Shown one piece after another: positions 1-64,000 of a stretch of 64,000 nt of DNA. Source of the DNA: Eubacterium limosum (lineage in GTDB: Bacteria; Bacillota; Clostridia; Eubacteriales; Eubacteriaceae); assembly GCF_000807675.2 (NCBI RefSeq), contig NZ_CP019962.1, positions 1,674,001 through 1,738,000 on the forward strand, written 5' to 3'. The notes beneath the pieces were generated by a model. The model saw only the letters and a program-made list of their open reading frames with translations. It did not search any database and was not told the DNA's origin. Each line of letters starts with the position of its first letter. Within the stretch, counting starts at the first letter, position 1. Both the position numbers and the translations under genes were made by a program.

Positions 1-531
1 CAGACACTGGTTAAGCCAAAATTCTTCTTACCGGTTCACGGTGAGGCCCGAATGCTCGTGCACCACGCCGCCCTTGCGGAAAGTGTGGGAACCGACAAGC
101 GCAATATCCTCATTGCGGAGAATGGATCAGTCTTGGAAGTAGACCATCGAAGCTGTAAGATTACCGGCAAGGTACAGGCAGAGCCAGTACTGGTCGACGG
201 CCTGGGTGTCGGCGACATTGGAAATATTGTATTAAATGACCGTAAACGCCTGTCTGAGGACGGCCTGTTTATTGTGGTGGTGACGATGCATAAAGGTAAA
301 GCCATCTCAGGACCAGACATTATCTCCAGAGGCTTTGTCTATGTACGCGAATCCGAAGAGCTTATCAACACAGCCCGCGATGAAGTTAAAAAAGCCCTCC
401 TGGCCTGTGAAGAAAAAGGCGTAGTGGACTGGAGTTCCATTAAAAATGAAATCCGCGAGTCCCTCTTCCGTTACCTGTACAGCCAGACAAACAGGAAGCC
501 GATGATCCTGCCGATTTTAATGGAAGTATAA
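1..531 (+). CDS. rnj: Ribonuclease J, C-terminal part (5' end outside window)
   Basis: The reading frame is open from base 1, so the gene starts before the window. The visible 176 residues begin with a segment containing FLPVHGEARM, matching the C-terminal part of the RNase J metallo-beta-lactamase/beta-CASP core, where HGE(x)RML and the following histidines are conserved. The rest matches the small C-terminal domain (ISRGFVYVRESEELI). RNase J is a cytoplasmic 5'-3' exonuclease and endonuclease for mRNA turnover and rRNA maturation. The catalytic HxHxDH motif is not visible because it lies upstream. A terminator hairpin follows the stop codon. Confidence 0.93.
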   Translation, partial: QTLVKPKFFLPVHGEARMLVHHAALAESVGTDKRNILIAENGSVLEVDHRSCKITGKVQAEPVLVDGLGVGDIGNIVLNDRKRLSEDGLFIVVVTMHKGKAISGPDIISRGFVYVRESEELINTARDEVKKALLACEEKGVVDWSSIKNEIRESLFRYLYSQTNRKPMILPILMEV

Positions 532-569
532 CTTTACCATTTTTAAAATGAATATGATTTAGAAATCTT

Positions 570-615
570 AAGCTTCAGAATATGGGAAAATTTTCCCATT
601 ATCTGGAGCTTTTTC
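570..615 (+). terminator. Rho-independent terminator after rnj
   Basis: An imperfect long inverted repeat (AGCTtCAGA ... TCTGgAGCT around an AAAATTTT centre) ends in a TTTTT run about 40 bases after the RNase J stop. Confidence 0.7.
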
Positions 616-646
616 TAAAATAATGGCTATAATTGTAAAAATTTAG

Positions 647-675
647 TAACAATTTGATCTAAGATGTGTTATAAT
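647..675 (+). promoter_or_regulatory. Extended -10 promoter for the ylbF-like gene
   Basis: TGTTATAAT (TG-N-TATAAT) at 667-675 is a perfect extended -10 element, 33 bases before the start codon at 708. The -35 region (about 647-652, TAACAA) is weak, as is common for extended -10 promoters. Confidence 0.55.
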
Positions 676-707
676 GTTGATTAAACGAAAAGAAAGGAAC
701 TTAGGGA

Positions 708-1073
708 ATGAACGTATATGATGAAGCCAACAATTTGGCCCAGGCTCTTAAAGAATCAAACGAATACCAGAACTTTAAAGCAGCAGAGCTGAAGCTAAAG
801 GCTGACGAAGAACATTACGCAATGGCTCAGGATTACGCGAAAAAGCAAATGGGTCTTCAGACAAAACAAATGATGGGCCAGGAGCTGACAGAGGAAGAGG
901 TAGAAGCCTATAACTCTTTAACAGCGTCCGTGCTGGGCATTCCGATTATTGCCGAATACTTCCAGGCGCAGATGTATTTTGGCATTGTCTTCCAGGATAT
1001 CATGGATATCATCAGCAAAGCCGTTGATTTAGACATGGGCGGCATGTTTGGCAGCGAGGAAGACGCAGAGTAA
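708..1073 (+). CDS. YlbF/YmcA family protein
   Basis: A 121-residue, highly charged, mostly helical protein of the Com_YlbF family (DUF964). In Bacillus subtilis the relatives YlbF and YmcA work with YaaT as an RNase Y specificity complex affecting competence, biofilm formation and sporulation. The sequence shows the typical N-terminal helix (ANNLAQALKESNEY), a central helix (KKQMGLQTKQMMGQ) and a LxxxVxGIPIIxEYxxAQ-like stretch around residues 70-90. The start has a GGAAC/AAAGGAA-type binding site and its own extended -10 promoter. It is followed by a terminator, so it is probably monocistronic. The precise partner in this organism is unknown. Confidence 0.8.
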   Translation: MNVYDEANNLAQALKESNEYQNFKAAELKLKADEEHYAMAQDYAKKQMGLQTKQMMGQELTEEEVEAYNSLTASVLGIPIIAEYFQAQMYFGIVFQDIMDIISKAVDLDMGGMFGSEEDAE

Positions 1074-1086
1074 TTAAATAAATTCA

Positions 1087-1123
1087 GGGGTACTTTCCAA
1101 AAAAACAAGGTACCCTTTTTTTG
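1087..1123 (+). terminator. Rho-independent terminator after ylbF-like gene
   Basis: GGGTAC pairs with GTACCC and is followed by a run of T residues, 14 bases after the stop codon. Confidence 0.75.
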
Positions 1124-1151
1124 AGTAAATCCCCGTAATTGAGGTGAGTAA

Positions 1152-2633
1152 ATGAAGATTAGATTAACCCAGGGTGAAGCGAAAAAAGAGGCTTCGGAGC
1201 CCAAAACGCAGAACCGTCAGGCACAAAAGCGGACGGCTCAGTCAACCGAGGTGGAGATGCGTAAAAAGCGTGCGAACGCCAAGCGTCCCGCGGACGGAGG
1301 CACCCAGACCACACCAAAGAAAAAAACGCAGCAGCGGAAACCAGCAGAGGGAGCCGTAAAACGCCGACCTACGGAAGGCAGTAAAGTACAGGAACGCAGA
1401 GAAACCTCTCGTTCGGCGGGCGCAGGTACCCCGAAGCAGAGACCAGCAGGCCAGAAAAAAGGCCAGACAGCCCAGAGAGCAGACAGCCCGGGCACTGCTA
1501 AAAAGAAGAGACCGGTACAGAAACAGCCTGCCGAAACACGCCGGAGAAGAGAAGCAGAAGCAATGGACGCACCTGTAAAAAGAAAAAAAGGCGGACTTAA
1601 ATACAAGCTGCCCATCGTCATTGCAGCCGTTGTGCTGATTGTCGTTATTGGCATCTTTGCAGGCAGAGGCTTCTACAACGCCATGCTGGAACCCACAGGG
1701 ACAAGCACAGAAACCATGATCGTCGAAATTCCAGACGGCTCGACCATCAAAGACGTTGGAGAGATCCTTTACGATCAGGGCTTAATTAAGAACACCATGA
1801 TATTCCAGAGCTATGCAGGACGCCACAGCCGCGGAACAAGCGGTATGCAGGCCGGCAACTATGAAATGAACCACGCTATGTCCGTCCCGGACATTGTGAA
1901 CAAAATGCTGAACGGCGATGTCTACAGCGGCGCGATTCCGGTACTCCTGTCCGAGGGCAAAAACATCAATGAAATGGCCCAGATACTGGAAAAGCATAAT
2001 ATCTGTACCTCTGCGGCCTTTATCAGCGAAACTAAGAAGCTGGGCGAATACAAAGCCCTGTACCCGATTTTGAGCAGCATTCCGGACGATAAGAACCGGA
2101 CCCTTGAAGGTTACCTGTTCCCGGATACCTACGAGATTGAGCCTGGCAGCACCGCGTCCGACGTTGTGAAAAAAATGCTGGACCGTTTTACCGAGGTTTA
2201 TAACCAGAATTTTATGCAGCAGACCACAGAAAAAGGCAAAACCGTGGATGAAATTGTCATTATGGCCTCCATTGTTGAGCTTGAAACCAAGCTGCCCGAG
2301 GACAAAGCCAACGCCGCCAGTGTTTTCTACAACCGTATCGCCCAGAATATGCCTTTGCAGTCCGACATTACCGTTGACTACGCACTGGGTAAAAAACATG
2401 CAGTACTGACCGAGGAACAGACCAAAATCGATTCTCCCTACAACACCTATCAGAATTTAGGATTACCCGTCGGTCCGATCTGCTCACCAGGAAAAAGCTC
2501 CATTGACGCAGCCATCAACCCGGCCCAGACCAAGTATCTGTTCTTTGTAGCCGATATGGATTCCGGCAAGCTCTATTTCAATGAAACACTGGAAGGGCAT
2601 AACGCCGATGTTCAGAAGTATATGGGAGACTAG
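1152..2633 (+). CDS. mltG: Endolytic murein transglycosylase MltG
   Basis: A 493-residue protein. Residues 1-148 are an unusually long, basic, Lys/Arg/Gln/Pro-rich, probably disordered cytoplasmic tail. A single membrane helix lies at about 152-172, followed by an extracellular YceG-like domain. The conserved ASIVExET motif places the catalytic glutamate at residue 376. MltG cleaves nascent glycan strands near the membrane and influences peptidoglycan chain length. GAGGTGA precedes the ATG. The next two genes are trmR and a U32 peptidase, the same order as yrrL-yrrM-yrrO in Bacillus subtilis, which supports the call. The long basic tail is much larger than in enterobacterial MltG. Confidence 0.93.
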   Translation: MKIRLTQGEAKKEASEPKTQNRQAQKRTAQSTEVEMRKKRANAKRPADGGTQTTPKKKTQQRKPAEGAVKRRPTEGSKVQERRETSRSAGAGTPKQRPAGQKKGQTAQRADSPGTAKKKRPVQKQPAETRRRREAEAMDAPVKRKKGGLKYKLPIVIAAVVLIVVIGIFAGRGFYNAMLEPTGTSTETMIVEIPDGSTIKDVGEILYDQGLIKNTMIFQSYAGRHSRGTSGMQAGNYEMNHAMSVPDIVNKMLNGDVYSGAIPVLLSEGKNINEMAQILEKHNICTSAAFISETKKLGEYKALYPILSSIPDDKNRTLEGYLFPDTYEIEPGSTASDVVKKMLDRFTEVYNQNFMQQTTEKGKTVDEIVIMASIVELETKLPEDKANAASVFYNRIAQNMPLQSDITVDYALGKKHAVLTEEQTKIDSPYNTYQNLGLPVGPICSPGKSSIDAAINPAQTKYLFFVADMDSGKLYFNETLEGHNADVQKYMGD

Positions 2634-2648
2634 AAAGCGTAACAAACC

Positions 2649-3299
2649 GTGAGTGATATTGTACCAGATTATATCGAAGATTATATCCGCAGCCTGCTCC
2701 CCGGCGAAACATCTGCCCTTGAGCGGCTGCGGCTCATTGCAGAAACAAACCATGTGCCCATTATCTTTCCCGAGGTTCGCAACTACCTGGAAATTTTGAT
2801 CGAAACGCATCAGATCAAAAGCATTCTGGAAATTGGGACAGCGGTCGGCTACTCCGCCGGGGTTTTTGCCCATGCCATGGGGGAAAAAGGCAGAGTGACC
2901 ACCGTAGAGCGGGATGAGCGCATGATTGCCCAGGCCAGAGAAAACATTGCCAAAATGGGCTATGAAGACCGGATTCATTTAATCCAGGGCGACGCCCAGG
3001 AAACAGCGGCCAGCCTCACCGGAACCTTTGACATGATCTTTCTGGACGGGGGCAAAGGGCATTATATCCATCTGCTTGAGGATTGTATGCGGCTTTTAAA
3101 GCCCGGCGGCCTCATTGTTTCCGACAACGTGCTCTATAAGGGGATGATCGCGACCAATGCGTTGGTGATCCGCAGAAAGATCACCATTGTCAAGCGCATG
3201 CGAAAATACCTGGATGCTATCAGCCATGATCCCAGGCTCATGACCACCGTGCTGCCTCTGGGAGACGGACTGGCAGTGAGCTATAAAAAAATTGATTAA
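2649..3299 (+). CDS. trmR: tRNA 5-hydroxyuridine methyltransferase TrmR (O-methyltransferase family 3)
   Basis: A 216-residue class I SAM-dependent methyltransferase. The SAM-binding loop reads ILEIGTAVGYSAG, followed by an acidic residue in TTVERDERM, then a metal-binding-type DMIFLDGGKGHY and LIVSDNVLYKG, all typical of the COMT-like YrrM/TrmR family. TrmR methylates 5-hydroxyuridine at tRNA position 34 to 5-methoxyuridine. The GTG start lies only 15 bases after the mltG stop with little visible Shine-Dalgarno, suggesting translational coupling. The downstream U32 protein probably makes the hydroxyuridine substrate. Assignment to tRNA rather than a small-molecule substrate rests on synteny with yrrL-yrrM-yrrO. 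Confidence 0.8.
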   Translation: MSDIVPDYIEDYIRSLLPGETSALERLRLIAETNHVPIIFPEVRNYLEILIETHQIKSILEIGTAVGYSAGVFAHAMGEKGRVTTVERDERMIAQARENIAKMGYEDRIHLIQGDAQETAASLTGTFDMIFLDGGKGHYIHLLEDCMRLLKPGGLIVSDNVLYKGMIATNALVIRRKITIVKRMRKYLDAISHDPRLMTTVLPLGDGLAVSYKKID

Positions 3300-3303
3300 C
3301 TAA

Positions 3304-3325
3304 AGCGGCCTACGGGCCGTTTTTT
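3304..3325 (+). terminator. Terminator after trmR
   Basis: A short CGGCC-tac-GGCCG hairpin is followed by TTTTTT, separating mltG-trmR from the U32 gene. Confidence 0.65.
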
Positions 3326-3390
3326 ATTTTTGCATTTCATGGGAATTTGCTATATACTATAGAGATGAAAATTACGAAGGAGAACATAAA

Positions 3391-4626
3391 TTGAGAAAAA
3401 AACCTGAATTGCTCGCCCCGGCGGGGAATTTTGAAAAATTGAGATATGCCCTGCACTACGGCGCCGACGCAGTCTACTGCGCAGGAAAACGCTTTGGCCT
3501 GCGGGCAGGGGCTGGTAACTTTGAGATGGAAGAGCTTGCAGAAGCTGTCCGTTACGTCCACGAAAGGGGCAAGCGCATCTACGTTACCCTGAACATGATC
3601 CCCCACAATAACGACCTTGTGGGGCTTCCAGAATATGTTCATGCCCTGAAAGCCATGGGCGTAGATGCCGTACTGGTGGCAGACCCCGGCGTTTTTGCCA
3701 TTGTGCGTGAGACCGAGCCAGCGCTTAAGGTTTCCATCAGCACCCAGGCCAACAATACCAACTGGAAAACCGCAGAGTTCTGGTATCATCAGGGAGCCCG
3801 GCGCATTGTGCTGGCCCGGGAGCTCGGCCTTGAGGAAATGCAGACAATCGTGGAAAAAACACCAGCCGATATGGAAATCGAAACCTTTGTACATGGTGCC
3901 ATGTGTATTTCCTACTCTGGGCGGTGTCTGCTGAGTCACTACATGACCGGCCGTAACTCCAACCAGGGCGACTGCGCCCACCCCTGCCGCTGGAAATACC
4001 ACCTCATCGAGGAGACAAGACCAGACGAGAACTTTAGCATAGAGGAGGACGAAACCGGCTCCTTTATCTTTAATTCCAAGGATCTCTGCCTTATCGACCA
4101 TATCCCAGAACTCATAAATGCAGGCATTGACAGCCTGAAAATCGAGGGCCGCATGAAGAGCATCTATTACGTGGCTACCGTCGTCCAGGCCTATCGCCAG
4201 GCCATTGATTATTACTACGACCACCCTGAAGAAAAAAGTGTCGATCCCAAATACTTCCAGGAGCTTCGCAAGGTTAGCCACCGGAACTATACTACTGGCT
4301 TTTTTGAGCACAAGACCACAGCCAACGACCAGAACTATGGTACCGGCAGCTATACCCGCTTGTACGATTTTGCGGGCGTGGTCCAGTCCTACGATCCTGA
4401 AACATGTATCGCCATTATCCAGCAGCGCAATAAGATAAACGCTGGAGAAACCATCGAGGTGATGGTGGCAGGTTCCCAGGAAGGTTTTTACACCCAGCAG
4501 GTGGGCGAGATGCAGGACGAAAAGGGAAACCCCATCGAATCGACCCCGCACCCAAAAATGATCTACAGCATGAAAATGGATGTGCCTGTGAAGGCCATGG
4601 ATATTATCCGGAAAAAAGAACTTTAA
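3391..4626 (+). CDS. trhP: U32 family peptidase, TrhP-like tRNA uridine hydroxylation protein
   Basis: A 411-residue U32 protein beginning PELLAPAGNFEKL, the family's N-terminal signature. The central signature FVHGAMCISYSGRCLLS and the cysteine-containing GDCAHPCRWKY segment are conserved; these cysteines are typical of the U32 proteins that load a cofactor. E. coli TrhP and B. subtilis YrrN/YrrO use prephenate to make 5-hydroxyuridine at tRNA U34, the substrate for TrmR encoded directly upstream. The TTG start at 3391 follows GAAGGAG at good spacing. Only one U32 gene is present here, whereas B. subtilis has two. A proteolytic role (collagenase-like) is the older annotation and is less likely given the neighbour. 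Confidence 0.82.
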   Translation: MRKKPELLAPAGNFEKLRYALHYGADAVYCAGKRFGLRAGAGNFEMEELAEAVRYVHERGKRIYVTLNMIPHNNDLVGLPEYVHALKAMGVDAVLVADPGVFAIVRETEPALKVSISTQANNTNWKTAEFWYHQGARRIVLARELGLEEMQTIVEKTPADMEIETFVHGAMCISYSGRCLLSHYMTGRNSNQGDCAHPCRWKYHLIEETRPDENFSIEEDETGSFIFNSKDLCLIDHIPELINAGIDSLKIEGRMKSIYYVATVVQAYRQAIDYYYDHPEEKSVDPKYFQELRKVSHRNYTTGFFEHKTTANDQNYGTGSYTRLYDFAGVVQSYDPETCIAIIQQRNKINAGETIEVMVAGSQEGFYTQQVGEMQDEKGNPIESTPHPKMIYSMKMDVPVKAMDIIRKKEL

Positions 4627-4638
4627 ACCCAGAGACAG

Positions 4639-4678
4639 ATGCCGCATACATGTATCGATAAGTATGCGGCATTTTATG
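4639..4678 (+). terminator. Terminator after trhP
   Basis: An 11-bp perfect stem (ATGCCGCATAC / GTATGCGGCAT) is followed by a T-rich tract. Confidence 0.75.
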
Positions 4679-4752
4679 TTTTTTAGAAAGACTTTAAAAC
4701 TAAATGTTTAACGATGACATGATAAAATGAGCGTAAAAACAAACTGAAGCAG

Positions 4753-4798
4753 CACTGTAATTTAGATGCTTTCATCTATTTTGCAGTGTTCTTTTTTT
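4753..4798 (+). terminator. Second terminator-like hairpin in the gap before the recombinase
   Basis: CACTG and AGATG pair with CATCT and CAGTG around a four-base loop, followed by seven T residues. The 4627-4883 gap has no coding sequence. Besides the trhP terminator, this is its only clear structure; it could end a small transcript starting near 4730, but I see no convincing promoter. Confidence 0.45.
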
Positions 4799-4883
4799 GG
4801 CATGAGTGTTTTTATAACATTAAATTCAAATTCTACAAACAAGTAAAAAACAGTTTTGAGAAGTAAAAACTATAAAACAAAAT

Positions 4884-4916
4884 AAAAAGTCGCAAAATAC
4901 ACTATTTTGCGTCATT
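4884..4916 (+). repeat. Left 33-bp inverted repeat (recombination site)
   Basis: Identical to the reverse complement of 6078-6110. The core is itself palindromic: CGCAAAATA-cac-TATTTTGCG at 4891-4911. Such paired arms around a short spacer are what a tyrosine recombinase dimer binds. Confidence 0.9.
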
Positions 4917-4943
4917 CGGAAACAAATTAATAAATCTATAACT

Positions 4944-4949
4944 ATTATA
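4944..4949 (-). promoter_or_regulatory. Leftward TATAAT -10 element inside the invertible segment
   Basis: On the minus strand 4949-4944 reads TATAAT, a perfect -10 box, with a weak -35 (TGGTAA) 17 bases upstream. In the present orientation it points left, away from the recombinase and toward the end of trhP. If the segment flips it would lie at about 6045-6050 and point at the HD-GYP gene at 6172. Activity is not known. Confidence 0.35.
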
Positions 4950-5026
4950 ACGTTAAGTCAAAGGAATTACCAGTCTTTTTTTTTATAAAGTTCAAAAAAT
5001 TTTAACGGCTAAAAGAAGGAGCAAAA

Positions 5027-6079
5027 ATGATGATCAAAAAAATTATTAACTTATTTATGAAAAAACTTTTTAAAAAGCAAGTCTCTATGGAAGTATTGTT
5101 TGAGAAATGGTTGAATATGAAAACCAGCGAAGGAAGGGTTAAAGCAGTTACACTGCAAAATTATAAAAGACAAATTAGTCTGCATATTAGTCCGGTTTTA
5201 GGTCATTGTAATGTATCTATCGTTGATAAGGAACTGATCCAAAACTTTGTAGATAGTCTTATAAAAGAAAAAAAATTAAAAGCAACGACTGTCCGAAATA
5301 TTTTTGGCCGTTTATCAGAGATAATGAACTATGCAGTTAGAGAAGATATGATCAATACAAATCCTTGTTCCGCGGTTCGTCTACCTCAAGGTAAAAACAA
5401 GGCAGGAAAAGCATTAAGTTTAGAGGAACAGATGAGTATTGAAGAGTTATTGAAATCCCAGAGTACACCACATAAAATTGCGGTTCAGCTTGCTCTTCAT
5501 TCAGGATTAAGAATATCTGAAATTACTGCATTGCGTTGGAAAGATATTGATTTTGAAAAAGGTTTTATTTATGTACAACACAGTTTTAAAAGAATATCAA
5601 TAGATGGAAAAGGGCAGAAAACTTTTTTACATTTAGGAACTCCAAAGTCTAAGAACTCGGTTAGAAGTGTTCCTATGACTGCGCAAATAAAAATATGTCT
5701 TGAAAAGTACTATAAAACTCTCAATTTTCTTCAGAATAAAGATGAAAGCTTTGTTGTGTGTAAAAAAAATGGTAACTTTTATGATGTTCGTGCAATACAA
5801 AGATATTTTTCTAAATTATGTCAAATAGCCGGAATTGCTCAGTATCATTTTCATGATTTGCGACATACCTTTGCTACGAACGCTAAAGAAAGTGGTATTG
5901 ATATTCAACTAATCAGTGAGATTCTGGGACATGCTCATACAACAACAACTATGAATATTTACCTTCATCCGAGTGATACTTATAAAAAAGAAGAAATAAA
6001 AAAAATGGATGGAATTTCTAAGAGAAAATACTTAAAAGCAAAAAATACTATAGAAAAAATATATTTAAAAGCAATATAA
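5027..6079 (+). CDS. Tyrosine recombinase / phage-type integrase
   Basis: A 350-residue tyrosine recombinase. Residues about 18-120 form the SAM-like core-binding domain (tolerates LQNYKRQI and a Phage_int_SAM pattern). The catalytic domain has the first arginine in HSGLRISEITALRW, the H-x-x-R box in HDLRHTFAT, LGHAHTTTT, and the nucleophilic tyrosine in MNIYLHPS, so all key residues are present. AGAAGGAG precedes the ATG. The gene lies between 33-bp inverted repeats and its TAA stop overlaps the right one. It is strongly AT-rich and A-rich in codon use compared with trhP, which suggests acquisition. Its most economical role is to invert the segment it sits in, possibly also other sites in the genome. 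Confidence 0.92.
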   Translation: MMIKKIINLFMKKLFKKQVSMEVLFEKWLNMKTSEGRVKAVTLQNYKRQISLHISPVLGHCNVSIVDKELIQNFVDSLIKEKKLKATTVRNIFGRLSEIMNYAVREDMINTNPCSAVRLPQGKNKAGKALSLEEQMSIEELLKSQSTPHKIAVQLALHSGLRISEITALRWKDIDFEKGFIYVQHSFKRISIDGKGQKTFLHLGTPKSKNSVRSVPMTAQIKICLEKYYKTLNFLQNKDESFVVCKKNGNFYDVRAIQRYFSKLCQIAGIAQYHFHDLRHTFATNAKESGIDIQLISEILGHAHTTTTMNIYLHPSDTYKKEEIKKMDGISKRKYLKAKNTIEKIYLKAI

Positions 6080-6110
6080 TGACGCAAAATAGTGTATTTT
6101 GCGACTTTTT
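6078..6110 (-). repeat. Right 33-bp inverted repeat (recombination site; also terminator-like)
   Basis: Reverse complement identical to 4884-4916. Read rightward, the palindromic core (CGCAAAATA / TATTTTGCG) is followed by ACTTTTT, so the RNA could also form a weak intrinsic terminator. The left copy does the same for transcripts leaving leftward. Confidence 0.9.
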
Positions 6111-6171
6111 GAACGATTGTAGCTGTAACATTATACCCTAAAAGGCGAAAAAGAAAAGGATAAAGTGAAAA

Positions 6172-6768
6172 ATGGACGAGATGGTTAACAAATATTTAAG
6201 AAATTGTCCAGAAGAGATCCAGCGTCACTGTCAAAGAACTGGTGTGTTGATAGATGCTTTGTTAAGTCAAATGCATCAAAGCAGTCAACAGGCTGAATTC
6301 TGTTTGAACGGATGTAGTCCATATTTTTATCATGACATTGGTAAGTGCATTGTACCGAGAGATATTTTAAAAAAGAGCACAGGTCTAAATTTCGGCGAAT
6401 GGAAAATTATGAAACAGCACACAAGCTTTGGAGGGATTATCTTTGATCAGCTCGGTGAACTAGCAGAAAAACCGAAAGAGAAAGCTTTTTGCCGGGTTGG
6501 GTCTTTTGTGTGCAGATACCACCATGAACGATGGGATGGTAAAGGGTATCCGTCTGGACTGAAAGGATCTAAGATTCCATTTCTGGCAAGAGTATGCGCT
6601 GTGGCGGATAGCTGGGATGCCATGGTTAACAACCGATGCTACCGAAACAGTCTTCCAGAATCTGAAGCATTAGATGAGATCAAAAAAGGCATAGGCACAC
6701 AGTTTGACCCTGAGATTGCTGCTGCTTTTCTTGAAATCAAGAAAATAGTTATTCACAGAGAAGCATAA
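6172..6768 (+). CDS. HD-GYP domain protein, likely cyclic-di-GMP phosphodiesterase
   Basis: A 198-residue stand-alone HD-GYP domain without a sensor or receiver module. The metal-binding residues are visible: YHDIGK (His54, Asp55), KQHTSFGG (His83), RYHHERWDGKGYP (His117, His118, with GYP at 125-127) and ADSWDAM (Asp146). HD-GYP enzymes hydrolyse c-di-GMP and so control adhesion, pili and surface proteins. The gene starts 61 bases beyond the invertible segment with AAAGGA upstream of the ATG, and ends before a terminator. Its position between the recombinase and the dockerin locus suggests it tunes the same surface phenotype, but that is inference. Confidence 0.85.
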   Translation: MDEMVNKYLRNCPEEIQRHCQRTGVLIDALLSQMHQSSQQAEFCLNGCSPYFYHDIGKCIVPRDILKKSTGLNFGEWKIMKQHTSFGGIIFDQLGELAEKPKEKAFCRVGSFVCRYHHERWDGKGYPSGLKGSKIPFLARVCAVADSWDAMVNNRCYRNSLPESEALDEIKKGIGTQFDPEIAAAFLEIKKIVIHREA

Positions 6769-6791
6769 CATGCGTATCTGTTGAATATATA

Positions 6792-6855
6792 GTGAGAAGA
6801 AACGGCATGCGCCAAAAGCCGTTTCATGCTCCATCTCACCTTTTTACCTTTTTTG
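6792..6855 (+). terminator. Terminator after the HD-GYP gene
   Basis: A perfect 8-bp stem (GAAACGGC / GCCGTTTC, 6799-6825) nested in a second pairing (GTGAG / CTCAC, 6792-6839) is followed by two T runs, so the HD-GYP gene is likely transcribed separately from the large surface gene. Confidence 0.65.
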
Positions 6856-6860
6856 TAATC

Positions 6861-6935
6861 GCGGAGGGAAAAAGGCCGCTCACACCAGCGCGGCTGCCCT
6901 TCGCACAATGTCATTCACAGGAAAACCTGATGAAT
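6861..6935 (+). promoter_or_regulatory. Structured leader of the first dockerin gene
   Basis: The 6769-7071 gap holds, after the terminator, two further RNA hairpins. One is two-tiered: GCGGAGGG (6861-6868) pairs with CCCTTCGC (6897-6904) and encloses GCCGC / GCGGC. The other pairs ATTCACAGG with CCTGaTGAAT across an AAAA loop (6913-6935). Together they look like a structured 5' leader. I could not match them to a c-di-GMP or other known riboswitch consensus. Confidence 0.45.
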
Positions 6936-7071
6936 AGATAATGGTCTTTTGATAGCAAGTCTCATTAACTGTTTGGGAGGTGAAAGAGAATTAATCAGTA
7001 AAACGGACTGGAATCAGGCTTGATAATCATAAAGACAATTAAAAAAATATTTGACTATGAAAGGAGTAAAA

Positions 7072-10000
7072 ATGGAAAGACAAATGAGTAAAAGAAATTA
7101 TTTCTTAAAGACTTTGACGATTCTATTTTTAAGTATCTTACTCTTACTGCCAACGCTGATGTTGGAAGGAAAAGAGGCAAAAGCCGCAGCTGTTACAGAA
7201 ACAAGAGCGGTTGATTTAAGTAAAGGTAATGTAGAGGACATAAGAGATGACGAGGTGATCCGGGTGTATCAAACAACCCAATCAACTTCAAATTATCTTG
7301 TAGTTAACGCCAAAAGAGCAACAGTTATTTTGGATAATTTAAATATTGTTCAGGGTGCAGGACGGAGTCCAATGACAATAGTTGCGAATTCTGATATTAA
7401 GATATTGCTCAAAGGAAGTAATAGAATGGTGCAGACAAAAAGCACAAGTTGCGGCCTTTTTATGGAGGATGGTGCTAGATGTACTATTGAAGATTATGGA
7501 AATGGTGATGGGAGTCTGGAGGTATCGAATAGTACTGTCGATTCTAAAAATGTTGTTCTTGGGGCTAGTGTGCAAAGCCACGCCACATTAACGATTAATT
7601 CAGGAACGGTTAAAGCAAAGACCGTAGGGATGGGTCCAGCAATCGGTGCCACAGCCGGAAACGATCAACCCGGAGGGTCAACTCTCGACTTAGTTATCAA
7701 TGGAGGAACCGTTGAAGCAATAACAGAAAGTTGGGGTGCCGCAATTGGTACCCAGGGCGATGTGCCGGAGAATCAGGAGAATACTGTTAATGTGACCATT
7801 AATGGAGGCAAAGTCATTGGAGATAACCATTCAAAAGACACACAAGACTCTCGACCAGGGAGGGTCAGAGGCGGTGCTACAATCGGCACTGGGTATGGCG
7901 GTTACTCTAAGCAAAATGTCACATTGAACATTCCTGAAAATTCAACTGCCGAGCTTGATTTAATAAGCGCCTATGGCGGCGCCGCAATTGGAGGTTCTGG
8001 AAGCTGGAATAGTGGAAGCACTAATGCTGGGCTTAATGAGAATGACAAAACTCATGAAAATATTGTCGCAAACATTGAAGGCGGAAACACAAAGATATCT
8101 GTACAGGGGCAAGCTCCTGGAATTGGGATCGGCGCCGGGGTAGCTTTAGACCAGAAGGTAGAAGTAAATATTTCAGGCGGGAACATTGACATAATGAATG
8201 ATACCGCAACTGTAAACTCCCGAGGACCTGGCATTGGTGTAGGTGTATTTTCTAAAAATACAGTATTCGACTGTAATATCTCCGGCGGAAACATAAATAC
8301 GGTTTCTCGAGATAGCAAGGATTATACTGTTAATGCACCGGCAATTGGGATCGCAGCAAAGAGTAAAAGTAATACAACTGTAAAATTGGATGATTCGTCT
8401 GGCAACACCTTTAACTTAAATGTAACGGGTGGCACCATTAACGCTGAAACCAGGTCAAGCGATACAAACATTCCGGATATTGGCACCATTGCAAACAATA
8501 CTTTTAATGTAAAAGTGGATGGCGGTTCCTTGAATGCTGTGAACCAGAGAATGAACGTGACAGCCAAAAACAGCCAAAACCAGAATGTTTATCCGGCAGC
8601 CGTTAAACTTGGCGGTATTACAGAAGAAAAGACAGCGGTAAAAAGTGCGAGTGTCGATGGTAAAAATTACGGCAAAGACCTGGTTGCCCAGTCTGGAAAG
8701 CTCTACTTATGGACGATTCCAGACAATAATAAGGCGATCACGGCCAATGTGAAAGATGATTCCAGAGCTTATAGCAATCCAGCGGTAAATTTGGCTTACA
8801 ACAGTGGTTTTACCTTTACAGACCCAGATGTCACCTTAAAGAAAACCATCACGCCAGAAGAGTTGGGAAGCTTTAATATTAAAAATGTTGGGGACAACAG
8901 CGTCACCGTTCAAGTGGGTGGAGTAAACAGCGATGATCAGCCTGTTTTACTGCAGGCCTATGAGCACAGCACCGACACAGCCGTTGGTGAGGCTCAGACC
9001 TATGATGCCGCTAAAATCGACTACACCTTTAGCGGGTTGACCAAAGGCAGACTCTATGACATTAAGGCAAAAGTGAATGGAAACGAAACTTACAACACCG
9101 CCGAAAAAGTGGCGCTGGTGGTAAAACCTTTTGAATATGCCCCGGCCTTACCAAGCGCAAAATTGAAAGGCGCATATGAGGCAAGTGCGGCGGCTGAAGG
9201 TGAAAGCTTTACCTATGCTCTGGCAAGTGGCTCTGTATTACCAGAAGGTTTAACCTTAAACAAAAATGGCATGGTTTCGGGCACACCAACACAATCTGGT
9301 GATTTTAGCGTTAATATTATCGCGACCGCAGCTGATGAAGGCATTTCTGCCAACAACAGCCGAACAGCAGCTGTTGCCATTAAAGTAGAGCCGATAAAAA
9401 TATCTTTATCCGTGGTAGATCAGGCAGGCCAGCCTTTAAGCTGTGGCTGTGAACTAACCAGTACAGCGGCAAAAGGAGGCGCGGCTGTGGGCGATACGGT
9501 TTTATTTACATTAACCCCATGCCCGCTGCACGATTTTGTCAAGCTTAACCTGAATGGCAATGATGTACAGGCCGTGTCTGGATCAAATGGAAAATTCACT
9601 TACTCTTATGTTGTAAAAGCAGGAGATAGTGAACTGAACATGAAAGCTTTTATGACTGAGAGTGAAAAAAGAATCACAAAGATCGAACGGGTTAGCGAAG
9701 AAAGGGAACTTGCCATTTATGCGAATGACGAAAAAAATGAAAGCTTAGCCCAGTTAAAGGCCTTTGTTAACAATAGTATTACGCTCAAGGCGACTTACAA
9801 TGACAGCACAGAAAAAACAGGAAAAGCAACCGATTTGGGATTAGGATGGGCTACGAACAGCACCTATTCACCTAAAGGCGGCACTTATGAATATAGTGTT
9901 TCTGCGGATGACACTTATGTGAAACAAACCGTCATAGTTAACACGGTTACCGCAGAATTGGGAGCTTTAAATGATGTGGTTCGTTCTGTCAGTGAAGAAG

Positions 10001-11259
10001 GGTATTCCACTATTGCGTCATTGGGGCTGCCGGAAACCATCGCTTGTACTTATCAGGCAGGTGTACCTGTAAACAGTGAGGATCGTGAGGTCGCTATCAG
10101 CTGGAAAACAGAGATACCAGAAAACTTTGGTAAGACAGCGACCGAAGCACCGGTTGTGTTTGAAGGTAGTGCTGCTGTACCAGAATGGGCAACACTTACA
10201 AGTAATGCTGTTTCTGTTAATGTCAGCATTAGTGACAGGGTAGTGCTGGTGCCGGTAATTACAATAGAGGATAAAGTATATGACGGCACAAAAACAGCCA
10301 ACTTTAAAGATACCCCAGCTTTAAATTCGGAAGACCTGACTAAAGGGACTGACGTTCAGTTATCTGGTATTCCAAAGGCCGAATTTAGTTCTTCCGATGC
10401 TGGCAAAAATATTCCGGTTAAGGTAAGCGGGTTGAGTTTATCTGGAACGGATGCTGGCAAATATGTTTTGGATTTAAGCAACGTGACTGGAAATATCACC
10501 CCGGCTTCCATCATCCTTACTGGTATTAGTATGGAAGATAAAAAAGTAACCGAAGACGGTAATAGTCAAACCATTGAAATCAACGGTGCATTGCCGTCTG
10601 GTGTGACTGTAAGCTATAGCTACCTAAAAGACGGGGAAAGTCAGCCAACCAGTACAGCGCCAACGAAGTCTGGCACCTACACGGTAACCGCCACCTTTAA
10701 AACTGACGTTAACCATGTGGTTGAACCTAAAACCATGGGCGCTAAGCTTGTGATTGAGGAAAAGAGTGCCGGAGTGGTTGTAGAAGAAATAACCACCGGC
10801 TTAACCGAGGAAGAGGCAGCCGGCATGAATGCCACTGTTCTGAAAAACGGCGAAGCCGTGCAGGTAGGGGATACCGTAACTGCCGGAGATAAACTGACTT
10901 ATCAGTTTGTGCCAGAAGCTGTCCGTGAAGCCTATGTTCCTTACGCCTTTACCATGAACGGCGAAATCGTCGCCGTCACAAAACTGGCAGAAGGCAAAGG
11001 CTATAGCGCCGAATACACGGTTAAAGAAAGCGACACTGCGCTTAAAGCAGATGCCAAATGTATTCTGTTAGGCAACTTCAGCGGTGATAAGGTCATCAAC
11101 ATTATCGACGCGCAGCAGATTGCTCAGGCAGCCGCAGCTGGCGGAACCATTGAAGACATGAAAAAAGCAGCCGGAGACGTCAACTTTGACGGAAAGATCA
11201 ATGTTATTGACGCGCAAAAAGTCGCGCAATACGCAGCGGATACAAGCGTTGTTTTTTAG
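7072..11259 (+). CDS. Secreted beta-helix / Ig-like surface protein with C-terminal dockerin
   Basis: A 1,395-residue exported protein. The ATG at 7072 is chosen over upstream in-frame starts because AAGGAG lies 5 bases before it; a signal peptide follows (residues 1-39). Residues about 45-540 contain many repeats of the type INGGTV-x-GAAIGT-G, as in right-handed beta-helix, carbohydrate-binding proteins such as the Cthe_2159 family. Then come a putative-Ig module (PSGTPTQSGDFSV region), a DUF-like YDG segment (DKVYDGTKTANF) and a 90-residue module that is conserved before all three dockerins of the locus. The last 65 residues are a dockerin with two calcium loops, the second being GDVNFDGKINVIDAQ. 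No membrane anchor is present, so attachment would go through a cohesin, encoded by the next gene. Confidence 0.85.
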   Translation: MERQMSKRNYFLKTLTILFLSILLLLPTLMLEGKEAKAAAVTETRAVDLSKGNVEDIRDDEVIRVYQTTQSTSNYLVVNAKRATVILDNLNIVQGAGRSPMTIVANSDIKILLKGSNRMVQTKSTSCGLFMEDGARCTIEDYGNGDGSLEVSNSTVDSKNVVLGASVQSHATLTINSGTVKAKTVGMGPAIGATAGNDQPGGSTLDLVINGGTVEAITESWGAAIGTQGDVPENQENTVNVTINGGKVIGDNHSKDTQDSRPGRVRGGATIGTGYGGYSKQNVTLNIPENSTAELDLISAYGGAAIGGSGSWNSGSTNAGLNENDKTHENIVANIEGGNTKISVQGQAPGIGIGAGVALDQKVEVNISGGNIDIMNDTATVNSRGPGIGVGVFSKNTVFDCNISGGNINTVSRDSKDYTVNAPAIGIAAKSKSNTTVKLDDSSGNTFNLNVTGGTINAETRSSDTNIPDIGTIANNTFNVKVDGGSLNAVNQRMNVTAKNSQNQNVYPAAVKLGGITEEKTAVKSASVDGKNYGKDLVAQSGKLYLWTIPDNNKAITANVKDDSRAYSNPAVNLAYNSGFTFTDPDVTLKKTITPEELGSFNIKNVGDNSVTVQVGGVNSDDQPVLLQAYEHSTDTAVGEAQTYDAAKIDYTFSGLTKGRLYDIKAKVNGNETYNTAEKVALVVKPFEYAPALPSAKLKGAYEASAAAEGESFTYALASGSVLPEGLTLNKNGMVSGTPTQSGDFSVNIIATAADEGISANNSRTAAVAIKVEPIKISLSVVDQAGQPLSCGCELTSTAAKGGAAVGDTVLFTLTPCPLHDFVKLNLNGNDVQAVSGSNGKFTYSYVVKAGDSELNMKAFMTESEKRITKIERVSEERELAIYANDEKNESLAQLKAFVNNSITLKATYNDSTEKTGKATDLGLGWATNSTYSPKGGTYEYSVSADDTYVKQTVIVNTVTAELGALNDVVRSVSEEGYSTIASLGLPETIACTYQAGVPVNSEDREVAISWKTEIPENFGKTATEAPVVFEGSAAVPEWATLTSNAVSVNVSISDRVVLVPVITIEDKVYDGTKTANFKDTPALNSEDLTKGTDVQLSGIPKAEFSSSDAGKNIPVKVSGLSLSGTDAGKYVLDLSNVTGNITPASIILTGISMEDKKVTEDGNSQTIEINGALPSGVTVSYSYLKDGESQPTSTAPTKSGTYTVTATFKTDVNHVVEPKTMGAKLVIEEKSAGVVVEEITTGLTEEEAAGMNATVLKNGEAVQVGDTVTAGDKLTYQFVPEAVREAYVPYAFTMNGEIVAVTKLAEGKGYSAEYTVKESDTALKADAKCILLGNFSGDKVINIIDAQQIAQAAAAGGTIEDMKKAAGDVNFDGKINVIDAQKVAQYAADTSVVF

Positions 11260-11298
11260 AAAAGCCTTTAAATTTTAGACACTGTTATTAAGGTTATT

Positions 11299-11327
11299 AA
11301 GCGCGCGGACAAAAACGCCGCGCGCTT
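11299..11327 (+). other. Intergenic stem-loop between dockerin and cohesin genes
   Basis: A perfect 10-bp GC-rich stem (AAGCGCGCGG / CCGCGCGCTT) with a 9-base loop, but the following sequence is only a loose ATTTTT tract. It may be a leaky terminator or an mRNA processing/stability element. Confidence 0.6.
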
Positions 11328-11366
11328 GATATAAATTTTTATTCTATTTTCTTTAAGGAGGAAAAA

Positions 11367-12839
11367 ATGAAAGCAAAAACACTTTCAAGCAGACTGATCG
11401 CGGGATTCCTGGGACTGAGTCTGTTCGCGTCTGCGGCGATTCCAGGAATCATGCCGCAAGCAAAAGCAGCAGAAGGTGCTGCAACATTTTCTGCTGTGGC
11501 AGATAAAACAGAGGTACACCCAGGCGGCACCTTTACCGTGGCCGTTTCAGTGACCCCAGAACCGTCAGTCGGTTCCTACGAAGCGGCGCTGGATTATGAC
11601 CATGATAAACTGGAGGTTGCTGACACAACCAAGTCAAGCTATGTCTTTAACTTTAAGCCTGAAGGCGGTGGCGGTTCTACTGGCGTTTATGCCAACTGGT
11701 TTGATGCAACTGGTAGCACACCAATGACTGAAACATCGGAACTGTTTACCGTAACCTTCAAAGTTAAAGATGGCGCAACTGGCAATACGGGCCTCGCTAT
11801 GGATCCTCGTGTTGTTGGAAACGCCGCCGCCGAAGACATCACCACCAACTGCAGCGGAAACGCCAGCAGTGTGAACATTACCGAAGCACCGCCAGCGCCA
11901 GTACCGGTCACCGGCGTATCCGTATCCTTAGACGCTTCCGAAATGTTCCCGGGACAGAATGCCCAGGCCACCGCAGCGATAGAGCCGGCAGACGCCGACA
12001 ACCAGAACGTGTCATGGTCTTCTTCTGATAATGCTGTGGCAACCGTTGACGCAGACGGTAAAGTGACCGCCATTGCGGCTGGTACTGCCAGCATTACCGC
12101 AACCACCGAAGAAGGCGGCTTTACAGCATCTGCAGATGTGACCGTCAAGGCCGACACCGTCAAAGCACTGGCTGTGGCTGCCGCACCGACCAAAGTGGAT
12201 TACCTTCAGGGCGACGCCATCGATTTAACCGGTGGTAAATTAACCGTTACCTATGAACAGGCAGGCGATGTTGAAATGGATATGGCCCAAGCCACAGCCA
12301 TTGTGGACATGAACCAGGTGGGTGAAGCCGTACCAGTCGCCATTGAATTTGGCGGACAGAAGCTGGAAAACGCTTTTACCATCAAGATTAAAGAAGCGGT
12401 TGTAACCGGTCTGGAACTGGTGAAAGCACCGACAGGAAAAACCACCGTTGGCGATGAAATGCCAAACCTGGAAGGCGGCATGATGAAAGCCACCATCAAT
12501 GATGGCGAAACTGTCCGTGAGCTGCCATTATCCGACGCCCAAATCACCGGTTATGACAAAACAAAAGCCGGCGAACAGACCTTAACCGCAACCTATGGCG
12601 GCAAGTCCATCGAATTTAAGATTACCGTTGCCAAAGCTCAGGCAGGCGGTGGTAGCGTTGATGGCAATAACGATGGCCAGAGCGCGGATGGTAAAGCGCC
12701 ATCCAATGTTAAGAACCCCGTAACCGGCTTAAATTTCTCTCAGGATGCTGTCAATGGTTTTGGTTTCCTGACCACCGGCTTAGCCATTTTAGCGGTTTCC
12801 GGTATCAAGGTTTTCCGCATGAGAAGAAAAATGCAGTAA
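11367..12839 (+). CDS. Cell-wall-anchored single-cohesin protein (anchoring scaffoldin-like)
   Basis: A 490-residue secreted protein. A signal peptide (1-36) precedes a cohesin domain at about 38-170, with the family hallmarks PGGTFTVAVSV, VGSYEAALDYDHDKLEV and a late TVTFKVKDGATG strand. A bacterial Ig-like group 2 domain follows (VTGVSVSLDAS ... GTASITA, about 176-260), then two Ig-like modules of the group 3 type (about 265-425). A Gly/Asp/Asn linker leads to NPVTG, a hydrophobic helix and an RRK-rich tail, the layout of a sortase substrate with an atypical N-P-x-T-G motif. AAGGAGG precedes the ATG. It lies between dockerin genes, and is the obvious wall receptor for their products. The cognate sortase for NPVTG is not evident here; the only sortase in the window belongs to a pilus operon. 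Confidence 0.85.
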   Translation: MKAKTLSSRLIAGFLGLSLFASAAIPGIMPQAKAAEGAATFSAVADKTEVHPGGTFTVAVSVTPEPSVGSYEAALDYDHDKLEVADTTKSSYVFNFKPEGGGGSTGVYANWFDATGSTPMTETSELFTVTFKVKDGATGNTGLAMDPRVVGNAAAEDITTNCSGNASSVNITEAPPAPVPVTGVSVSLDASEMFPGQNAQATAAIEPADADNQNVSWSSSDNAVATVDADGKVTAIAAGTASITATTEEGGFTASADVTVKADTVKALAVAAAPTKVDYLQGDAIDLTGGKLTVTYEQAGDVEMDMAQATAIVDMNQVGEAVPVAIEFGGQKLENAFTIKIKEAVVTGLELVKAPTGKTTVGDEMPNLEGGMMKATINDGETVRELPLSDAQITGYDKTKAGEQTLTATYGGKSIEFKITVAKAQAGGGSVDGNNDGQSADGKAPSNVKNPVTGLNFSQDAVNGFGFLTTGLAILAVSGIKVFRMRRKMQ

Positions 12840-12997
12840 TCCCTTATGGGGTGAACACAAAAGAACACGTAAAAAACATCTATTAATTATTACACACACA
12901 AATCATTTAAGCACACAGGAAAGAGGAGCGATCTTCTTTTCAGCACACGAGAAAACACGAAATTCTAAGACAAAGAAATAAGGCATTTAACACAATG

Positions 12998-13051
12998 GGG
13001 CGGACGTTGGATTTTGCAGCCAATCTGGAGAAGCAAAACGAGCGCCCGCCC
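12998..13051 (+). other. Structured leader upstream of the 2,288-residue dockerin gene
   Basis: GGGCGG (12998-13003) pairs with CCGCCC (13046-13051); inside, TTGG pairs with CCAA. It lies in the 253-base gap 12840-13092, which has no other clear feature apart from an A-rich stretch and the AAAGGAGA site before the ATG. Confidence 0.45.
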
Positions 13052-13092
13052 TTATTGTATATGGGATTTGACAGTAAAAGGAGAAATCATCC

Positions 13093-16000
13093 ATGAAGAA
13101 AAAAATGAGAAAAAAAGCGATACCGCAAAAGGTTGCGGCAGGCGTCATGTCCGGCGTGATGCTCTTAAGCTCTACCGGCGCGACAGCATTGGCGCAGGAG
13201 ATCCAGGGAACCGAGCTTTTTAAGGGTGATGACGCAAAGCAGACCGCAAAAGGCATTGTAAAGACGGCGGTGCAAAGCGCCCCGACCCTTGCGAGCCGTA
13301 CGGATACCACGGTCACTCTGAACAGCGAAGCAAATTTATATTACGCGTATACAGAAGCGGGAAAAGAACCATCTGCGTACACCTGGACCAAGGCAAGCGG
13401 CGATACTGTAACTATCAGCGGCCTGACAGCGGGCACGTCCTATGATTTCGTCTGCGCTACCGATGATAAGGGAACGGGTATGAGCCCTGCCAGTACGATC
13501 TATACCCTTCAGGCAGCGCCGGTAAATCCTGAAAGCTGCGCAGCGGTGACGTATCCAGAGGAAACCATTACCATTAAAGCAGGCTATGAAATGAATACGC
13601 AAAAGGACTTTAATGGGGATATGGTGGCGAACGGGGCTTCGATTTCTGATTTTATTGGCAAAGGCCTTTATGTGCGCGCCGCTAAGAACGGGGAAATCCC
13701 AGCAGGGGTTGCCGCTGAATACACCATCAAAGCCCGTCCGGAAAACAGTACCTCTGTGCCGGCCGACCAGATTACCCGAAGCACAACCGGCTTTAGCTTT
13801 ACGCCTAACCCTCTGGGCATTTACCAGTATACCGGCGGCGGCCAGACTACGCCTAAAACCATTGTGGGCGGTAAGGTGACAGGCCTGCAGCCCGGAACGG
13901 TTTACAGCCTCATTGATTACACCTCGGCGACCGCAAATGCTTTTAAATCCGGCACCAACACCCAGGAGATCCGCACCAAGAGCGTGGTTGCGCCAGCCAC
14001 CAAGGACGGCCCGGGAGCCACCCAATCAGCCAATACGGTCAAGGCCGATAAAACAGAAGCCGATTCCGGCGAGACCATTACCTATACCATTACCTATGGG
14101 GAGGGCTATACACCAAGTATGACCATTGGCGGCGATGAAATGGCCTTTGATACCGCAGCGGTTGATCCAGAGACCAAAACAGCGGTCTTTGAATACACGG
14201 TAAAAGCAGGGGATACCACGGTCAGCGCAGTGGCGCATTTTAATGAACGTGGGGTAAAAGCCGTCGATGCTCAGGAAAATAAAACCCTCTACGCAAACGA
14301 TCCTTCGAACCAGTCCGCCCAGGCGCTGACTGAGAGCCTGCCGAAAAAGGTGGGCGTAACCTACGATAACCAGACAAGGGGAGAAGCGGACGCGTCCTGG
14401 CAGCTGAACAAGGACAGCCAATGGAATGTAAAGGGCGGTGACTATACCTATGAAGCCCTGGTTGGCGCCGTTAAGGTGACCCAGGCCGTTGCGGTGCTGC
14501 CAGTGTTCGCCACCTTTGAGCCAATGGGGGATATTAAGCTTCCAGTGAAGACCGACGGCTATACCGCCAATGAGCTGGGGCTTATAAACAGCATTGAGGT
14601 GACCTATACGGGCTCAGGCTTTGAAACCCAGACCGACAAAGCCGTAGCCGTTGTGTGGAGCCCGGCAGTGCCTTCCGGCTTTGGCGCCAACCCGACCGAT
14701 CGTCAGCTCTTTAGTGGGAAGGTAAACGTTCCTGAATGGGCAACGATCACCAATCCAACATTGAGCCGGGAAGTTAGCTTTGGTATTCCGGTAACGGTGA
14801 ATGGGTTAGTTTTCTATGATAAGCCCTATGACGGAACCGATGTTGCCAGTTGGAATGAAAATGACATTGGCAAGATGAGCCTTAAGGTGAACGGAACGAC
14901 TTTACAAGGATACACCTTGCAAAAAGATAGTGGCGCGAAGATCCATCTGGACAGTCCCAACGTGGGCACGCGCACCATCGCAGGGGTCTCCGGCCTGAGC
15001 ATCGCTGGCCCAGAGGCGGATAAATATGTTTTGGATTTCAGCGGCATGACCGTCACCATTACCAAGCAGACCAACGTCACAGCCCCGGACACGGTGACAG
15101 TAACATCCGGCAGCGTCACCGATACCAGCGCTGAAGTCAGCGTGACAACGCCAACTCAAGGCTATCTGTTGGAATATGCCAGCGCCGAAGCGGGTCAGCA
15201 GCCCACGATCTGGCAGACAAGCGGTACCTTTACCGGTTTAAAACCCGGCACCGCGTATGACTTCTATGCGCGCTACGCCGAAACCAGCAATAACGCCGCA
15301 TCTGATGCCACAAAGACAGCTTCATCGACCAAAACCAACGCCCAGGTTGCAGCACCCACCAAGGCAGGCGCTGGAAAAAATGACCCGGCATGTACCATCA
15401 CCGCCGATGTCGAACACGCTGCCAAAGACGCGAAAGTCACTTATACAGTGAAGCCGTCCGAAAATTTCAGCGTTAATGAAAACACCAGCCTCACGATCAA
15501 CGGCCAGGCCGTAGAGCTGACAAAAGGCGCTGTGGATGCGAAGGGGCTTTCAACCTATACAGCACTATACACGGTCAAAGACGCGGATGCCGTGATCAAG
15601 GCCGAAGTGACCTTTAACAAACGGGCGGTTAAAACAGTTACACCCCCCGACGCCATCACCACGACAGCCAATGACCCAGTTAATGCCAGTCAGCAGACCC
15701 TGGAGCAGAGCCTGCTCCAGACCCTTGAAGTCAAGTATGACAATGGGGTAACGGGACAGGAGCTTGTACAGTGGGCTAAAAAGGGCGAAAGCCCAGACTG
15801 GGACGCTAAAGGGAAGACTTATGCTTATACAGCCACCCTGGTCAGCGATAAGAGCAAGACGACCGATCTGACGGTCACCGTCAAACCCGTCAACGCCACC
15901 ATCACACCCATTCCAGAAAAGACCATCGCCATCCGCGAAAAGGCCTACACCATGGAAGAGCTGGGACTGGGCAGCACCCTTGCGGTCACCTTTGATGAAA

Positions 16001-19000
16001 GCGTTGAGGCCATGGACTGCCTAGTAAGCTGGAGTCCAGACACACCGGGCGATTTTGGCACCACGGGCAGTAAGGAAACCAGCAAGACGTTTGCCGGAAC
16101 CGTCACCCTGCCGGGCTGGGCCACCGCTGCAGGCACAACGATTGACGCGACCGTAAAAACCGCGACGCCGTTAACCGTGACCGGCATTACCGTCACGCCA
16201 AAGGCCTATGACGGCACAACTGAGGCGACCCTAGTCTTAGACGGCGGCCAATTGTCAGGTGCAATTGCCCAGGGTGATACTGTCGAATTTAACACAAGCG
16301 CAGTCTTAGAAGCCAATTTTGATGACGCAGATGCAGGCACAGGCAAAAGCGTCACCGTGAGCGGCAACGCCCTGCAGGGTTCAGAGGCGTCTAAATATAT
16401 CATTGACTGGAGCGCCTGTGATATTAAAGGCGATATTACCAAGGCAGTCGGCATTGCCGCGCCGACCACGCCGGTAGTGGACACCGGCCAAACCACCTCC
16501 ACCAGTGTGACCCTAAAGCCAGTAACGATAACGGACCCTATCGCCACCGCGGCAGGCGCCAGAGTACAGTACAGTAAGGATCAGGTGAACTGGCAGGACC
16601 GTCCGGTTTTCAATGGGCTGGAGCCCGGCACTGCCTACGCCTTTTACGCCCGTGTCGGCGCAACCGGCAACACCGAAGCGTCGGCTTCGTCCGCTGCCAG
16701 CCCAACCATCACCACCAAGGTGGCCGTCGTGGCTCCGGTTCTGAGCGTTGACGGCGACTGCACGGCCGGCCAGGCGTGTAAGGTAGAGCTCTACGACGCT
16801 GCGAACAAAAAAATCAATGACCTGCTGGAGGCCGACGCAGGAACCAAGGTCAGCTACAAAATCACCTACTGCGACAGCCATACCATGCACTTTACCTTTA
16901 AAGGCAATGCGCTGGCGCTTTCAGACAGTACGCCGGGAATGCGCAGGGCACCGGACGAAAAACGCACCTGGTACTATGACTACACCATCCAGCCAGGCGA
17001 TACAACCGTGACCGCCGCCGCGGAAGCCGCCCCGAAAACCGTTAAAAATATAACGGCCGATCCCATTACCATGGCGGCCAACGATGCCCGCAACCAGAGC
17101 GCAGAGACGCTTTTGAAGAGTCTGCCAAAGAGCATTAAGTTCCAGTATGACAATGGGACAGAGGGAACCGATCTGGTCGAAAACTGGACACTGAAAACAG
17201 GAGAATGGGCGCTTAAGGGGGCGAATCTGACCTATGAAGGCACCCTTAAAAATAATCCAAGAGCCAAAGTGACCCAGTCGGTGACCGTGGATCCTGTGAC
17301 CGCCGAAATACAAACGAATGTTGGAAAAATCACCCTTAGGGAACGGCCCCAGGGCTATACCCTGGCCGATCTGGAAGGCGAAGGGCTGCCCATGGCGGCC
17401 AGCATCGGTTATGACAGCTATGTGGACCCGGCCGATAAAACAGCGGCCATCACATGGCAGCTGCCCGAGGACTTTGGGAAAACATCCGGCGCTGTGGACA
17501 TCACCGGCAGTGTGCAGCTGCCCGAATGGGCCACCGCAGCCACTACGGATGTCATTTCAGCGAATTTTGAGATCACCGCCAGAGCGCAGGCATCATTGGA
17601 AATTGATGTGGCTGACGTTACAAAAACCTACGACGGCAGTGCCGTCATGGAAAACGTGCCGGTTAAACTGAACAGTACAAGCCTGGACCCGGCGCACAAA
17701 GCCGTCACCCTGTCCGCAGAGACAGCCACCGTCCGTTTCCAGACCCCAAATGTGGGCACAGGTTTGACCTACACCGTGGAAGGCCTGACCCTGACCGGCG
17801 CCGATGCCGACTGGTACGCCTTGAGTGCAACCTATAAAAATGGTGTCATTGAGCAAGCAGCCGTGGCCGCTCCGGCAGTCCCAGAGGCTGACAGCATCAG
17901 CCTGAACAGCATTGCGCTGAAACCCGTCGTCCTTGAGGGCGCCGCCAAGGCCGCCGGCGCCAAGGTGATCTACCAGATTTCAAAAGATAACGGCAAAACC
18001 TACGAAAACAATACAGACAAATACAGCCCGGACTTCAAAAATCTTGATCCCGGAAAGGCCTACAGCTTTAAAACCAGTGTGGAAGCCACCGCCAACACAA
18101 AGGCGTCCGAAGCCAGCGCGGGATTAACCATCCGGACAAAGTTTAACCCAGTGGCACCCATCATTGCCAAGACCTCCCCCTGTGAAGGCGGCGAATGTAA
18201 GGTCGATATGGCCGATGCCCAGGGAGCCCCCATTACAGACAAAAGTGAAGTGGGCACCGGGGACGTCATCCACTACACCATCACGAGTTGTGACAACCAT
18301 ACGCCAGGTAAGCTGCTCATTAACAGCAAAACCGAGGTGCCTTTATCCGGTACTGGCAAGGTGCGCACCGGCTTTTACACCGTCACCGCCCAGGACAGCC
18401 AGCTGGTCTCACAGGTCACGTTTAATGACCGTCAGGCCGTGCGTGTGGAATCACCAGAGCCCATTGAAATGTATGCCAATGACGACCGCAACCAGAGTGC
18501 CGAAAGTCTGGCGGACAGCTTATCCAAGGAAGTGGCCGTGGTCTATGACAACGGCACCAGAGGAACCGAAACCATTCGCAAATGGAATCCCTCCGGCACG
18601 GCCTGGAACCCCAGAGGCGGAAGCTACACCTATGTGGCGGCAGTCGGCGGAGACGGACAGTTTTTCACCCTGCAGAATGTAACGGTAAAACCGGTCAGCG
18701 CCGTCTATGAACCCTTTGCGGATACCACTCTGACCGTCAGTGAGGAACCCTATGCCAAAGAAGAGCTGGGGCTCAGCGACACCCTTGCGGTCACCTACAC
18801 CTCCGAAGACGGCGTGGTCAAGGAAACCCGGGACGAACCCCTTGTCTGGACGCCGGAAGTCCCCGGTGATTTCGGAACCACCGAAACCACCCAGACTTTT
18901 ACCGCCAGATTGGCGCTGCCAGCCTATGCGGGCGGCGATAAAGCGCTGAGCAAGACCATTCGTGTGAGCGAAAAGAGCCCGCTGGTCATCCGCGGTGTAA

Positions 19001-19959
19001 AAGCTCAGAACAAAGTTTATGACGGTACTGCTGACGCGGTACTGGATTTCAGCCAGGCCACCTTTACCGGAGACCCGGGATTTGGCAGCTATACTGTGGA
19101 TTGGGAGCAGGCCACCGGAACCTTTGAGGACGCCAACGCCGGCGACCATAAAAAAGTGACGGTGGAAGGCATTGTGCTTTCGGGTAAAGACGCGGACCAC
19201 TATATTTTAAGCGTTGAGCAGGTGAGCGCGAGCATTCAAAAAGCCGAAATTCAAGGCGTAGTCTTTGAAAGTGCGAGATTCCCGGAAGATGGAAAACCGC
19301 ACAGCCTGGAAGCCGTCTATCCAGAAGGTTGCGGCATTACCGGCGTGAGCTATACCTATGAAAAGGACGGCGTGAAAACCACTGAAGCCCCAAAAGAAAC
19401 CGGTGTCTACAAGGTGACCGCCACCTTTACAGTGGACGATAACCATCAGGCACTCGCACCCATGACCGCCACCATGACCATTGGCGAAGCCGGGGGAACC
19501 GTTGAGGAGGCCGTGGTGGAAGGATTGCCCGAAGGCGTGACCGGCTGCACTGTGACCGCGGATAAAGACCACGTCACCGAGGCCGGAGAAACCGTCACCT
19601 ATACCCTGACCCGGAACAGAGAACGGAAGTCCTATGTGCCGGCAGTCCTGACCGTTAACGGCCAGGCCCTGCCGCTGACCTATGATCAAGAAAGCGGACA
19701 GTTTAAAGCCGCCTATGTGGCTGAGGACCCAACGGCGACCATTGCGGCAACGGTTCAGTATGTTCTGCTTGGAAGCTTCAGCGGCGATGAGACCATCAAT
19801 ATCATTGACGCCCAGCAGCTGGCTCAGACTGCAGCGGCTGGAGAAACCCCATCCGAACGCCAGAAGGCTGCCGGAGATGTGAACTTTGATGGAAAAGTCA
19901 ATATCATTGACGCCCAGCAGATCGCCCAGTACACGGCGGATCCTGAAAAACAGTTTTAA
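13093..19959 (+). CDS. Giant modular surface protein with four long repeats and C-terminal dockerin
   Basis: A 2,288-residue exported protein; residues 1-35 are a signal peptide (AAGVMSGVMLLSSTGATALAQ). The body is built from about four copies of a roughly 450-residue unit. Each has a fibronectin-like segment (GLKPGTAYDFYARY), a segment with cysteines or ring-like YANDPSNQSAQ, an Ig-like segment around GxFGxT and WAT, and a YDG segment (KPYDGT, KAYDGT, KTYDGS, KVYDGT). The C terminus carries the same 90-residue pre-dockerin module as its neighbours, then a dockerin with loops FSGDETINIIDAQQ and GDVNFDGKVNIIDAQQ. The gene is far more GC-rich than its paralogue at 21034-27015, implying a separate history. 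No catalytic domain was recognised, so a structural or adhesive role is likely. Confidence 0.85.
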   Translation: MKKKMRKKAIPQKVAAGVMSGVMLLSSTGATALAQEIQGTELFKGDDAKQTAKGIVKTAVQSAPTLASRTDTTVTLNSEANLYYAYTEAGKEPSAYTWTKASGDTVTISGLTAGTSYDFVCATDDKGTGMSPASTIYTLQAAPVNPESCAAVTYPEETITIKAGYEMNTQKDFNGDMVANGASISDFIGKGLYVRAAKNGEIPAGVAAEYTIKARPENSTSVPADQITRSTTGFSFTPNPLGIYQYTGGGQTTPKTIVGGKVTGLQPGTVYSLIDYTSATANAFKSGTNTQEIRTKSVVAPATKDGPGATQSANTVKADKTEADSGETITYTITYGEGYTPSMTIGGDEMAFDTAAVDPETKTAVFEYTVKAGDTTVSAVAHFNERGVKAVDAQENKTLYANDPSNQSAQALTESLPKKVGVTYDNQTRGEADASWQLNKDSQWNVKGGDYTYEALVGAVKVTQAVAVLPVFATFEPMGDIKLPVKTDGYTANELGLINSIEVTYTGSGFETQTDKAVAVVWSPAVPSGFGANPTDRQLFSGKVNVPEWATITNPTLSREVSFGIPVTVNGLVFYDKPYDGTDVASWNENDIGKMSLKVNGTTLQGYTLQKDSGAKIHLDSPNVGTRTIAGVSGLSIAGPEADKYVLDFSGMTVTITKQTNVTAPDTVTVTSGSVTDTSAEVSVTTPTQGYLLEYASAEAGQQPTIWQTSGTFTGLKPGTAYDFYARYAETSNNAASDATKTASSTKTNAQVAAPTKAGAGKNDPACTITADVEHAAKDAKVTYTVKPSENFSVNENTSLTINGQAVELTKGAVDAKGLSTYTALYTVKDADAVIKAEVTFNKRAVKTVTPPDAITTTANDPVNASQQTLEQSLLQTLEVKYDNGVTGQELVQWAKKGESPDWDAKGKTYAYTATLVSDKSKTTDLTVTVKPVNATITPIPEKTIAIREKAYTMEELGLGSTLAVTFDESVEAMDCLVSWSPDTPGDFGTTGSKETSKTFAGTVTLPGWATAAGTTIDATVKTATPLTVTGITVTPKAYDGTTEATLVLDGGQLSGAIAQGDTVEFNTSAVLEANFDDADAGTGKSVTVSGNALQGSEASKYIIDWSACDIKGDITKAVGIAAPTTPVVDTGQTTSTSVTLKPVTITDPIATAAGARVQYSKDQVNWQDRPVFNGLEPGTAYAFYARVGATGNTEASASSAASPTITTKVAVVAPVLSVDGDCTAGQACKVELYDAANKKINDLLEADAGTKVSYKITYCDSHTMHFTFKGNALALSDSTPGMRRAPDEKRTWYYDYTIQPGDTTVTAAAEAAPKTVKNITADPITMAANDARNQSAETLLKSLPKSIKFQYDNGTEGTDLVENWTLKTGEWALKGANLTYEGTLKNNPRAKVTQSVTVDPVTAEIQTNVGKITLRERPQGYTLADLEGEGLPMAASIGYDSYVDPADKTAAITWQLPEDFGKTSGAVDITGSVQLPEWATAATTDVISANFEITARAQASLEIDVADVTKTYDGSAVMENVPVKLNSTSLDPAHKAVTLSAETATVRFQTPNVGTGLTYTVEGLTLTGADADWYALSATYKNGVIEQAAVAAPAVPEADSISLNSIALKPVVLEGAAKAAGAKVIYQISKDNGKTYENNTDKYSPDFKNLDPGKAYSFKTSVEATANTKASEASAGLTIRTKFNPVAPIIAKTSPCEGGECKVDMADAQGAPITDKSEVGTGDVIHYTITSCDNHTPGKLLINSKTEVPLSGTGKVRTGFYTVTAQDSQLVSQVTFNDRQAVRVESPEPIEMYANDDRNQSAESLADSLSKEVAVVYDNGTRGTETIRKWNPSGTAWNPRGGSYTYVAAVGGDGQFFTLQNVTVKPVSAVYEPFADTTLTVSEEPYAKEELGLSDTLAVTYTSEDGVVKETRDEPLVWTPEVPGDFGTTETTQTFTARLALPAYAGGDKALSKTIRVSEKSPLVIRGVKAQNKVYDGTADAVLDFSQATFTGDPGFGSYTVDWEQATGTFEDANAGDHKKVTVEGIVLSGKDADHYILSVEQVSASIQKAEIQGVVFESARFPEDGKPHSLEAVYPEGCGITGVSYTYEKDGVKTTEAPKETGVYKVTATFTVDDNHQALAPMTATMTIGEAGGTVEEAVVEGLPEGVTGCTVTADKDHVTEAGETVTYTLTRNRERKSYVPAVLTVNGQALPLTYDQESGQFKAAYVAEDPTATIAATVQYVLLGSFSGDETINIIDAQQLAQTAAAGETPSERQKAAGDVNFDGKVNIIDAQQIAQYTADPEKQF

Positions 19960-19969
19960 AAACCAAAAA

Positions 19970-20001
19970 GCTGCCGGTGCGCTTTAAGCAGCATCGGCAG
20001 C
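19970..20001 (+). other. Stem-loop after the giant dockerin gene
   Basis: An 11-bp stem (GCTGCCGGTGC / GCATCGGCAGC, one G-T pair) starts 10 bases after the stop codon and lacks a following U tract, so it is more likely an RNA stability or processing element than a strong terminator. Confidence 0.55.
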
Positions 20002-20044
20002 GTCTTCTGTCAAAGGACAGGGCGTCAGAAAAGAGAGGTGTGAG

Positions 20045-20308
20045 ATGTTAAATGGTTTACTGGGGATGCTGGCATCCGGCTTTGCCGGAGCGGGGCTGGC
20101 CATATATCAAGATTTAAAGCATAACAGCGAAAATAGAAAATATCGCTATATCGTGGGAGGCTTCACACTTTTTACCGCTATGGCAGCCAGTTTTTTAGCA
20201 TTCAAAAGTATTATTGTGTGTGTGTTGAGTCTGATAAGCTTTATGGCGACTTTTACTGTTATGTGTTGTATGTGTGTTTCGGGGAATATGTCCGAAAACA
20301 ATGAGTAA
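20045..20308 (+). CDS. Small membrane protein, unknown function
   Basis: An 87-residue protein with an N-terminal glycine/alanine-rich hydrophobic helix (about 5-20), a polar segment with KHNSENRKYR, and two closely spaced hydrophobic helices (about 37-76) including CCMC cysteines near the end. GAGAGGTG precedes the ATG. It sits in the surface-protein locus on the same strand, 14 bases before the next gene, so it is probably cotranscribed. I recognise no family. A role in export or anchoring of the neighbouring giants is possible but has no direct support. Confidence 0.6.
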   Translation: MLNGLLGMLASGFAGAGLAIYQDLKHNSENRKYRYIVGGFTLFTAMAASFLAFKSIIVCVLSLISFMATFTVMCCMCVSGNMSENNE

Positions 20309-20322
20309 GAAAGGTTCTAAAA

Positions 20323-21015
20323 ATGCGGCGAAGATATGTGACAAAACAGGAGCACCCGGACATGGAAAAAACATTAAAAATTTTAAAGGAGGAAAAAGGA
20401 TACACGTTCAATGTTGAACAGAATGTCGCGATAAACTATGGATTGTGTGTGGGTGCCGATGTACTTGGCACCGCCAATCCAGTGTATAGCGGCGTGCAGA
20501 TGAGTGAAATTTTCCGGGTTCAGTCTGAGGGACTGGACGCCACCCTGCTGCTTAACCCGGAGCTGGGTGGCGCAAGGGCAAAAGAACTCAGGCTTGGTCT
20601 TGAAGCTGGCCTGAATGTCAAACCATTAGCTGACGAGGAACTGCCTCTGACCAATATCCAGTGGCTGCGGCGCGCCATGGCAAAGGGAATCGATATTGAG
20701 CTTTACCCCGAATTTAAAGGGAGTATTACAAAAATTATTAATAAATACAATGAACTCTGTGGATGTCAAAAGCCAAAAGGAAATAAAAAATGTATTTTGA
20801 AGGTAATTCGTGTCAAAGAAGAAGTAAACGAAATGGAAGTTCAGTACGACGATCCAGAAAAATTGGACGCTGTTGTTAGTGAAATAAACGAATCCCATTT
20901 AGACAAGGTGCAACGGTTGAAAGAAAAACTGTATGAGTGTGATATTCACACATTGGGAAAAAGAGTCCTTGAGCCCGTGGAGCAGCAAACGTATTTTGAA
21001 ATTGTAAAAGAATGA
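20323..21015 (+). CDS. Short-repeat protein of the (I/L)RLGLExGLxV type, unknown function
   Basis: A 230-residue soluble protein with no signal peptide. Its middle contains the degenerate repeats MSEIFRVQSEGLDA, AKELRLGLEAGLNV and WLRRAMAKGIDI, joined by short PxLxxxxL linkers. This resembles the roughly 17-35-residue repeats ending in GL(D/N)V that are common in uncharacterised Clostridia proteins, often on mobile DNA. The C-terminal 80 residues are charged and likely helical. It lies 18 bases before the third dockerin gene and after a small membrane protein. I cannot assign a function; a protein-interaction scaffold is the reasonable guess. Confidence 0.6.
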   Translation: MRRRYVTKQEHPDMEKTLKILKEEKGYTFNVEQNVAINYGLCVGADVLGTANPVYSGVQMSEIFRVQSEGLDATLLLNPELGGARAKELRLGLEAGLNVKPLADEELPLTNIQWLRRAMAKGIDIELYPEFKGSITKIINKYNELCGCQKPKGNKKCILKVIRVKEEVNEMEVQYDDPEKLDAVVSEINESHLDKVQRLKEKLYECDIHTLGKRVLEPVEQQTYFEIVKE

Positions 21016-21033
21016 TGTAAAGAAAGTGATAAT

Positions 21034-24000
21034 ATGACAATATATTTAAAAAGAATAATTTGTTTTGCATTGTGTGTACTGTCAGTTCTGTTGTTGACAA
21101 GTATTCCTGGCAAAGCGGCTGGCACAAATTATGACATAGATTTTACTCCAAGCCAGGAAGGTGACAAGCTGCCCGAAGGATGGAGTGTCTATAAAGGAAG
21201 TGCCAGTATGAAAAATGGCTATCTTGAGATGGAAAAGGGTACCATTCTTTGTTTGCCAGAAAATATGACAAATAGTAATTTTACTTATGAGGCAGATTTT
21301 ACCATAACAGATGCTGATAACAGTAGCCGATGGTTTTCTTTGATGTATCATCTTCTTGGTTCAGGATCGGATCCGGCCCCATATATGAATATGTGCATTC
21401 GACAGGATGCCACTGCCGGTAACGGTGTCGAGGTTGCATACCGAACCTCCGGTTATAACTGGAATGTGGTAAAAACAGCAAGTTACGATAGTTTTATCGA
21501 AGAGAGCAAAATATATACGGCTCAAGCGATTGTAAATGGGGACAAAGTGATGGAATCCATCAATTCTAAGCCGATGATCCTTTATGACGAAGTTAAATCA
21601 GGAGAAAGCGGAAAATTCGCGCTTCAGACAGATGGGTGTAAGGCACGAGTTTATGGTATTAGCCTAAAAGAGACACAGCCGTTGCCTGATACAATTCCGA
21701 GTCAGGCAGATAAAATTAAAGAAGTTTATGAACCGAATACTGGAATTGTGGCACCGCCCACAGTCGTTCTGCAAATGGATGAACAAGCAGATATGACAGG
21801 GCTTTCAGGCAATAAGCCCCCACAGACCGCTTTGTTCGATTTAATGTTGCAGATGGGGGAACCCAAAATTCAATTAGGTGCAGAAACGCAAATTGATTTA
21901 GAGCAGGCCTTTGGAGCCTGCGGAAAAAAAGTCATTCCTGCTTTTACAGTGGATAATATTGAGGAAGCAAAAGCATTGGTTCAGTATGTTCGACTAAATA
22001 GTGAATTTGATTTAATGGCGGTTTCGGAAAGTAGTGAGGTGCTCCAGTACATTTATGAAGAAGAGCCTTCAGCCATTCGAACCGTACAGAAGTTTCAAAC
22101 CCTTGAAGAAGATCGGACCACTTCCACCGTTACACACACCTCAAAAGCTTCTATTGCCATGGTACCAAGATCCATAAACCGTGCATCCGTGGAGTATCTG
22201 CAAAGCCGTTTTTTGTCTGTTTGGGTAAAGGATGATGCTTCGACTGATGAAGCGATAACAAAGGGAGCGCTGGACAATGGTGCAAACGGTGTTGTGCTAA
22301 AAGATGAAGAAACAGCTTATCAATTATACGAACTGGTTGATCGAAAGAATGTTTATTGCCGAAAAACACCCTTTATCGGACACCGAGGCTATCCTAAGGT
22401 CGCGCCGGAGAATACGGTGGAATCATTGAAAGAAGCAGGTCGGGCCGGGGTTGAAGCTGTGGAGTGTGATGTGTACATAACGAGTGACCAGCAATTAATT
22501 ATTAATCATAATGGAGATATAAACGGTTATACGACCAATTCTTCTGCAAAAGGGAGTGTTGAGTCGATGACATTGAGTCAGCTGAAGTCTTATACCTTGA
22601 AAAAAACAGGACAATATGGCAATTGTAAGTTTGCTACATTAGATGAACTTTTTGATACAATGGTCAATGAGTTTCCGAAAATGGTTTTGGTGATTGAGAT
22701 TAAGACATCCAAACCAGAAGTGGCTCAAATGATTAAAGATCTGGCTGAGAAGAAAGGCGTGGCTGATCGGATTGTTGTGATTAGTTTTAACGCAAATCAG
22801 ATAAGTAATATGGGAAAAACAATGCCGGGTATTGGTTTAGGCTATCTTTCATCACACTCTGGAAACAGCACCAGTGAAGCGGTTTACCAGGTTATGAAGT
22901 CAGTGGGAAAGCTGGGGTCTGCCTTTGACCCCAATTATGGAAACGTCAATAAAGAGCAGATGTATGCATTGAGACACCGTGGAATCGCGACCAATGTGTG
23001 GACGGTTGATGGTGAAACAAATATTGCATCACAGATTAACAATGGAGCCTTTTCAATTACAACAGATGATGCAAATATCAGAGGAAAGTATAATACACTA
23101 TTTTTACCAGAACGGTTAAATTCAGACTATATTCTTGGAAGCCAGGATAAAACATTCGATTTAAGTATGGGAGACGTAAGGATCAATCAGGGAGACATGG
23201 TACGCGTATACCAGTCAAATCCAAATGAACAAACGACTTATGGCATTACCGTAGTGGATAATGCAAAAGCTACGCTTATTCTGGATAACATTAATCAGAA
23301 GACAAAGCATCCCTCTGAGATTGCTTCCAATGAGATTGCTCCCTCTGCTATTAAGGTAGGTAATAATGCCGACTTAACCATACTGGTGAAAGGAGAAAAC
23401 AAAATTAATCAAGTCAATGCTGAAGTTGGTCCCGAAGTTGATGCGATTGGACTTGGTAATGCATCTACCATCAAAATTAAGACTTTTGAAGAAACAGAAG
23501 GAAAACTTACACTGACGCAGGGAACCCAAGAATCCCAAGAACTCCAAGGAATCCAGGGAATCGAACAGAAAAATGTAGCTTATCAGAAAGCGCTTATTGG
23601 CGTTAACCAACCATCTGGCGATAAAGCGACAGCAACATTGAATGTGGATTCAGGAGTGATTGCAGCTACTTCGAAGGACAATGCTCCGGCGATTGGTGCA
23701 ACAAAGAACTCAACCCTTGTGCTTAATATCAATGGAGGAAACGTTGATGCGGTAAGCAACGGACTGGGAGCAGCCATTGGGACTCCGGGTTCAGGACAGA
23801 CTGGGGACGACAGCAGTGTAACCGTTAATTTAAACGGAGGCGTGGTTAATGCTCGGACAGAATCTAAGGATGATCTGTCTGGAGGAGAAAGCATTCGTTC
23901 GGGAGCCGCCATTGGAACGGGCTATGGAAATGCGGGAAATCAGCATGTGATTTGCAACATTCCAGAAGATTCAAAAGTAAGTTTAAATGTTACATCTGCC

Positions 24001-27000
24001 TATGGCGGTGCTGGTATTGGTACATCGGGCTGCTGGTTTGACGTAGGCACGACCGGCAATACAGCAGGTTCTGGCCAGGAAACCGTCGAGCTTAACATCC
24101 ATGGCGGAATGATCACTGGGGGAACCAGAGGACAGGCGCCTGTGATTGGTATCGGATCAGGAAATAATACCGGACAGGATACGCCGTCTAAAAGTGTTTT
24201 TGTCAATATGAGCCAAGGTAATGTAACCGTAAATAATACAGGAGCAGACAAAAGCGGCAGTGCTTCACCGATAGGAATTGGGATGTTTTCAAAAAATACA
24301 GTCTTTGAAATGAACCTTTCCGGCGGTATTGCCAATACAACTTCGCAAAATGATAGGAATTTCATAGCGTCTTCGCCTGCTATCGGCGTATCGGATAAAA
24401 ATAAGAACAATACGGATTTAAATATTGATGCTGCCAGTGAAAATACGTTTAAACTCAAGATTGCAGGCGGAAATTTACGGGCAGAAACGAAGTCGGCAGA
24501 TCCAACAATTCAGGATATTGGCGCGCCAGAAAACAATACGATGGGTATTGTGATTGACGATGGCTTATTTGAGATCGTGAATGAAAAAATGTCTGTAACA
24601 GCGAAAAATAGTGAAGGCCAGAACGTTTATCCTGCTTCTCTTATTTTTAGTGGTAAAAATGAAAGCTTTGACATTAAAGAGATAGGAATTGGCGATAAGG
24701 TCTTTAATAAAGATTTGCGCACAACTGGCGGAAAGATAACCATATGGACAAAGGAGATGAATGACGAGCAGCCAGTTACCACTAAAATAGATGGCATAAC
24801 GCAGAATTACATGAACCAAGGCGTAAGGCTTATTTACAGACAAGGCTTCACTTTTGAAGATCCTGTTATCCCTTTAAAAATGGAAAGAGAAACACAAAGT
24901 CTTGGCAATGTTGAATTAAAGCGTTTTACAGAAAATCAGGTGGCACTGACTTTGAATGACATAGACGGTACAACGAATATCTTTTTAGTCGCTTATGAGC
25001 ATGGAACCAAAAATCAGGTTGGAGAACGCCAGGCTTATGTTGTGGGTCAAGACGAGTATGTATTTCAAGGGCTTACTGGCGAAAAAATTTATGATTTTAC
25101 ATCATTTATTGAGGAATCAGGGGAATGCTGGAGTCTCGAAAGTGATCCGATAACAGTAATGCCCTTTTCGTATGAGCCCACACTTGATGAAGGCATCATT
25201 GGGCAGGCGTATAAAGGGAGCATCGGCAAAGGGAATGAACTCTTTAACTATGTGTTAGATGAAGGAACGCCATTGCCCAAAGGACTGCAGCTTAGCGATA
25301 ATGGCGAAATTACAGGAACACCTATGCAAGCAGGTACAACGGAGTTAAAGGTTACGGCTATTCCCAAAGAGCCAGGTATAGCCAGCAGCAACAAGCGAAT
25401 GGCACAAGTGCAACTAACCGTAAAAAATATTCTAAAAGAGGTTGAGTTGGTCGATGCAGGAAAAAAACTTGAAGTTTATGCCAATAGTGTTGCGAATAAA
25501 TCGTCAGATGCTCTCAAAGCGTATGTTAATATGAATGCACTGGTAAAAGGTGTGTACGTTGACAATAAAGTAGAAATAGGGAGTGCAGAAGAGATGGGGC
25601 TGCAGTGGGTCACTGAAGGGGCCCATCAGCCAAAAGGAGGCGAGTATACCTATCAAATAAAATTTAAAGAAAGTGTACTTGAACAGACAATTACGGTAAA
25701 ACCTGTGGTCATTGAATTAAGCTCCTTACAAGATGTTATTAAAACCATTCATGAAAATGGTTACGATAATTATACAGCACTGGGTTTGCCTGAAAATGTC
25801 CGAATGATTTATCCAGAGGGGGTAAATGTTGTTGGAAATGAAAAGAACGTGGGGATACGATGGACAACGGAAATCCCAAAAGATTTTGGAAAAACAGTTT
25901 TAGAAAAGCCCTATGTTTTTGAAGGTGTTGCAGAGGTGCCTGCGTGGGCGAGTATACAAAATGTAGGCGTACGGGTAAATGTCGAGTTAACTAATAAAAT
26001 TCTTATCAAACCAATCATTAATGTTAAGGATAAAACGTATGATGGCAATAAAGACGCTGAGCTGGCAGCTTATCCGTATATTAACTTAGAAGAATTGACC
26101 GCTGGAACAGCCGTCCAGCTTTCGGGAATTGCGAAGCTGCAGTTTGTAGATGAGAGTGCTGGTGTTGATAAACCCGTTCGCATCGATGGACTCAGTCTGA
26201 CAGGAATGGATGCTGAAAACTATGATTTAGATACTAGCGGAGTAACGGCGACGATTTTTCCAAAGGTCATTGAGCTTTCAGGGATTAGCTTTGAGGACAA
26301 AACGACCTTTGAAGATGGAACACCCCAAACAATGTCAATACAGGGGACACTTCCGAAAGAAGTTCGCGTAGAGTACAGCTATTTAAAACAAGGCGAATCC
26401 ATTTCGCAGGCTATACCACCTAAAAATAAAGGACATTATCTTGTTGAGGCAAAATTTTTGACCGATGCCAACCATAGCACTGAACCAGAAAGTCTAAAAG
26501 CAAATTTAGTCATTAAAGAAGCAGAAATGATTTTTCTACCCGAAATAGAAACGGGATTAAGCCCGGAAGCGTTGGAAGGGATAAAAATAAATGTTTTGAG
26601 CAATGGTGAAGCAATCCAGACAGGCATGCCCCTCCAAAAAGGAGATACCTTGAGTTATCAATTTAGTATACCTGATAGGCGCGAAGTCTATGTGCCGTAC
26701 GAAATGTTCGTCAATGAAAGCGCCGTTCCATTGGAGAAACTTGAGAATAAAAAAGGCTACAAGGGAGCGTATATGATAAACGATACGGATAGTGTTTTGT
26801 CAATTCGTGTAAAATGCAGGAGGCTTGGAGACATTACAAATGATGAAAAAGTTAATATCATAGACGCCCAGCGAATCGCTGGAATAGCAGCATCTGGTGC
26901 AGCCGTATCCAATGCAGAAAAAATACCAGGAGATGTCGATTTTGATCAGAAGCTTAATATTATCGACGCACAAAAAATTGCGCAATTTGCTGCGGATATG

Positions 27001-27015
27001 AATGTTCATTTCTAA
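21034..27015 (+). CDS. Secreted glycerophosphodiester phosphodiesterase fused to beta-helix, Ig-like modules and dockerin
   Basis: A 1,993-residue protein. A signal peptide (1-30) is followed by a concanavalin/LamG-like jelly roll (about 33-210). A degenerate TIM-barrel-like stretch (about 235-440) leads into a complete GDPD domain (about 446-690), with the catalytic HRG and PENT of GHRGYPKVAPENT, VECDV, and the second histidine in NHNGDINGY. Residues about 705-1260 are a beta-helix region paralogous to that of the 7072 gene (GAAIGTGYG, AYGGAGIGTSG). Ig-like and YDG modules (DKTYDGNKDAEL), the 90-residue pre-dockerin module and a dockerin (NDEKVNIIDAQ, GDVDFDQKLNIIDAQ) complete it. GDPD enzymes hydrolyse glycerophosphodiesters, including teichoic acid or phospholipid head groups, so this is the one clear enzyme of the cohesin-dockerin set. 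Base composition is AT-rich compared with the 13093 gene. Confidence 0.87.
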   Translation: MTIYLKRIICFALCVLSVLLLTSIPGKAAGTNYDIDFTPSQEGDKLPEGWSVYKGSASMKNGYLEMEKGTILCLPENMTNSNFTYEADFTITDADNSSRWFSLMYHLLGSGSDPAPYMNMCIRQDATAGNGVEVAYRTSGYNWNVVKTASYDSFIEESKIYTAQAIVNGDKVMESINSKPMILYDEVKSGESGKFALQTDGCKARVYGISLKETQPLPDTIPSQADKIKEVYEPNTGIVAPPTVVLQMDEQADMTGLSGNKPPQTALFDLMLQMGEPKIQLGAETQIDLEQAFGACGKKVIPAFTVDNIEEAKALVQYVRLNSEFDLMAVSESSEVLQYIYEEEPSAIRTVQKFQTLEEDRTTSTVTHTSKASIAMVPRSINRASVEYLQSRFLSVWVKDDASTDEAITKGALDNGANGVVLKDEETAYQLYELVDRKNVYCRKTPFIGHRGYPKVAPENTVESLKEAGRAGVEAVECDVYITSDQQLIINHNGDINGYTTNSSAKGSVESMTLSQLKSYTLKKTGQYGNCKFATLDELFDTMVNEFPKMVLVIEIKTSKPEVAQMIKDLAEKKGVADRIVVISFNANQISNMGKTMPGIGLGYLSSHSGNSTSEAVYQVMKSVGKLGSAFDPNYGNVNKEQMYALRHRGIATNVWTVDGETNIASQINNGAFSITTDDANIRGKYNTLFLPERLNSDYILGSQDKTFDLSMGDVRINQGDMVRVYQSNPNEQTTYGITVVDNAKATLILDNINQKTKHPSEIASNEIAPSAIKVGNNADLTILVKGENKINQVNAEVGPEVDAIGLGNASTIKIKTFEETEGKLTLTQGTQESQELQGIQGIEQKNVAYQKALIGVNQPSGDKATATLNVDSGVIAATSKDNAPAIGATKNSTLVLNINGGNVDAVSNGLGAAIGTPGSGQTGDDSSVTVNLNGGVVNARTESKDDLSGGESIRSGAAIGTGYGNAGNQHVICNIPEDSKVSLNVTSAYGGAGIGTSGCWFDVGTTGNTAGSGQETVELNIHGGMITGGTRGQAPVIGIGSGNNTGQDTPSKSVFVNMSQGNVTVNNTGADKSGSASPIGIGMFSKNTVFEMNLSGGIANTTSQNDRNFIASSPAIGVSDKNKNNTDLNIDAASENTFKLKIAGGNLRAETKSADPTIQDIGAPENNTMGIVIDDGLFEIVNEKMSVTAKNSEGQNVYPASLIFSGKNESFDIKEIGIGDKVFNKDLRTTGGKITIWTKEMNDEQPVTTKIDGITQNYMNQGVRLIYRQGFTFEDPVIPLKMERETQSLGNVELKRFTENQVALTLNDIDGTTNIFLVAYEHGTKNQVGERQAYVVGQDEYVFQGLTGEKIYDFTSFIEESGECWSLESDPITVMPFSYEPTLDEGIIGQAYKGSIGKGNELFNYVLDEGTPLPKGLQLSDNGEITGTPMQAGTTELKVTAIPKEPGIASSNKRMAQVQLTVKNILKEVELVDAGKKLEVYANSVANKSSDALKAYVNMNALVKGVYVDNKVEIGSAEEMGLQWVTEGAHQPKGGEYTYQIKFKESVLEQTITVKPVVIELSSLQDVIKTIHENGYDNYTALGLPENVRMIYPEGVNVVGNEKNVGIRWTTEIPKDFGKTVLEKPYVFEGVAEVPAWASIQNVGVRVNVELTNKILIKPIINVKDKTYDGNKDAELAAYPYINLEELTAGTAVQLSGIAKLQFVDESAGVDKPVRIDGLSLTGMDAENYDLDTSGVTATIFPKVIELSGISFEDKTTFEDGTPQTMSIQGTLPKEVRVEYSYLKQGESISQAIPPKNKGHYLVEAKFLTDANHSTEPESLKANLVIKEAEMIFLPEIETGLSPEALEGIKINVLSNGEAIQTGMPLQKGDTLSYQFSIPDRREVYVPYEMFVNESAVPLEKLENKKGYKGAYMINDTDSVLSIRVKCRRLGDITNDEKVNIIDAQRIAGIAASGAAVSNAEKIPGDVDFDQKLNIIDAQKIAQFAADMNVHF

Positions 27016-27031
27016 AATTAAGGAGGAAAGC

Positions 27032-27490
27032 ATGTTTCAACTGGAAGATATACTTGAAAATGCCCAAAGACTGGAGCGGCATGGAAACTATAAAAAAGCC
27101 CGGCATCTATATAAAAGACTACAGAAAAAAGCCCCGGATTCTGAGATTGCAAAAATATCAGAAGAAAGGCTTGTCATAATCAATGCCCAACAAAACACTG
27201 TTGAAAAACAGAACCCAAGTATGGAATGGACTGCGTTTTATATCCTGGTCTTTAGCTTTTGCGGCGCATTTTTCATTACCTACCCGCTATCCTTTGTGAT
27301 CGAATCCAGCAGCGCAGTGCTTAATCTGTACATCGGTCTGGTTTGCGCGGCGGAGCTGGTATCTGCCGGGCTGTTAATGGTCCATAAGCTATACTATAAA
27401 AAAGCCTTTAAGATGCTTTCAGTCATCACGCTGCTGATGGATGTTCTGGTAATCCTTTTGGGGCTGGTTGTCATGATCACAGGAGCATAA
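27032..27490 (+). CDS. Membrane protein with N-terminal TPR-like helices
   Basis: A 152-residue protein. The ATG at 27032 is preceded by AAGGAGG and lies 17 bases after the dockerin gene stop. The first 50 residues look like one or two tetratricopeptide-type helices (RHGNYKKARHLYKRLQKKAPDS). They are followed by four hydrophobic segments between about residues 68 and 150. It is the last gene of the surface locus before a strong terminator, so it is probably cotranscribed with the GDPD-dockerin gene. No family is recognised. Confidence 0.6.
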   Translation: MFQLEDILENAQRLERHGNYKKARHLYKRLQKKAPDSEIAKISEERLVIINAQQNTVEKQNPSMEWTAFYILVFSFCGAFFITYPLSFVIESSSAVLNLYIGLVCAAELVSAGLLMVHKLYYKKAFKMLSVITLLMDVLVILLGLVVMITGA

Positions 27491-27537
27491 AATTGTTATT
27501 GGAATAATATAAAATGGGACAATGGCTGTCACCCATC

Positions 27538-27590
27538 AAAACCCTGAAGGCCGCATACACACACGTGTATGTGGTTTTCAGGGTTTTTTT
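27538..27590 (+). terminator. Strong terminator ending the surface-protein locus
   Basis: AAAACCCTGAA pairs with TTCAGGGTTTT and an inner CCGCATACAC pairs with GTGTATGTGG, followed by seven T residues. Confidence 0.85.
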
Positions 27591-27610
27591 ATTGGAGAAA
27601 AGAGGAAAAA

Positions 27611-28171
27611 ATGTGTCAAAGGAAAAATGCCCAGAAAAGAAAAATGTTAAAACCCAGTGACCTTCAAAGCGACATCCAGGCACACCCTGATCAGTTTGAA
27701 AAAGTGGAAAATACCGGCTATGAAGACCGGGAAGGCCGGGAAGTCATGGCCCAGTACGTGTTCCACGGCCAGGCCCTTACCCAGATCTGCAAAGACTGCG
27801 GCGGCGTCCTGAAGCCCAAGGAAATGCGCGTCGAGCGCCAAAACGGCCAGACCCACATCGTCAACGGCCTTGCAAAGCCCGTGGCGGTGGCGCCCGGCCA
27901 GGTGATTGTCCTCTATGTGTGCAGCCGGGTCTGTCTGGAGTGCGCCACCCATCAGCGCGTATTTCCCGAGGGCGTGGCCGGCTGGGTGCGCCATGCCCTG
28001 CTGTTTATCTGGGAGCTGCTCACGTCTTTGTTTGAAAACGATGAACTGGCTTATTCCGGCCCGTTAAGGGGAAAGGCCCGCCGCCCCTGGGAACGTCTGG
28101 ATTTTTACGGTGAGAACGCCACCCTGTACCGCTGGCGCGCCCGGGCAGTCCAGTGGTTCGCAAGAGAATGA
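27611..28171 (+). CDS. Cysteine-rich hypothetical protein (zinc-ribbon-like)
   Basis: A 186-residue protein starting at the ATG at 27611 (AGAGGAAAA upstream). A basic N terminus is followed by a segment with two cysteine pairs, ICKDCGG near residue 70 and VCSRVCLEC near residue 113, which could bind zinc. A hydrophobic helix (HALLFIWELLTSLF) and a tryptophan/arginine-rich tail follow. The family is unknown to me. It opens the phage-derived cassette, in composition clearly GC-richer than the genes just to the left. The frame is well supported by its length, GC codon bias and binding site. Confidence 0.55.
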   Translation: MCQRKNAQKRKMLKPSDLQSDIQAHPDQFEKVENTGYEDREGREVMAQYVFHGQALTQICKDCGGVLKPKEMRVERQNGQTHIVNGLAKPVAVAPGQVIVLYVCSRVCLECATHQRVFPEGVAGWVRHALLFIWELLTSLFENDELAYSGPLRGKARRPWERLDFYGENATLYRWRARAVQWFARE

Positions 28172-28313
28172 AAAAATAATCTTATTTTTAATCATTAAAA
28201 ATTTGTTTGTGTGTTTAAAGTGTGTGAATTCCTGTATTCTAGAACCATCAGCGGAGGCAAGAAAAAAGCAAGCCTGCTGAAACCAAACTATTCTATTTTA
28301 CAGGAGGTTTACC

Positions 28314-28697
28314 ATGAATCGTAAACAAACAACCCCAAAGTATGAAACGGCCCCAAAAAACATGGACACAGGGTGTGGTTCGTGCGCCCAAAAACAGAAG
28401 AGTGATCTCTGGACAGTGGCCGAGCTGGCAGAATCCATGCAGATGCGTGGTCTGGATATTGGCCGCAACCGGCTGCACACCTGGCTGAGAGAACATGGCT
28501 TCACAGACCGCAGCCACTGGAAGGGACAGAATCTGCCGACCCGTAAAGCCCTGGACGCAGGGTTTATGGTGATCGACTATGTGGAAAGCTGGAACAAGGG
28601 GCGGGACTGGATGATCACAAGGCCGTCCATTCGCATTACACCGCTGGGCCGGGCGTATTTTACAGGCCTGTTTGTCCAGGAGGGCAGAGGCCTGTGA
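28314..28697 (+). CDS. Phage antirepressor-like protein (KilAC / ANT-type domain)
   Basis: A 127-residue protein. Residues about 30-70 read LWTVAELAESMQMRGLDIGRNRLHTWLREHGF, in pieces the hallmark of the C-terminal DNA-binding domain of phage antirepressors, with the late TPLGRAYFTGLF motif also typical. Free-standing copies of this domain occur in prophages and remnants. The N-terminal 25 residues include a CGSC pair. AGGAGG precedes the ATG. It overlaps the next gene by 4 bases (GTGA), so the two are translationally coupled. The only other phage-like genes nearby are regulatory and lytic, not structural. Confidence 0.75.
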   Translation: MNRKQTTPKYETAPKNMDTGCGSCAQKQKSDLWTVAELAESMQMRGLDIGRNRLHTWLREHGFTDRSHWKGQNLPTRKALDAGFMVIDYVESWNKGRDWMITRPSIRITPLGRAYFTGLFVQEGRGL

Positions 28698-29332
28698 ACT
28701 ACCTGACCGAAATATTGGCCTTTTACAAATGGCTGGAGACGCACCCCCTGAGCCCGCTGCTCCAGGCCTACTGGCACCTGCTCATGTATTATAACAACAA
28801 AGCCGCCGTCCAGGCAGAGGACGGCAGCTGGCACTGGCCTGTAAATTTTAAGGTACCCAACACCATACTCATGCCCATTCTGGGCATCAAAGACCGGCGC
28901 GTGCTGCTGCGGCAGAGAGGGTACCTCATAGACCACGGCCGTGTGACGTACCAAAAGGACAGAGGCCAGCGGGCAGGCACCTACCGTCTGATGCCCTTTG
29001 ACAGAGGCCTGAGCATGGCAGCCATCAGGGCAGAGACAGGGGACAGCGTGACACAAATCTGGACACAAGCTGTCTCGCCCTCTGCGGCCGAACTGTCCCC
29101 GTTCATAAATATAAATAATAAACATGCTTCTCGATTGTATTCTAATCAGGAGGACGCGCCGTTTATGCCCCAGTTCAATCTGCTGCCCCAGATCACCGAG
29201 GAAGAAAAAGCCGCCATCCGGGCACAGTACCCCGGCAACGACGTCGCCGCCTTTAACGCCATCTGGGCCGCGAGGGAGGAGAAGCAAAAAGAAGTTGAAG
29301 GTTTAAGAACCCTTTTTACACCTTCCACCTGA
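28694..29332 (+). CDS. Phage replication-type winged-helix protein
   Basis: A 212-residue protein with a GTG start at 28694 overlapping the antirepressor stop and an AGGAGGG site upstream. Residues 1-100 resemble the N-terminal winged helix of DnaD/phage replication initiators: LLMYYNNKAA, LGIKDRRVLLRQRGYLIDHGRVTYQK. The C-terminal 60 residues contain PQITEEEKAAIRAQYPGN, a helical segment. There is no helicase or primase domain. A role in replication or in copy control of a once-mobile element is inferred from the family, and the gene may now be vestigial. Confidence 0.6.
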   Translation: MNYLTEILAFYKWLETHPLSPLLQAYWHLLMYYNNKAAVQAEDGSWHWPVNFKVPNTILMPILGIKDRRVLLRQRGYLIDHGRVTYQKDRGQRAGTYRLMPFDRGLSMAAIRAETGDSVTQIWTQAVSPSAAELSPFININNKHASRLYSNQEDAPFMPQFNLLPQITEEEKAAIRAQYPGNDVAAFNAIWAAREEKQKEVEGLRTLFTPST

Positions 29333-29359
29333 AAATTTCGACTGAAAGGAGAAATAAAA

Positions 29360-29560
29360 ATGAACCGATACGGAAAAGGCCCGGCAATCATACGCTGTCG
29401 CCGGGCTTACATGGTCGAGGCCGAGTGCCGGATGAAAGCCAGCTTTTACGCCCGCAGCGCCGAGGAGGCCGAGGATGATTTTAACGAGCTCAGTGCCGCT
29501 GTCGAAGACCGGTTTCCCGGCATTGTGCTCGAGATTACAGACGTCTATGAGGACGCATAG
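29360..29560 (+). CDS. Small hypothetical protein of the phage cassette
   Basis: A 66-residue, acidic, alpha/beta protein with GGAGAAAT before its ATG, lying between the replication-like gene and the sigma factor. The stop (TAG) touches the binding site of the next gene. No recognised family. Confidence 0.55.
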   Translation: MNRYGKGPAIIRCRRAYMVEAECRMKASFYARSAEEAEDDFNELSAAVEDRFPGIVLEITDVYEDA

Positions 29561-29569
29561 GAGGGATAT

Positions 29570-30199
29570 TTGAGCAATTACAAAGTGATTGACGATTTAG
29601 TTTTATGCTATAAACACGGCCAGGAATCCCCGGATAACAGCCCCGAAAAAGAAAGCAGCCGAGTGGCGGGCCAGATGCTCGTCATGACCTTTAAACCCCT
29701 GATTCTGGCTGCTATGAGCCGCTCAGGCATTCGTGACGACCAGTTCGAGGACGCCTTTATGGACGGGGTGGTTGCCTTTATGGAAGGCCTGAAAAAGTTT
29801 GATCCAGGGCGGGGCGCCGGCTTTAACGCCTTTATCCAGGGGTATCTGCGCCAGTATTACAGAAAATGGCAGACCGGACGCTTTGACCGCTCCGTTAAGG
29901 CAGACAGCACCCTGGACATGCCCCTGCCTGGCAGTGAAGGGCTGACACTCATCGATGTAACGCCCGATGAGACCGTGAACCTTGAAGCTGATTATATCCG
30001 GCAGGAGGCCGGCAGAGAAATGCATGAAAGGCTGGCAAAAGGCCTGAGCCGGCTGAAACCCAGCTATCGGCAAGTGCTGGAGGATCACTATTACGCGGGG
30101 AAGACCCAAACCGAAATTGCCGAAAAAGAAGGCGTCAGCCTGCAGGCTGTAAGCAAACGCCATAACCACGCCATAAAAAAAATAAAAAAAGTTTTGTAA
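29570..30199 (+). CDS. Sigma-70 family RNA polymerase sigma factor, phage/ECF-like
   Basis: A 209-residue sigma factor starting at TTG 29570 (GGAGGG 5 bases upstream). Region 2 is in AFMDGVVAFMEGLKKFDPGRGAGFNAFIQGYLRQYYRKWQ, given here only as a location (about residues 62-105). Region 4 is the C-terminal helix-turn-helix ending KTQTEIAEKEGVSLQAVSKR (about 177-196). Regions 1 and 3 are short, as in the small alternative sigma factors of phages and of Clostridium UviA/TcdR-type systems. It directly precedes a DUF1659 and a DUF2922 gene, a linkage frequent in Firmicutes, which suggests it transcribes this cassette. Confidence 0.85.
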   Translation: MSNYKVIDDLVLCYKHGQESPDNSPEKESSRVAGQMLVMTFKPLILAAMSRSGIRDDQFEDAFMDGVVAFMEGLKKFDPGRGAGFNAFIQGYLRQYYRKWQTGRFDRSVKADSTLDMPLPGSEGLTLIDVTPDETVNLEADYIRQEAGREMHERLAKGLSRLKPSYRQVLEDHYYAGKTQTEIAEKEGVSLQAVSKRHNHAIKKIKKVL

Positions 30200-30287
30200 A
30201 AACGGTTGATATTTTCTGAAAAAAAGGAATGTATATAGTGTAGGGCAAAACGCCACACAAAATACAAACTCAAAAGGAGAAATGCAC

Positions 30288-30512
30288 ATGGCAGTCGAAG
30301 AAACCCTGAAAGACACCAAACTCAAAGTAAAGGTAAACTATGGCGAAAAAGAAGGAAAAATTGAGCGCGGCAGCAAAACCTACGGCGACGTCCGACACGA
30401 CGCCACCAAGGAACAGCTTGAGAGTGCCTACGGGCACATCGTTTCCATGCAGGAGCCCATTGGCGAGGGCTGTGAGCGCATTACCGCCAGCGACATCACA
30501 AAAACTGAGTAA
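30288..30512 (+). CDS. DUF1659 family small protein
   Basis: A 74-residue, charged protein. The ATG at 30288 fits AAGGAGA (30274-30280) better than the ATG at 30282. The motif pattern YGDVRHDATKEQLESAYGHIVSMQ-like (a tail of the DUF1659 domain) is visible. Function unknown in the literature known to me; the family normally sits next to DUF2922 and YvrJ genes and a sigma factor. Confidence 0.7.
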   Translation: MAVEETLKDTKLKVKVNYGEKEGKIERGSKTYGDVRHDATKEQLESAYGHIVSMQEPIGEGCERITASDITKTE

Positions 30513-30571
30513 AAAAGAAAGCACACCACGGCATCCAGCATTCAAGTTTTAACAGAAAAAGGAGATAAACC

Positions 30572-30802
30572 ATGGCAGTGACCACCAAAAAAGATTTGAA
30601 CCTGACTTTTACCACTGAAAGCGGCAAAGAGTACCGAATGACCATCCCGGATTACCGGGAGGGCATCACCGATGAAGCAATCAAAACAGCAGCGGCCGGC
30701 ATCGTGGCCGACGACATCTTCGCGCCCGACGGCTTCGCCCTGGCCAAGCTGTCCGGCGCCAGGCGAGTGGACACCACGACCACCGATGTGGCCGTAGCGT
30801 AA
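30572..30802 (+). CDS. DUF2922 family small protein
   Basis: A 76-residue protein with a beta-hairpin-like start (LNLTFTTESGKEYRMTIPDY), a helix and a C-terminal strand containing VDTTTTDV, as in DUF2922. GGAGATA precedes the ATG. It pairs with the DUF1659 gene 59 bases upstream; the YvrJ gene that often completes the trio is absent. A terminator follows immediately. Confidence 0.7.
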   Translation: MAVTTKKDLNLTFTTESGKEYRMTIPDYREGITDEAIKTAAAGIVADDIFAPDGFALAKLSGARRVDTTTTDVAVA

Positions 30803-30828
30803 AAAAAGGGCGAAAGCCCTTTTTTTTA
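30801..30828 (+). terminator. Terminator after the DUF2922 gene
   Basis: AAAAAAAGGGC-gaaa-GCCCTTTTTTT, a perfect stem with a GAAA loop. Confidence 0.85.
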
Positions 30829-30872
30829 ATGGCATGGCACATCTGTCGCGCAGCAGCAGAAAAGGAGATTAA

Positions 30873-31466
30873 ATGAAAAGAGAGCACAAACGTATTTTTA
30901 TGATATTGGTAGCAGCAGTGGTTATTGTGACCAGCAGCGTATTTTTGACCAGCTTTCAGGCAGGGACGGCAAAGGAGCCCGTGTTTCCGAAGCCTCAGCA
31001 GGAGGTCACGCTAGAGCCCAGCATACCAGAACCGGAGAAACCAGTATCGCCAGGGCCCGAAATGCCACGGGATGGGGCCGTTATCGACCACCCTCTGCCT
31101 GAGGACCCCATCTTCACCAACGGCCCCTGGGCTTCGGCCCACTTTCTCATGGACGAGTACGCCTGCGACTGCGCGGGCTATTGTGACGGCTGGCCCGCGG
31201 ACATGGACCCCGAGCTGCTGGAAAAGGTGGAGGCGCTGCGGTGTGTGTTTGACCAGCCCATCATCATCACTTCCGGTGTTCGCTGCAAAAGGCGCAACGC
31301 CGAGGTGGGCGGCATTGAGAATTCCTGGCATCTGTCCGGCCACGCGGCCGATTTGTACTGCCCGGGGGTACCTTATGACGAGGTGGCCGCCGCGGCCAGA
31401 GAACTGGGGCTTGGGGTTATTGAGTACCCGGACCAGCAGTTCGACCATTGTGAGATATGGCATTAA
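30873..31466 (+). CDS. Secreted M15-family peptidase (D-Ala-D-Ala carboxypeptidase / endolysin-like)
   Basis: A 197-residue protein. The signal or anchor helix is at 8-27; a proline-rich linker (about 35-65) follows. The M15A domain covers about 85-197, with the metal-binding motifs in SWHLSGHAADLY (HxxGxAxD) and the final DHCEIWH. It probably cleaves peptidoglycan cross-links or stem peptides. Such peptidases are often phage lysins. It follows the DUF1659/DUF2922 pair but lies behind a terminator with its own AAAGGAG site, so it may be separately transcribed. A terminator ends it. Confidence 0.8.
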   Translation: MKREHKRIFMILVAAVVIVTSSVFLTSFQAGTAKEPVFPKPQQEVTLEPSIPEPEKPVSPGPEMPRDGAVIDHPLPEDPIFTNGPWASAHFLMDEYACDCAGYCDGWPADMDPELLEKVEALRCVFDQPIIITSGVRCKRRNAEVGGIENSWHLSGHAADLYCPGVPYDEVAAAARELGLGVIEYPDQQFDHCEIWH

Positions 31467-31492
31467 AAAGAAGTCTCTGGGACTTCTTTTTA
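31465..31492 (+). terminator. Bidirectional terminator between peptidase and EamA gene
   Basis: AAAAAGAAGTC pairs with GACTTCTTTTT; A and T runs on both sides allow function for both convergent genes. Confidence 0.75.
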
Positions 31493-31502
31493 AGGTTTAA
31501 GG

Positions 31503-32375
31503 TCAGGCTCTGGCGTTTCGCATGCCTACCAGCTCGTTTACCAGAGTCGCGCCCAATATGAGCACAGCCCCAGCAGCCTGTATCAGGGTCATAGGCTCGG
31601 CGAGGAAGAGGCTTGAAAGCAAAATGGCGGAGATGGGGTCGATATAGCTGAAAGTGGCGATGGTGCGGCTATCCAGCCGGGGCAGGGAAGCAAAGTACAG
31701 GAGATAGCTGAAGCCAGTGTGCACCACACCCACAAGAATCAGCAGCAGGACAGCGCCTGCGGAGGCCCCTGCGAGGCGGATGCCGTCTGTGAGCAGAACG
31801 TAGGGCAGAAGTGCCAGGGCCGCGATAAACAGCTGGGTAAAGGCGCTTTCAAAATCCGAGATGTCCTTTAAAAATTTGTTGGTCAGGACAATGGCCGCGT
31901 AAAAGACTGCGCCGCCAAAACCGTAGGCAATGCCGATCAGGTTCTGACGGTCCAGTGCGCCGCCCGCGCCGGATATGCAGACCATACCCGCCATGGCAGC
32001 GAAGATACAGATCACATTGGTGCGGGTCAGGGGCTCCTTAAACAACACAGGCGTCAGCAGCATGACGATGACCGGCGCGCAGTAATAGCTGACGGTGGCG
32101 TTGGCGATGCTGGTGTACCGGTAGGACTGGAAAAGCAGGATCCAGTTAAAGCCAAGCATGATGCCTAATGGGAGTAGAACTTTAAGGTTGCTTCGGATAC
32201 GTTTAAAGGAAAGTCCCTTTTTAAAAATGAAGCTGGACGCAAAAAGAAAGGCGCTCCCGATGAGGCCCCGGGCCAGAGCGATCTGGCTTGAGGTGAAGGG
32301 CAGGGTGCGGACAAAGAGGCCAATACTCCCAAAAATAAGCATGGCCAGGGCAAAGAGCAGCTTTTGTTTGTTCAT
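31503..32375 (-). CDS. EamA/DMT family transporter
   Basis: A 290-residue integral membrane protein with about ten hydrophobic helices in the duplicated five-helix pattern of EamA (drug/metabolite transporter) proteins. The first half starts with LLFALAMLIFGSIGLFVRTLPFTSSQ, described in pieces, and the second half includes YGFGGAVFYAAIVLTNKFL and PISAILLSSLFL. AAAGGAG precedes the ATG on the minus strand. The substrate cannot be predicted. It is convergent with the M15 peptidase gene and unrelated to the neighbouring methyltransferase island. Confidence 0.85.
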   Translation of the reverse strand: MNKQKLLFALAMLIFGSIGLFVRTLPFTSSQIALARGLIGSAFLFASSFIFKKGLSFKRIRSNLKVLLPLGIMLGFNWILLFQSYRYTSIANATVSYYCAPVIVMLLTPVLFKEPLTRTNVICIFAAMAGMVCISGAGGALDRQNLIGIAYGFGGAVFYAAIVLTNKFLKDISDFESAFTQLFIAALALLPYVLLTDGIRLAGASAGAVLLLILVGVVHTGFSYLLYFASLPRLDSRTIATFSYIDPISAILLSSLFLAEPMTLIQAAGAVLILGATLVNELVGMRNARA

Positions 32376-32528
32376 GGGGTCTCCTTTGCGATTCGGCAGG
32401 AAAATAGTGACTCGTTCAGACCATTGTATCGGCAGCCAGGGCTTTTGTCAATTCCAAACCGTAGGAAACCGTTTTTTATGCCCCTATACAGGCGTAGTAA
32501 GTCATAGAAGGAGGTTACAGAATGTAGA

Positions 32529-32642
32529 GATTTTACAGGCGGATTGGCGATTGGCGATCTGGCGGCCTTAGTCAAAGAGTAGGGGCTTAATGTGCTGCCC
32601 TATTACAACAGCGGCTATGTACATGTGGAGCTGATAGAATAG
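32529..32642 (+). pseudogene. Short gene fragment with an internal stop
   Basis: In one frame this stretch reads DFTGGLAIGDLAALVKE, then TAG (32580-32582), then GLNVLPYYNSGYVHVELIE and a stop. The conserved-looking, low-frequency codons across an in-frame stop indicate the 3' remnant of a decayed gene. I do not recognise the family. It lies in the otherwise non-coding 32376-32733 gap. Confidence 0.45.
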
Positions 32643-32646
32643 GGAG

Positions 32647-32681
32647 CCGGGGATGTAAAATACTGCGTCTCCGGTTTTTTT
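32647..32681 (+). terminator. Terminator after the gene fragment
   Basis: An 8-bp imperfect stem based on CCGG (32647-32650) and CCGG (32671-32674) is followed by seven T residues. It is probably left over from the decayed gene. Confidence 0.55.
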
Positions 32682-32691
32682 ATAGAATTTC

Positions 32692-32700
32692 TGGTATAAT
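32692..32700 (+). promoter_or_regulatory. Extended -10 promoter for the PocR-AraC gene
   Basis: TGGTATAAT ends at 32700, 33 bases before the ATG at 32734; no good -35 is visible. Confidence 0.5.
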
Positions 32701-32733
32701 AGGCATAACGATTACAGCGCAAAGGGGAATAGA

Positions 32734-33996
32734 ATGAAAGGGTTTGAATTTTTAGATGAAAAGTATACGCGCTATATGCTGGAGTGTTTTTCAAATGCCA
32801 CAGGCCTGTATTTAAAAGGGATCGACCCCGAGGGTAAGGTATTCCTGGAGCTTGAGAACCTACAGGAATGTGAATTTTGTGAATATGTCCGGTCCTGCAG
32901 CGGCGGCGCGTGTACAGCCTCCTACCGGCAGGCCTGCCAGGAGGCAGCCAAGTGGAAGGAGCCCTACTTTTTCAGGTGCCACGCAGGTTTAGTCATGTGG
33001 GCAGTGCCCATCATCGTGGAGGAACAGAGCGTGGGCTGCCTGATCTGCGGGCAGGTGCTGTTGTGGGAGATTGACGAATTTTTCATTGAGGAGCTGGAGG
33101 AGATGAACCAGGACATTGAAGATTTTAGCCTTTTGTGTCAGAAAGCCAAAAAGCTCAAGGTGCTCTCGCCCCACAAAAGCCAGTCCGTGGCCGATATGCT
33201 GCAGGCCATCCTCAATTATCTGTCCAAGGCCAACGCCGGGGGCTATGATGAGCGCCTGAAAATAGAAGCATGGCGCAATGTGATCCTGAACCATATGGAC
33301 GAGCGGAAAAATAAGTTTCTGGAGGACCCCTTTGAGTACGACCATCACCTCAAAAAGGAGAAGATGCTTTTACAGGCCATCCGCACCGGACAGCGGGACA
33401 AGGTGTCCCGGGCACTGCCCGGCTTTCTGACCGACATCTACGTGCTGTCAAACTACAGCCTGGACCGGGTCAAGGTGAGGGTGCTGGAGTTTATGGCGCT
33501 GGTGTCCCGGGCCATTGTGGAGGCAGGACTGGACAGCCATATCGCGGTCATGCAGAGCGAGAAGCTCTTTATGGAGGCGGCTTGTATCCGGGAGGTGGAG
33601 GTGCTCTTTGACCGGGTCAACGTTATGGTGGGTGAGTTTATGGAGGATATTTTTATTTTGAGCGAGACTTCCCACCGCAGTGTCCTGAAGGCAGTGCGGG
33701 AGTATATCGGTATCCATTACCAGGAGGCGCTGAGAATAGAGGAGCTTGCCGCCTTGGTAGGGCTCAGCGATTCCTATCTCAGCCATCTGTTTAAGGAAAC
33801 CTTTAACTACACAGTGAACGACTATATCACACGGGTACGCGTGGAAAATTCGGTGAGGCTCATGGAAAAGCGGGAGCTCACCCTGAAAGAGGTCGCTGTG
33901 AACTGCGGTTTCCAGTCGCCGGGCTATTTCTCAAAGGTGTTTAAAAAATACCTGGGTGTTACCCCAAGGGAATACCGTAACCGGTTTATCGAGTAA
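32734..33996 (+). CDS. PocR-domain AraC-family transcriptional regulator
   Basis: A 420-residue regulator. Residues about 10-140 form a PocR ligand-binding domain with clustered cysteines (CEFCEYVRSCSGGACTASY ... CQE, ending with FRCHAGLVMWAVPI and GCLICGQVL). A helical linker follows. The C terminus (about 325-418) is an AraC double helix-turn-helix: IEELAALVGLSDSYLSHLFKE and LKEVAVNCGFQSPGYFSKVFKK, PREYRNR. PocR domains sense small hydrocarbon derivatives and are frequent next to methylamine/betaine methyltransferase operons. The gene lies 36 bases before the first corrinoid protein gene on the same strand, so it probably controls that operon. Confidence 0.88.
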   Translation: MKGFEFLDEKYTRYMLECFSNATGLYLKGIDPEGKVFLELENLQECEFCEYVRSCSGGACTASYRQACQEAAKWKEPYFFRCHAGLVMWAVPIIVEEQSVGCLICGQVLLWEIDEFFIEELEEMNQDIEDFSLLCQKAKKLKVLSPHKSQSVADMLQAILNYLSKANAGGYDERLKIEAWRNVILNHMDERKNKFLEDPFEYDHHLKKEKMLLQAIRTGQRDKVSRALPGFLTDIYVLSNYSLDRVKVRVLEFMALVSRAIVEAGLDSHIAVMQSEKLFMEAACIREVEVLFDRVNVMVGEFMEDIFILSETSHRSVLKAVREYIGIHYQEALRIEELAALVGLSDSYLSHLFKETFNYTVNDYITRVRVENSVRLMEKRELTLKEVAVNCGFQSPGYFSKVFKKYLGVTPREYRNRFIE

Positions 33997-34032
33997 AGAA
34001 AAAACAGAAATAAAAATAGAGGAGAGTAAATA

Positions 34033-34680
34033 ATGGATTATTATAAAGCGATTAACAAAGCCATAGAGGAGGGCGAGACCCGGGATGTGGTGGCACTGAC
34101 AAGGGAGGCGGTTGCCCAGCTGTATCCGCCGGAAAAAATCCTGAACGACGGGCTGATTCAGGGCATTGAGCTGGTGGCGGAAAAATTCCGGGAGGCCGAG
34201 CTGCTGGTGCCTGAGGTTATCCTCTCCACGCGGGCGGTGCAGGCCGGGCTCAAAACCATTAAGCCTTATCTTGAGGCCGATGTAAAAAATAAACAGGTCA
34301 GGGTCATGATCGGCACCGTCTCGGGCGATCTCCACGACATTGGCAAGAACATCATCAAGATTGTGGTGTCTACCCTGGGCGTGGAAATCATTGACCTGGG
34401 CATTGACGTGTCCGCGGAAAAATTTGTGCAGGGAGTGCTCAAGGAAAAGCCTCAAATTCTCATGATGTCTGCGCTGCTCACCACTACCATCAACCAGATG
34501 CAGTCAGTGATCCAGCGCCTGGAAGAAGAAAATTTACGAAAAAATCTAATTGTTTTTGTGGGCGGCGCGCCAGTGACCGAAGCCTTTGCCGCGGATATCG
34601 GGGCGGATTACTACACGCCGGACTCTTCTGAGCTTAAGGAGGTACTGGAAAAAATACTGAAAAAGCTGAAAACAGCCTGA
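34033..34680 (+). CDS. Corrinoid protein (methyltransferase B12-binding subunit) 1
   Basis: A 215-residue protein of the MtbC/MtmC/MttC/MtqC group. An N-terminal four-helix cap (about 1-90) precedes the Rossmann B12-binding domain with the D-x-H-x-x-G motif GDLHDIG, His101 being the lower cobalt ligand, followed by the conserved SALLTTT and GGAPV segments. It would carry the methyl group from an MttB-type methyltransferase to tetrahydrofolate through MtqA/MtgA-type enzymes. GAGGAGAG precedes the ATG. A second, related corrinoid gene follows at 35653, so one is probably dedicated to another substrate or regulatory condition. Confidence 0.92.
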   Translation: MDYYKAINKAIEEGETRDVVALTREAVAQLYPPEKILNDGLIQGIELVAEKFREAELLVPEVILSTRAVQAGLKTIKPYLEADVKNKQVRVMIGTVSGDLHDIGKNIIKIVVSTLGVEIIDLGIDVSAEKFVQGVLKEKPQILMMSALLTTTINQMQSVIQRLEEENLRKNLIVFVGGAPVTEAFAADIGADYYTPDSSELKEVLEKILKKLKTA

Positions 34681-34753
34681 AATTTTCCCTTAAGAAGCAG
34701 GTAAATCGAAATAATAGCAGGATCAAGCTATAGATAGCAGGATTATATAAAAA

Positions 34754-34782
34754 TTAAAGCGCTGAAATGGTGATATTATAAT
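34754..34782 (+). promoter_or_regulatory. Possible promoter before the MeTr gene
   Basis: TATAAT (34777-34782) with TTAAAG 17 bases upstream lies in the 145-base gap 34681-34825; a short direct repeat of ATAGCAGGAT is just upstream (34715-34742). This suggests an internal start within the methyltransferase island. Confidence 0.4.
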
Positions 34783-34825
34783 ACCAACAAATTAAATAAT
34801 TTACGAAAAGGGAGGGAAACATTCG

Positions 34826-35623
34826 TTGATCATTGTTGGAGAAAAAATTAACACCAGCCTGAAAGGGGTTACCGAATTTGTGCGGGAGCGCAACGCGGAG
34901 GCCATTCAGGAGCTTGCGGTTTCGCAGGCAGAGCTGGGGGCAGATTACATTGACGTGAACTGCGGTACGCTGGTCGATGAGGAGGTAGCAGCGCTGCCCT
35001 GGCTGGTCGAAACGGTTCAGCAGGCCGTCGACAGGCCCTGCTGTATTGACAGCCCGGACCCGGCCGCGCTGAAAGCAGCACTGGCACTGCACAAGGGCGT
35101 GCCGATGATTAATTCCATCACCGCGGAGGCGGGCAGGTATCAGGAAATGATCGGTCTGGTGCAGGAATACCAGGCCAGAATCGTGGCGCTGCTCATCGAC
35201 GACGCAAATGGTATCAGCCCTGACGCGGAGGTACGGATTGGCATTGGCTGCCGGCTCATCGAGCAGCTGGCAGAGGACGGCGTGCCCATCGGGGACATTT
35301 ACATTGATCCGCTGATCCAGCCGGTGAGTACCGGCGCGGATATGGGCAATGTGGCGCTGCGGACCATCCGGGCGCTCAGGGAGCGTTATCCAGATGTACA
35401 CTTTATGTGCGGACTCAGCAACATTTCTTTTGGTATACCGAAGCGGGGGCTGCTCAACCGGACTTATCTGGCCATGTGTATGGCTGAGGGCCTGGACGGT
35501 GCGGTACTCGACCCGAAGAACGCCAGGATGATGAGTATGATCACCGCCGGTGAGGCGCTGCTGAACCGGGACAAGGGATGCCGGAAGTATTTAAAAGCCC
35601 ATCGGAAGGGCCTGCTTGTATAA
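34826..35623 (+). CDS. Methyl-corrinoid:tetrahydrofolate methyltransferase (MtqA/MtgA-like)
   Basis: A 265-residue pterin-binding TIM barrel. The TTG start at 34826 follows AGGGAGGG. The sequence opens IIVGEKINTS and continues with QAELGADYIDVNCG, a conserved PCCIDSPDP strand, INSITAE and CGLSNISFG, all marks of the AcsE/MtgA/MtvA family. It would pass the methyl group from the corrinoid protein to tetrahydrofolate, feeding the Wood-Ljungdahl methyl branch. In Eubacterium limosum MtqA does this for proline betaine and carnitine demethylation. The neighbouring corrinoid and MttB genes give it a complete pathway. Confidence 0.88.
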   Translation: MIIVGEKINTSLKGVTEFVRERNAEAIQELAVSQAELGADYIDVNCGTLVDEEVAALPWLVETVQQAVDRPCCIDSPDPAALKAALALHKGVPMINSITAEAGRYQEMIGLVQEYQARIVALLIDDANGISPDAEVRIGIGCRLIEQLAEDGVPIGDIYIDPLIQPVSTGADMGNVALRTIRALRERYPDVHFMCGLSNISFGIPKRGLLNRTYLAMCMAEGLDGAVLDPKNARMMSMITAGEALLNRDKGCRKYLKAHRKGLLV

Positions 35624-35652
35624 AAATAAGGGAAAATAAGGGAGAAAAAACC

Positions 35653-36279
35653 ATGGAAAACTATATTGGAAAAATCAGAGAACTGGTACTTGAAGGGGAA
35701 GACGAAGAGATTGTTGAAATGATTGACGAGGCTGTGGAAGCAGGTGTATCGCCAAAGGAGATCGTATCGGACGCGCTCATCGAGGGCATGAATCAGGTAG
35801 GTCCGCTGATGGCAAGCGGAGAGCTCTATGTACCCGAGGTGCTGCTCTGCGCCGAGACTATGCAGCTTGGCTTAAAGCATTTGAAGCCACAGCTCCAGGC
35901 TGGTGATGTGACCACGCTGGGCAAGATTGTCATCGGTACGGTGGAGGGCGACCTGCATGACATCGGCAAGGATCTGGTGGCCATGATGCTTGAGAGCTCT
36001 GGCTTTGAGGTGGTGAATATCGGCATTGACCAGGCGGCAGAGAATTTCCTGGAGGCTGGAAAGGATGCGGACATCATTGCCATATCCGCCCTGCTGACCA
36101 CGACTATGCCGGCCATGCGTGAAACTGTGAAGATGCTGAAGGAAAGCAAAGCGGGGGCCAGAGTGATCGTGGGCGGCGCGCCGGTCAGCGATGAATTTGC
36201 AAAAGAAATCGGCGCGGACGGCTATGCCGAGGATGCAGGAGCCGCTGTGGTTTTCTGTAAAGAATTATTGAGTGCATAG
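35653..36279 (+). CDS. Corrinoid protein (methyltransferase B12-binding subunit) 2
   Basis: A 208-residue corrinoid protein. The ATG at 35653 has GGGAGAA upstream and the methionine-containing MENYIGKIREL start. B12 motif GDLHDIG with His102 as cobalt ligand, then the SALLTTTMP and GGAPVS elements. It is close in architecture to the gene at 34033 but clearly divergent in its cap. It lies 29 bases after the MeTr gene and 11 bases before the MttB homologue, so it is the likely direct partner of that MttB. Confidence 0.92.
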   Translation: MENYIGKIRELVLEGEDEEIVEMIDEAVEAGVSPKEIVSDALIEGMNQVGPLMASGELYVPEVLLCAETMQLGLKHLKPQLQAGDVTTLGKIVIGTVEGDLHDIGKDLVAMMLESSGFEVVNIGIDQAAENFLEAGKDADIIAISALLTTTMPAMRETVKMLKESKAGARVIVGGAPVSDEFAKEIGADGYAEDAGAAVVFCKELLSA

Positions 36280-36290
36280 GGGGTAAGAAT

Positions 36291-37730
36291 ATGCGACCGG
36301 AATTACGATATTTAAGCGATAAGGATCTGGAATACGTCCATAATCTGGCTCTGGAGCTTCTGGAGGACATGGGCATCGAGCTTTGCGCCAAGGAAGCCAG
36401 AGATTATTTCAGGCAGGCCGGCGCCACCGTTGAGGGTGAGATTGTCAAAATCCCGAGAAAGATTATTGAGGACGCCCTGAAAACAGTACCTAAGCGGGAC
36501 GCTTTTACCCTATACGGCAGAGACCCGAAGAACGACGTCAAGGTCAATGAAGCACTGCCCTCACTGGCAGCCATGACCATGGCCACCTCGGTCATTGACC
36601 CACACACGAGAGAAAAGCGCCCGGCAACCGACCAGGATTTGATCGACCTGACAAAGATCCTCGAGATTATGGATAATGTGAGCATTGCCAGCGGCCTGAT
36701 CACACCTCAGGACGTCCCCTTGGAGAGCTCAGACTGGTATACCTGGGCGGGTACCATTAAAAATACCACCAAGCACATTACCGGCGGGGCTGTCGGCAGG
36801 GAGGGCGTGCGCGACGCTGTGGAAATGGCGCAGCTGGCTCTGGGCGACGACATCGCCTTTGAGGACCGCCCGTTCATTTCCTTCTGGGTGCTGACCTCGC
36901 CGCCGATGAAGCTGGATGAAAACCCTTTGAACGTTCTCATGGAGGCCAGCCGGCTGAATGCGCCGTCGGTCATCAGCTCCGGCGGTATCCTGGGTATCTC
37001 CTCACCCATCACCATTGAGAGCGCCATCATCCACACCCACGCGGAAACCCTGGCGGGCATTGCCCTGACCCAGCTGGTGCGCCCGGGCGTGTCGGTTCTC
37101 TACTCCAGCTATGTCCGCAGCATGGATATGCAGACCATGAGCGTGTCCATGTCCTCGCCAGAGACCGCTATCATGAAGAGCATCATGGCCGAGCTGGGCC
37201 GCTATCTGGATCTGCCGACCAAGATGCCCACCAACTTGCGCGACGCCAAGCTCCTCGATGCCCAGGCAGGCTTTGAAACCGGCATGGTCGGAACTGTCGG
37301 CGCCCTCACCACTGATTTTCTGGTATCCATGCAGCTGGATATCGACCTGGTGGTCGACTACGCAGACCTGCCCTACTCCAATGAGTGCATGTCTCAGCTC
37401 AGACGCCTGGTGCGTGGCCTGAATTTCAGCGACAAGCGCATCGCTCTGGATAATATCCGCAAAACCGGCCACGGCGGCAGCTACCTGAACGCCAAGCACA
37501 CAGCCAAGAATTTCAGAAAAGAGCTGTGGACCGGCGACCTGACCGAGCGCGGCAACTGGAAATCCTGGCAGAAGGACGGCGGAAAAGACATGCTTGAAAA
37601 ATGTGCCGAGCGGGCGGTTGAGCTCCTGGAACAGGTGAAAGACGTCACGCTGCTGGACGCAGCCGTATGTGCCAAAATCGACGCCATCGCAGACGGCGCG
37701 TTTGAAAAAGCGAAAGCCATCAAACGATGA
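36291..37730 (+). CDS. MttB-superfamily methyltransferase, non-pyrrolysine type
   Basis: A 479-residue protein of the trimethylamine methyltransferase family. It has no in-frame TAG, so it is a non-Pyl member, like the MtgB, MtpB, MtcB and MtyB enzymes that demethylate glycine betaine, proline betaine, carnitine or gamma-butyrobetaine. Conserved features include the N-terminal LELLEDMGIELCAKEARDYF pattern, GRDP near 80, and SGGILGISSPITIESA with THAETLAGI in the middle of the barrel. It would methylate the adjacent corrinoid protein. The substrate cannot be fixed by inspection. The gene is the fourth of the island, followed by a DMT permease that may import the substrate. Confidence 0.9.
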   Translation: MRPELRYLSDKDLEYVHNLALELLEDMGIELCAKEARDYFRQAGATVEGEIVKIPRKIIEDALKTVPKRDAFTLYGRDPKNDVKVNEALPSLAAMTMATSVIDPHTREKRPATDQDLIDLTKILEIMDNVSIASGLITPQDVPLESSDWYTWAGTIKNTTKHITGGAVGREGVRDAVEMAQLALGDDIAFEDRPFISFWVLTSPPMKLDENPLNVLMEASRLNAPSVISSGGILGISSPITIESAIIHTHAETLAGIALTQLVRPGVSVLYSSYVRSMDMQTMSVSMSSPETAIMKSIMAELGRYLDLPTKMPTNLRDAKLLDAQAGFETGMVGTVGALTTDFLVSMQLDIDLVVDYADLPYSNECMSQLRRLVRGLNFSDKRIALDNIRKTGHGGSYLNAKHTAKNFRKELWTGDLTERGNWKSWQKDGGKDMLEKCAERAVELLEQVKDVTLLDAAVCAKIDAIADGAFEKAKAIKR

Positions 37731-37739
37731 GGTGGCGTG

Positions 37740-38681
37740 ATGAAAAGTAAACGCAACCTTGGCTTTATTGCCATGGCCGTGGTCATCATCATCTACGGCG
37801 TGTCCTACATCGCGCGGGATGTCATTGTCAAGTATATGCACCCCACCGTGATCGTGGCTTTCCAGTTTACCATCATGACGGTGCTGTTCACACTGTACAA
37901 TTTGTTTAAGAAGATGAACATGCGCATCGAGAAAAAGGATATCCTCATGGTGGTCCTCTCCGGCCTTGTGGGCTGTACTTTCTTCCATGTCTTTACAGTC
38001 ATGAGCGTTAAATACATCGGCGCCACAGTCTCATCGCTGCTCTTTGGCTTTGCGGCAGTGTTCTCACTGCTGATTGACTTTGTTTTCTTCAAGCGTAAAA
38101 AAACCAAGCTGAGTATCCTGGCTGTTGTGGTATCCCTTGTGGGCGTGTACATTCTTATGGGCATTAATCCCAGCGATCTGGCAGAAACCAATTTTATGGG
38201 CTATGCCATCTGCCTGCTGAGCATTATTTCCTGGGTTATCTACTGCTTCCTGGCCGACAAGGTATCGGACAAATATGAGAAGACCGTTGTATTGAACTAC
38301 CAGGCTGTGGTGGGCGCGGTGACGACGCTGCCCTTCCTGTTCCTGTACCCGGTAGCGCTGGGCGGCCTGGTGAACCCAGAGGTCCTCATTAACCTGGTGA
38401 TCCTCGGCGTATTCAATTCGACCTTCGCCTATTTCCTGAACATCTACGCGATTAAAAACATTGGCGTGACCTTTTCCAACCTGTTTATGAATTTCCTGCC
38501 AATAGTGACTATTGCCGTGGGAATGGTGCTTTACGGCACCATGCCGACCCTTAACCAGATTATCGGCGGCGTGATCATCATCGCTTCTGTCCTGATTCTT
38601 AACAAGGATCAGAAAAATCTGGACCAAAGCGCTTGTGAAATGCGGGCAGAGACTGATTTAAAAGAAGTGGATGTGGAATAA
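37740..38681 (+). CDS. EamA/DMT family transporter of the methyltransferase island
   Basis: A 313-residue integral membrane protein with two EamA repeats and about ten transmembrane helices. The ATG at 37740 follows GAGGTG, 9 bases after the mttB stop, so it is cotranscribed. Its C-terminal tail is charged (KNLDQ onward). Betaines are usually taken up by BCCT or ABC systems, so a DMT permease here is unusual; it may import the methylated substrate or export the demethylated product. A terminator follows. Confidence 0.85.
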   Translation: MKSKRNLGFIAMAVVIIIYGVSYIARDVIVKYMHPTVIVAFQFTIMTVLFTLYNLFKKMNMRIEKKDILMVVLSGLVGCTFFHVFTVMSVKYIGATVSSLLFGFAAVFSLLIDFVFFKRKKTKLSILAVVVSLVGVYILMGINPSDLAETNFMGYAICLLSIISWVIYCFLADKVSDKYEKTVVLNYQAVVGAVTTLPFLFLYPVALGGLVNPEVLINLVILGVFNSTFAYFLNIYAIKNIGVTFSNLFMNFLPIVTIAVGMVLYGTMPTLNQIIGGVIIIASVLILNKDQKNLDQSACEMRAETDLKEVDVE

Positions 38682-38696
38682 AAGCATAAAGCTTCT

Positions 38697-38728
38697 GACA
38701 CACTGAAAATTTCAGTGTGTCTTTTTTT
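38697..38728 (+). terminator. Terminator of the methyltransferase island
   Basis: GACACACTGAAA pairs with TTTCAGTGTGTC and is followed by a T run. Confidence 0.85.
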
Positions 38729-38746
38729 GTGATAAATCCCAAGCTT

Positions 38747-38777
38747 TTGACAAAAATGCACAAAACCATGATATAAT
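38747..38777 (+). promoter_or_regulatory. Sigma-A promoter for the ModE-like gene
   Basis: A perfect TTGACA (38747-38752) and a perfect TATAAT (38772-38777) with a 19-base spacer, slightly longer than ideal, 36 bases before the ATG at 38814. Confidence 0.6.
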
Positions 38778-38813
38778 AAAAGAATAAACCTTTTTACCAT
38801 TGGAGGGTATGGG

Positions 38814-39203
38814 ATGAATCGGGAAGAACAATCAGTGGATCGGGAGGCGCAGGGGTTTGACGCTGCGCTGCACCCGGCGCTTAAGCTGCGGCTGGCCAGA
38901 GAGCGGATTTTCTTTGGGCCGGGGCCGGCTGAGCTGCTCATGCAGATCAAGCGGACAGATTCGGTTCGGATGGCCTGCGAGCAGATGGGAATTTCCTATA
39001 GCAAGGGCTGGAAAATGATCAACACCATGGAGGAGGAGCTCGGTTACAAGGTGACAAAACGCCAGCAGGGCGGAAGGAACGGCGGCAGTGCCTGTCTGAC
39101 ACCGGAGGGGGAGACGCTTCTGGCAAAGTACCAGGAGCTCGAACGCCGGAGCCGGGAGGCTGTGGAAAATATTTTTCAGGAGCTTTTTGGGCCTCTGGAT
39201 TAA
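38814..39203 (+). CDS. ModE/LysR-type winged helix-turn-helix regulator
   Basis: A 129-residue DNA-binding protein corresponding to the ModE N-terminal domain alone: LKLRLARERIFFGPGPAELL, SVRMACEQMGISYSKGWKMI (recognition helix) and a wing with GGRNGGSACLTPEGETLL. No molybdate-binding MOP domain is present, so this single-domain form is more likely a generic regulator than a molybdate sensor. GGAGGG precedes the ATG. It is next to a hybrid sensor kinase gene, 76 bases away, but a link is not shown. Confidence 0.75.
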   Translation: MNREEQSVDREAQGFDAALHPALKLRLARERIFFGPGPAELLMQIKRTDSVRMACEQMGISYSKGWKMINTMEEELGYKVTKRQQGGRNGGSACLTPEGETLLAKYQELERRSREAVENIFQELFGPLD

Positions 39204-39279
39204 TAGATAAAATTGATTTAAGATGAGATAAATGGGCAGAGGCCGCCAGGTCTGGACTGCCGTAAGGAGAGTAAACCCT

Positions 39280-42200
39280 GTGACAACAGAAGAAAAAAGA
39301 GAAATCAGCGCCTTTGCCGATAAAATACTCAGGCGTTATTTCTGCGAGTGTGATGTTGAGTTTCTAATATCCACCTTTGCGCCCAATATCGTATGGCTGG
39401 GCGGCGGTGAGATGCAGAAGGCAGAGGGGGCTGAGGCTGTGGCTGCCTGCTTCAGGGAGGGCCAGGGCGACTTGGTCCCCTGCATCATGACAGAAGAGGA
39501 ATATGTGGTGGAGGAGATCTCAAAGGACTGTTACATCTGCGAGGGCGTCAGCCGGATCGAGACCGTGGAGGGCTCGGAGACCAGCATGCGGGAACAGCAG
39601 CGCTGTACCTTTGTGTTCAAGCGCATGGAGGGCGAGCTGAAGTGCATGCATATCCACAACTCAATCCCGTTTTCGGCCATCGAGGACGATGAGCTGTTCC
39701 CGGTCAAGGCCGCCAAGGAGGCCTACGACAATTTGCAGGAGCTGCTGCAGGAAAAGAATCAGCAGATTGAGCTCATGATGTCCCAGCTGCCGGGCGGTAT
39801 GGCCATCTGCCATCTGGACGAAGGCTACAGCATTAAATGGGTCAGCGAGGGACTCTGCGAGCTCTATGGCTACAGTGGTCCAGAGGAGCTGATTGCGGCT
39901 TCCGGCGGTCAGTCCCTGGCGATGGTAGAACCTGATGACTACGAGCATGTGCTAAAGGATATTGAGAGCTGTCTGGCCAAGGATGAGACCTACTCGGTGG
40001 AGTACCGGTTTCGCCGGAGGGACGGTTCTATGATTTGGGTTTTGGATATCGGGAAGCGTGTTGTAGACCGCGACGGCGAGGCGGTAATCTACTGCATGGT
40101 AACAGATATCACCTATCGGAGAAACCAGGATATGCTGATTCAGCAGGCCAGCATTGAGAACAAACGCCAGGCCGATTTTCTGACGCAGCTGTACAACACA
40201 GTGCCCTGCGGCATCATTCAGTTTACAACCGGCTCCGAGCATAAAATCATCAACGCCAACCGCCGGGCCTGGGAGATCTACGGCTACAGCGAGGAAGAAT
40301 ACTGGCAGTGTGTCAGGGATCCCTTTACCCCTGTAATGAAGGCAGAGCAGGACAAATTCCGTAAGATTGTTGAGGATATTTCCCAAAACGGCGGCAGGGT
40401 TTCCTACGAAAGGGAGGGGCGGCGCAAAAATGGTGAGCAGTGCTTTGTGAGCGTATCCATGGAGCGCCTTGAAAACAGTAATGGCAAAGAGGTCATCCAG
40501 GCGGTTTTTAACGACATTACCGAAACGCGCATGCTCCAAATGGAAAGAGAACAGGAGCAGCTCATTGAAAACCGGTCTCTGCGGGCGGCCATCTGCACTG
40601 CCTACCCGCTCATCATGAGCATTAACCTGTCTCAGAACAGCTATGAATGTTTTATTCAGGAAAAAAACATTGTTAAATACGACGAAAAGGGTCGTTATGA
40701 CGATATGGTGGACATTACTATGGGCAGGGCGTACCCCTCTTACCAGGAGGATTTCGGCCGCCGCTTCTCCAGGGAAGCGCTGATGCGGCGGTACGAGGAG
40801 GGCGAGCGTGAGCTCTATATGGAAATGCAGATGATGGGGGACGACGGCGAATACCACTGGATTTCACTCTATGTGATCCGGGTTGATAATCCCTACAGTG
40901 ACGATATGCTGGTTATTGGTCTCATGAAGGTGTTGGATGAGCAGCGGGCCGAAAAGGCTAGGCAGGAAAGGCTTCTGAGGGACGCGCTGACCTCCGCCGA
41001 GGCGGCCAACAAGGCCAAGTCGGAGTTTTTATCCCGCATGAGCCACGATATCCGCACCCCTATGAACGCCATCATCGGCATGAGCACTATCGGCCAGCTC
41101 AAAATTAACGTTCCCAACCGTGTGCGGGACTGCTTTGAAAAGATTGATTCTTCCTCACGCTATCTCCTGACCTTGATCAACGACATACTGGACATGTCAA
41201 AGATCGAGAGCGGAAAGATTGTCCTGGCCAAGCGGAAGTTTGATTTCTCTGAGTTTATCAATGAGATTAATACTATTATCTATCCTCAGACCAGGGAGCG
41301 CGGGATTGACTTTGTAATCCACCACCATGAGCCTATGGAGCGTTTTTACATCGGCGATGAACTGCGACTGAATCAGATCATGATGAATCTGCTCTCTAAC
41401 GCTGTGAAGTTTACAGCACCCGGGGGCAGGATCACCGTGGATATTCAGGAGTTGAAGCGTGAAAACGGGCTGGCGTACCTGGGGCTCAGCGTGAGTGATA
41501 CAGGCATTGGAATGTCTGAGGATTTTATGAAGAAGATTTACCAGCCCTTTGAACAGGAGAACCCCGGAACAGCCCGCAACAAGATCGGCACCGGGCTGGG
41601 ACTGTCCATTGTCTATAACATTATCCAGCTCATGGGCGGCACCATTGCGGTGACCAGCGAAAAGAACCGCGGCACCACTTTTGAGCTGAGCGTGCCTCTG
41701 GAGCCGGTCTATGATACCGAGGAGGAAAAACGCCGCCGCATGACTGAGGATGCCCTGAAGGATATCCGAGTGCTGGTCGTGGACGATGACGCCATGATCG
41801 GCGAGCAGACGGCTGCCATTATGTCGAATATCGGCATCTCGCCGGTCTGGGTCGATTCCGGCGTCCGGGCTCTCGAGGAGGTGCGAAAGATGATGGAGGC
41901 CGGCTGTACCTATGATGTGGCCATGATCGACTGGCTGATGCCGGATATGGATGGCATCGAGACCACCCGCCAGATTCGGAAAATCGTCGGGCCGGACACG
42001 ACCATTATCATCATTTCTGCCTATGACTGGAGCGATATTGAGGAGGAAGCGCGACAGGCGGGGGCCAACAATTTTATCTCCAAGCCGTTGTTCCAGTCAG
42101 TGATCTATGACACCCTCATGCACCTTAACATTGAGCCCCATGAGCGCAAAGAGCAGCGGCAGCCGGTCTCCAGCCTGGACGGACTCCAGGTGCTGCTGGT

Positions 42201-42555
42201 GGAAGATAACGAGCTGAACCTCGAAATCGCAAAAACCCTGATGGAGATGCAGGGCGTGTGCGTGGATACCGCAGAAAACGGCCAGGAAGCACTCGATAAA
42301 TTCACAGACCGGCCCCTGGATTTTTATCACGCGGTGCTGATGGATATCCGGATGCCAGTAATGGATGGGCTTAGCGCCACCAAGGCTATCCGGGAGTTGG
42401 ATCGCAAAGACGCCAAAACAGTACCCATCATTGCCATGACGGCCAACGCCTTTGAGGAGGACCGCCGCCTGGCCATAAAGGCTGGTATGAATGGCTACCT
42501 GGTCAAGCCCATTGATATCAATAAGCTTTTTGAAGAGCTTAAAAAGCTTTCATAA
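39280..42555 (+). CDS. Hybrid sensor histidine kinase with SnoaL-like, PAS and two receiver domains
   Basis: A 1,091-residue soluble hybrid kinase. The GTG at 39280 is chosen because AAGGAGA lies 10 bases upstream, rather than the ATG at 39232. Order: an NTF2/SnoaL-like ligand domain (about 10-140), two PAS domains (about 165-290 and 300-425), a further PAS-like stretch, HisKA with FLSRMSHDIRTPMNA as phosphorylation site, a HATPase with SNAVKFT and GTGLGLSI, then two receiver domains (VLVVDDDAMIG and VLLVEDNELN, phosphorylated at aspartates in MIDWLMPDMDG and LMDIRMPVMDG). No transmembrane segment is obvious, so it is a cytoplasmic sensor. SnoaL-headed kinases are common in Firmicutes and bind unknown small molecules. 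No response regulator with a DNA-binding domain is adjacent. Confidence 0.85.
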   Translation: MTTEEKREISAFADKILRRYFCECDVEFLISTFAPNIVWLGGGEMQKAEGAEAVAACFREGQGDLVPCIMTEEEYVVEEISKDCYICEGVSRIETVEGSETSMREQQRCTFVFKRMEGELKCMHIHNSIPFSAIEDDELFPVKAAKEAYDNLQELLQEKNQQIELMMSQLPGGMAICHLDEGYSIKWVSEGLCELYGYSGPEELIAASGGQSLAMVEPDDYEHVLKDIESCLAKDETYSVEYRFRRRDGSMIWVLDIGKRVVDRDGEAVIYCMVTDITYRRNQDMLIQQASIENKRQADFLTQLYNTVPCGIIQFTTGSEHKIINANRRAWEIYGYSEEEYWQCVRDPFTPVMKAEQDKFRKIVEDISQNGGRVSYEREGRRKNGEQCFVSVSMERLENSNGKEVIQAVFNDITETRMLQMEREQEQLIENRSLRAAICTAYPLIMSINLSQNSYECFIQEKNIVKYDEKGRYDDMVDITMGRAYPSYQEDFGRRFSREALMRRYEEGERELYMEMQMMGDDGEYHWISLYVIRVDNPYSDDMLVIGLMKVLDEQRAEKARQERLLRDALTSAEAANKAKSEFLSRMSHDIRTPMNAIIGMSTIGQLKINVPNRVRDCFEKIDSSSRYLLTLINDILDMSKIESGKIVLAKRKFDFSEFINEINTIIYPQTRERGIDFVIHHHEPMERFYIGDELRLNQIMMNLLSNAVKFTAPGGRITVDIQELKRENGLAYLGLSVSDTGIGMSEDFMKKIYQPFEQENPGTARNKIGTGLGLSIVYNIIQLMGGTIAVTSEKNRGTTFELSVPLEPVYDTEEEKRRRMTEDALKDIRVLVVDDDAMIGEQTAAIMSNIGISPVWVDSGVRALEEVRKMMEAGCTYDVAMIDWLMPDMDGIETTRQIRKIVGPDTTIIIISAYDWSDIEEEARQAGANNFISKPLFQSVIYDTLMHLNIEPHERKEQRQPVSSLDGLQVLLVEDNELNLEIAKTLMEMQGVCVDTAENGQEALDKFTDRPLDFYHAVLMDIRMPVMDGLSATKAIRELDRKDAKTVPIIAMTANAFEEDRRLAIKAGMNGYLVKPIDINKLFEELKKLS

Positions 42556-42596
42556 AAAACGGAAGGCTGGAGTGAGACTCCAGACCTTCCGTTTTT
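42556..42596. terminator. Bidirectional terminator between the kinase and glycosyltransferase genes
   Basis: AAAAACGGAAGG and TGGAG pair with CTCCA and CCTTCCGTTTTT, serving both convergent genes. Confidence 0.85.
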
Positions 42597-43752
42597 AATT
42601 TTCTTTTAAAAGGAAAAGCGTGTTTTCTTCAAAGGGCAGCGCCGGTTCGGTGAATGGGAGCTGTTCCAGAATATCATCGACAATGCGCTCGGCTGAGTGG
42701 CCATAATACATTTTCCGCAGGGCGCTCTTCATGGCGTATTGTTTGACCTCATTGTCTTTTAAGGCCTCAATGGCGACGAGCAGCTCTGTGGTGGTGTGGG
42801 TGATGATGGCGGCGCCGCATTTTTTAAACTATTCGGCGTTTTCGCCCTCCTGGCCCGGTACCGGATTGTGCAGGATCAGCGGCATACGGGTCGTCACCGC
42901 TTCACTTAAGGTGATGCCGCCAGGCTTGGTCATCATAAAATCACCGCAGCAGTAGAGCTCGTGAATGTCTGAGACAAAGCCAAAAATCTGTGTGTTTTTG
43001 AAAGACACTGCGGATAGTTCCTTATAAAGGGATTTGTTTTTTCCGCAGACTACAATGGTCTGGAGATTATGCAGGCTGTCGGCCTTCTCGCAGATGGTTC
43101 TGAGGTTTTTGACCACACCGTAGGTGCCGGCGCAGATAACCAGGGTACGCTTGTCTGGATCCAGATGGTATTTCTCCTGAAGGCGGTGGCGGTCGTAGTG
43201 GCCGTAAAAAGCTTCCCGGATCGGAATACCGGTCTTGAGAATGCGTTCTGCGGGAATGCCGTAGTCCACCAGATGATCCTCAACATTCTGACAGGCGACG
43301 TAAAACTTGTCGGTGTCCTCATGCTGCCAGGCAGCCGGTATGCAGAAGTCTGTGACCACTGTATAAACCGGGATGTCCGGATAGTGGGCCTGCTTCAGGA
43401 TGGAGGATACCGTGTAGGGGTAGGTGTTGACAATGCAGTCGGGATGGATCTCGTCCACCATATCCAGAAGGGTTTTTTCGGTCAGTGTCCAAAGTCTGTA
43501 TATAAATTTGCTGTGAGCATCCTTTTCCATATCGTAGTACATTTTTTTATAAAAGCTGCTGCCAATATTATAGGAAAGGAGATAGGATTTTTCAATAATG
43601 GTATTGACGAGTCGGTTGGTCTCATTGAACAGATCACGAACAACAGCAGTGTAGCCTTTCTGTTCAAAGGCGTCCTTAAGGGCTGCGGACACCATCTTGT
43701 GGCCTGATCCGTGGGAACAGGTCAGGATTAAAACTTTTTTGCTGCGATTCAT
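42595..43752 (-). pseudogene. Diacylglycerol glycosyltransferase (MGDG synthase/UgtP family) interrupted by one in-frame TAG
   Basis: The minus-strand frame encodes 307 residues of a GT28/MGDG-synthase family enzyme (ILTCSHGSGHKMVSAAL, DFCIPAAWQHEDTDKFY, MMTKPGGITLSEAV), then TAG at 42831-42829, then continues in the same frame for another 77 codons that fit the family's C terminus (FKKCGAAIITH ... LRKMYYGHSAERI) to a TAA at 42597-42595. The expected residue at the TAG is tyrosine (ENAEYFKKC). These enzymes add glucose or galactose to diacylglycerol to make glycolipids or lipoteichoic acid anchors. The gene is either a recent nonsense mutant, read through, or a sequencing error. The 307-residue product lacks the C-terminal helix of the acceptor site. 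Confidence 0.8.
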
Positions 43753-43884
43753 CTGATTCAGCCTCCTTCTTCATAGTCTTACGTTTCGGTTAAGTCTATT
43801 CTAGCTGGCTTTTATTAGAGTTCCATTAGAAACAGCGAATCGTCATAAATTGTTAATATTTGTTCAGAATTTCGTCAGAAATAC

Positions 43885-44661
43885 TCAGTCGTCATATTCG
43901 ATACCCAGGAGGCAGACGTCGTCCATATCGTCGGTGCCCTCGGTAAACAGGTTGTACTCTTTCAGGATTTCCTGGCAGATAGTGTTGATGGGCTGGGTCG
44001 TATGCTTTTTTACAATCTCGGTCAGGCGTTCCATGGAGAAAAGCTCATTGCTGGTATTCTGCGCATCGATGAGTCCGTCGGTAAAGATGATAAACTTATC
44101 GCCGTTTTTAAACGGAACCGTAATGTCCTGATAGTTAATGCTGGACATGAGCTGATGCAGCCCCACAAGGGGCAGGCTCGGTTTGAGCAGCGTGATGTCG
44201 TCGCCTACCAGAATTGCCGAGGGATGGCCGGCGTTTGCGTAGCGAAGCGTATTGGCGCCAGGGTCCAGAACCAGCGCAAAAGCGCTGAAATAGGTGGATG
44301 TCAGCTGTTTTTCGATGTCGCGCTCCATACGCTGCATGAGCATGCTGGGGTGCTCGCGTACCAGCTCGTTTTCCATGGCATAGGAATAAATCAGCTTGAC
44401 CATACTGGTGATCATGGCCGCGTCGATGCCGTGTCCGGTAGCGTCGGCCAGAATAAGGCTGATCTTATCATCATCCAGATTATGGAAATCGTAAAAATCG
44501 CCGCCAACTTTGCGAAAGGGCTTGAGCATCGCGTAAAGGTGATACGTATCCGATATAAACTCGCTGGGCTGTGGAATAATTTTCTTTTGGATGTTCTGGG
44601 CAAATTGCAGTTGTTTATCGAAAAGATTCACTAGCTCACTGTACTCTTTAATGGATTCCAA
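43885..44661 (-). CDS. SpoIIE/RsbU-type PP2C protein phosphatase
   Basis: A 258-residue PPM-family serine phosphatase. I place the start at the TTG 44661, which has GTGAGGT 7 bases upstream; the ATG at 44682 has none. The sequence begins with a helical coiled-coil-like region (KEYSELVNLFDKQLQFAQNIQKKI, about 1-40) and continues with GGDFYDF, LADATGHGI, NAGHPS and DGLIDAQN plus a C-terminal DDVCLL, all metal-binding PP2C motifs. Relatives dephosphorylate anti-anti-sigma factors and control sigma-B-like or sporulation pathways. No partner anti-sigma genes are adjacent. Confidence 0.85.
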   Translation of the reverse strand: MESIKEYSELVNLFDKQLQFAQNIQKKIIPQPSEFISDTYHLYAMLKPFRKVGGDFYDFHNLDDDKISLILADATGHGIDAAMITSMVKLIYSYAMENELVREHPSMLMQRMERDIEKQLTSTYFSAFALVLDPGANTLRYANAGHPSAILVGDDITLLKPSLPLVGLHQLMSSINYQDITVPFKNGDKFIIFTDGLIDAQNTSNELFSMERLTEIVKKHTTQPINTICQEILKEYNLFTEGTDDMDDVCLLGIEYDD

Positions 44662-44821
44662 ATTTCTGACCTCACTTTTCATACTTATAGATGGATTATA
44701 GCATACTTTATGCGCCTTTGAAACAAAATTAATGATAAATTTCTTTTATAAGGTAGGATTTTAGAGATGAATCGCTGTTTTTTAATAAAAAAGTAGCGCT
44801 TTATCATTTTGGAAGGAGAGG

Positions 44822-45100
44822 ATGATCGTTTGTTTTCTGGTTTTCTTTTTTATGGATAAAAGAACTAGCAATAAAAAGAATTTGCGCCGAAAGGTTGACA
44901 GAAGAAAAAGTTTTCGGTATCATAAACATTTGCAAGCTCAGATTAAGATTAATGTGAGAAAATTAAAGTGGAGATGTGGTAAAATATTTTCTCTTATTTG
45001 TGAAAATAATATAATTAAAATATGGAGAAAAGGGATTGTATTTTATCGTTTTCACCTGTATAATGTTAATAACAACATAGAAAGTAGGTGTCTTAAATGA
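44822..45100 (+). CDS. Possible small basic protein (doubtful)
   Basis: A 92-residue reading frame with an AAGGAG site just before its ATG and a 4-base overlap with the next gene. However it is low-complexity Lys/Arg/Phe/Ile-rich, and a strong promoter (TTGTAT-17-TATAAT, 45036-45064) lies inside it. I regard it as more likely non-coding. The rest of the 44662-45096 gap shows nothing clear. Confidence 0.25.
   Translation: MIVCFLVFFFMDKRTSNKKNLRRKVDRRKSFRYHKHLQAQIKINVRKLKWRCGKIFSLICENNIIKIWRKGIVFYRFHLYNVNNNIESRCLK
45036..45064 (+). promoter_or_regulatory. Promoter for the P-loop gene
   Basis: TTGTAT (45036-45041), 17-base spacer, perfect TATAAT (45059-45064), 32 bases before the ATG at 45097. 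Confidence 0.6.
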
Positions 45101-45507
45101 TTGAATTTGTATATGGAGCAAAGGGAAGCGGAAAGACTAAAAAAATGATCGATATGGCCAATGCTGAGGTTGGTTCTGCAAAAGGCGATATCCTGTTCAT
45201 CAACGACAGAGACAAATACAGAGTGACTGTTGATACCAAAATTCGTTTTATTAATTCCGAAGATTTTGAAATTAAAGGGGAAGATGAGCTTTACGGTTTT
45301 ATCAGTGGAGTAATCGCCGGAAATTATGACGTCGATGTTGTTTATATCGATAATTTACTGAGAATTCTTGATGCAGATGGTCCGGAAGACATTTCCGGAA
45401 TCCTTGAAAAGCTGGACAAAATCCAGAAAAAACAGGATATCAAATTTGTGCTTAGTCTGAGCTGCGAAGAAAGCACAGTTCCAGATTGCGTGAAAAATTA
45501 TCTGTAA
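45097..45507 (+). CDS. Small P-loop ATPase-like protein
   Basis: A 136-residue protein with an N-terminal Walker A motif (YGAKGSGKT, residues 6-14) and a plausible Walker B (VDVVYIDNLL). The size is close to a bare P-loop core, with no helicase or AAA C-terminal domain. Proteins like this are widespread in Eubacteriaceae and annotated as twitching-motility or hypothetical ATPases. AGGTG precedes the ATG. The 82 bases to the radical SAM gene contain a T-run, so the two may be separate. Confidence 0.6.
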   Translation: MIEFVYGAKGSGKTKKMIDMANAEVGSAKGDILFINDRDKYRVTVDTKIRFINSEDFEIKGEDELYGFISGVIAGNYDVDVVYIDNLLRILDADGPEDISGILEKLDKIQKKQDIKFVLSLSCEESTVPDCVKNYL

Positions 45508-45588
45508 GAAATGGAAAGGCGCTCCCAGGATTTGCTGGTAAAACTGCGGGCGTCTTTTTTTATTTTGTCAAAAATTGGAGGAATTACC

Positions 45589-46557
45589 ATGGAAGAACGC
45601 CCGCTTTACAGGGTTTATTCACAATGGCTGAGAGAGCGTTATGGCAGCAAGGTTTACAAGCTTCCTGTCAACGTGCCGGTCTCCTGCCCAAACCGCGATG
45701 GCACAGCTGGAAAGGGCGGCTGTATTTACTGCGGCGCCAAGGGCGGCGGCAATGAAACGCTGTCCGATACCTTGAGCGTGGCCGAGCAGGTGGAAAAAAA
45801 CCGGGCTTACATCGCAAAACGCTACAAGGCTAAATTATTCATTCCTTACTTTCAAAGCTTTACCAACACCTATTGCAGCGCCTTCCAGCTTGAGCGCTGG
45901 GTACGTGAGGCAGTGGGTGACGGCGAGGGTATTGCCGGTGTGGCTATTTCCACCCGGCCCGATTGCCTGAGCGGCGAGCAGCTGGATTTCTTAAGCCGTT
46001 TCCAGCAGGAAAAGCAGTTGGACGTGTCCATTGAGCTGGGCCTGCAGACCGCCAACTATAAGACCCTTAAAATATTGAACCGGGGGCACAGCCTGGCCGA
46101 TTATATCGAAGCGGCAGCGGCGGTCAAGAGCCACGGACTTCAGCTCTGTACCCATGTGATTCTGGATCTGCCCTGGGACGACCGGGACGACGTGGTGGAA
46201 ACCGCCGGCGTGGTCTCTGCCGTTGGGTCGGATTTTGTCAAATGTCACGCACTGTATGTGGAGAAGGGTACCGTCCTCGCGGAAATGTATTTAAAGGGCG
46301 AAATCAGCCTTTTTCCCAAGGAAGAATATATAGAGCGGTGTCTTTTGTTTCTCTCGCATCTGCGGCCAGATATGGTCGTTCAGCGCATAATTGGTCGGGC
46401 CCCGGAAGCGGATAGTATTATTACCAACTGGAACACAAGCTGGTGGAAGATCAAAGAAAGCCTGGAGGAACGCATGCTCTGTGAAAGCGTGTGGCAGGGC
46501 AAAAATTTTCATAAAAAACAGGAAATAATACGTGCAAAATGGGCGCCGTTATTGTAA
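45589..46557 (+). CDS. TIGR01212 family radical SAM protein (YtqA-like)
   Basis: A 322-residue radical SAM protein; the ATG at 45589 is supported by TTGGAGGA. The cluster motif is of the long type CPNRDGTAGKGGCIYC (three cysteines, not the standard CxxxCxxC), as in the YhcC/TIGR01212 family. The barrel continues with the conserved STRPDCLS, ELGLQ, HVILDLPWD and RIIGRAP segments. YtqA/YhcC proteins are conserved in bacteria and have unproved roles linked to tRNA or lipid metabolism. A hairpin terminator follows. Confidence 0.85.
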   Translation: MEERPLYRVYSQWLRERYGSKVYKLPVNVPVSCPNRDGTAGKGGCIYCGAKGGGNETLSDTLSVAEQVEKNRAYIAKRYKAKLFIPYFQSFTNTYCSAFQLERWVREAVGDGEGIAGVAISTRPDCLSGEQLDFLSRFQQEKQLDVSIELGLQTANYKTLKILNRGHSLADYIEAAAAVKSHGLQLCTHVILDLPWDDRDDVVETAGVVSAVGSDFVKCHALYVEKGTVLAEMYLKGEISLFPKEEYIERCLLFLSHLRPDMVVQRIIGRAPEADSIITNWNTSWWKIKESLEERMLCESVWQGKNFHKKQEIIRAKWAPLL

Positions 46558-46569
46558 AATAGATTAGAT

Positions 46570-46608
46570 AACAGACTGTCAGGAAATCCGTTTTCCGGCA
46601 GTCTGTTA
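46570..46608 (+). terminator. Hairpin after the radical SAM gene
   Basis: ACAGACTG pairs with CAGTCTGT with an inner GGAAA/TTTTCC stem; it lies 13 bases after the stop. U-tract is weak. Confidence 0.5.
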
Positions 46609-46636
46609 TGAAGTTGTGAAACCAGAGGTGATTGTA

Positions 46637-47476
46637 TTGAGTACACAATACTGGCAGGAGTTCCTCATTCCCTACAGACAAGCAGTGGATGAGCTGGTCC
46701 TGAAATTTAACAGCCTGAAAAACCAATCGATGACGCTGGGAGAAAATTCACCCATTGAGTCGGTTCGAGGCAGGGTGAAAACCGTTTCAAGTATTCTTGA
46801 AAAAATCAATAAATATGGCTTTGACGTTGAAGATCTTGAGACAAACATTAAAGACATTGCCGGCATTCGCATCATCTGTCAGTTTGTGGAGGACATCTAT
46901 GAGGTGGTCGATATTATCCACGAGCGTGATGGAAAGGACCTGCGCATTGTGGATGTTAAAAACTATATGGAGGGGGAGGACCAATCCAGCCTGAAATCAG
47001 GCTGTGGAATTCCTAAAGAGAGCGGTTATCAGAGCTATCACCTGATCATTCGATATCCGGTTTTCTGTGCCCTTGGTTACAGAGAAATATACGCCGAAAT
47101 TCAGATCCGCACTCTGGCAATGAATTTCTGGTCCATCATCGAACACTCCCTCAGCTATAAGTACAAGGAAAAGCTGCCGGAAGCCCTGAAGGCCCGGCTT
47201 CATAATACCGCTGATTCTGTCATTGGCTTGGACCAGGAAATGTCCGCCATCCGCGACGAAATCCAGCAGGCCCAGAAGCTGTTCAAGATGAAGTCCAGCA
47301 CTGTTAACAGCATTCTCGATAATATCGACAATTTATACAAGCTCGACCAGTCCGACAAGGCCGTTGCCTACGAGCGTGATTTCGAGGATCTCTCCGAGCA
47401 GGAAGACCTGATCCAGCTGATCCTCCTCAAAAAAGAGCTGGAATCCGAAATCAGCCGGATAAAAGAGGAGAACTGA
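46637..47476 (+). CDS. Small alarmone synthetase, GTP pyrophosphokinase (RelQ/YjbM-like)
   Basis: A 279-residue protein. The TTG at 46637 has GAGGTG 7 bases upstream, better than the GTG at 46616. The RelA/SpoT synthetase core is visible: RGRVKTVSSILEKI, DIAGIRIICQFVEDIYEV, KPKESGYQSYH-type (PKESGYQSYHLIIRYP) and EIQIRTLAMNFWSIIEHS. No HD hydrolase or TGS/ACT domain is present, so it is a small alarmone synthetase. A long C-terminal helical tail of about 80 residues ends in charged ExxELESEISRIKEE, typical for RelQ tetramer contacts. It makes (p)ppGpp without degradation capability, controlled at expression level. Confidence 0.88.
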   Translation: MSTQYWQEFLIPYRQAVDELVLKFNSLKNQSMTLGENSPIESVRGRVKTVSSILEKINKYGFDVEDLETNIKDIAGIRIICQFVEDIYEVVDIIHERDGKDLRIVDVKNYMEGEDQSSLKSGCGIPKESGYQSYHLIIRYPVFCALGYREIYAEIQIRTLAMNFWSIIEHSLSYKYKEKLPEALKARLHNTADSVIGLDQEMSAIRDEIQQAQKLFKMKSSTVNSILDNIDNLYKLDQSDKAVAYERDFEDLSEQEDLIQLILLKKELESEISRIKEEN

Positions 47477-47660
47477 CGCTGAGTCCATTTTTAGTGTTAA
47501 AAATGGCAGCGAACAAGGTGCGTGAGCGGGTGAGCAATAACGAAGCTAACGCAAAATCCATAAAAATCATCCTGTAAGGATAAAAAGATTTTTATGGATT
47601 TGTGTTCCTTAGAAAAGCCAGGGACTGTATGAGCGGGTAAGCGTTACGCAGCCCATATAA
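47477..47660. repeat. Cluster of palindromes and a duplicated motif in the relQ-uma2 gap
   Basis: The 316-base gap 47477-47792 contains two strong inverted repeats: CCATTTTTA-gtgt-TAAAAATGG (47485-47506, extended by CGCT/AGCG) and a 15-bp perfect repeat AAATCCATAAAAATC (47554-47568) / GATTTTTATGGATTT (47587-47601), the latter enclosing ATCCT-gta-AGGAT. The motif TGAGCGGGTgAGC at 47523-47535 recurs as TGAGCGGGTaAGC at 47630-47642. This looks like a REP/BIME-type repetitive element. Confidence 0.6.
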
Positions 47661-47703
47661 AATCCGGCTTCTGTAACATTTAATGTTAAAACCAGCCATA
47701 ATT

Positions 47704-47735
47704 TGGTATAATAGTTTGGAAGAAAGTGCTATAAT
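47704..47735 (+). promoter_or_regulatory. Promoter region for the uma2-like gene
   Basis: Two TATAAT boxes (47707-47712 and 47730-47735), both preceded by TG in extended -10 context, lie upstream of the ATG at 47793. Confidence 0.45.
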
Positions 47736-47792
47736 GAATAAACTGAAATGATAATAATTCAGCAAGGTATCAATACTAAGGAGCGAATCAAT

Positions 47793-48332
47793 ATGACAAG
47801 ACTATTAAGATTGGAAAAAGGTAATGAGGATGCCCTGAAGGGTGAAAACTCTGAAATTATTAACGGCGTGGCCTATGAAAAACCAGAGCTTGATGAAGCG
47901 CACAAGGATATCGTACGCTACCTGCATGCTGCTTCCAGCAGATATGTGCTGACCCACAGACCGCTGGATAAGCTGGCCATGCCCCACGACCCGCTCGTTA
48001 TCGACTCGGAAGTGCTGCCGAACACCATTTTAAGACCAGAGATCGCCATGCAGATTAAGGATGAGAGTTTTCCTGCGTGGGTAGTGGAGATCGCTTCCGA
48101 GGAAAATATGGAAGTGGCCTATCTTGAAAAAATGAATATTTATATGGCTGCCGGTGTAAAAGAATACTGGGTAATTGACCCGGTTAAACAGGTGATCCTC
48201 TCCTATAATTTTATGAAAAACCCATGGATTCCGGCCATCTATGACAGTCCTCAGCGGATTAAAGTGAGCGTTTATAAGGATTATTTTATTTCTTATTCGG
48301 AAATATTTAAGGATCGTTCCGAAGAAGAATAA
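47793..48332 (+). CDS. Uma2 family PD-(D/E)xK nuclease-like protein
   Basis: A 179-residue protein starting at ATG 47793 (AAGGAGCG upstream). The Uma2/DUF820 fold is shown by LRPEIAMQIKDESFPAWVVEIASEE (the ExK-type catalytic strand region), the KMNIYMAAGVKEYWVIDP segment and the late strand with V-L-Y. The usual PD motif corresponds to RPEI, with Asp replaced, and the E-x-K corresponds to VEIASEEN where the lysine is missing, so catalysis is uncertain. Uma2 proteins are abundant, often multi-copy, and of unproved function. Confidence 0.7.
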   Translation: MTRLLRLEKGNEDALKGENSEIINGVAYEKPELDEAHKDIVRYLHAASSRYVLTHRPLDKLAMPHDPLVIDSEVLPNTILRPEIAMQIKDESFPAWVVEIASEENMEVAYLEKMNIYMAAGVKEYWVIDPVKQVILSYNFMKNPWIPAIYDSPQRIKVSVYKDYFISYSEIFKDRSEEE

Positions 48333-48448
48333 AGAGATTCTCATTCATTAATTTTTATTAAGTTTCCTGAAAACAGTATCCGTTTTTCAGAAAAATTGAT
48401 ATAATATAAAATAATGCGTATAGTATGGAAAAGTTAAGGAGTTTGCAA

Positions 48449-49462
48449 ATGGCGGCTGAAGAAAAAAAGGATGCACTGGTCACTTATACGATGGATGAAT
48501 GGGTCGAAATCTACAGTGAAGCAGTCATAGGATTATATAAGAGATTACTGGATTATGCCCGTGTGGTCTATGATCCGGAAAGCAAAAGCTACAGCTATTT
48601 CTGGCAGTTAGTCAATTCTGCCTACTATCTTGATGGTCAGGTCATCGGCCATAACCTGGATGAGATGATCGGATGCCAGTGGGACAACGAAAAAATTCTG
48701 GAAACATTGGAAAATGATTACAAGACACTCTGTGTTATTTTTAAGGACCGCTATGTCGATGTGCTCAGAGAAAGCTTTCAGAATGAACTAAATGCAGAAG
48801 CCATTCACTACAATACCCTGCCGGATCCTAAAGACCGGGAAGGCTTTGAAAAGCTGCTTTTCAGCCACGGAGCAAAGGTGTTCAAAAATGTATCGGATTT
48901 GGCCGGAAGCGGCGATATTTCTGCCCAGGTGCTGCTTGGAAAAATGTATTTTCTGGGATGGGGCACCAAGGTCGGCGCAGAAGAGGGCCTGTACTGGTTC
49001 AAAAAGGCGACGGAATCCGGAAACGGCGCAGCGTTCTTCTATGCTGGCATGGCCCATGAGTATATGACCTGCTCAGAAACTGGCGTCAACCTCAACGCCG
49101 AGTCCTGTGAGCTTTACCACGAAGCCATGAATGCTGGGTTTACCGAGGCGGCCTATGCGCTTTATCGCTATTACGGCCGTTATGTCAGCGGAAAAACAGG
49201 AATGTTCCGTGCCAAAAAATGGTTAAATAAGGGCATCGAGCTTGGCAGTGTCTACTGCCAGTACGAAGTCTGCCAGGCGCCCGAAGAGCGTTTTGCCACT
49301 AATAATGTGAAAACCGTGGTGGACTGGGTGAAAGCGGCGGCGCATTTTGGCGTTCCAGATGCCTTAGAACTGTTGGGAGACCTCTATCTCCAGGGGCATG
49401 CAGGCCTGAAGGTTGATTTTGAAAAGGCCGAATCCCTCATGGAGAAGGCTGTCAGTCAGTGA
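48449..49462 (+). CDS. Sel1-repeat (TPR-like) protein
   Basis: A 337-residue soluble helical protein. I choose ATG 48449 because AAGGAG lies 8 bases upstream. Residues about 150-330 hold Sel1-like repeats: ISAQVLLGKMYFLGWGTKVGAEEGLYWFKKATESG, then AAFFYAGMAHEYM, AAYALYRYYGRYVSG, and PDALELLGDLYLQGHAGLKVDFEKAESLMEKA (descriptive pieces). The N-terminal 130 residues are helical and contain an IGCQWDNEK motif of unknown family. Sel1 proteins are usually scaffolds; no partner is obvious. A strong hairpin follows. Confidence 0.75.
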   Translation: MAAEEKKDALVTYTMDEWVEIYSEAVIGLYKRLLDYARVVYDPESKSYSYFWQLVNSAYYLDGQVIGHNLDEMIGCQWDNEKILETLENDYKTLCVIFKDRYVDVLRESFQNELNAEAIHYNTLPDPKDREGFEKLLFSHGAKVFKNVSDLAGSGDISAQVLLGKMYFLGWGTKVGAEEGLYWFKKATESGNGAAFFYAGMAHEYMTCSETGVNLNAESCELYHEAMNAGFTEAAYALYRYYGRYVSGKTGMFRAKKWLNKGIELGSVYCQYEVCQAPEERFATNNVKTVVDWVKAAAHFGVPDALELLGDLYLQGHAGLKVDFEKAESLMEKAVSQ

Positions 49463-49512
49463 TTACAAGATATAGAAAAATTAGAATATAATAGGATAAA
49501 AACACAATATAT

Positions 49513-49549
49513 AGAGGTATACGTCGTTTTGGCGTATACCTCTTTTTTG
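49513..49549 (+). terminator. Terminator after the Sel1 gene
   Basis: AGAGGTATACG-tcgttttgg-CGTATACCTCT followed by a T run; an 11-bp perfect stem. Confidence 0.85.
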
Positions 49550-49692
49550 TAGAAAAATGGGTATAAATATAAGATACACTCAATTTTAAAATGCGTATCA
49601 ATCTGTTGTCAGTGGCAGGTGCGGATCTTTTGTGGAGCTTTGCACGGTATAATGTAAGCGCAACAGAAATTTTATTTAACGGGAGTTGGAAA

Positions 49693-50139
49693 ATGACAAA
49701 AAAAAGAAGAATCACCTTTCAAAAAGTCAGTTCAGTGCTGGTAATCCTGTTTGGCATTGTGATGGTTTTGGCGGCCATCCTCGAGCTTGGCGGGTTTACC
49801 ATCATGCGCCTGGCAGTGGACGATGTGGAACTGGGGGCACGTCAAATTTCGGAGCTGCTGGCGACCATGGGGGGATTCAGTCTTGTTCTGGCTGTGGCCA
49901 GCATTGTGGCCGGCATCATGGGCTTTCGGAACGCTGCTCTTGGAAAGGAGAAGCTTGTGCGTTGTGGGAGGATCGGTTTTGGAATCCTTGTGGTCTTAGT
50001 CATGTACTATGCTTTTTTATTCGTAGTGGACACCCTGGATGTCTCGGACTTTATGGTAGCTGCTCTTCCGCTGCTTTATACGATCAGCGTTGTTTTAAAT
50101 GAAAAGGGGACGATTCAGGAAGGAGAAACGCGAGCATGA
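49693..50139 (+). CDS. Small four-helix membrane protein
   Basis: A 148-residue protein. ATG 49693 has GGAGTTG upstream; hydrophobic helices lie at about 15-35, 60-80, 95-115 and 122-140. It overlaps the MprF-like gene start by 4 bases (ATGA), which indicates one operon. Family unknown; it may be an accessory membrane protein for lipid modification. Confidence 0.65.
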   Translation: MTKKRRITFQKVSSVLVILFGIVMVLAAILELGGFTIMRLAVDDVELGARQISELLATMGGFSLVLAVASIVAGIMGFRNAALGKEKLVRCGRIGFGILVVLVMYYAFLFVVDTLDVSDFMVAALPLLYTISVVLNEKGTIQEGETRA

Positions 50140-51842
50140 CATATAATAAAAGGAACTCGATCATCAATATCGCCGTAGGCATTACCTTTGCGCTGTCACT
50201 AGTGCTGCTGGTATTCAGTTTTATCCCCAATCCTGCCCTTGAGCAGGTTGTCAGCAATGTGATCAACAGCCGCAAGCTGGTTCAGAGAGTCCTGGCTGTG
50301 GTGCTTCTGGTAACCACCTATAACCTGTACAAAAGGAAGAGAGTGGCATGGATCATGACCATTGCACTGCTGGGCATTAACATGTCAGGTCATCTTTTCC
50401 GGGCACACCACGCGGTGGGGATGATCATCATTATCCTTGAGGCACTGGTGCTTCTGGTGCTGCTGGTTTTTGTCAGGGATTTTAACCGGGCATCGGACAA
50501 GAGGGCATTGGGAGTCGGCATTATCTTTGTCCTTATGGGTCTGTACGCCATCTTTTTAAGCGCATCCTCCATCTATTTTGACGATACCAATATCTTTGAC
50601 CCGTCAGGCGGCCTGAGCTTTGGACAGTGCTTGCTCCAGACTTTCCAGGTAATTTTTGTGGCTGGCAGCGTGAAGGACGCCGGTGTGGCTACACATCCGG
50701 AATTTAATACCTTTGTTTTCTGGTTCAGCTGGGTGTGCATCATTGTCGCGCTTGGTTTTGCGGTCAAGCCCTTTCTGGAAAAAAGGGGAACCACCAGCAG
50801 TGAACTTGAGCACGCCCGCTGGCTGGTTCAGAAATATGGTCAGAATCCGCTTTCCTACCTGACGCTGGAGGATGACAAGACGCTGTATTTCGGAAAAAAC
50901 GTGGATGGTGTCGTGGCCTATGGGGTTGTGGATGATGTGGTGGTAGTGGGTGGTGATCCCATCTGTGCCGACGCCGATTTTTCGGCACTGCTTGAGGAGT
51001 TTAGGGACTTCTGCAAAAACAGTGCCTTCAGCCTGGTTTTTATGGGCATCACTGATTATTACCTCGAGGACTATAAAAGGCTGGGCCTCGGCACCATCAA
51101 ATGCGGTGAGGAGGCCCGGTTTGACCTGACTGAATTCACCATGCAGGGTGGGAAAATCGCCAAGGTACGCGCTAATGTGAACAAAGCTACCAAGGCGGGC
51201 GTGACCGTTCACGAGTACAAGCCCCTTGAAAAAAGGGATGAGGCCATTGAACAGGCCATCGACGCTGTTTCGGATGACTGGCTAAAGGGAAAAAACAGCG
51301 GAGAGCTGTCCTTTACCCTGGGCGGCGTGGGCCTGGATAACCCTATGGACAAACGCTATTTTTACGCCGAAAATGCTGAGGGCAAGCTGGTTGGCTTCAT
51401 TGTTTTTGTCCCCTTTGCGGGCATGAACGGCTACTACGCAGATGTTACAAGAAGGACAGAGGACGCGCCCCGGGGTGTCAATGAGATCATTATGGTCGAA
51501 GCCTTCCAGAAATTTAAGGATGAGGGAATCCACTGGGCGACCATGGGCATGGCTCCCCTGGCCAACCTGTCCGAGGAAGGAAAGTCGGAGAGCACGACGA
51601 CTAAGCTGCTGGAATTTGTCTACGAAAATCTCAACGAGGTTTATGGGTTTAAGGAGCTTTACCGCGCAAAGGTCAAGTACAATCCATTCTGGGTGCCGGG
51701 ATATTTTGCCTTTATGCCCAGAATTATGACGCCTAAAATGGCCTACGCCATCATAAAAATCCAGAATCCCCAGGGCGTCATCGACTATGCAAGGTCCTTT
51801 GTCCAGGGAAAAATGAAAAAAGATAAGCCAAATGAAGGATAA
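50136..51842 (+). CDS. MprF-like phosphatidylglycerol lysyltransferase (DUF2156) with membrane domain
   Basis: A 568-residue protein. About 210 N-terminal residues contain six hydrophobic helices, fewer than the 14 in full MprF. A DUF2156 aminoacyl-tRNA-dependent transferase domain follows (about 220-560), recognised by ARWLVQKYGQNPLSYLTLEDDK, VVGGDPICADADF, FIVFVPFAGMNGYYADVTRR and YRAKVKYNPFWVPGYF. It would transfer an amino acid from tRNA to phosphatidylglycerol, reducing surface charge and sensitivity to cationic peptides. Its start overlaps the small membrane gene and its end overlaps a hydrolase gene, so the four genes 49693-53638 form one operon. Confidence 0.83.
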   Translation: MTYNKRNSIINIAVGITFALSLVLLVFSFIPNPALEQVVSNVINSRKLVQRVLAVVLLVTTYNLYKRKRVAWIMTIALLGINMSGHLFRAHHAVGMIIIILEALVLLVLLVFVRDFNRASDKRALGVGIIFVLMGLYAIFLSASSIYFDDTNIFDPSGGLSFGQCLLQTFQVIFVAGSVKDAGVATHPEFNTFVFWFSWVCIIVALGFAVKPFLEKRGTTSSELEHARWLVQKYGQNPLSYLTLEDDKTLYFGKNVDGVVAYGVVDDVVVVGGDPICADADFSALLEEFRDFCKNSAFSLVFMGITDYYLEDYKRLGLGTIKCGEEARFDLTEFTMQGGKIAKVRANVNKATKAGVTVHEYKPLEKRDEAIEQAIDAVSDDWLKGKNSGELSFTLGGVGLDNPMDKRYFYAENAEGKLVGFIVFVPFAGMNGYYADVTRRTEDAPRGVNEIIMVEAFQKFKDEGIHWATMGMAPLANLSEEGKSESTTTKLLEFVYENLNEVYGFKELYRAKVKYNPFWVPGYFAFMPRIMTPKMAYAIIKIQNPQGVIDYARSFVQGKMKKDKPNEG

Positions 51843-52554
51843 CAGAGGCCAGGTATGGAACCGGGGTGCCAGTATCCATTATGAAACCGTAGGGGAAGGC
51901 GTACCGCTTGTCATGCTCCACGGTAACGGCGGCGATAAGGCGGATTTTGTCGGGCTGATCGACTACTTCTTGCCCCGATACCAGATTGTTCTGGTCGACA
52001 GCCGGGGTCATGGACGCTCCGATGCCGGCCCCTTAAAGCTGACCACAGGTCTGATGGCAGAGGATGTGCTGGCTGTCATGGATCATCTGGGCCTGCCCAC
52101 GGCCATTGTCCTCGGCTTCAGCGACGGCGCTAACATTGCGCTGGAGCTGGCTGTCCAGTCGCCGGGCCGGGTTCAGGCGGTCATTGCAGTCAGCGGAAAT
52201 ACCGATCCAAAGGGAATGCGCGCCCTGCCTTATCTGTTTATCAAGCTCCAGTACCGATTCTGGAGCTTCCTTGAAAATCTGGGACTCCCGGTGGGGAACC
52301 GCCCGCAGCGGTACGGTCTCATGTGCTGGTCGCCGCGGCTGTCCGCGGAGGAGCTGAGCCGGATCGAGAGCCCGGTGCTTCTGCTGGCGGGAACCAGGGA
52401 TCTTATCCGCACAGGCCATACCCGGCGGATGGCAGAGTGGATTCCCGGCGCCAGCTTAGTGCTTTTTAGAGGCGCACACCACCGGTCTCTGTTTAAGGAA
52501 ACAGACAGCTATATCCGGCAGATACGTGGTTTTTTAAAGGAATATGACCTGTGA
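51832..52554 (+). CDS. Alpha/beta hydrolase 1
   Basis: A 240-residue alpha/beta hydrolase. The nucleophile elbow is GFSDGAN (Ser about 98), the oxyanion HGNGGD precedes the first helix, and catalytic Asp and His are in AGTRDLI and GAHHRS. Its ATG overlaps the end of the MprF-like gene by 11 bases. Such hydrolases next to lipid aminoacyl synthases may cleave the modified lipids, as AhyD does for aminoacyl-phospholipids, which fits here but is inference. Confidence 0.85.
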   Translation: MKDNRGQVWNRGASIHYETVGEGVPLVMLHGNGGDKADFVGLIDYFLPRYQIVLVDSRGHGRSDAGPLKLTTGLMAEDVLAVMDHLGLPTAIVLGFSDGANIALELAVQSPGRVQAVIAVSGNTDPKGMRALPYLFIKLQYRFWSFLENLGLPVGNRPQRYGLMCWSPRLSAEELSRIESPVLLLAGTRDLIRTGHTRRMAEWIPGASLVLFRGAHHRSLFKETDSYIRQIRGFLKEYDL

Positions 52555-53638
52555 GAAGGGTGTTTTACAGAAAATGGAAACAAAGCGTAAAATTTTAAGG
52601 GGCGTCAGGCGCACAGCGCTGGCGCTTATCCTGCTGGCCGCAGTGCTTTTAATAAGCCGCGCGGTGGCCATGCGGACAGTTTATGACCGGGCGGTTAAGA
52701 ACAATGCGGTCAGCCAGCTTGAGACTCTGAAACTGGATGGTGAAGAGCAGAGCGTGCTCATCGAAGGAAAAAGCGAGGATAATCCTGTACTCATCATGCT
52801 GCACGGCGGTCCCCAGTCTCCGATTATTTATGGTACTGGTTACCGGGGCGACACGCCCGAACTCACAGAACATTTTCTGGTCGTGTACTGGGACTGCTGG
52901 GGTTGTGGAAAAAATTTTACAGATGATACAGAGTCGGTGACCCTTGAGCGCCAGGTTGCCATGACCTGTGATCTGGTCAGAGCCATGAAGGCCCAGTATC
53001 CCGGCCGAAAGATTTATCTGTTCGGCTACTCCAACGGAACCATTCTGACCACATCTGCCGCCGAAACCGTAGGGGACGATCTGGCGGGAATCATTAATCT
53101 GGGGCCCATCACCAGTCTGAGAGATGCACAGGAGATGGCTTATCAGGCGTTAAAGACAGAAGTTATGTCCGAATGGGACAAAAGGGTACTTGAGGAGAGC
53201 TATGAACGGAATGACCTTGAAGGCTTTTCAAAGCTTGAGGAGATGGTGACACTTAAGACCAGCAGGATGTTTTACTGGAGGGATTTGCCGGCCAACACTC
53301 GGCTCATGGGCTACTTTGCCCGCGTATTCTACAGCCCGGACTACAGCTTGGCAGATATTTACCACGCTTATTATGCGTCCATTTTTGGAGACTCCCGCTT
53401 CACAACCCTTCGGCAGCAGATCTATGAGGCTGATGAAAAGAAAGCCCTGGAAAACCTGGAGGTACCGATCCTGATCCTCCAGTCTGAGGGCGACATCTAT
53501 GGATCAGCGGATTATTTCAGGCAGCTGGCAGCTCAAAAGGATAACGTCACCTTTATCCAGATAGCGGAAAGTGCCCACCTGCCCACCAATGCAGGCTTCA
53601 AGGCAATAAATCGCGCTGTAATTGATTTTGCAAGGTAA
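52544..53638 (+). CDS. Membrane-anchored alpha/beta hydrolase 2
   Basis: A 364-residue protein. The start may be ATG 52544 (overlapping the previous gene) or ATG 52574, the latter preceded by a spaced GAAGGG; I list the longer form. An N-terminal membrane helix (ALALILLAAVLLISRAV) is followed by an alpha/beta hydrolase with MLHGGPQS, GYSNGT (Ser nucleophile), ILQSEGDIYG (Asp) and AESAHLP (His). The HGGPQ motif is like proline iminopeptidase-type hydrolases. It would act outside the membrane or at its surface, where aminoacylated lipids or peptides are found. Confidence 0.82.
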   Translation: MTCEKGVLQKMETKRKILRGVRRTALALILLAAVLLISRAVAMRTVYDRAVKNNAVSQLETLKLDGEEQSVLIEGKSEDNPVLIMLHGGPQSPIIYGTGYRGDTPELTEHFLVVYWDCWGCGKNFTDDTESVTLERQVAMTCDLVRAMKAQYPGRKIYLFGYSNGTILTTSAAETVGDDLAGIINLGPITSLRDAQEMAYQALKTEVMSEWDKRVLEESYERNDLEGFSKLEEMVTLKTSRMFYWRDLPANTRLMGYFARVFYSPDYSLADIYHAYYASIFGDSRFTTLRQQIYEADEKKALENLEVPILILQSEGDIYGSADYFRQLAAQKDNVTFIQIAESAHLPTNAGFKAINRAVIDFAR

Positions 53639-53684
53639 ATGTGAAACTGAATAATGATCTAGGCACATGGCCTCAAGAGGCCAG

Positions 53685-53720
53685 GCCCCTGTTTTCTTTT
53701 TATGAAAGCAGGGGCTTTTT
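53685..53720 (+). terminator. Terminator before the pilus operon
   Basis: GCCCCTG and TTTC pair with GAAA and CAGGGGC, followed by TTTTT. Confidence 0.8.
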
Positions 53721-53779
53721 AATTTGGATAAAAGACACATTTATGTCACGTTTTGTCCGTGAAAATGAACGTTGAGTGC

Positions 53780-53808
53780 TTTTGCGAGAAAAATAATTTC
53801 TGTATAAT
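53780..53808 (+). promoter_or_regulatory. Candidate promoter of the pilus operon
   Basis: TATAAT (53803-53808) with TTTTGC 17 bases upstream. The 122-base leader 53809-53930 is A/T-rich with GGAGGTGAT before the ATG and no clear structured RNA. Confidence 0.45.
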
Positions 53809-53930
53809 AATGATTACAATAAAGTCTTGCAACAATGATTCAGCGGCAAAAAGGATGTCAATATTGTGATGAAAAATATTTAAAGGCATTAGCCAGTCAT
53901 TGCTTGAACTTTTAAAGGAGGTGATAAAGT

Positions 53931-56390
53931 ATGGGGAATTCGAAAAAAACACCAGATGGCCGGAAAAAGAATGGCGACAGGGCGGTTGAACGCGTCGTGC
54001 TTCTTACTGTTCTGACTGTATTGATATTTCTGATCGCTCAGACAATGTCTTTTTCTAAAACGGTTCAGGCAGAGAATCTTTTAAATCAGGATAATATCCA
54101 GGATACTGCGGATTCAGCTATATCTGATACAGAGGTTGACATTAACGGATTGATGTATCGGCTGGACGGCAGCACACATAAGGCAGTTCTTATCGGAAAT
54201 ATAAGCCTGGAAGGCGTTATAACCATTCCGGAGGAGATAAATTATGGGGGTGCCACCTACAGTGTTACTGAGATTGCCGACGATGCTTTTTCAGCCAATA
54301 ACGCGGACAACCAGAAAATCACAGGCTTTGTCTTTGAAAGTAAAAAGAGTTTATTGGAAACCATTGGTGCTTCTGCTTTCTATGGCCGTAAAAATTTTAC
54401 AGGAGCGCTGGATTTGCCCCATTCCGTTAAGACCATTGGTTTAGAGGCTTATCGGAATAGCGGTTTTACCAGCCTGACCCATAAAAAGGTTGCCGGCCTG
54501 CAGGAAGGGATCAGCTTTCCGTCTCTCGCAGGGGTGCGCCCCGAGCTGAGGGACGAGAGGGAATTGAGAGAAGAGGGCTATGAAAGCATTGTGGACAGCA
54601 GTGAGGGAAACATTTCGCTTCGAAAATCTGCTAAGTGGACCGATGAAAATTTGACAGAGGCCGAGATCCTCATCGAATATGGTGAAAATGAGCAAATTGC
54701 CTCAAATCTTGACTTCATCTTTGTGATGGACTACAGCAGCTCCATGCTCACACCGGCAGCGGCCACGGGAATCAGTGATCAGCAGCAGTATTCCTACCCG
54801 AGATCCTTTTATATGGAAGACCTGGTGCGGGATACGGCAAAGGCGATTCTGGGCGATGGAGCCGGACAGAGCAGCAATCGTGTCGGACTGGTGGCTTTCG
54901 GCGGAGTGAACGGTGCGGCCCATGACATAGACTCCCTGTTGTGGACCACCGGTTTCACTCAAAATCTTCAGGACATTGACACGGCCCTGACAGGCCATCC
55001 TCTCATCGATGATAATGTCACAGATTACACAGCAGGAATGAAGGGGGCTGTCCGGTTGATTGAGGAGAGAGACCAGCAGGCTGACGTGGAATATAAAAAC
55101 AGGAAAACAGTCATATTCTTTTTGAGTGACGGAATGCCTCTGCCGGAAAGCGCCAACGGCATTGATGAGGCTAATCAGCTGAAAGGGATGGGCGTTGAGA
55201 TTTTACCCATCGCCATGTATACAGCCCAAAACAGCTACCTGCAGGCACTGTCCAGCAGCGGAGCAGTCTACGATGCCGGGGACACTGCCAAGTTTGAGGA
55301 GGCGATTGAGCAGGCACTTCTGGAAGCCGTAGAAAATGCGGTTATCGCCAACACCGAGGTGGTGGATGTGCTCTCTGAGCACTTTGTATTCCAGAGTGGC
55401 ACAGACGCCGACGCTATTGTGTCCCCAGGAGGCGGAAGCGCCAGCGTTTCGTCCAGCCAGGCAGTCTGGGATTTGAGCGGGAGCAGTACAGGCACTGTTC
55501 ATACCCTGACACTGAAGATCAGGCTGACAGATGGAACAGAGATGGAAAAGGCGGGTGCGCTGCCCACCAACAAAAGCATGGAGACAGCAGGCAATGGGAT
55601 TATAACAAAATCCCAGCCAGAGCTGGAGCGTTATCTGATCAACTACCAGTTTGTCAGCGAGACTGACCCGGAAGCACAGCTCCCGGAGGCGGTCATGGCC
55701 CAGCTTCCGCAGACAGAAGGGGGCTTTCGTGATATCGCGAAAGTGTATCCCCAGGCCATTGCAGAAAAACAGGTCACAGCTGAGAACGGCGAAGTCTGGG
55801 TATTCAGCGGCTGGGATCAGGATGAGGTGACGATCAACAAGGGAAATGTGCTGTATACAGGAAAGTGGGCCAGGCCGCAGCTCAGCTTTGAGTTTATCAA
55901 GGTGGACGGCAGCGGCGGTGGAGCACCGCTGGGCGGAGCAGGCTTTACACTTTATGAATGCAGATTAAAAAATGATCCCGGCCACACGCACGCAGAGCTG
56001 GTCACAGGAAACACCCAGGACTGCTGGCAGGAAAAGCGGACAGAAGTCAGCGCTGCCGATACCGGGCAGGTCCGCTTTGATGGTCTTGACATTGGGCAGT
56101 ATATGCTGGTGGAGACAAAGACGAAAGAAGGCTACACGCTGCCGCATGGACAGTGGCTGATCACAGCAAAGGCAGACGGCGCTTTTGAAATCGAGGGGAA
56201 AGGAACCTCACTGCCGCCGGCCTTTGCGCTTACCGCCGATGAGCAGGGGCGCACTGTTTACAGGCTGCCTAACTATAAAACAGGGGACGTCCCGCTGACA
56301 GGCGGCTTTGGCGCTATACTGTTTACAGCAGGCGGAGTGATTATGATCGGTCTCGCTGCTGCGCAGCTGGTCATGGCTCGAAAGAAATAA
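53931..56390 (+). CDS. Pilus tip adhesin with leucine-rich and VWA domains and VPLTG sorting signal
   Basis: An 819-residue exported protein. A hydrophobic signal (about 19-45) is followed by a BspA-like leucine-rich segment (ITIPEEIN, GASAFYGRKNF, about 65-180). A von Willebrand A domain follows at about 258-470, with the MIDAS motif DYSSS (about 265-269), a threonine-containing loop and FFLSDG. A SpaA-type prealbumin-like domain (about 650-770) with FEFIKVDG and a YMLVETKTKEGY E-box-like motif comes next. The C terminus is VPLTG, a hydrophobic helix and an RKK tail. This is the typical layout of a sortase-dependent tip adhesin. It is the first gene of a three-gene pilus operon. The LRR plus VWA combination is unusual. 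Confidence 0.85.
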   Translation: MGNSKKTPDGRKKNGDRAVERVVLLTVLTVLIFLIAQTMSFSKTVQAENLLNQDNIQDTADSAISDTEVDINGLMYRLDGSTHKAVLIGNISLEGVITIPEEINYGGATYSVTEIADDAFSANNADNQKITGFVFESKKSLLETIGASAFYGRKNFTGALDLPHSVKTIGLEAYRNSGFTSLTHKKVAGLQEGISFPSLAGVRPELRDERELREEGYESIVDSSEGNISLRKSAKWTDENLTEAEILIEYGENEQIASNLDFIFVMDYSSSMLTPAAATGISDQQQYSYPRSFYMEDLVRDTAKAILGDGAGQSSNRVGLVAFGGVNGAAHDIDSLLWTTGFTQNLQDIDTALTGHPLIDDNVTDYTAGMKGAVRLIEERDQQADVEYKNRKTVIFFLSDGMPLPESANGIDEANQLKGMGVEILPIAMYTAQNSYLQALSSSGAVYDAGDTAKFEEAIEQALLEAVENAVIANTEVVDVLSEHFVFQSGTDADAIVSPGGGSASVSSSQAVWDLSGSSTGTVHTLTLKIRLTDGTEMEKAGALPTNKSMETAGNGIITKSQPELERYLINYQFVSETDPEAQLPEAVMAQLPQTEGGFRDIAKVYPQAIAEKQVTAENGEVWVFSGWDQDEVTINKGNVLYTGKWARPQLSFEFIKVDGSGGGAPLGGAGFTLYECRLKNDPGHTHAELVTGNTQDCWQEKRTEVSAADTGQVRFDGLDIGQYMLVETKTKEGYTLPHGQWLITAKADGAFEIEGKGTSLPPAFALTADEQGRTVYRLPNYKTGDVPLTGGFGAILFTAGGVIMIGLAAAQLVMARKK

Positions 56391-56409
56391 GGATTAGAAC
56401 AAATGGTGA

Positions 56410-56439
56410 TTAACGGCAGGACGAATCTCCTGCTGTTAA
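56410..56439 (+). other. Intergenic stem-loop between tip adhesin and major pilin
   Basis: TTAACGGCAGG and CCTGCTGTTAA pair over 11 bp with an 8-base loop and no U tract, as found between the dockerin genes; it may stabilise the downstream pilin mRNA. Confidence 0.5.
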
Positions 56440-56472
56440 ACAAAGTATTTTAGAGGAAAGGAATAAAAACTC

Positions 56473-58104
56473 ATGAAAAAGAAGTTTAGTTCAATTGTAG
56501 CAAGTATAGCAATCGTAACAGTGATGATAGCGTCTTTATTTGTGCCGTTGGCAAACGCCGCGCCCATGACAGGGACACTGCATATTTTAAAATATTCAAT
56601 GGACGATGTCGGCCAGGCAGGTGAGAGCACAGAAGGCCTGCAGGAAAACGGGCAGCTGCCAGCAAACGCCGTGCCGCTCGCCGGCGTTATCTTTGAAGTG
56701 TCCGAAATGACGCCTGCCGATGGTAAAGCCTGGGGAGACAGTGACCTGATCTTCCCCAAAACCGGGCAGGAGGCCATTGATGCCGCCAATGCAGGGCTCG
56801 TAAAGCTTACGCCGCTGACAACCGGAATGAATGGAACCAACCGTTATGAAACCAACCAAAACGGACAGATTGATATTCCAGACTTAAATGGCTATTATCT
56901 GGTGCGCGAGGTATCAAGCGCTCAGGGTGTTAAGACAGCGGTTGAACCCTTTGTGGTTTCTGTACCCATGGTAGACCCTACCGATAATGCAACCTGGCTT
57001 GAGGATGTCTATGTATACCCGAAAAATGAACTGTCAAGTGTAAAGAAAACCGTTGACGGCGGCCTGCTTTCACACGGAGAGAACCCAAATACCTGGAAAA
57101 TAACCACCCACGTGCCGAATACAATCGGCCAGGCAGCTCAGAACGCAGATGCGGGCAAAGGGTATTTCCATATTGTCGACCAGTTGGACCCAAACTTTGT
57201 GCACGAGAGCGGCTCTGTAAAGGTCACAGGCGATAAATCCGGCGAATTGGTAAGAGACCATCACTATGAGGTGATTGAGCCTTCCGCTGATAACAATAAT
57301 ACCATGACCGTTAAGCTTAAGAAGGAAGGGATGGAGCAGTTAGCCAACGGCGACGGGTCTGGGCAGGACACAGTGCTGTCCGTTGAATTCAGATCCAGCA
57401 TGGCGGATGATTACGATCATAACGTGTCCATTCACAATAATGCGCAGGTCTTTTACTCCTTCGAGGGAGACCCGGATAACCCAGATCCACCGACAGAACC
57501 GACAGATAAGCCCTTTATTTTCGACGGTATGGTTGGATTTATCAAAGTCGCGGCTGATGAAAATGAGAGCATTCCGGCGAGAAGCCAGAACAAAAAACCA
57601 TTGGAAGGTGCATACTTCCAGATCGCGACAAGTGAAGCCAACGCGCTGAATGGGATCTTTATTACACGCAACGGCAGCGAGGTCAGGGAACAGTCCGATG
57701 CCAACGGGGTCGTTCGTTTTAAAGGCCTGGAGCTTACACCGGAATTTGATGTGAGCGGTAACTTTACAGGCTTTGTACAGGACAGCTTCTGGGCCGTTGA
57801 GGTTCAGGCGCCGGATGGCTACAATCTGGTAGACGGGCCGATCAAAATTACCATTGACGCGTCCGCTTTCGGAAATAAAACCGACGAACAGGGCAGAGCG
57901 ATTCCAAACACGGTAGAGCTGAAAAACGGCCAGGAATTTGCCAATATCGAGCTGTCAGTGGTCAATACGCCAAATAACTCAAGATTAGTGCTGCCGAAGA
58001 CAGGGGGAATGGGAACCCTGATGTTCACAGCCGGCGGTATTGCGCTGATTGGCGTGGCAATTGTGCTGCTGGTCGTATACCGCAAAAAGACAAAACAGAA
58101 TTAA
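56473..58104 (+). CDS. Major pilin, SpaA type, LPKTG
   Basis: A 543-residue pilin. Signal peptide 1-30; pilin motif VYPKN with Lys184 as the predicted sortase-linked lysine; two or three Cna-B/SpaA domains; E-box FWAVEVQAPDGY with Glu443; LPKTG at 507-511 followed by a membrane helix and a RKKTKQ tail. Class C sortases join the threonine of one pilin to the lysine of the next. AGGAAAGG precedes the ATG. A hairpin before the sortase gene may reduce sortase transcription relative to pilin. Confidence 0.93.
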   Translation: MKKKFSSIVASIAIVTVMIASLFVPLANAAPMTGTLHILKYSMDDVGQAGESTEGLQENGQLPANAVPLAGVIFEVSEMTPADGKAWGDSDLIFPKTGQEAIDAANAGLVKLTPLTTGMNGTNRYETNQNGQIDIPDLNGYYLVREVSSAQGVKTAVEPFVVSVPMVDPTDNATWLEDVYVYPKNELSSVKKTVDGGLLSHGENPNTWKITTHVPNTIGQAAQNADAGKGYFHIVDQLDPNFVHESGSVKVTGDKSGELVRDHHYEVIEPSADNNNTMTVKLKKEGMEQLANGDGSGQDTVLSVEFRSSMADDYDHNVSIHNNAQVFYSFEGDPDNPDPPTEPTDKPFIFDGMVGFIKVAADENESIPARSQNKKPLEGAYFQIATSEANALNGIFITRNGSEVREQSDANGVVRFKGLELTPEFDVSGNFTGFVQDSFWAVEVQAPDGYNLVDGPIKITIDASAFGNKTDEQGRAIPNTVELKNGQEFANIELSVVNTPNNSRLVLPKTGGMGTLMFTAGGIALIGVAIVLLVVYRKKTKQN

Positions 58105-58120
58105 TTAGAAAAATGTTGCC

Positions 58121-58154
58121 AAAGGGTAAAGCAGCTAGTGCTTTACCCTTTTTA
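58121..58154 (+). terminator. Attenuator/terminator between pilin and sortase
   Basis: AAAGGGTAAAGC pairs with GCTTTACCCTTT, 12 bp, with a short T run; because the sortase gene follows 24 bases later on the same strand, partial read-through is likely. Confidence 0.65.
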
Positions 58155-58177
58155 TGATAAGGAGATGAGGTGACGCT

Positions 58178-58999
58178 GTGAAAATGACAATAGGAATCGC
58201 ACTGACTTTTTTAGTCGGCATCCTCTTATTCAGCTATCCGTATCTGGCCAGCTATTTATCTGAGGTCAATGGCTCCTACGCAGTGGAAAGCTACCGTGAG
58301 GCCGTAGAGCAGACAGACAGCATCCAGACAGAAGCTGCCTGGCAGGAAGCAGTAAAGTATAATGACAGCCTTTCAGGAAACCCGGTTCGGGACCCCTTTG
58401 TGGCGGGGAGCGGGATGGTCATGCAGGATAATTACTATGAGGTGCTGAACCTCTACGACAGCATGGGCTACATCGAAATTCCCAAAATCAGGGTTGAGCT
58501 GCCCATCTACCACGGGACCTCAGAAGCCGTGCTGCAGAAGGGCAGCGGGCACCTGGAGGGTTCATCACTGCCCATTGGCGGAGAGGGCACACACTCTGTG
58601 CTGACAGGACATTCTGGCTTGGTGCACGCCAAAATTTTTACCGACCTGTCCGAACTGAAAATGGGGGATCTGTTCTTGATAAATGTGCTGGATCGGGTTG
58701 CCGCCTATGAGGTGGACCAGATACAGGTGGTCGAGCCCAATGATACACAGAATTTAAAGAGAGTGCCCGGCGAGGACTACTGCACGCTGATCACCTGTAC
58801 ACCTTATGGCGTCAACAGCCACAGGCTCCTCGTAAGGGGAACCCGGGTTGAGTATGCACCCCAGACGGAGACGCCTGACCAGGCGCCGCGCGGGCTGACG
58901 TCTGAGCAGAGGCTGCTGTTGGCGGCCGCGTGCATTGCGAGTGTCGTTGTCCTTATTGTTATAGCTGTGGCTGTGAAAAAGACCAGGAGAAAGAAATAA
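58178..58999 (+). CDS. srtC: Class C sortase (pilus-specific)
   Basis: A 273-residue sortase starting at GTG 58178 with GAGGTG upstream. N-terminal helix 5-25; catalytic His145 (LTGHSG), Cys207 (TLITCTPYG) and Arg220 (SHRLLVRG); a second membrane helix near the C terminus, followed by KKTRRKK, all as in class C sortases. A lid-like region (YDSMGYIEIPKI) is present but the usual DP(F/W/Y) lid is seen as DPF at about 73-75 (VRDPFVAG). It polymerises the LPKTG pilin and links the tip adhesin; it is the only sortase in the window, so NPVTG anchoring would depend on a housekeeping sortase elsewhere. Confidence 0.9.
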   Translation: MKMTIGIALTFLVGILLFSYPYLASYLSEVNGSYAVESYREAVEQTDSIQTEAAWQEAVKYNDSLSGNPVRDPFVAGSGMVMQDNYYEVLNLYDSMGYIEIPKIRVELPIYHGTSEAVLQKGSGHLEGSSLPIGGEGTHSVLTGHSGLVHAKIFTDLSELKMGDLFLINVLDRVAAYEVDQIQVVEPNDTQNLKRVPGEDYCTLITCTPYGVNSHRLLVRGTRVEYAPQTETPDQAPRGLTSEQRLLLAAACIASVVVLIVIAVAVKKTRRKK

Positions 59000-59000
59000 G

Positions 59001-59033
59001 AGGGTTGCGCCGAAACAACGTAACCCTTTTTTT
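59001..59033. terminator. Terminator at the end of the pilus operon
   Basis: AGGGTTGCG and CGTAACCCT pair (one wobble) with a T run on the plus strand; the region is also the end of the convergent sigma-54 regulator gene. Confidence 0.7.
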
Positions 59034-59049
59034 AGATTAAAGGCTGTTT

Positions 59050-60495
59050 TCAGCCGTTTTGTTTGATCTGATAGACCTTAAGCTTATACTGAAGGTTCTG
59101 CCTTGAAATCCCCAGTTCTTTGGCGCTCTTGCTGATATTAAAATCGTTGTTTATCAGCACTTCGTTTAGAATCTGTTTTTCGATGCGGTTAAGGGTTGAC
59201 TTCAGGTCAGTATCATTTTCACGGTCAGCCAGAAATTTGTCATGCAGCTTTTTTTCGGTATGATTTTTTTTAATGTATGACGGCAGCAAATCAGTGGTCA
59301 GCACTGTGTCCTGATACTGGGCCATGTAGATGGCATGGGTGACCGTGTGCTTGAGCTCACGGATGTTCCCGGGCCAATCGTGGCCGAGAAGCATGTCAGC
59401 GGCCTCATCGGAAACCTGGTAAAGGCTCTTGCCCATGGCCACCGCTTCAGAGGAAAGAAAAGACTGTACCAGCTCCATAATATCTGATCGCCGTTCACTC
59501 AGGCTGGGAAGCGTAATGGAAAAGACAGCCAGACGGTAGTAAAGGTCAGAGCGAAGACGTCCTTCATCCACGGCTTCCAACGGATCCTGATTCAGAGCGC
59601 TGAGTACGCGGACATCCATGTCCAGCTCTTTGTTGCCGCCAACCTTCCGGTAGCGTTTGGTTTCGAGCACGCGCAGCAGCTTGGACTGAAGAGTCATGTT
59701 CATGGAGTTGATTTCATCCAGAAACAGCGTACCGCCCCGAGCGGTTTCCAGAAGACCCTTAGCGTCCACTGCACCGGTAAAGGAGCCTTTGACAGTGCCG
59801 AAAAGGGTACTTTCCAGAAGGTTTTCAGGAATGGCAGAGCAGTTGATGGCCACAAAGGGATTGTGGGCACGGCTACTGTCATTATGAATACTCTGGGCAA
59901 AAACTTCCTTGCCGGTACCGGTGGGGCCTGCGAGAAGGATGGGGGCGTTGGTCTGCGCGGCAATTTTGCCCTGCCGCACACATTCCAGCGTCGCCACACT
60001 GGAGCCGACCACATCCTTAAAGGTAAACTGGGTACCGTTGTCCTTAAGCTGCTGGTTTTTCAGGTCATTTTGCAGCTTGTCAATGGTTTTGGCCATGTGC
60101 ATATAGTCTGAAATATCCCGGTAAATGCAGATGGCAGCCTCCACATTTTTCTGGCCGTCAGCTGAAAAAATAGGGTAGGTGCTGCTGATGACATCGGCCA
60201 GCTTGCCAGAGGGAGACTCATACTTGACATGGACATCCTGAACTTTTTTTCCGGTCTTTAAGACATAATCCTGCATGGATTCGTTTTCAACATAGTTATA
60301 GAGCGTGTGGGTATCCTTACCGATAACATCCTCATGCTTCATGTTCTCGATCTTTTCACAGCCCTTGGAATAGCAGACGATTTTGCCTGTATTGTCCACT
60401 ACATGTATACAGACATCCTCAATGCGTTCGATCGCCTTTACGGGAAGACTCTCTCGTTCCAATGCTTCTTCAATCGTGTCTTTCTTGTTTTTCAA
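59050..60495 (-). CDS. Sigma-54-dependent transcriptional activator with PAS sensor
   Basis: A 481-residue enhancer-binding protein. The start is TTG at 60495, with GGAGGT 8 bases upstream on the minus strand. N-terminal PAS domain (about 20-125: [23 protein letters not shown]), AAA domain (about 165-400) with Walker [15 protein letters not shown] (the sigma-54 contact loop, serine for the usual alanine), Walker [10 protein letters not shown] and R-finger region, and a C-terminal Fis-type helix-turn-helix ([22 protein letters not shown]). It is divergent or separate from the mttB operon behind a terminator, but sigma-54 activators of this architecture commonly control methyltransferase operons. 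Confidence 0.9.
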
Positions 60496-60547
60496 ACGCG
60501 CTTACCTCCAACGATTAACTGTTCTATATTAAGCATAGCACACATTA

Positions 60548-60588
60548 CAAAAAATGGGTAGAGGGCAGCCCAAAATGAGACTGCCCAA
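60548..60588 (-). terminator. Terminator of the tandem mttB operon
   Basis: On the minus strand GGGCAG and CTGCCC pair around a 12-base loop and a TTTTTT run follows. Confidence 0.6.
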
Positions 60589-60615
60589 AATTCAAACATG
60601 TTATTAATAAGGGGA

Positions 60616-62031
60616 TTAGATGTATTTCTTTTCGATTTCTTCGATTTGTTTTAAGACATCTGGTTCCAGAGCGGGTACTTCGTGTGTTGCCAGAATGTTG
60701 TCGATCTTTTCAGTAACCTGGCTCATGATTTCAGATTCGTCTGGGTTAACCATCTTGCGGTCATAGAATTCAGGATACCATACGCTTCTGAAGTTCGAGA
60801 GGGTATGCATTTCGTTGAGGTAATGTCCGCCGTGGCCGACCTGTTTGATAACGTCCATGGCCAGTGTTTCGTCGTTGACTTCAACACCCTTAGAGTATGC
60901 GCTGAGCTGATTGATCATTTCATTGGCCAGAACAACCATTGCAGGGGCGACGCTGTTGCAGTGATCCAGAACACCGATATCGTGAACGATATTGGCTTTA
61001 CTCAGGATGGTAGAGAAGAGTTCCATCTGGATTTCAGATACAGACTGCGGGTCAACGGTTTTAGCATCAGAACAGCCGGCTGTACCAAAGAATGGCAGCT
61101 GATAGTAGTTCGCCAGTTCAGAGGCAGCAGCGACAGACAGGTGGAATTCCGGTGCGCCGTAGGAACCAACCGTTGTTTTCATGTCAAAGACAGTTGGCAT
61201 AGAACCGTAAATCAGCGGAGCGCCTTCGTTAACAGCCTGTGTGATGACAACACCAGCGAGGATTTCAGCATTGTTCTGTGTCAGGGCGCCAGCGATGGTG
61301 ATTGGGGCTGTACCGCCCATCATGCAGTAAGGCATGTAAACAACCGGAATCTTATTGGTCGCGCTGATAAAGAGTTTTTCAGTACTTTCGACGGGATGAG
61401 TCATCGGTGGGATGGGCTCACAATAGTTAAAAATGAATGGTTTTTCAGCCAGTTCCTTGTGGCCGCCGGCTACAACAGCTGCAATATCAATGATTTCCTG
61501 TAAGGATTCGATGTCATTGGTAGAGAAGTTGATGGTTTTGTCAAAGTTTTTAACAGTCTCGATGAAGGTTACCTGAGACTGAACGGCAGGATCAACGTCG
61601 CCGCTCATACCAACGGATAAGACAAAGCTGATGTTTTCCAGTGCGCTGGCAAGGGTACACATGGTTTTGGTATCAGCCTTCATGAAAGTGCGGGCCTTGT
61701 TTGTCTTGTAGTCCAGATATTCAAGCTGATCGGAGTGCGTGCCGAAATAAACGTTGTTTTTGCTGTTGATGACCATACTCGGGCTTCCGTCACGGTTGTA
61801 TAAGGTTAATTCTTTCGGAATGGTATTCAGTGCTTTTTCAACAACTGCTTTTGGGAATTTAACCATGTTGCCGTCTACTTCGCAGCCGTATGCTTTTAAG
61901 GCTTCCAGTGTGCGGTCACCAGCGACGCGCATGCCAAAATCTGCGAGAAGCTCTAAGCTCTTTTCATGAATGGTTTCAATCTTTTCTTTATTTAAAACGC
62001 CAAAATCAATATTTCTTTTTGTGGTTTCCAT
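60616..62031 (-). CDS. MttB-superfamily methyltransferase (tandem copy 1)
   Basis: A 471-residue, non-pyrrolysine MttB family protein (no in-frame TAG). GAGGAG precedes the ATG on the minus strand. Features include KSLELLADFGMRVAGD, NNVYFGTHSDQLEYLDYKT, GGTAPITIAGALTQNNAEILAG and the GYP-like KVGHGGHYLNEMHT segment. It begins 27 bases after the end of the upstream MttB, with which it forms a polycistronic unit. It is clearly divergent from the copy at 36291 and has no corrinoid gene beside it. Substrate likely a quaternary amine, uncertain. Confidence 0.9.
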   Translation of the reverse strand: METTKRNIDFGVLNKEKIETIHEKSLELLADFGMRVAGDRTLEALKAYGCEVDGNMVKFPKAVVEKALNTIPKELTLYNRDGSPSMVINSKNNVYFGTHSDQLEYLDYKTNKARTFMKADTKTMCTLASALENISFVLSVGMSGDVDPAVQSQVTFIETVKNFDKTINFSTNDIESLQEIIDIAAVVAGGHKELAEKPFIFNYCEPIPPMTHPVESTEKLFISATNKIPVVYMPYCMMGGTAPITIAGALTQNNAEILAGVVITQAVNEGAPLIYGSMPTVFDMKTTVGSYGAPEFHLSVAAASELANYYQLPFFGTAGCSDAKTVDPQSVSEIQMELFSTILSKANIVHDIGVLDHCNSVAPAMVVLANEMINQLSAYSKGVEVNDETLAMDVIKQVGHGGHYLNEMHTLSNFRSVWYPEFYDRKMVNPDESEIMSQVTEKIDNILATHEVPALEPDVLKQIEEIEKKYI

Positions 62032-62058
62032 TTTATTCTCCTCCTGTAAAACGAAAGT

Positions 62059-63489
62059 TTAGATGTGATCTCTATATTTTTCAGGGATATACTGGTTGAG
62101 CATATCTTCCTGTTCTTTGGTAATTTCCGGTGGGCAGTAAGATTCAAGACGTTCATTAACAGCCTGTGTAAGGGTGTCGACAATCGGCTTGTTGCCATTC
62201 TGCTGCCACTGGTTCGGGTCTTCTTTATTGAAATATTTGGGTGTGAAAAATTCCTTGCGGAACATCTTCGGTGTACGGCCCTGAAGATAGTTGCCTCTTG
62301 GACCAACCTTTTTGATGGTATCGAAGCAGAGTGTGTCCTCGGTGACTTCAATGCCGGAAAGCAGACGTCTGTTCATGCGGTAGACATCTTCGTCCATTAA
62401 GAATTTTTCAAAGCTGGTGATGTTGAAGCTGCCGAGGATACCGCAGGAATGCAGTACGAGGTCAGGGCCAGCATCTAAGGTAGAACGGATCATCATGTCG
62501 GATTCGTAGCCGGTCTGGGCGTCGAAATCCTTGGCGTCACTCAGGCCGCCGCCAGTACGGAAAGGTACATTGTAGAAATCAGCCAGACCAGCAGTCGCAT
62601 AAGAAATCAGAGCGGTTTCCGGCGCGCCGATGGAGAGCTGAATTTCTCTTAAATTGGTAGACGCAGAGGTCTGTCCATATACGACAGGAATGCCTGGGCG
62701 GGCCAACTGTGCCATGACCATACCAGCAACGACTTCAGCGTTGGACATAGCCAGAAGACCAGCAACGGACGGCGGTCCTGTGAGAACCGGCATGGCGCAT
62801 GGTGAGAACCACAGCGGCTGGTTCATTTCAGCCCCAACCAGGAATTTTACAAGTGGATCGTGGTCAAAACAAAGGGGGGACAAAGAATTGACATGTACGA
62901 TATTATTGTAAACATCTGCGCGGCCTTCAAACTGGCTGATCAGTTCAAGTCCTTTTTTGAAAGGTTCGCGGATATCGCCTTGGATTGGGAAGGTATTCGG
63001 CATAAGGTGAAGCCCTGTTTTATGGGAATATTTTAAAACCATGGCAACGGGGCTGTAGATCCGTTCCTCCATGGACAGCTGTTTATCTTCCAGGAAAACA
63101 TTGAAGTAGTTACAGTCAATGACATCACTGGTATCGGAAATTTTAAAAAGATCAACGGTTTCGTCGTTGGTCATCTTATGGATTTTGCCGGATTCCAGAC
63201 GGTAGATGCTGCCGACAGCCGGCATAAGCACGCGGGCTCCGCCGCCAAAGGTATGATTGCCCTTGGAATTTTCAACCGTAAAGGATGCGGGTGCGGTGGA
63301 CAGGGCGTCCATCACCAGCTTTTCATCCATATAAACGGTGTTGCCGTCCACGCGGGCTCCGTGATTTTTAAACAGTTCAATAATTTCCGGATGCTCAAAG
63401 ATCACACCAACTTCAGCTAATACTTTTAAAGAAGTCTCGTGAATTTTCTGAACATCATCTTTTGAAATATATTTTTCATAAGATTTCAT
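62059..63489 (-). CDS. MttB-superfamily methyltransferase (tandem copy 2)
   Basis: A 476-residue non-pyrrolysine MttB family protein. I choose ATG 63489 because AAGAGGAAA lies 4-7 bases upstream, rather than 63507. Conserved features: KIHETSLKVLAEVGVIFEHPEII, GGARVLMPAVGSIYRLESGK and LTGPPSVAGLLAMSNAEVVAGMVMAQLARPGIPVVYG (described in parts). It is upstream of copy 1 and directly follows a racemase-like gene. The paired, divergent MttBs suggest either two substrates or a heteromeric arrangement, without a corrinoid protein in view. Confidence 0.9.
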   Translation of the reverse strand: MKSYEKYISKDDVQKIHETSLKVLAEVGVIFEHPEIIELFKNHGARVDGNTVYMDEKLVMDALSTAPASFTVENSKGNHTFGGGARVLMPAVGSIYRLESGKIHKMTNDETVDLFKISDTSDVIDCNYFNVFLEDKQLSMEERIYSPVAMVLKYSHKTGLHLMPNTFPIQGDIREPFKKGLELISQFEGRADVYNNIVHVNSLSPLCFDHDPLVKFLVGAEMNQPLWFSPCAMPVLTGPPSVAGLLAMSNAEVVAGMVMAQLARPGIPVVYGQTSASTNLREIQLSIGAPETALISYATAGLADFYNVPFRTGGGLSDAKDFDAQTGYESDMMIRSTLDAGPDLVLHSCGILGSFNITSFEKFLMDEDVYRMNRRLLSGIEVTEDTLCFDTIKKVGPRGNYLQGRTPKMFRKEFFTPKYFNKEDPNQWQQNGNKPIVDTLTQAVNERLESYCPPEITKEQEDMLNQYIPEKYRDHI

Positions 63490-63507
63490 ATGTTTTCCTC
63501 TTTTCAT

Positions 63508-63610
63508 AGCAATTAATGGTTTTAATCCGTTTAACAGAAGGCATTAAATACAGCAATTAATCAGATTGTGGGGAGCCCGTAGAGAACTCCCGCACAAACC
63601 ATTAATTGCT
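63508..63610. repeat. Inverted repeat operator-like cluster before the tandem mttB operon
   Basis: AGCAATTAATGGTTT (63508-63522) is exactly the reverse complement of 63596-63610, and a third partial copy, AGCAATTAAT, lies at 63552-63561. They fill the 134-base gap upstream of the mttB start, so they could bind a dimeric regulator or form an RNA structure. Confidence 0.6.
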
Positions 63611-63623
63611 GACATATATTGAA

Positions 63624-64000
63624 TTAAATATGTCCGTAGTAATCGCGGTGGGCAACGCAGGACCATGCATAGTCAAGCAGCGTTCCCCAGGAGAATACCG
63701 GCAGGTCCACTTCACGCTGGATGGCTCTCGCGAAGGGCTGCATACCAGTACATTCTAACATAATGGCCTTGATGTCAGGGTGTTTTGCGATGAATTCCTT
63801 GGCGATGCGGATCATGTCCTTTTCAGATTCATCATAGTAGCTTTCTGGAATTTCAGGACGTTTTTCATGATCCCAGAGAGTATCGAACTGCGGGCAGCCA
63901 TATTCGTCCTGAGCGCCTGCAATGTGGAAATTGCTGTTCAGGTCAATGCCGACCTTTTCTAGGTGGGTATCGGTTAAGAAACGTTTCTGGGCACAGATGA
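63624..64000 (-). CDS. Aspartate/glutamate racemase-like protein, C-terminal part (runs off window)
   Basis: The minus-strand frame stays open from the stop at 63624 to the window edge, 125 codons. It contains AGAQDEYGCPQFDTLWDHEK and, near the C terminus, IMLECTGMQPFARAIQREVDLPVFSW, a pattern of the Asp/Glu/hydantoin racemase superfamily with one of the catalytic cysteines. The N-terminal part and first cysteine lie outside. It precedes the mttB pair on the same strand and is probably cotranscribed or divergent from the repeat cluster. Confidence 0.7.
   Translation of the reverse strand, partial: ICAQKRFLTDTHLEKVGIDLNSNFHIAGAQDEYGCPQFDTLWDHEKRPEIPESYYDESEKDMIRIAKEFIAKHPDIKAIMLECTGMQPFARAIQREVDLPVFSWGTLLDYAWSCVAHRDYYGHI

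What the first reader, a model, noticed from the sequence alone, without database searches (positions are those of the whole stretch)
7072..27015. Single-cohesin wall anchor with three giant dockerin proteins in a non-cellulolytic acetogen-type genome
One secreted protein (11367-12839) carries a cohesin and a sortase signal; three neighbours (7072, 13093, 21034) end in dockerins with nearly identical loops (NIIDAQ or NVIDAQ in all six calcium repeats). The receptor has one cohesin, so the dockerin proteins would compete for one site instead of assembling a multi-enzyme scaffold. Cargo modules are beta-helix, Ig-like, YDG and a GDPD enzyme, not cellulases. This looks like a surface display system distinct from cellulosomes.
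Basis: partly seen in the sequence, partly recalled or inferred. Interest (0 to 1): 0.88.

Follow-up and report, generated by a model that had tools for sequence, protein, structure and literature searches.

The report
Lock-and-key display behind likely DNA switch
A gut acetogen carries several separate lock-and-key (cohesin-dockerin) sets that would hang giant proteins on its cell wall, and the set found here sits behind a DNA segment that looks built to flip and turn it on or off.

Summary
In detail: one wall-anchored receptor with one cohesin (11367-12839) and three giant proteins with near-identical dockerins. The reading changes in two ways.

(1) It is not a lone set. The genome (close to Eubacterium callanderi, probably E. 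limosum) has 5 cohesins at 4 loci and 15 confident dockerins. Each locus has its own dockerin type: 45-92% identity within types, 21-39% between. At one syntenic locus the receptor's cohesin differs between species (18-33%) while its stalk is kept (82-93%), and the neighbouring dockerin protein is replaced with another dockerin type. This is natural, indirect evidence for matched pairs. No dockerin protein carries a recognised cellulase.

(2) Two of the four loci, with 13 of 15 dockerins, lie downstream of candidate tyrosine-recombinase switches. The window recombinase gene is bracketed by a perfect 33-nt inverted repeat. Nine such candidates exist in the genome; two relatives of them are seen inverted between genomes. 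The window's own switch was seen in one orientation only, predicted OFF.

Single-cohesin sortase anchors (ScaE) and surface-gene invertons are each known; my searches found no paper on the combination.

The parts
4884..4916 (+). left inverted repeat, candidate recombination site (core GTCGCAAAATACACTATTTTGCGTC at 4889-4913)
   Evidence: 33 nt, 100% complementary to 6078-6110; 2 matches in the window, mean 0.00 in 100 shuffles (up to 3 mismatches allowed)
4944..4972 (-). promoter-like site TGGTAA-17-TATAAT pointing out of the segment, away from the operon as assembled
   Evidence: the TATAAT block is invariant in 4 related switches; outward TATAAT in 7 of 7 switch families, 0 of 2000 shuffles reach 7. 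Against: for this segment alone 26.5% of shuffles score as high
4917..6077 (+). predicted invertible segment holding the recombinase gene
   Evidence: inversion of two other switches of the family between genomes
5027..6079 (+). tyrosine recombinase (Phage_integrase)
   Evidence: PF00589 E 4.2e-33, N-terminal SAM-like domains
6078..6110 (+). right inverted repeat (overlaps the recombinase stop codon by two bases)
6172..6768 (+). HD-domain protein with the HHExxDGxGYP motif; c-di-GMP phosphodiesterase-like
   Evidence: PF13487 E 1.4e-22; NosR-family c-di-GMP phosphodiesterase model 74.9 bits, below its cut-off of 400; motif meaning recalled
6786..6935 (+). conserved two-hairpin leader RNA before the first dockerin gene
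   Evidence: no Rfam match
7072..11259 (+). dockerin protein 1 (1395 aa): partly Gly/Asn-rich N-terminal region, YDG, X-like module, dockerin (aa 1337-1387)
11367..12839 (+). wall receptor: signal peptide, one cohesin (aa 37-175), Big_2, Big_3, NPVTG sorting signal (12714-12728)
13093..19959 (+). dockerin protein 2 (2288 aa): 4 YDG, fn3, X-like module, dockerin (aa 2231-2280)
20323..21015 (+). unknown 230-aa gene between dockerin genes, conserved in E. callanderi FD and G002
   Evidence: no Pfam family; orthologs L059_604, L050_10700
21034..27015 (+). dockerin protein 3 (1993 aa): GDPD (aa 450-680), partly Gly/Asn-rich region, YDG, X-like module, dockerin (aa 1931-1982)
   Evidence: dockerin 18.9 bits, below the cut-off of 22.9

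Best explanation
This is a phase-variable surface display operon with its own lock-and-key code. A sortase-anchored receptor with one cohesin binds, through Ca2+-dependent cohesin-dockerin contacts, three giant secreted proteins that lack wall anchors and end in an X-like module plus dockerin. Other loci in the same genome do the same with different, non-matching cohesin-dockerin pairs, so each receptor collects only its own operon's cargo. In front of this operon a self-encoded tyrosine recombinase flips a 1.2-kb segment at a 33-nt inverted repeat. The segment carries the recombinase gene and a promoter that reads outward, away from that gene. When the recombinase points away from the operon the promoter faces the operon (ON); as assembled here it points toward the operon (predicted OFF). 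Shown: the domains, the locus-specific dockerin types, the receptor domain swap, the bracketed recombinase, and inversion of two related switches between genomes. Inferred: binding and its specificity, sorting by a sortase, the promoter, inversion of this particular switch, and control of the dockerin genes about 1 kb downstream by it.
For: Domains. Private codes: dockerin identity 0.45-0.85 within the window type (8 sequences, three genomes), 0.56-0.92 within the 2.45 Mb cluster (10 sequences), 0.21-0.39 between types, the doubtful 4.28 Mb one left out. Matched-pair replacement at the 1.518 Mb locus: receptor aa 1-183 (signal peptide and cohesin) 18-33% identical between G000 and G001, stalk aa 184-543 82-93%; the neighbouring dockerin protein has another dockerin type; G000 against G003 shares both (97-100% over receptor aa 1-120, 92% for aa 121-180, dockerins 89%). 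Cargo change under one code: the third cargo of E. callanderi FD is a PLAT protein whose internal dockerin still reads ILDAQ/IIDAQ. Switch: perfect 33-nt repeat around the recombinase gene, kept in 3 of 3 genomes that hold this cohesin type; the site centre differs between genomes but agrees between the two arms within each. Switch family: 9 of 18 recombinase-homolog loci of the genome carry repeats of at least 20 nt and 95%, against 0 of 300 control pieces. Inversion seen: 1.97 Mb switch, segment 98.9% identical when reversed (60% unreversed), flanks 97% and 96%; short-segment switch, 96% when reversed (57% unreversed). Outward TATAAT in 7 of 7 families.
Against: The window switch has the same orientation in G000 and G002, where both flanks align, and in FD, where one flank aligns; 15 of 16 usable comparisons show no inversion. 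For the window segment alone the outward promoter score is reached by 26.5% of shuffles (12 of 21 segments reach 5% or less), and inward TATAAT occurs in 3 of 7 families. At 1.518 Mb the whole cargo protein differs (27-50% in every window), not the dockerin alone, and the receptor's last ~180 residues also diverge (31-62%). Two of the four cohesin loci (325 kb, 1.518 Mb) show no near-perfect long repeat among those listed and no recombinase homolog nearby. A promoter-like site at 6914-6942 could serve the dockerin genes independently (such sites are no more frequent there than in shuffles). Whole-protein Pfam scans at E 0.01 missed the cohesin in two receptors of this genome, which pass only as excised domains or in the genome scan. 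No binding was computed. The first calcium loop of two of the three dockerins is degenerate (loop positions recalled).
Confidence: 0.66

Rival explanations
1. A constitutive, non-switching cohesin-dockerin display operon. The recombinase and repeat are a neighbouring mobile-element remnant or a switch for another gene, and the dockerin genes use their own promoter and leader RNA.
For: Promoter-like site 6914-6942 and conserved leader at 6786-6935 lie after the HD gene; two other cohesin loci show no switch; phage-like genes (KilAC-type, sigma-type) follow the island; the window switch was seen in one orientation only.
Against: The repeats are inverted and bracket only the recombinase gene; a mobile element would leave direct repeats around the whole island (recalled; direct repeats were not searched for). 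Related segments are observed inverted. The recombinase travels with the cohesin operon to another chromosomal site in E. callanderi FD, judged by its left-hand neighbours. An outward TATAAT is present in 7 of 7 switch families.
Confidence: 0.24
2. A degenerate or alternative cellulosome: several anchoring scaffoldins of a polysaccharide-degrading complex whose enzymes are elsewhere.
For: Same domain pair; single-cohesin anchors exist in real cellulosomes. In G010, another genus of the family, one 740-aa frame has two cohesin matches and ends in a dockerin, which is scaffoldin-like. 21034 has a sub-cut-off 3-keto-disaccharide-hydrolase match (22.1 bits, cut-off 26.8).
Against: In this genus 11 of 11 cohesin proteins have one cohesin each; no glycoside hydrolase family passed its Pfam cut-off in the 16 dockerin proteins scanned, one of them without its last ~67 residues; in this genome cohesin and dockerin hits lie in different genes.
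Confidence: 0.05
3. All dockerins bind all cohesins of the cell (one promiscuous pool), so the locus-specific sequences are mere drift after duplication.
For: Cross-binding of divergent pairs is known in some cellulosomes (recalled, not looked up); no binding was tested here.
Against: Receptor cohesin and dockerin type changed together while the receptor stalk was kept; dockerins of one locus keep the same loop residues across very different cargo.
Confidence: 0.15

Closest known systems
ScaE of Ruminococcus flavefaciens (single-cohesin, LPXTG-anchored receptor; PMC2930009, passages read)
   Same: one cohesin, sortase anchor, binds more than one dockerin protein including a cellulose-binding protein (CttA)
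   Different: part of a fibre-degrading cellulosome with other scaffoldins; here four separate sets, no recognised cellulase cargo, and a recombinase switch candidate in front of two sets
Non-cellulosomal cohesin and dockerin modules (Peer et al. 2009; recalled, seen only as a citation; the paper is not held)
   Same: cohesins and dockerins outside cellulosomes
   Different: here multiple locus-private pairs, a matched replacement between species, and linkage to recombinase switches
NagJ-type cohesins (solved structures 2ozn and 2jh2, found by profile)
   Same: sequence-detectable cohesin relative in a protein named as an O-GlcNAcase
   Different: there the cohesin sits on an enzyme (recalled); here on a dedicated wall receptor
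Invertons and recombinase switches near surface genes: CwpV/RecV and pdcB of Clostridioides difficile, gut invertons (PMC2784873 listing with start of abstract; PMC9286219 passages; PMC11892184 passages; PMC5903667 passages)
   Same: inverted repeats flank a segment with a promoter in front of a surface or c-di-GMP gene; tyrosine recombinases linked to Clostridia invertons
   Different: here the recombinase gene lies inside the segment with a promoter-like site facing away from it, and the presumed target is a cohesin-dockerin operon with an HD-domain gene in between
Hin switch of Salmonella (named in PMC5903667 as a recombinase located within its segment)
   Same: recombinase inside the segment it would invert
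   Different: Hin is a serine recombinase driving flagellin genes (recalled); this is a tyrosine recombinase

Membership tests
cohesin (PF00963) | profile match above the curated cut-off | tested here: met
   46.7 and 51.3 bits against 24.1 for the window receptor
cohesin (PF00963) | cohesin beta-sandwich fold | not testable with these tools
   structure prediction switched off; a genus profile matches solved cohesins, the single sequence does not
dockerin type I (PF00404) | two repeats with calcium loops, above the curated cut-off | tested here: met
   7072 and 13093 above the cut-off in whole-protein scans; 21034 only in the genome scan (24.7 bits), 18.9 bits; first loop degenerate in two
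dockerin type I (PF00404) | binds a cohesin | not tested
   no binding data; the joint replacement is indirect
cellulosome | scaffoldin with several cohesins | tested here: not met
   one cohesin in each of 11 cohesin proteins of the genus; a two-cohesin frame exists only in G010 of another genus
cellulosome | dockerin-bearing plant-cell-wall enzymes | tested here: not met
   no glycoside hydrolase family above its cut-off in the 16 dockerin proteins; one sub-cut-off 3-keto-disaccharide-hydrolase match in 21034
sortase-anchored surface protein | signal peptide, sorting motif, hydrophobic stretch, basic tail, sortase in the genome | tested here: met
   (NPVTG; signal peptide and tail read by eye); 6 sortase genes in the genome
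site-specific invertible element (inverton) | inverted repeats around a segment next to a recombinase | tested here: met
site-specific invertible element (inverton) | both orientations observed | tested here: inconclusive
   seen for two sister switches, not for the window's own

The most novel reading that the evidence does not exclude
The bacterium runs several insulated cohesin-dockerin channels to its wall, each with its own code, and flips at least two of them on and off independently by recombinases that sit inside or beside the segments they invert. A clonal population would then be a mosaic of cells showing different giant-protein coats, and whole channels (switch, receptor, code and cargo) move between chromosomal sites as cassettes.
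Probability: 0.48. Interest if true: 0.78.

Novelty: new variant of a known kind. Interest (0 to 1): 0.66.

Why it matters
Cohesin-dockerin pairs are among the tightest protein contacts known (recalled) and are used in engineering, yet their non-cellulosomal roles are poorly understood. This genus offers four or more naturally distinct pairs in one cell, plus a natural experiment in which the cohesin differs on an otherwise similar receptor. If the switches act as predicted, cohesin-dockerin display joins pili and capsules as a phase-variable surface trait, testable in a culturable gut acetogen used in gas fermentation (recalled).

Tried and rejected
The idea that this is the only cohesin in the genome was dropped. 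The 250-aa NPSTG neighbour of the doubtful 4.28 Mb dockerin was tested as a divergent cohesin and rejected (hhalign probability 0.5%; no Pfam cohesin; below the inclusion threshold). That dockerin-like stretch lies inside an M60-peptidase-like protein and scores 20.7 bits, below the cut-off, in the whole-protein scan, so I count 15 confident dockerins, not 16. A known riboswitch in the leader: no Rfam match. A covariance model of the leader was given up because MAFFT misaligned the stems; a pattern search replaced it. Viral contigs gave no copy of the site core and 4 recombinase relatives at 26-31%. My first description of the 1.97 Mb operon as TasA/SipW-like is not supported by Pfam: its first gene is a VWA protein and the next two have no match. 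The recombinase as integrase of a mobile island was considered; inverted repeats and the observed inversions argue against it, but I did not search for direct repeats around the island.
Full report
What is there. The 11367-12839 gene encodes a secreted protein with one cohesin, Big_2 and Big_3 domains and an NPVTG sorting signal. The genes at 7072, 13093 and 21034 encode secreted proteins of 1395, 2288 and 1993 aa, without sorting motifs in their last 60 residues, whose last 154-165 residues are a conserved module (called X-like here by analogy, recalled) plus dockerin. The 21034 dockerin is weak by Pfam (18.9 bits, cut-off 22.9; 24.7 bits) but aligns fully with its siblings. Pairwise the three share C-terminal stretches of about 520-660 residues at 31-43% identity; 7072 and 21034 also share a 750-residue region, partly Gly/Asn-rich, at 36%, and 21034 has a GDPD domain. 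The order is kept in G002 (three dockerin genes and receptor) and in E. callanderi FD, where the third dockerin gene is different.

The genome. The window lies at 1,674,001-1,738,000 of a single 4.42-Mb contig. The genome has 5 cohesins at 4 loci and 16 dockerin hits, one of them doubtful. The loci are 325 kb (1 cohesin + 1 dockerin), 1.518 Mb (1+1), the window (1+3) and 2.45-2.485 Mb (2+10). Whole-protein Pfam scans missed the cohesin in two receptors, the 901-aa and 720-aa proteins; excised, they score 39.7 and 31.9 bits, and the weakest of the genus cohesins scanned 24.5, against a cut-off of 24.1. In the genus 4 of 5 genomes have cohesins; in the family 5 of 40, the fifth being G010, whose cluster has another dockerin type and one frame with two cohesin matches and a terminal dockerin. 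Pfam families above cut-off in the 16 dockerin proteins include LRR, Ig-like, YDG, fn3, RCC1, C-type lectin, transglutaminase-like, GDPD and M60 peptidase (the last in the doubtful one); no glycoside hydrolase family passed (one protein lacked its last ~67 residues in the scan).

Private codes. Dockerins are 0.45-0.85 identical within the window type (8 sequences from three genomes), 0.56-0.92 within the 2.45 Mb cluster (10 sequences), and 0.21-0.39 between types, the doubtful one left out. The cohesins of other loci are 13-26% identical to the window's. At 1.518 Mb, G000 and G003 share one pair. In G001 and G002, between related flanking genes, the receptor keeps its FIVAR stalk (82-93% over aa 184-543; the last ~180 residues fall to 31-62%) but has another cohesin (18-33% over aa 1-183), and the neighbouring dockerin protein is different throughout (27-50%) and of another dockerin type (0.39); these identities were computed for G001, whose two proteins look the same as those of G002. 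In FD the third cargo of the window-type operon is an unrelated PLAT protein whose internal dockerin keeps the window type. Codes stay while cargo changes, and lock and key change together. Specific binding is the simplest reason, but no binding was measured or modelled.

The switch. The recombinase gene at 5027-6079 is bracketed by a perfect 33-nt inverted repeat, whose right arm overlaps the stop codon by two bases. FD and G002, the other two genomes with this cohesin type, have the same arrangement (97%). Between genomes the site centres differ (TACACTA, TTATGTA, TATACTC), yet the two arms agree at the centre within each genome, with 0, 1 and 1 mismatches over the 25-nt core, as a recombinase that needs matching overlaps would require (recalled). 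In FD the unit sits beside genes that in G000 lie next to another switch and surface gene at 1.09 Mb; only the left side could be compared. At the window's place next to the U32 peptidase gene, FD and G003 have other recombinases and other neighbouring genes. Units therefore seem to move or exchange as cassettes.

The switch family. Of 18 recombinase-homolog loci in the genome (E up to 1e-5), 9 carry such repeats: 7 around the gene, 2 as a pair 144-183 bp apart just after it. None of 300 random 4-kb pieces of other held DNA of this genome has a repeat of at least 20 nt, 95%, 100-2500 bp apart. The second kind stands directly in front of the 2.45 Mb cohesin cluster (42 nt at 86%; an inner 25 nt is perfect), so 2 of 4 cohesin loci and 13 of 15 dockerin genes lie downstream of a candidate switch; whether all ten genes there share a transcript is unknown. 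One search gave 16 comparisons with the segment and at least one flank aligned over 100 bases; 1 shows inversion. Rows without that were dropped (L062, L097, L103, L107, L108, L106, L109 and L110). The inverted one is the 1.97 Mb switch in G001, with breakpoints at the repeats, segment 98.9% identical when reversed and flanks 97% and 96%. A short-segment switch of G002 is inverted relative to two G003 copies: segment 96% when reversed with the right flank at 79% (left flank 66%), and 83% when reversed with the left flank at 92% (right 71%) (non-matching pieces align at about 0.5-0.7 there). In 7 of 7 bracketed families an outward TATAAT lies 22-53 nt from a repeat (shuffle mean 1.8 of 7, 0 of 2000 shuffles reach 7; inward 3 of 7). 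With a minus-35-like hexamer the outward match scores at least as high as the inward one in 21 of 21 segments; 12 of 21 outward scores are reached by 5% or fewer of shuffles, the window's by 26.5%. The families are related, so not fully independent. On this model the operon is ON when the recombinase points away from it; the window is then predicted OFF.

Limits. The window switch itself was seen in one orientation only. About 1 kb, an HD gene and a conserved leader RNA lie between it and the first dockerin gene, and a promoter-like site at 6914-6942 could act alone. The 325 kb and 1.518 Mb loci show no such switch.

Literature. Searches for cohesin + dockerin + Eubacterium limosum (one paper, listing only), dockerin + phase variation + invertible (none), cohesin + dockerin + phase variable (one review, listing only), Eubacterium limosum + phase variation (two papers, listing only) and invertible promoters + Eubacterium + tyrosine (one review, listing only) showed nothing on this combination. 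The library lacks most subscription papers. ScaE shows that single-cohesin sortase anchors are known (PMC2930009, passages). Gut inverton work links tyrosine recombinases to Clostridia invertons (PMC11892184, passages), and PMC5903667 notes recombinases occasionally within invertible segments (passages).

Noticed in passing
window 6786-6935: Conserved two-hairpin leader (loop GCGCCAA, then TCACCTTTTTACC) between the HD gene and the first dockerin gene; also before a surface gene at 1.09 Mb (L079 about 5762-5905), in FD and, with changes, in G002; no Rfam match.
   Followed up: partly
window 27569-30199; L026 5187-7245; L079 11144-13726; L081 5883-8657; L083 10974-14139: A recurring gene tail near these surface islands: a ~200-aa protein, a KilAC or antirepressor-like protein, a replication-initiator-like protein and a sigma-like factor. 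Only the window members were tested; the rest is by eye from ORF lists, and not every island has every member.
   Followed up: partly
L022 5069-5307 (genome 2.451 Mb): 42-nt inverted repeat (86%) between a recombinase gene and the ten-dockerin cluster; the best promoter-like match in between points away from the cluster.
   Followed up: yes
L027 3525-9528 (4.28 Mb): M60-peptidase-like 1745-aa protein with a dockerin-like stretch in mid-protein beside a 251-aa NPSTG protein that is not a detectable cohesin; conserved in 4 genomes.
   Followed up: partly
L132, L133 (G010): A genome of another genus in the family has a cohesin/dockerin cluster with its own dockerin type (ISAFDALMALQIATGK), including a frame with two cohesin matches and a terminal dockerin; no recombinase noticed by eye among ORFs of 120 aa or more in 36 kb.
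   Followed up: partly
window about 58472-58849: One of six sortase genes of the genome lies in the window.
   Followed up: no
window 3391-5030; L051; L113; L114: The site after the U32 peptidase gene holds a recombinase in all four high-completeness genomes of the genus: with the cohesin operon in G000 and G002, with other recombinases and neighbours in G001 and G003; an exchange hotspot.
   Followed up: partly
L080 2810-5572 (3.62 Mb): A bracketed recombinase whose outward promoter-like site would, as assembled, read toward a leftward gene that looks by eye like a sensor histidine kinase.
   Followed up: no
L023 9677-11615 (2.476 Mb): A 396-aa signal-peptide ORF and a 246-aa dockerin ORF lie end to end and may be one gene split in two; left as read.
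   Followed up: no
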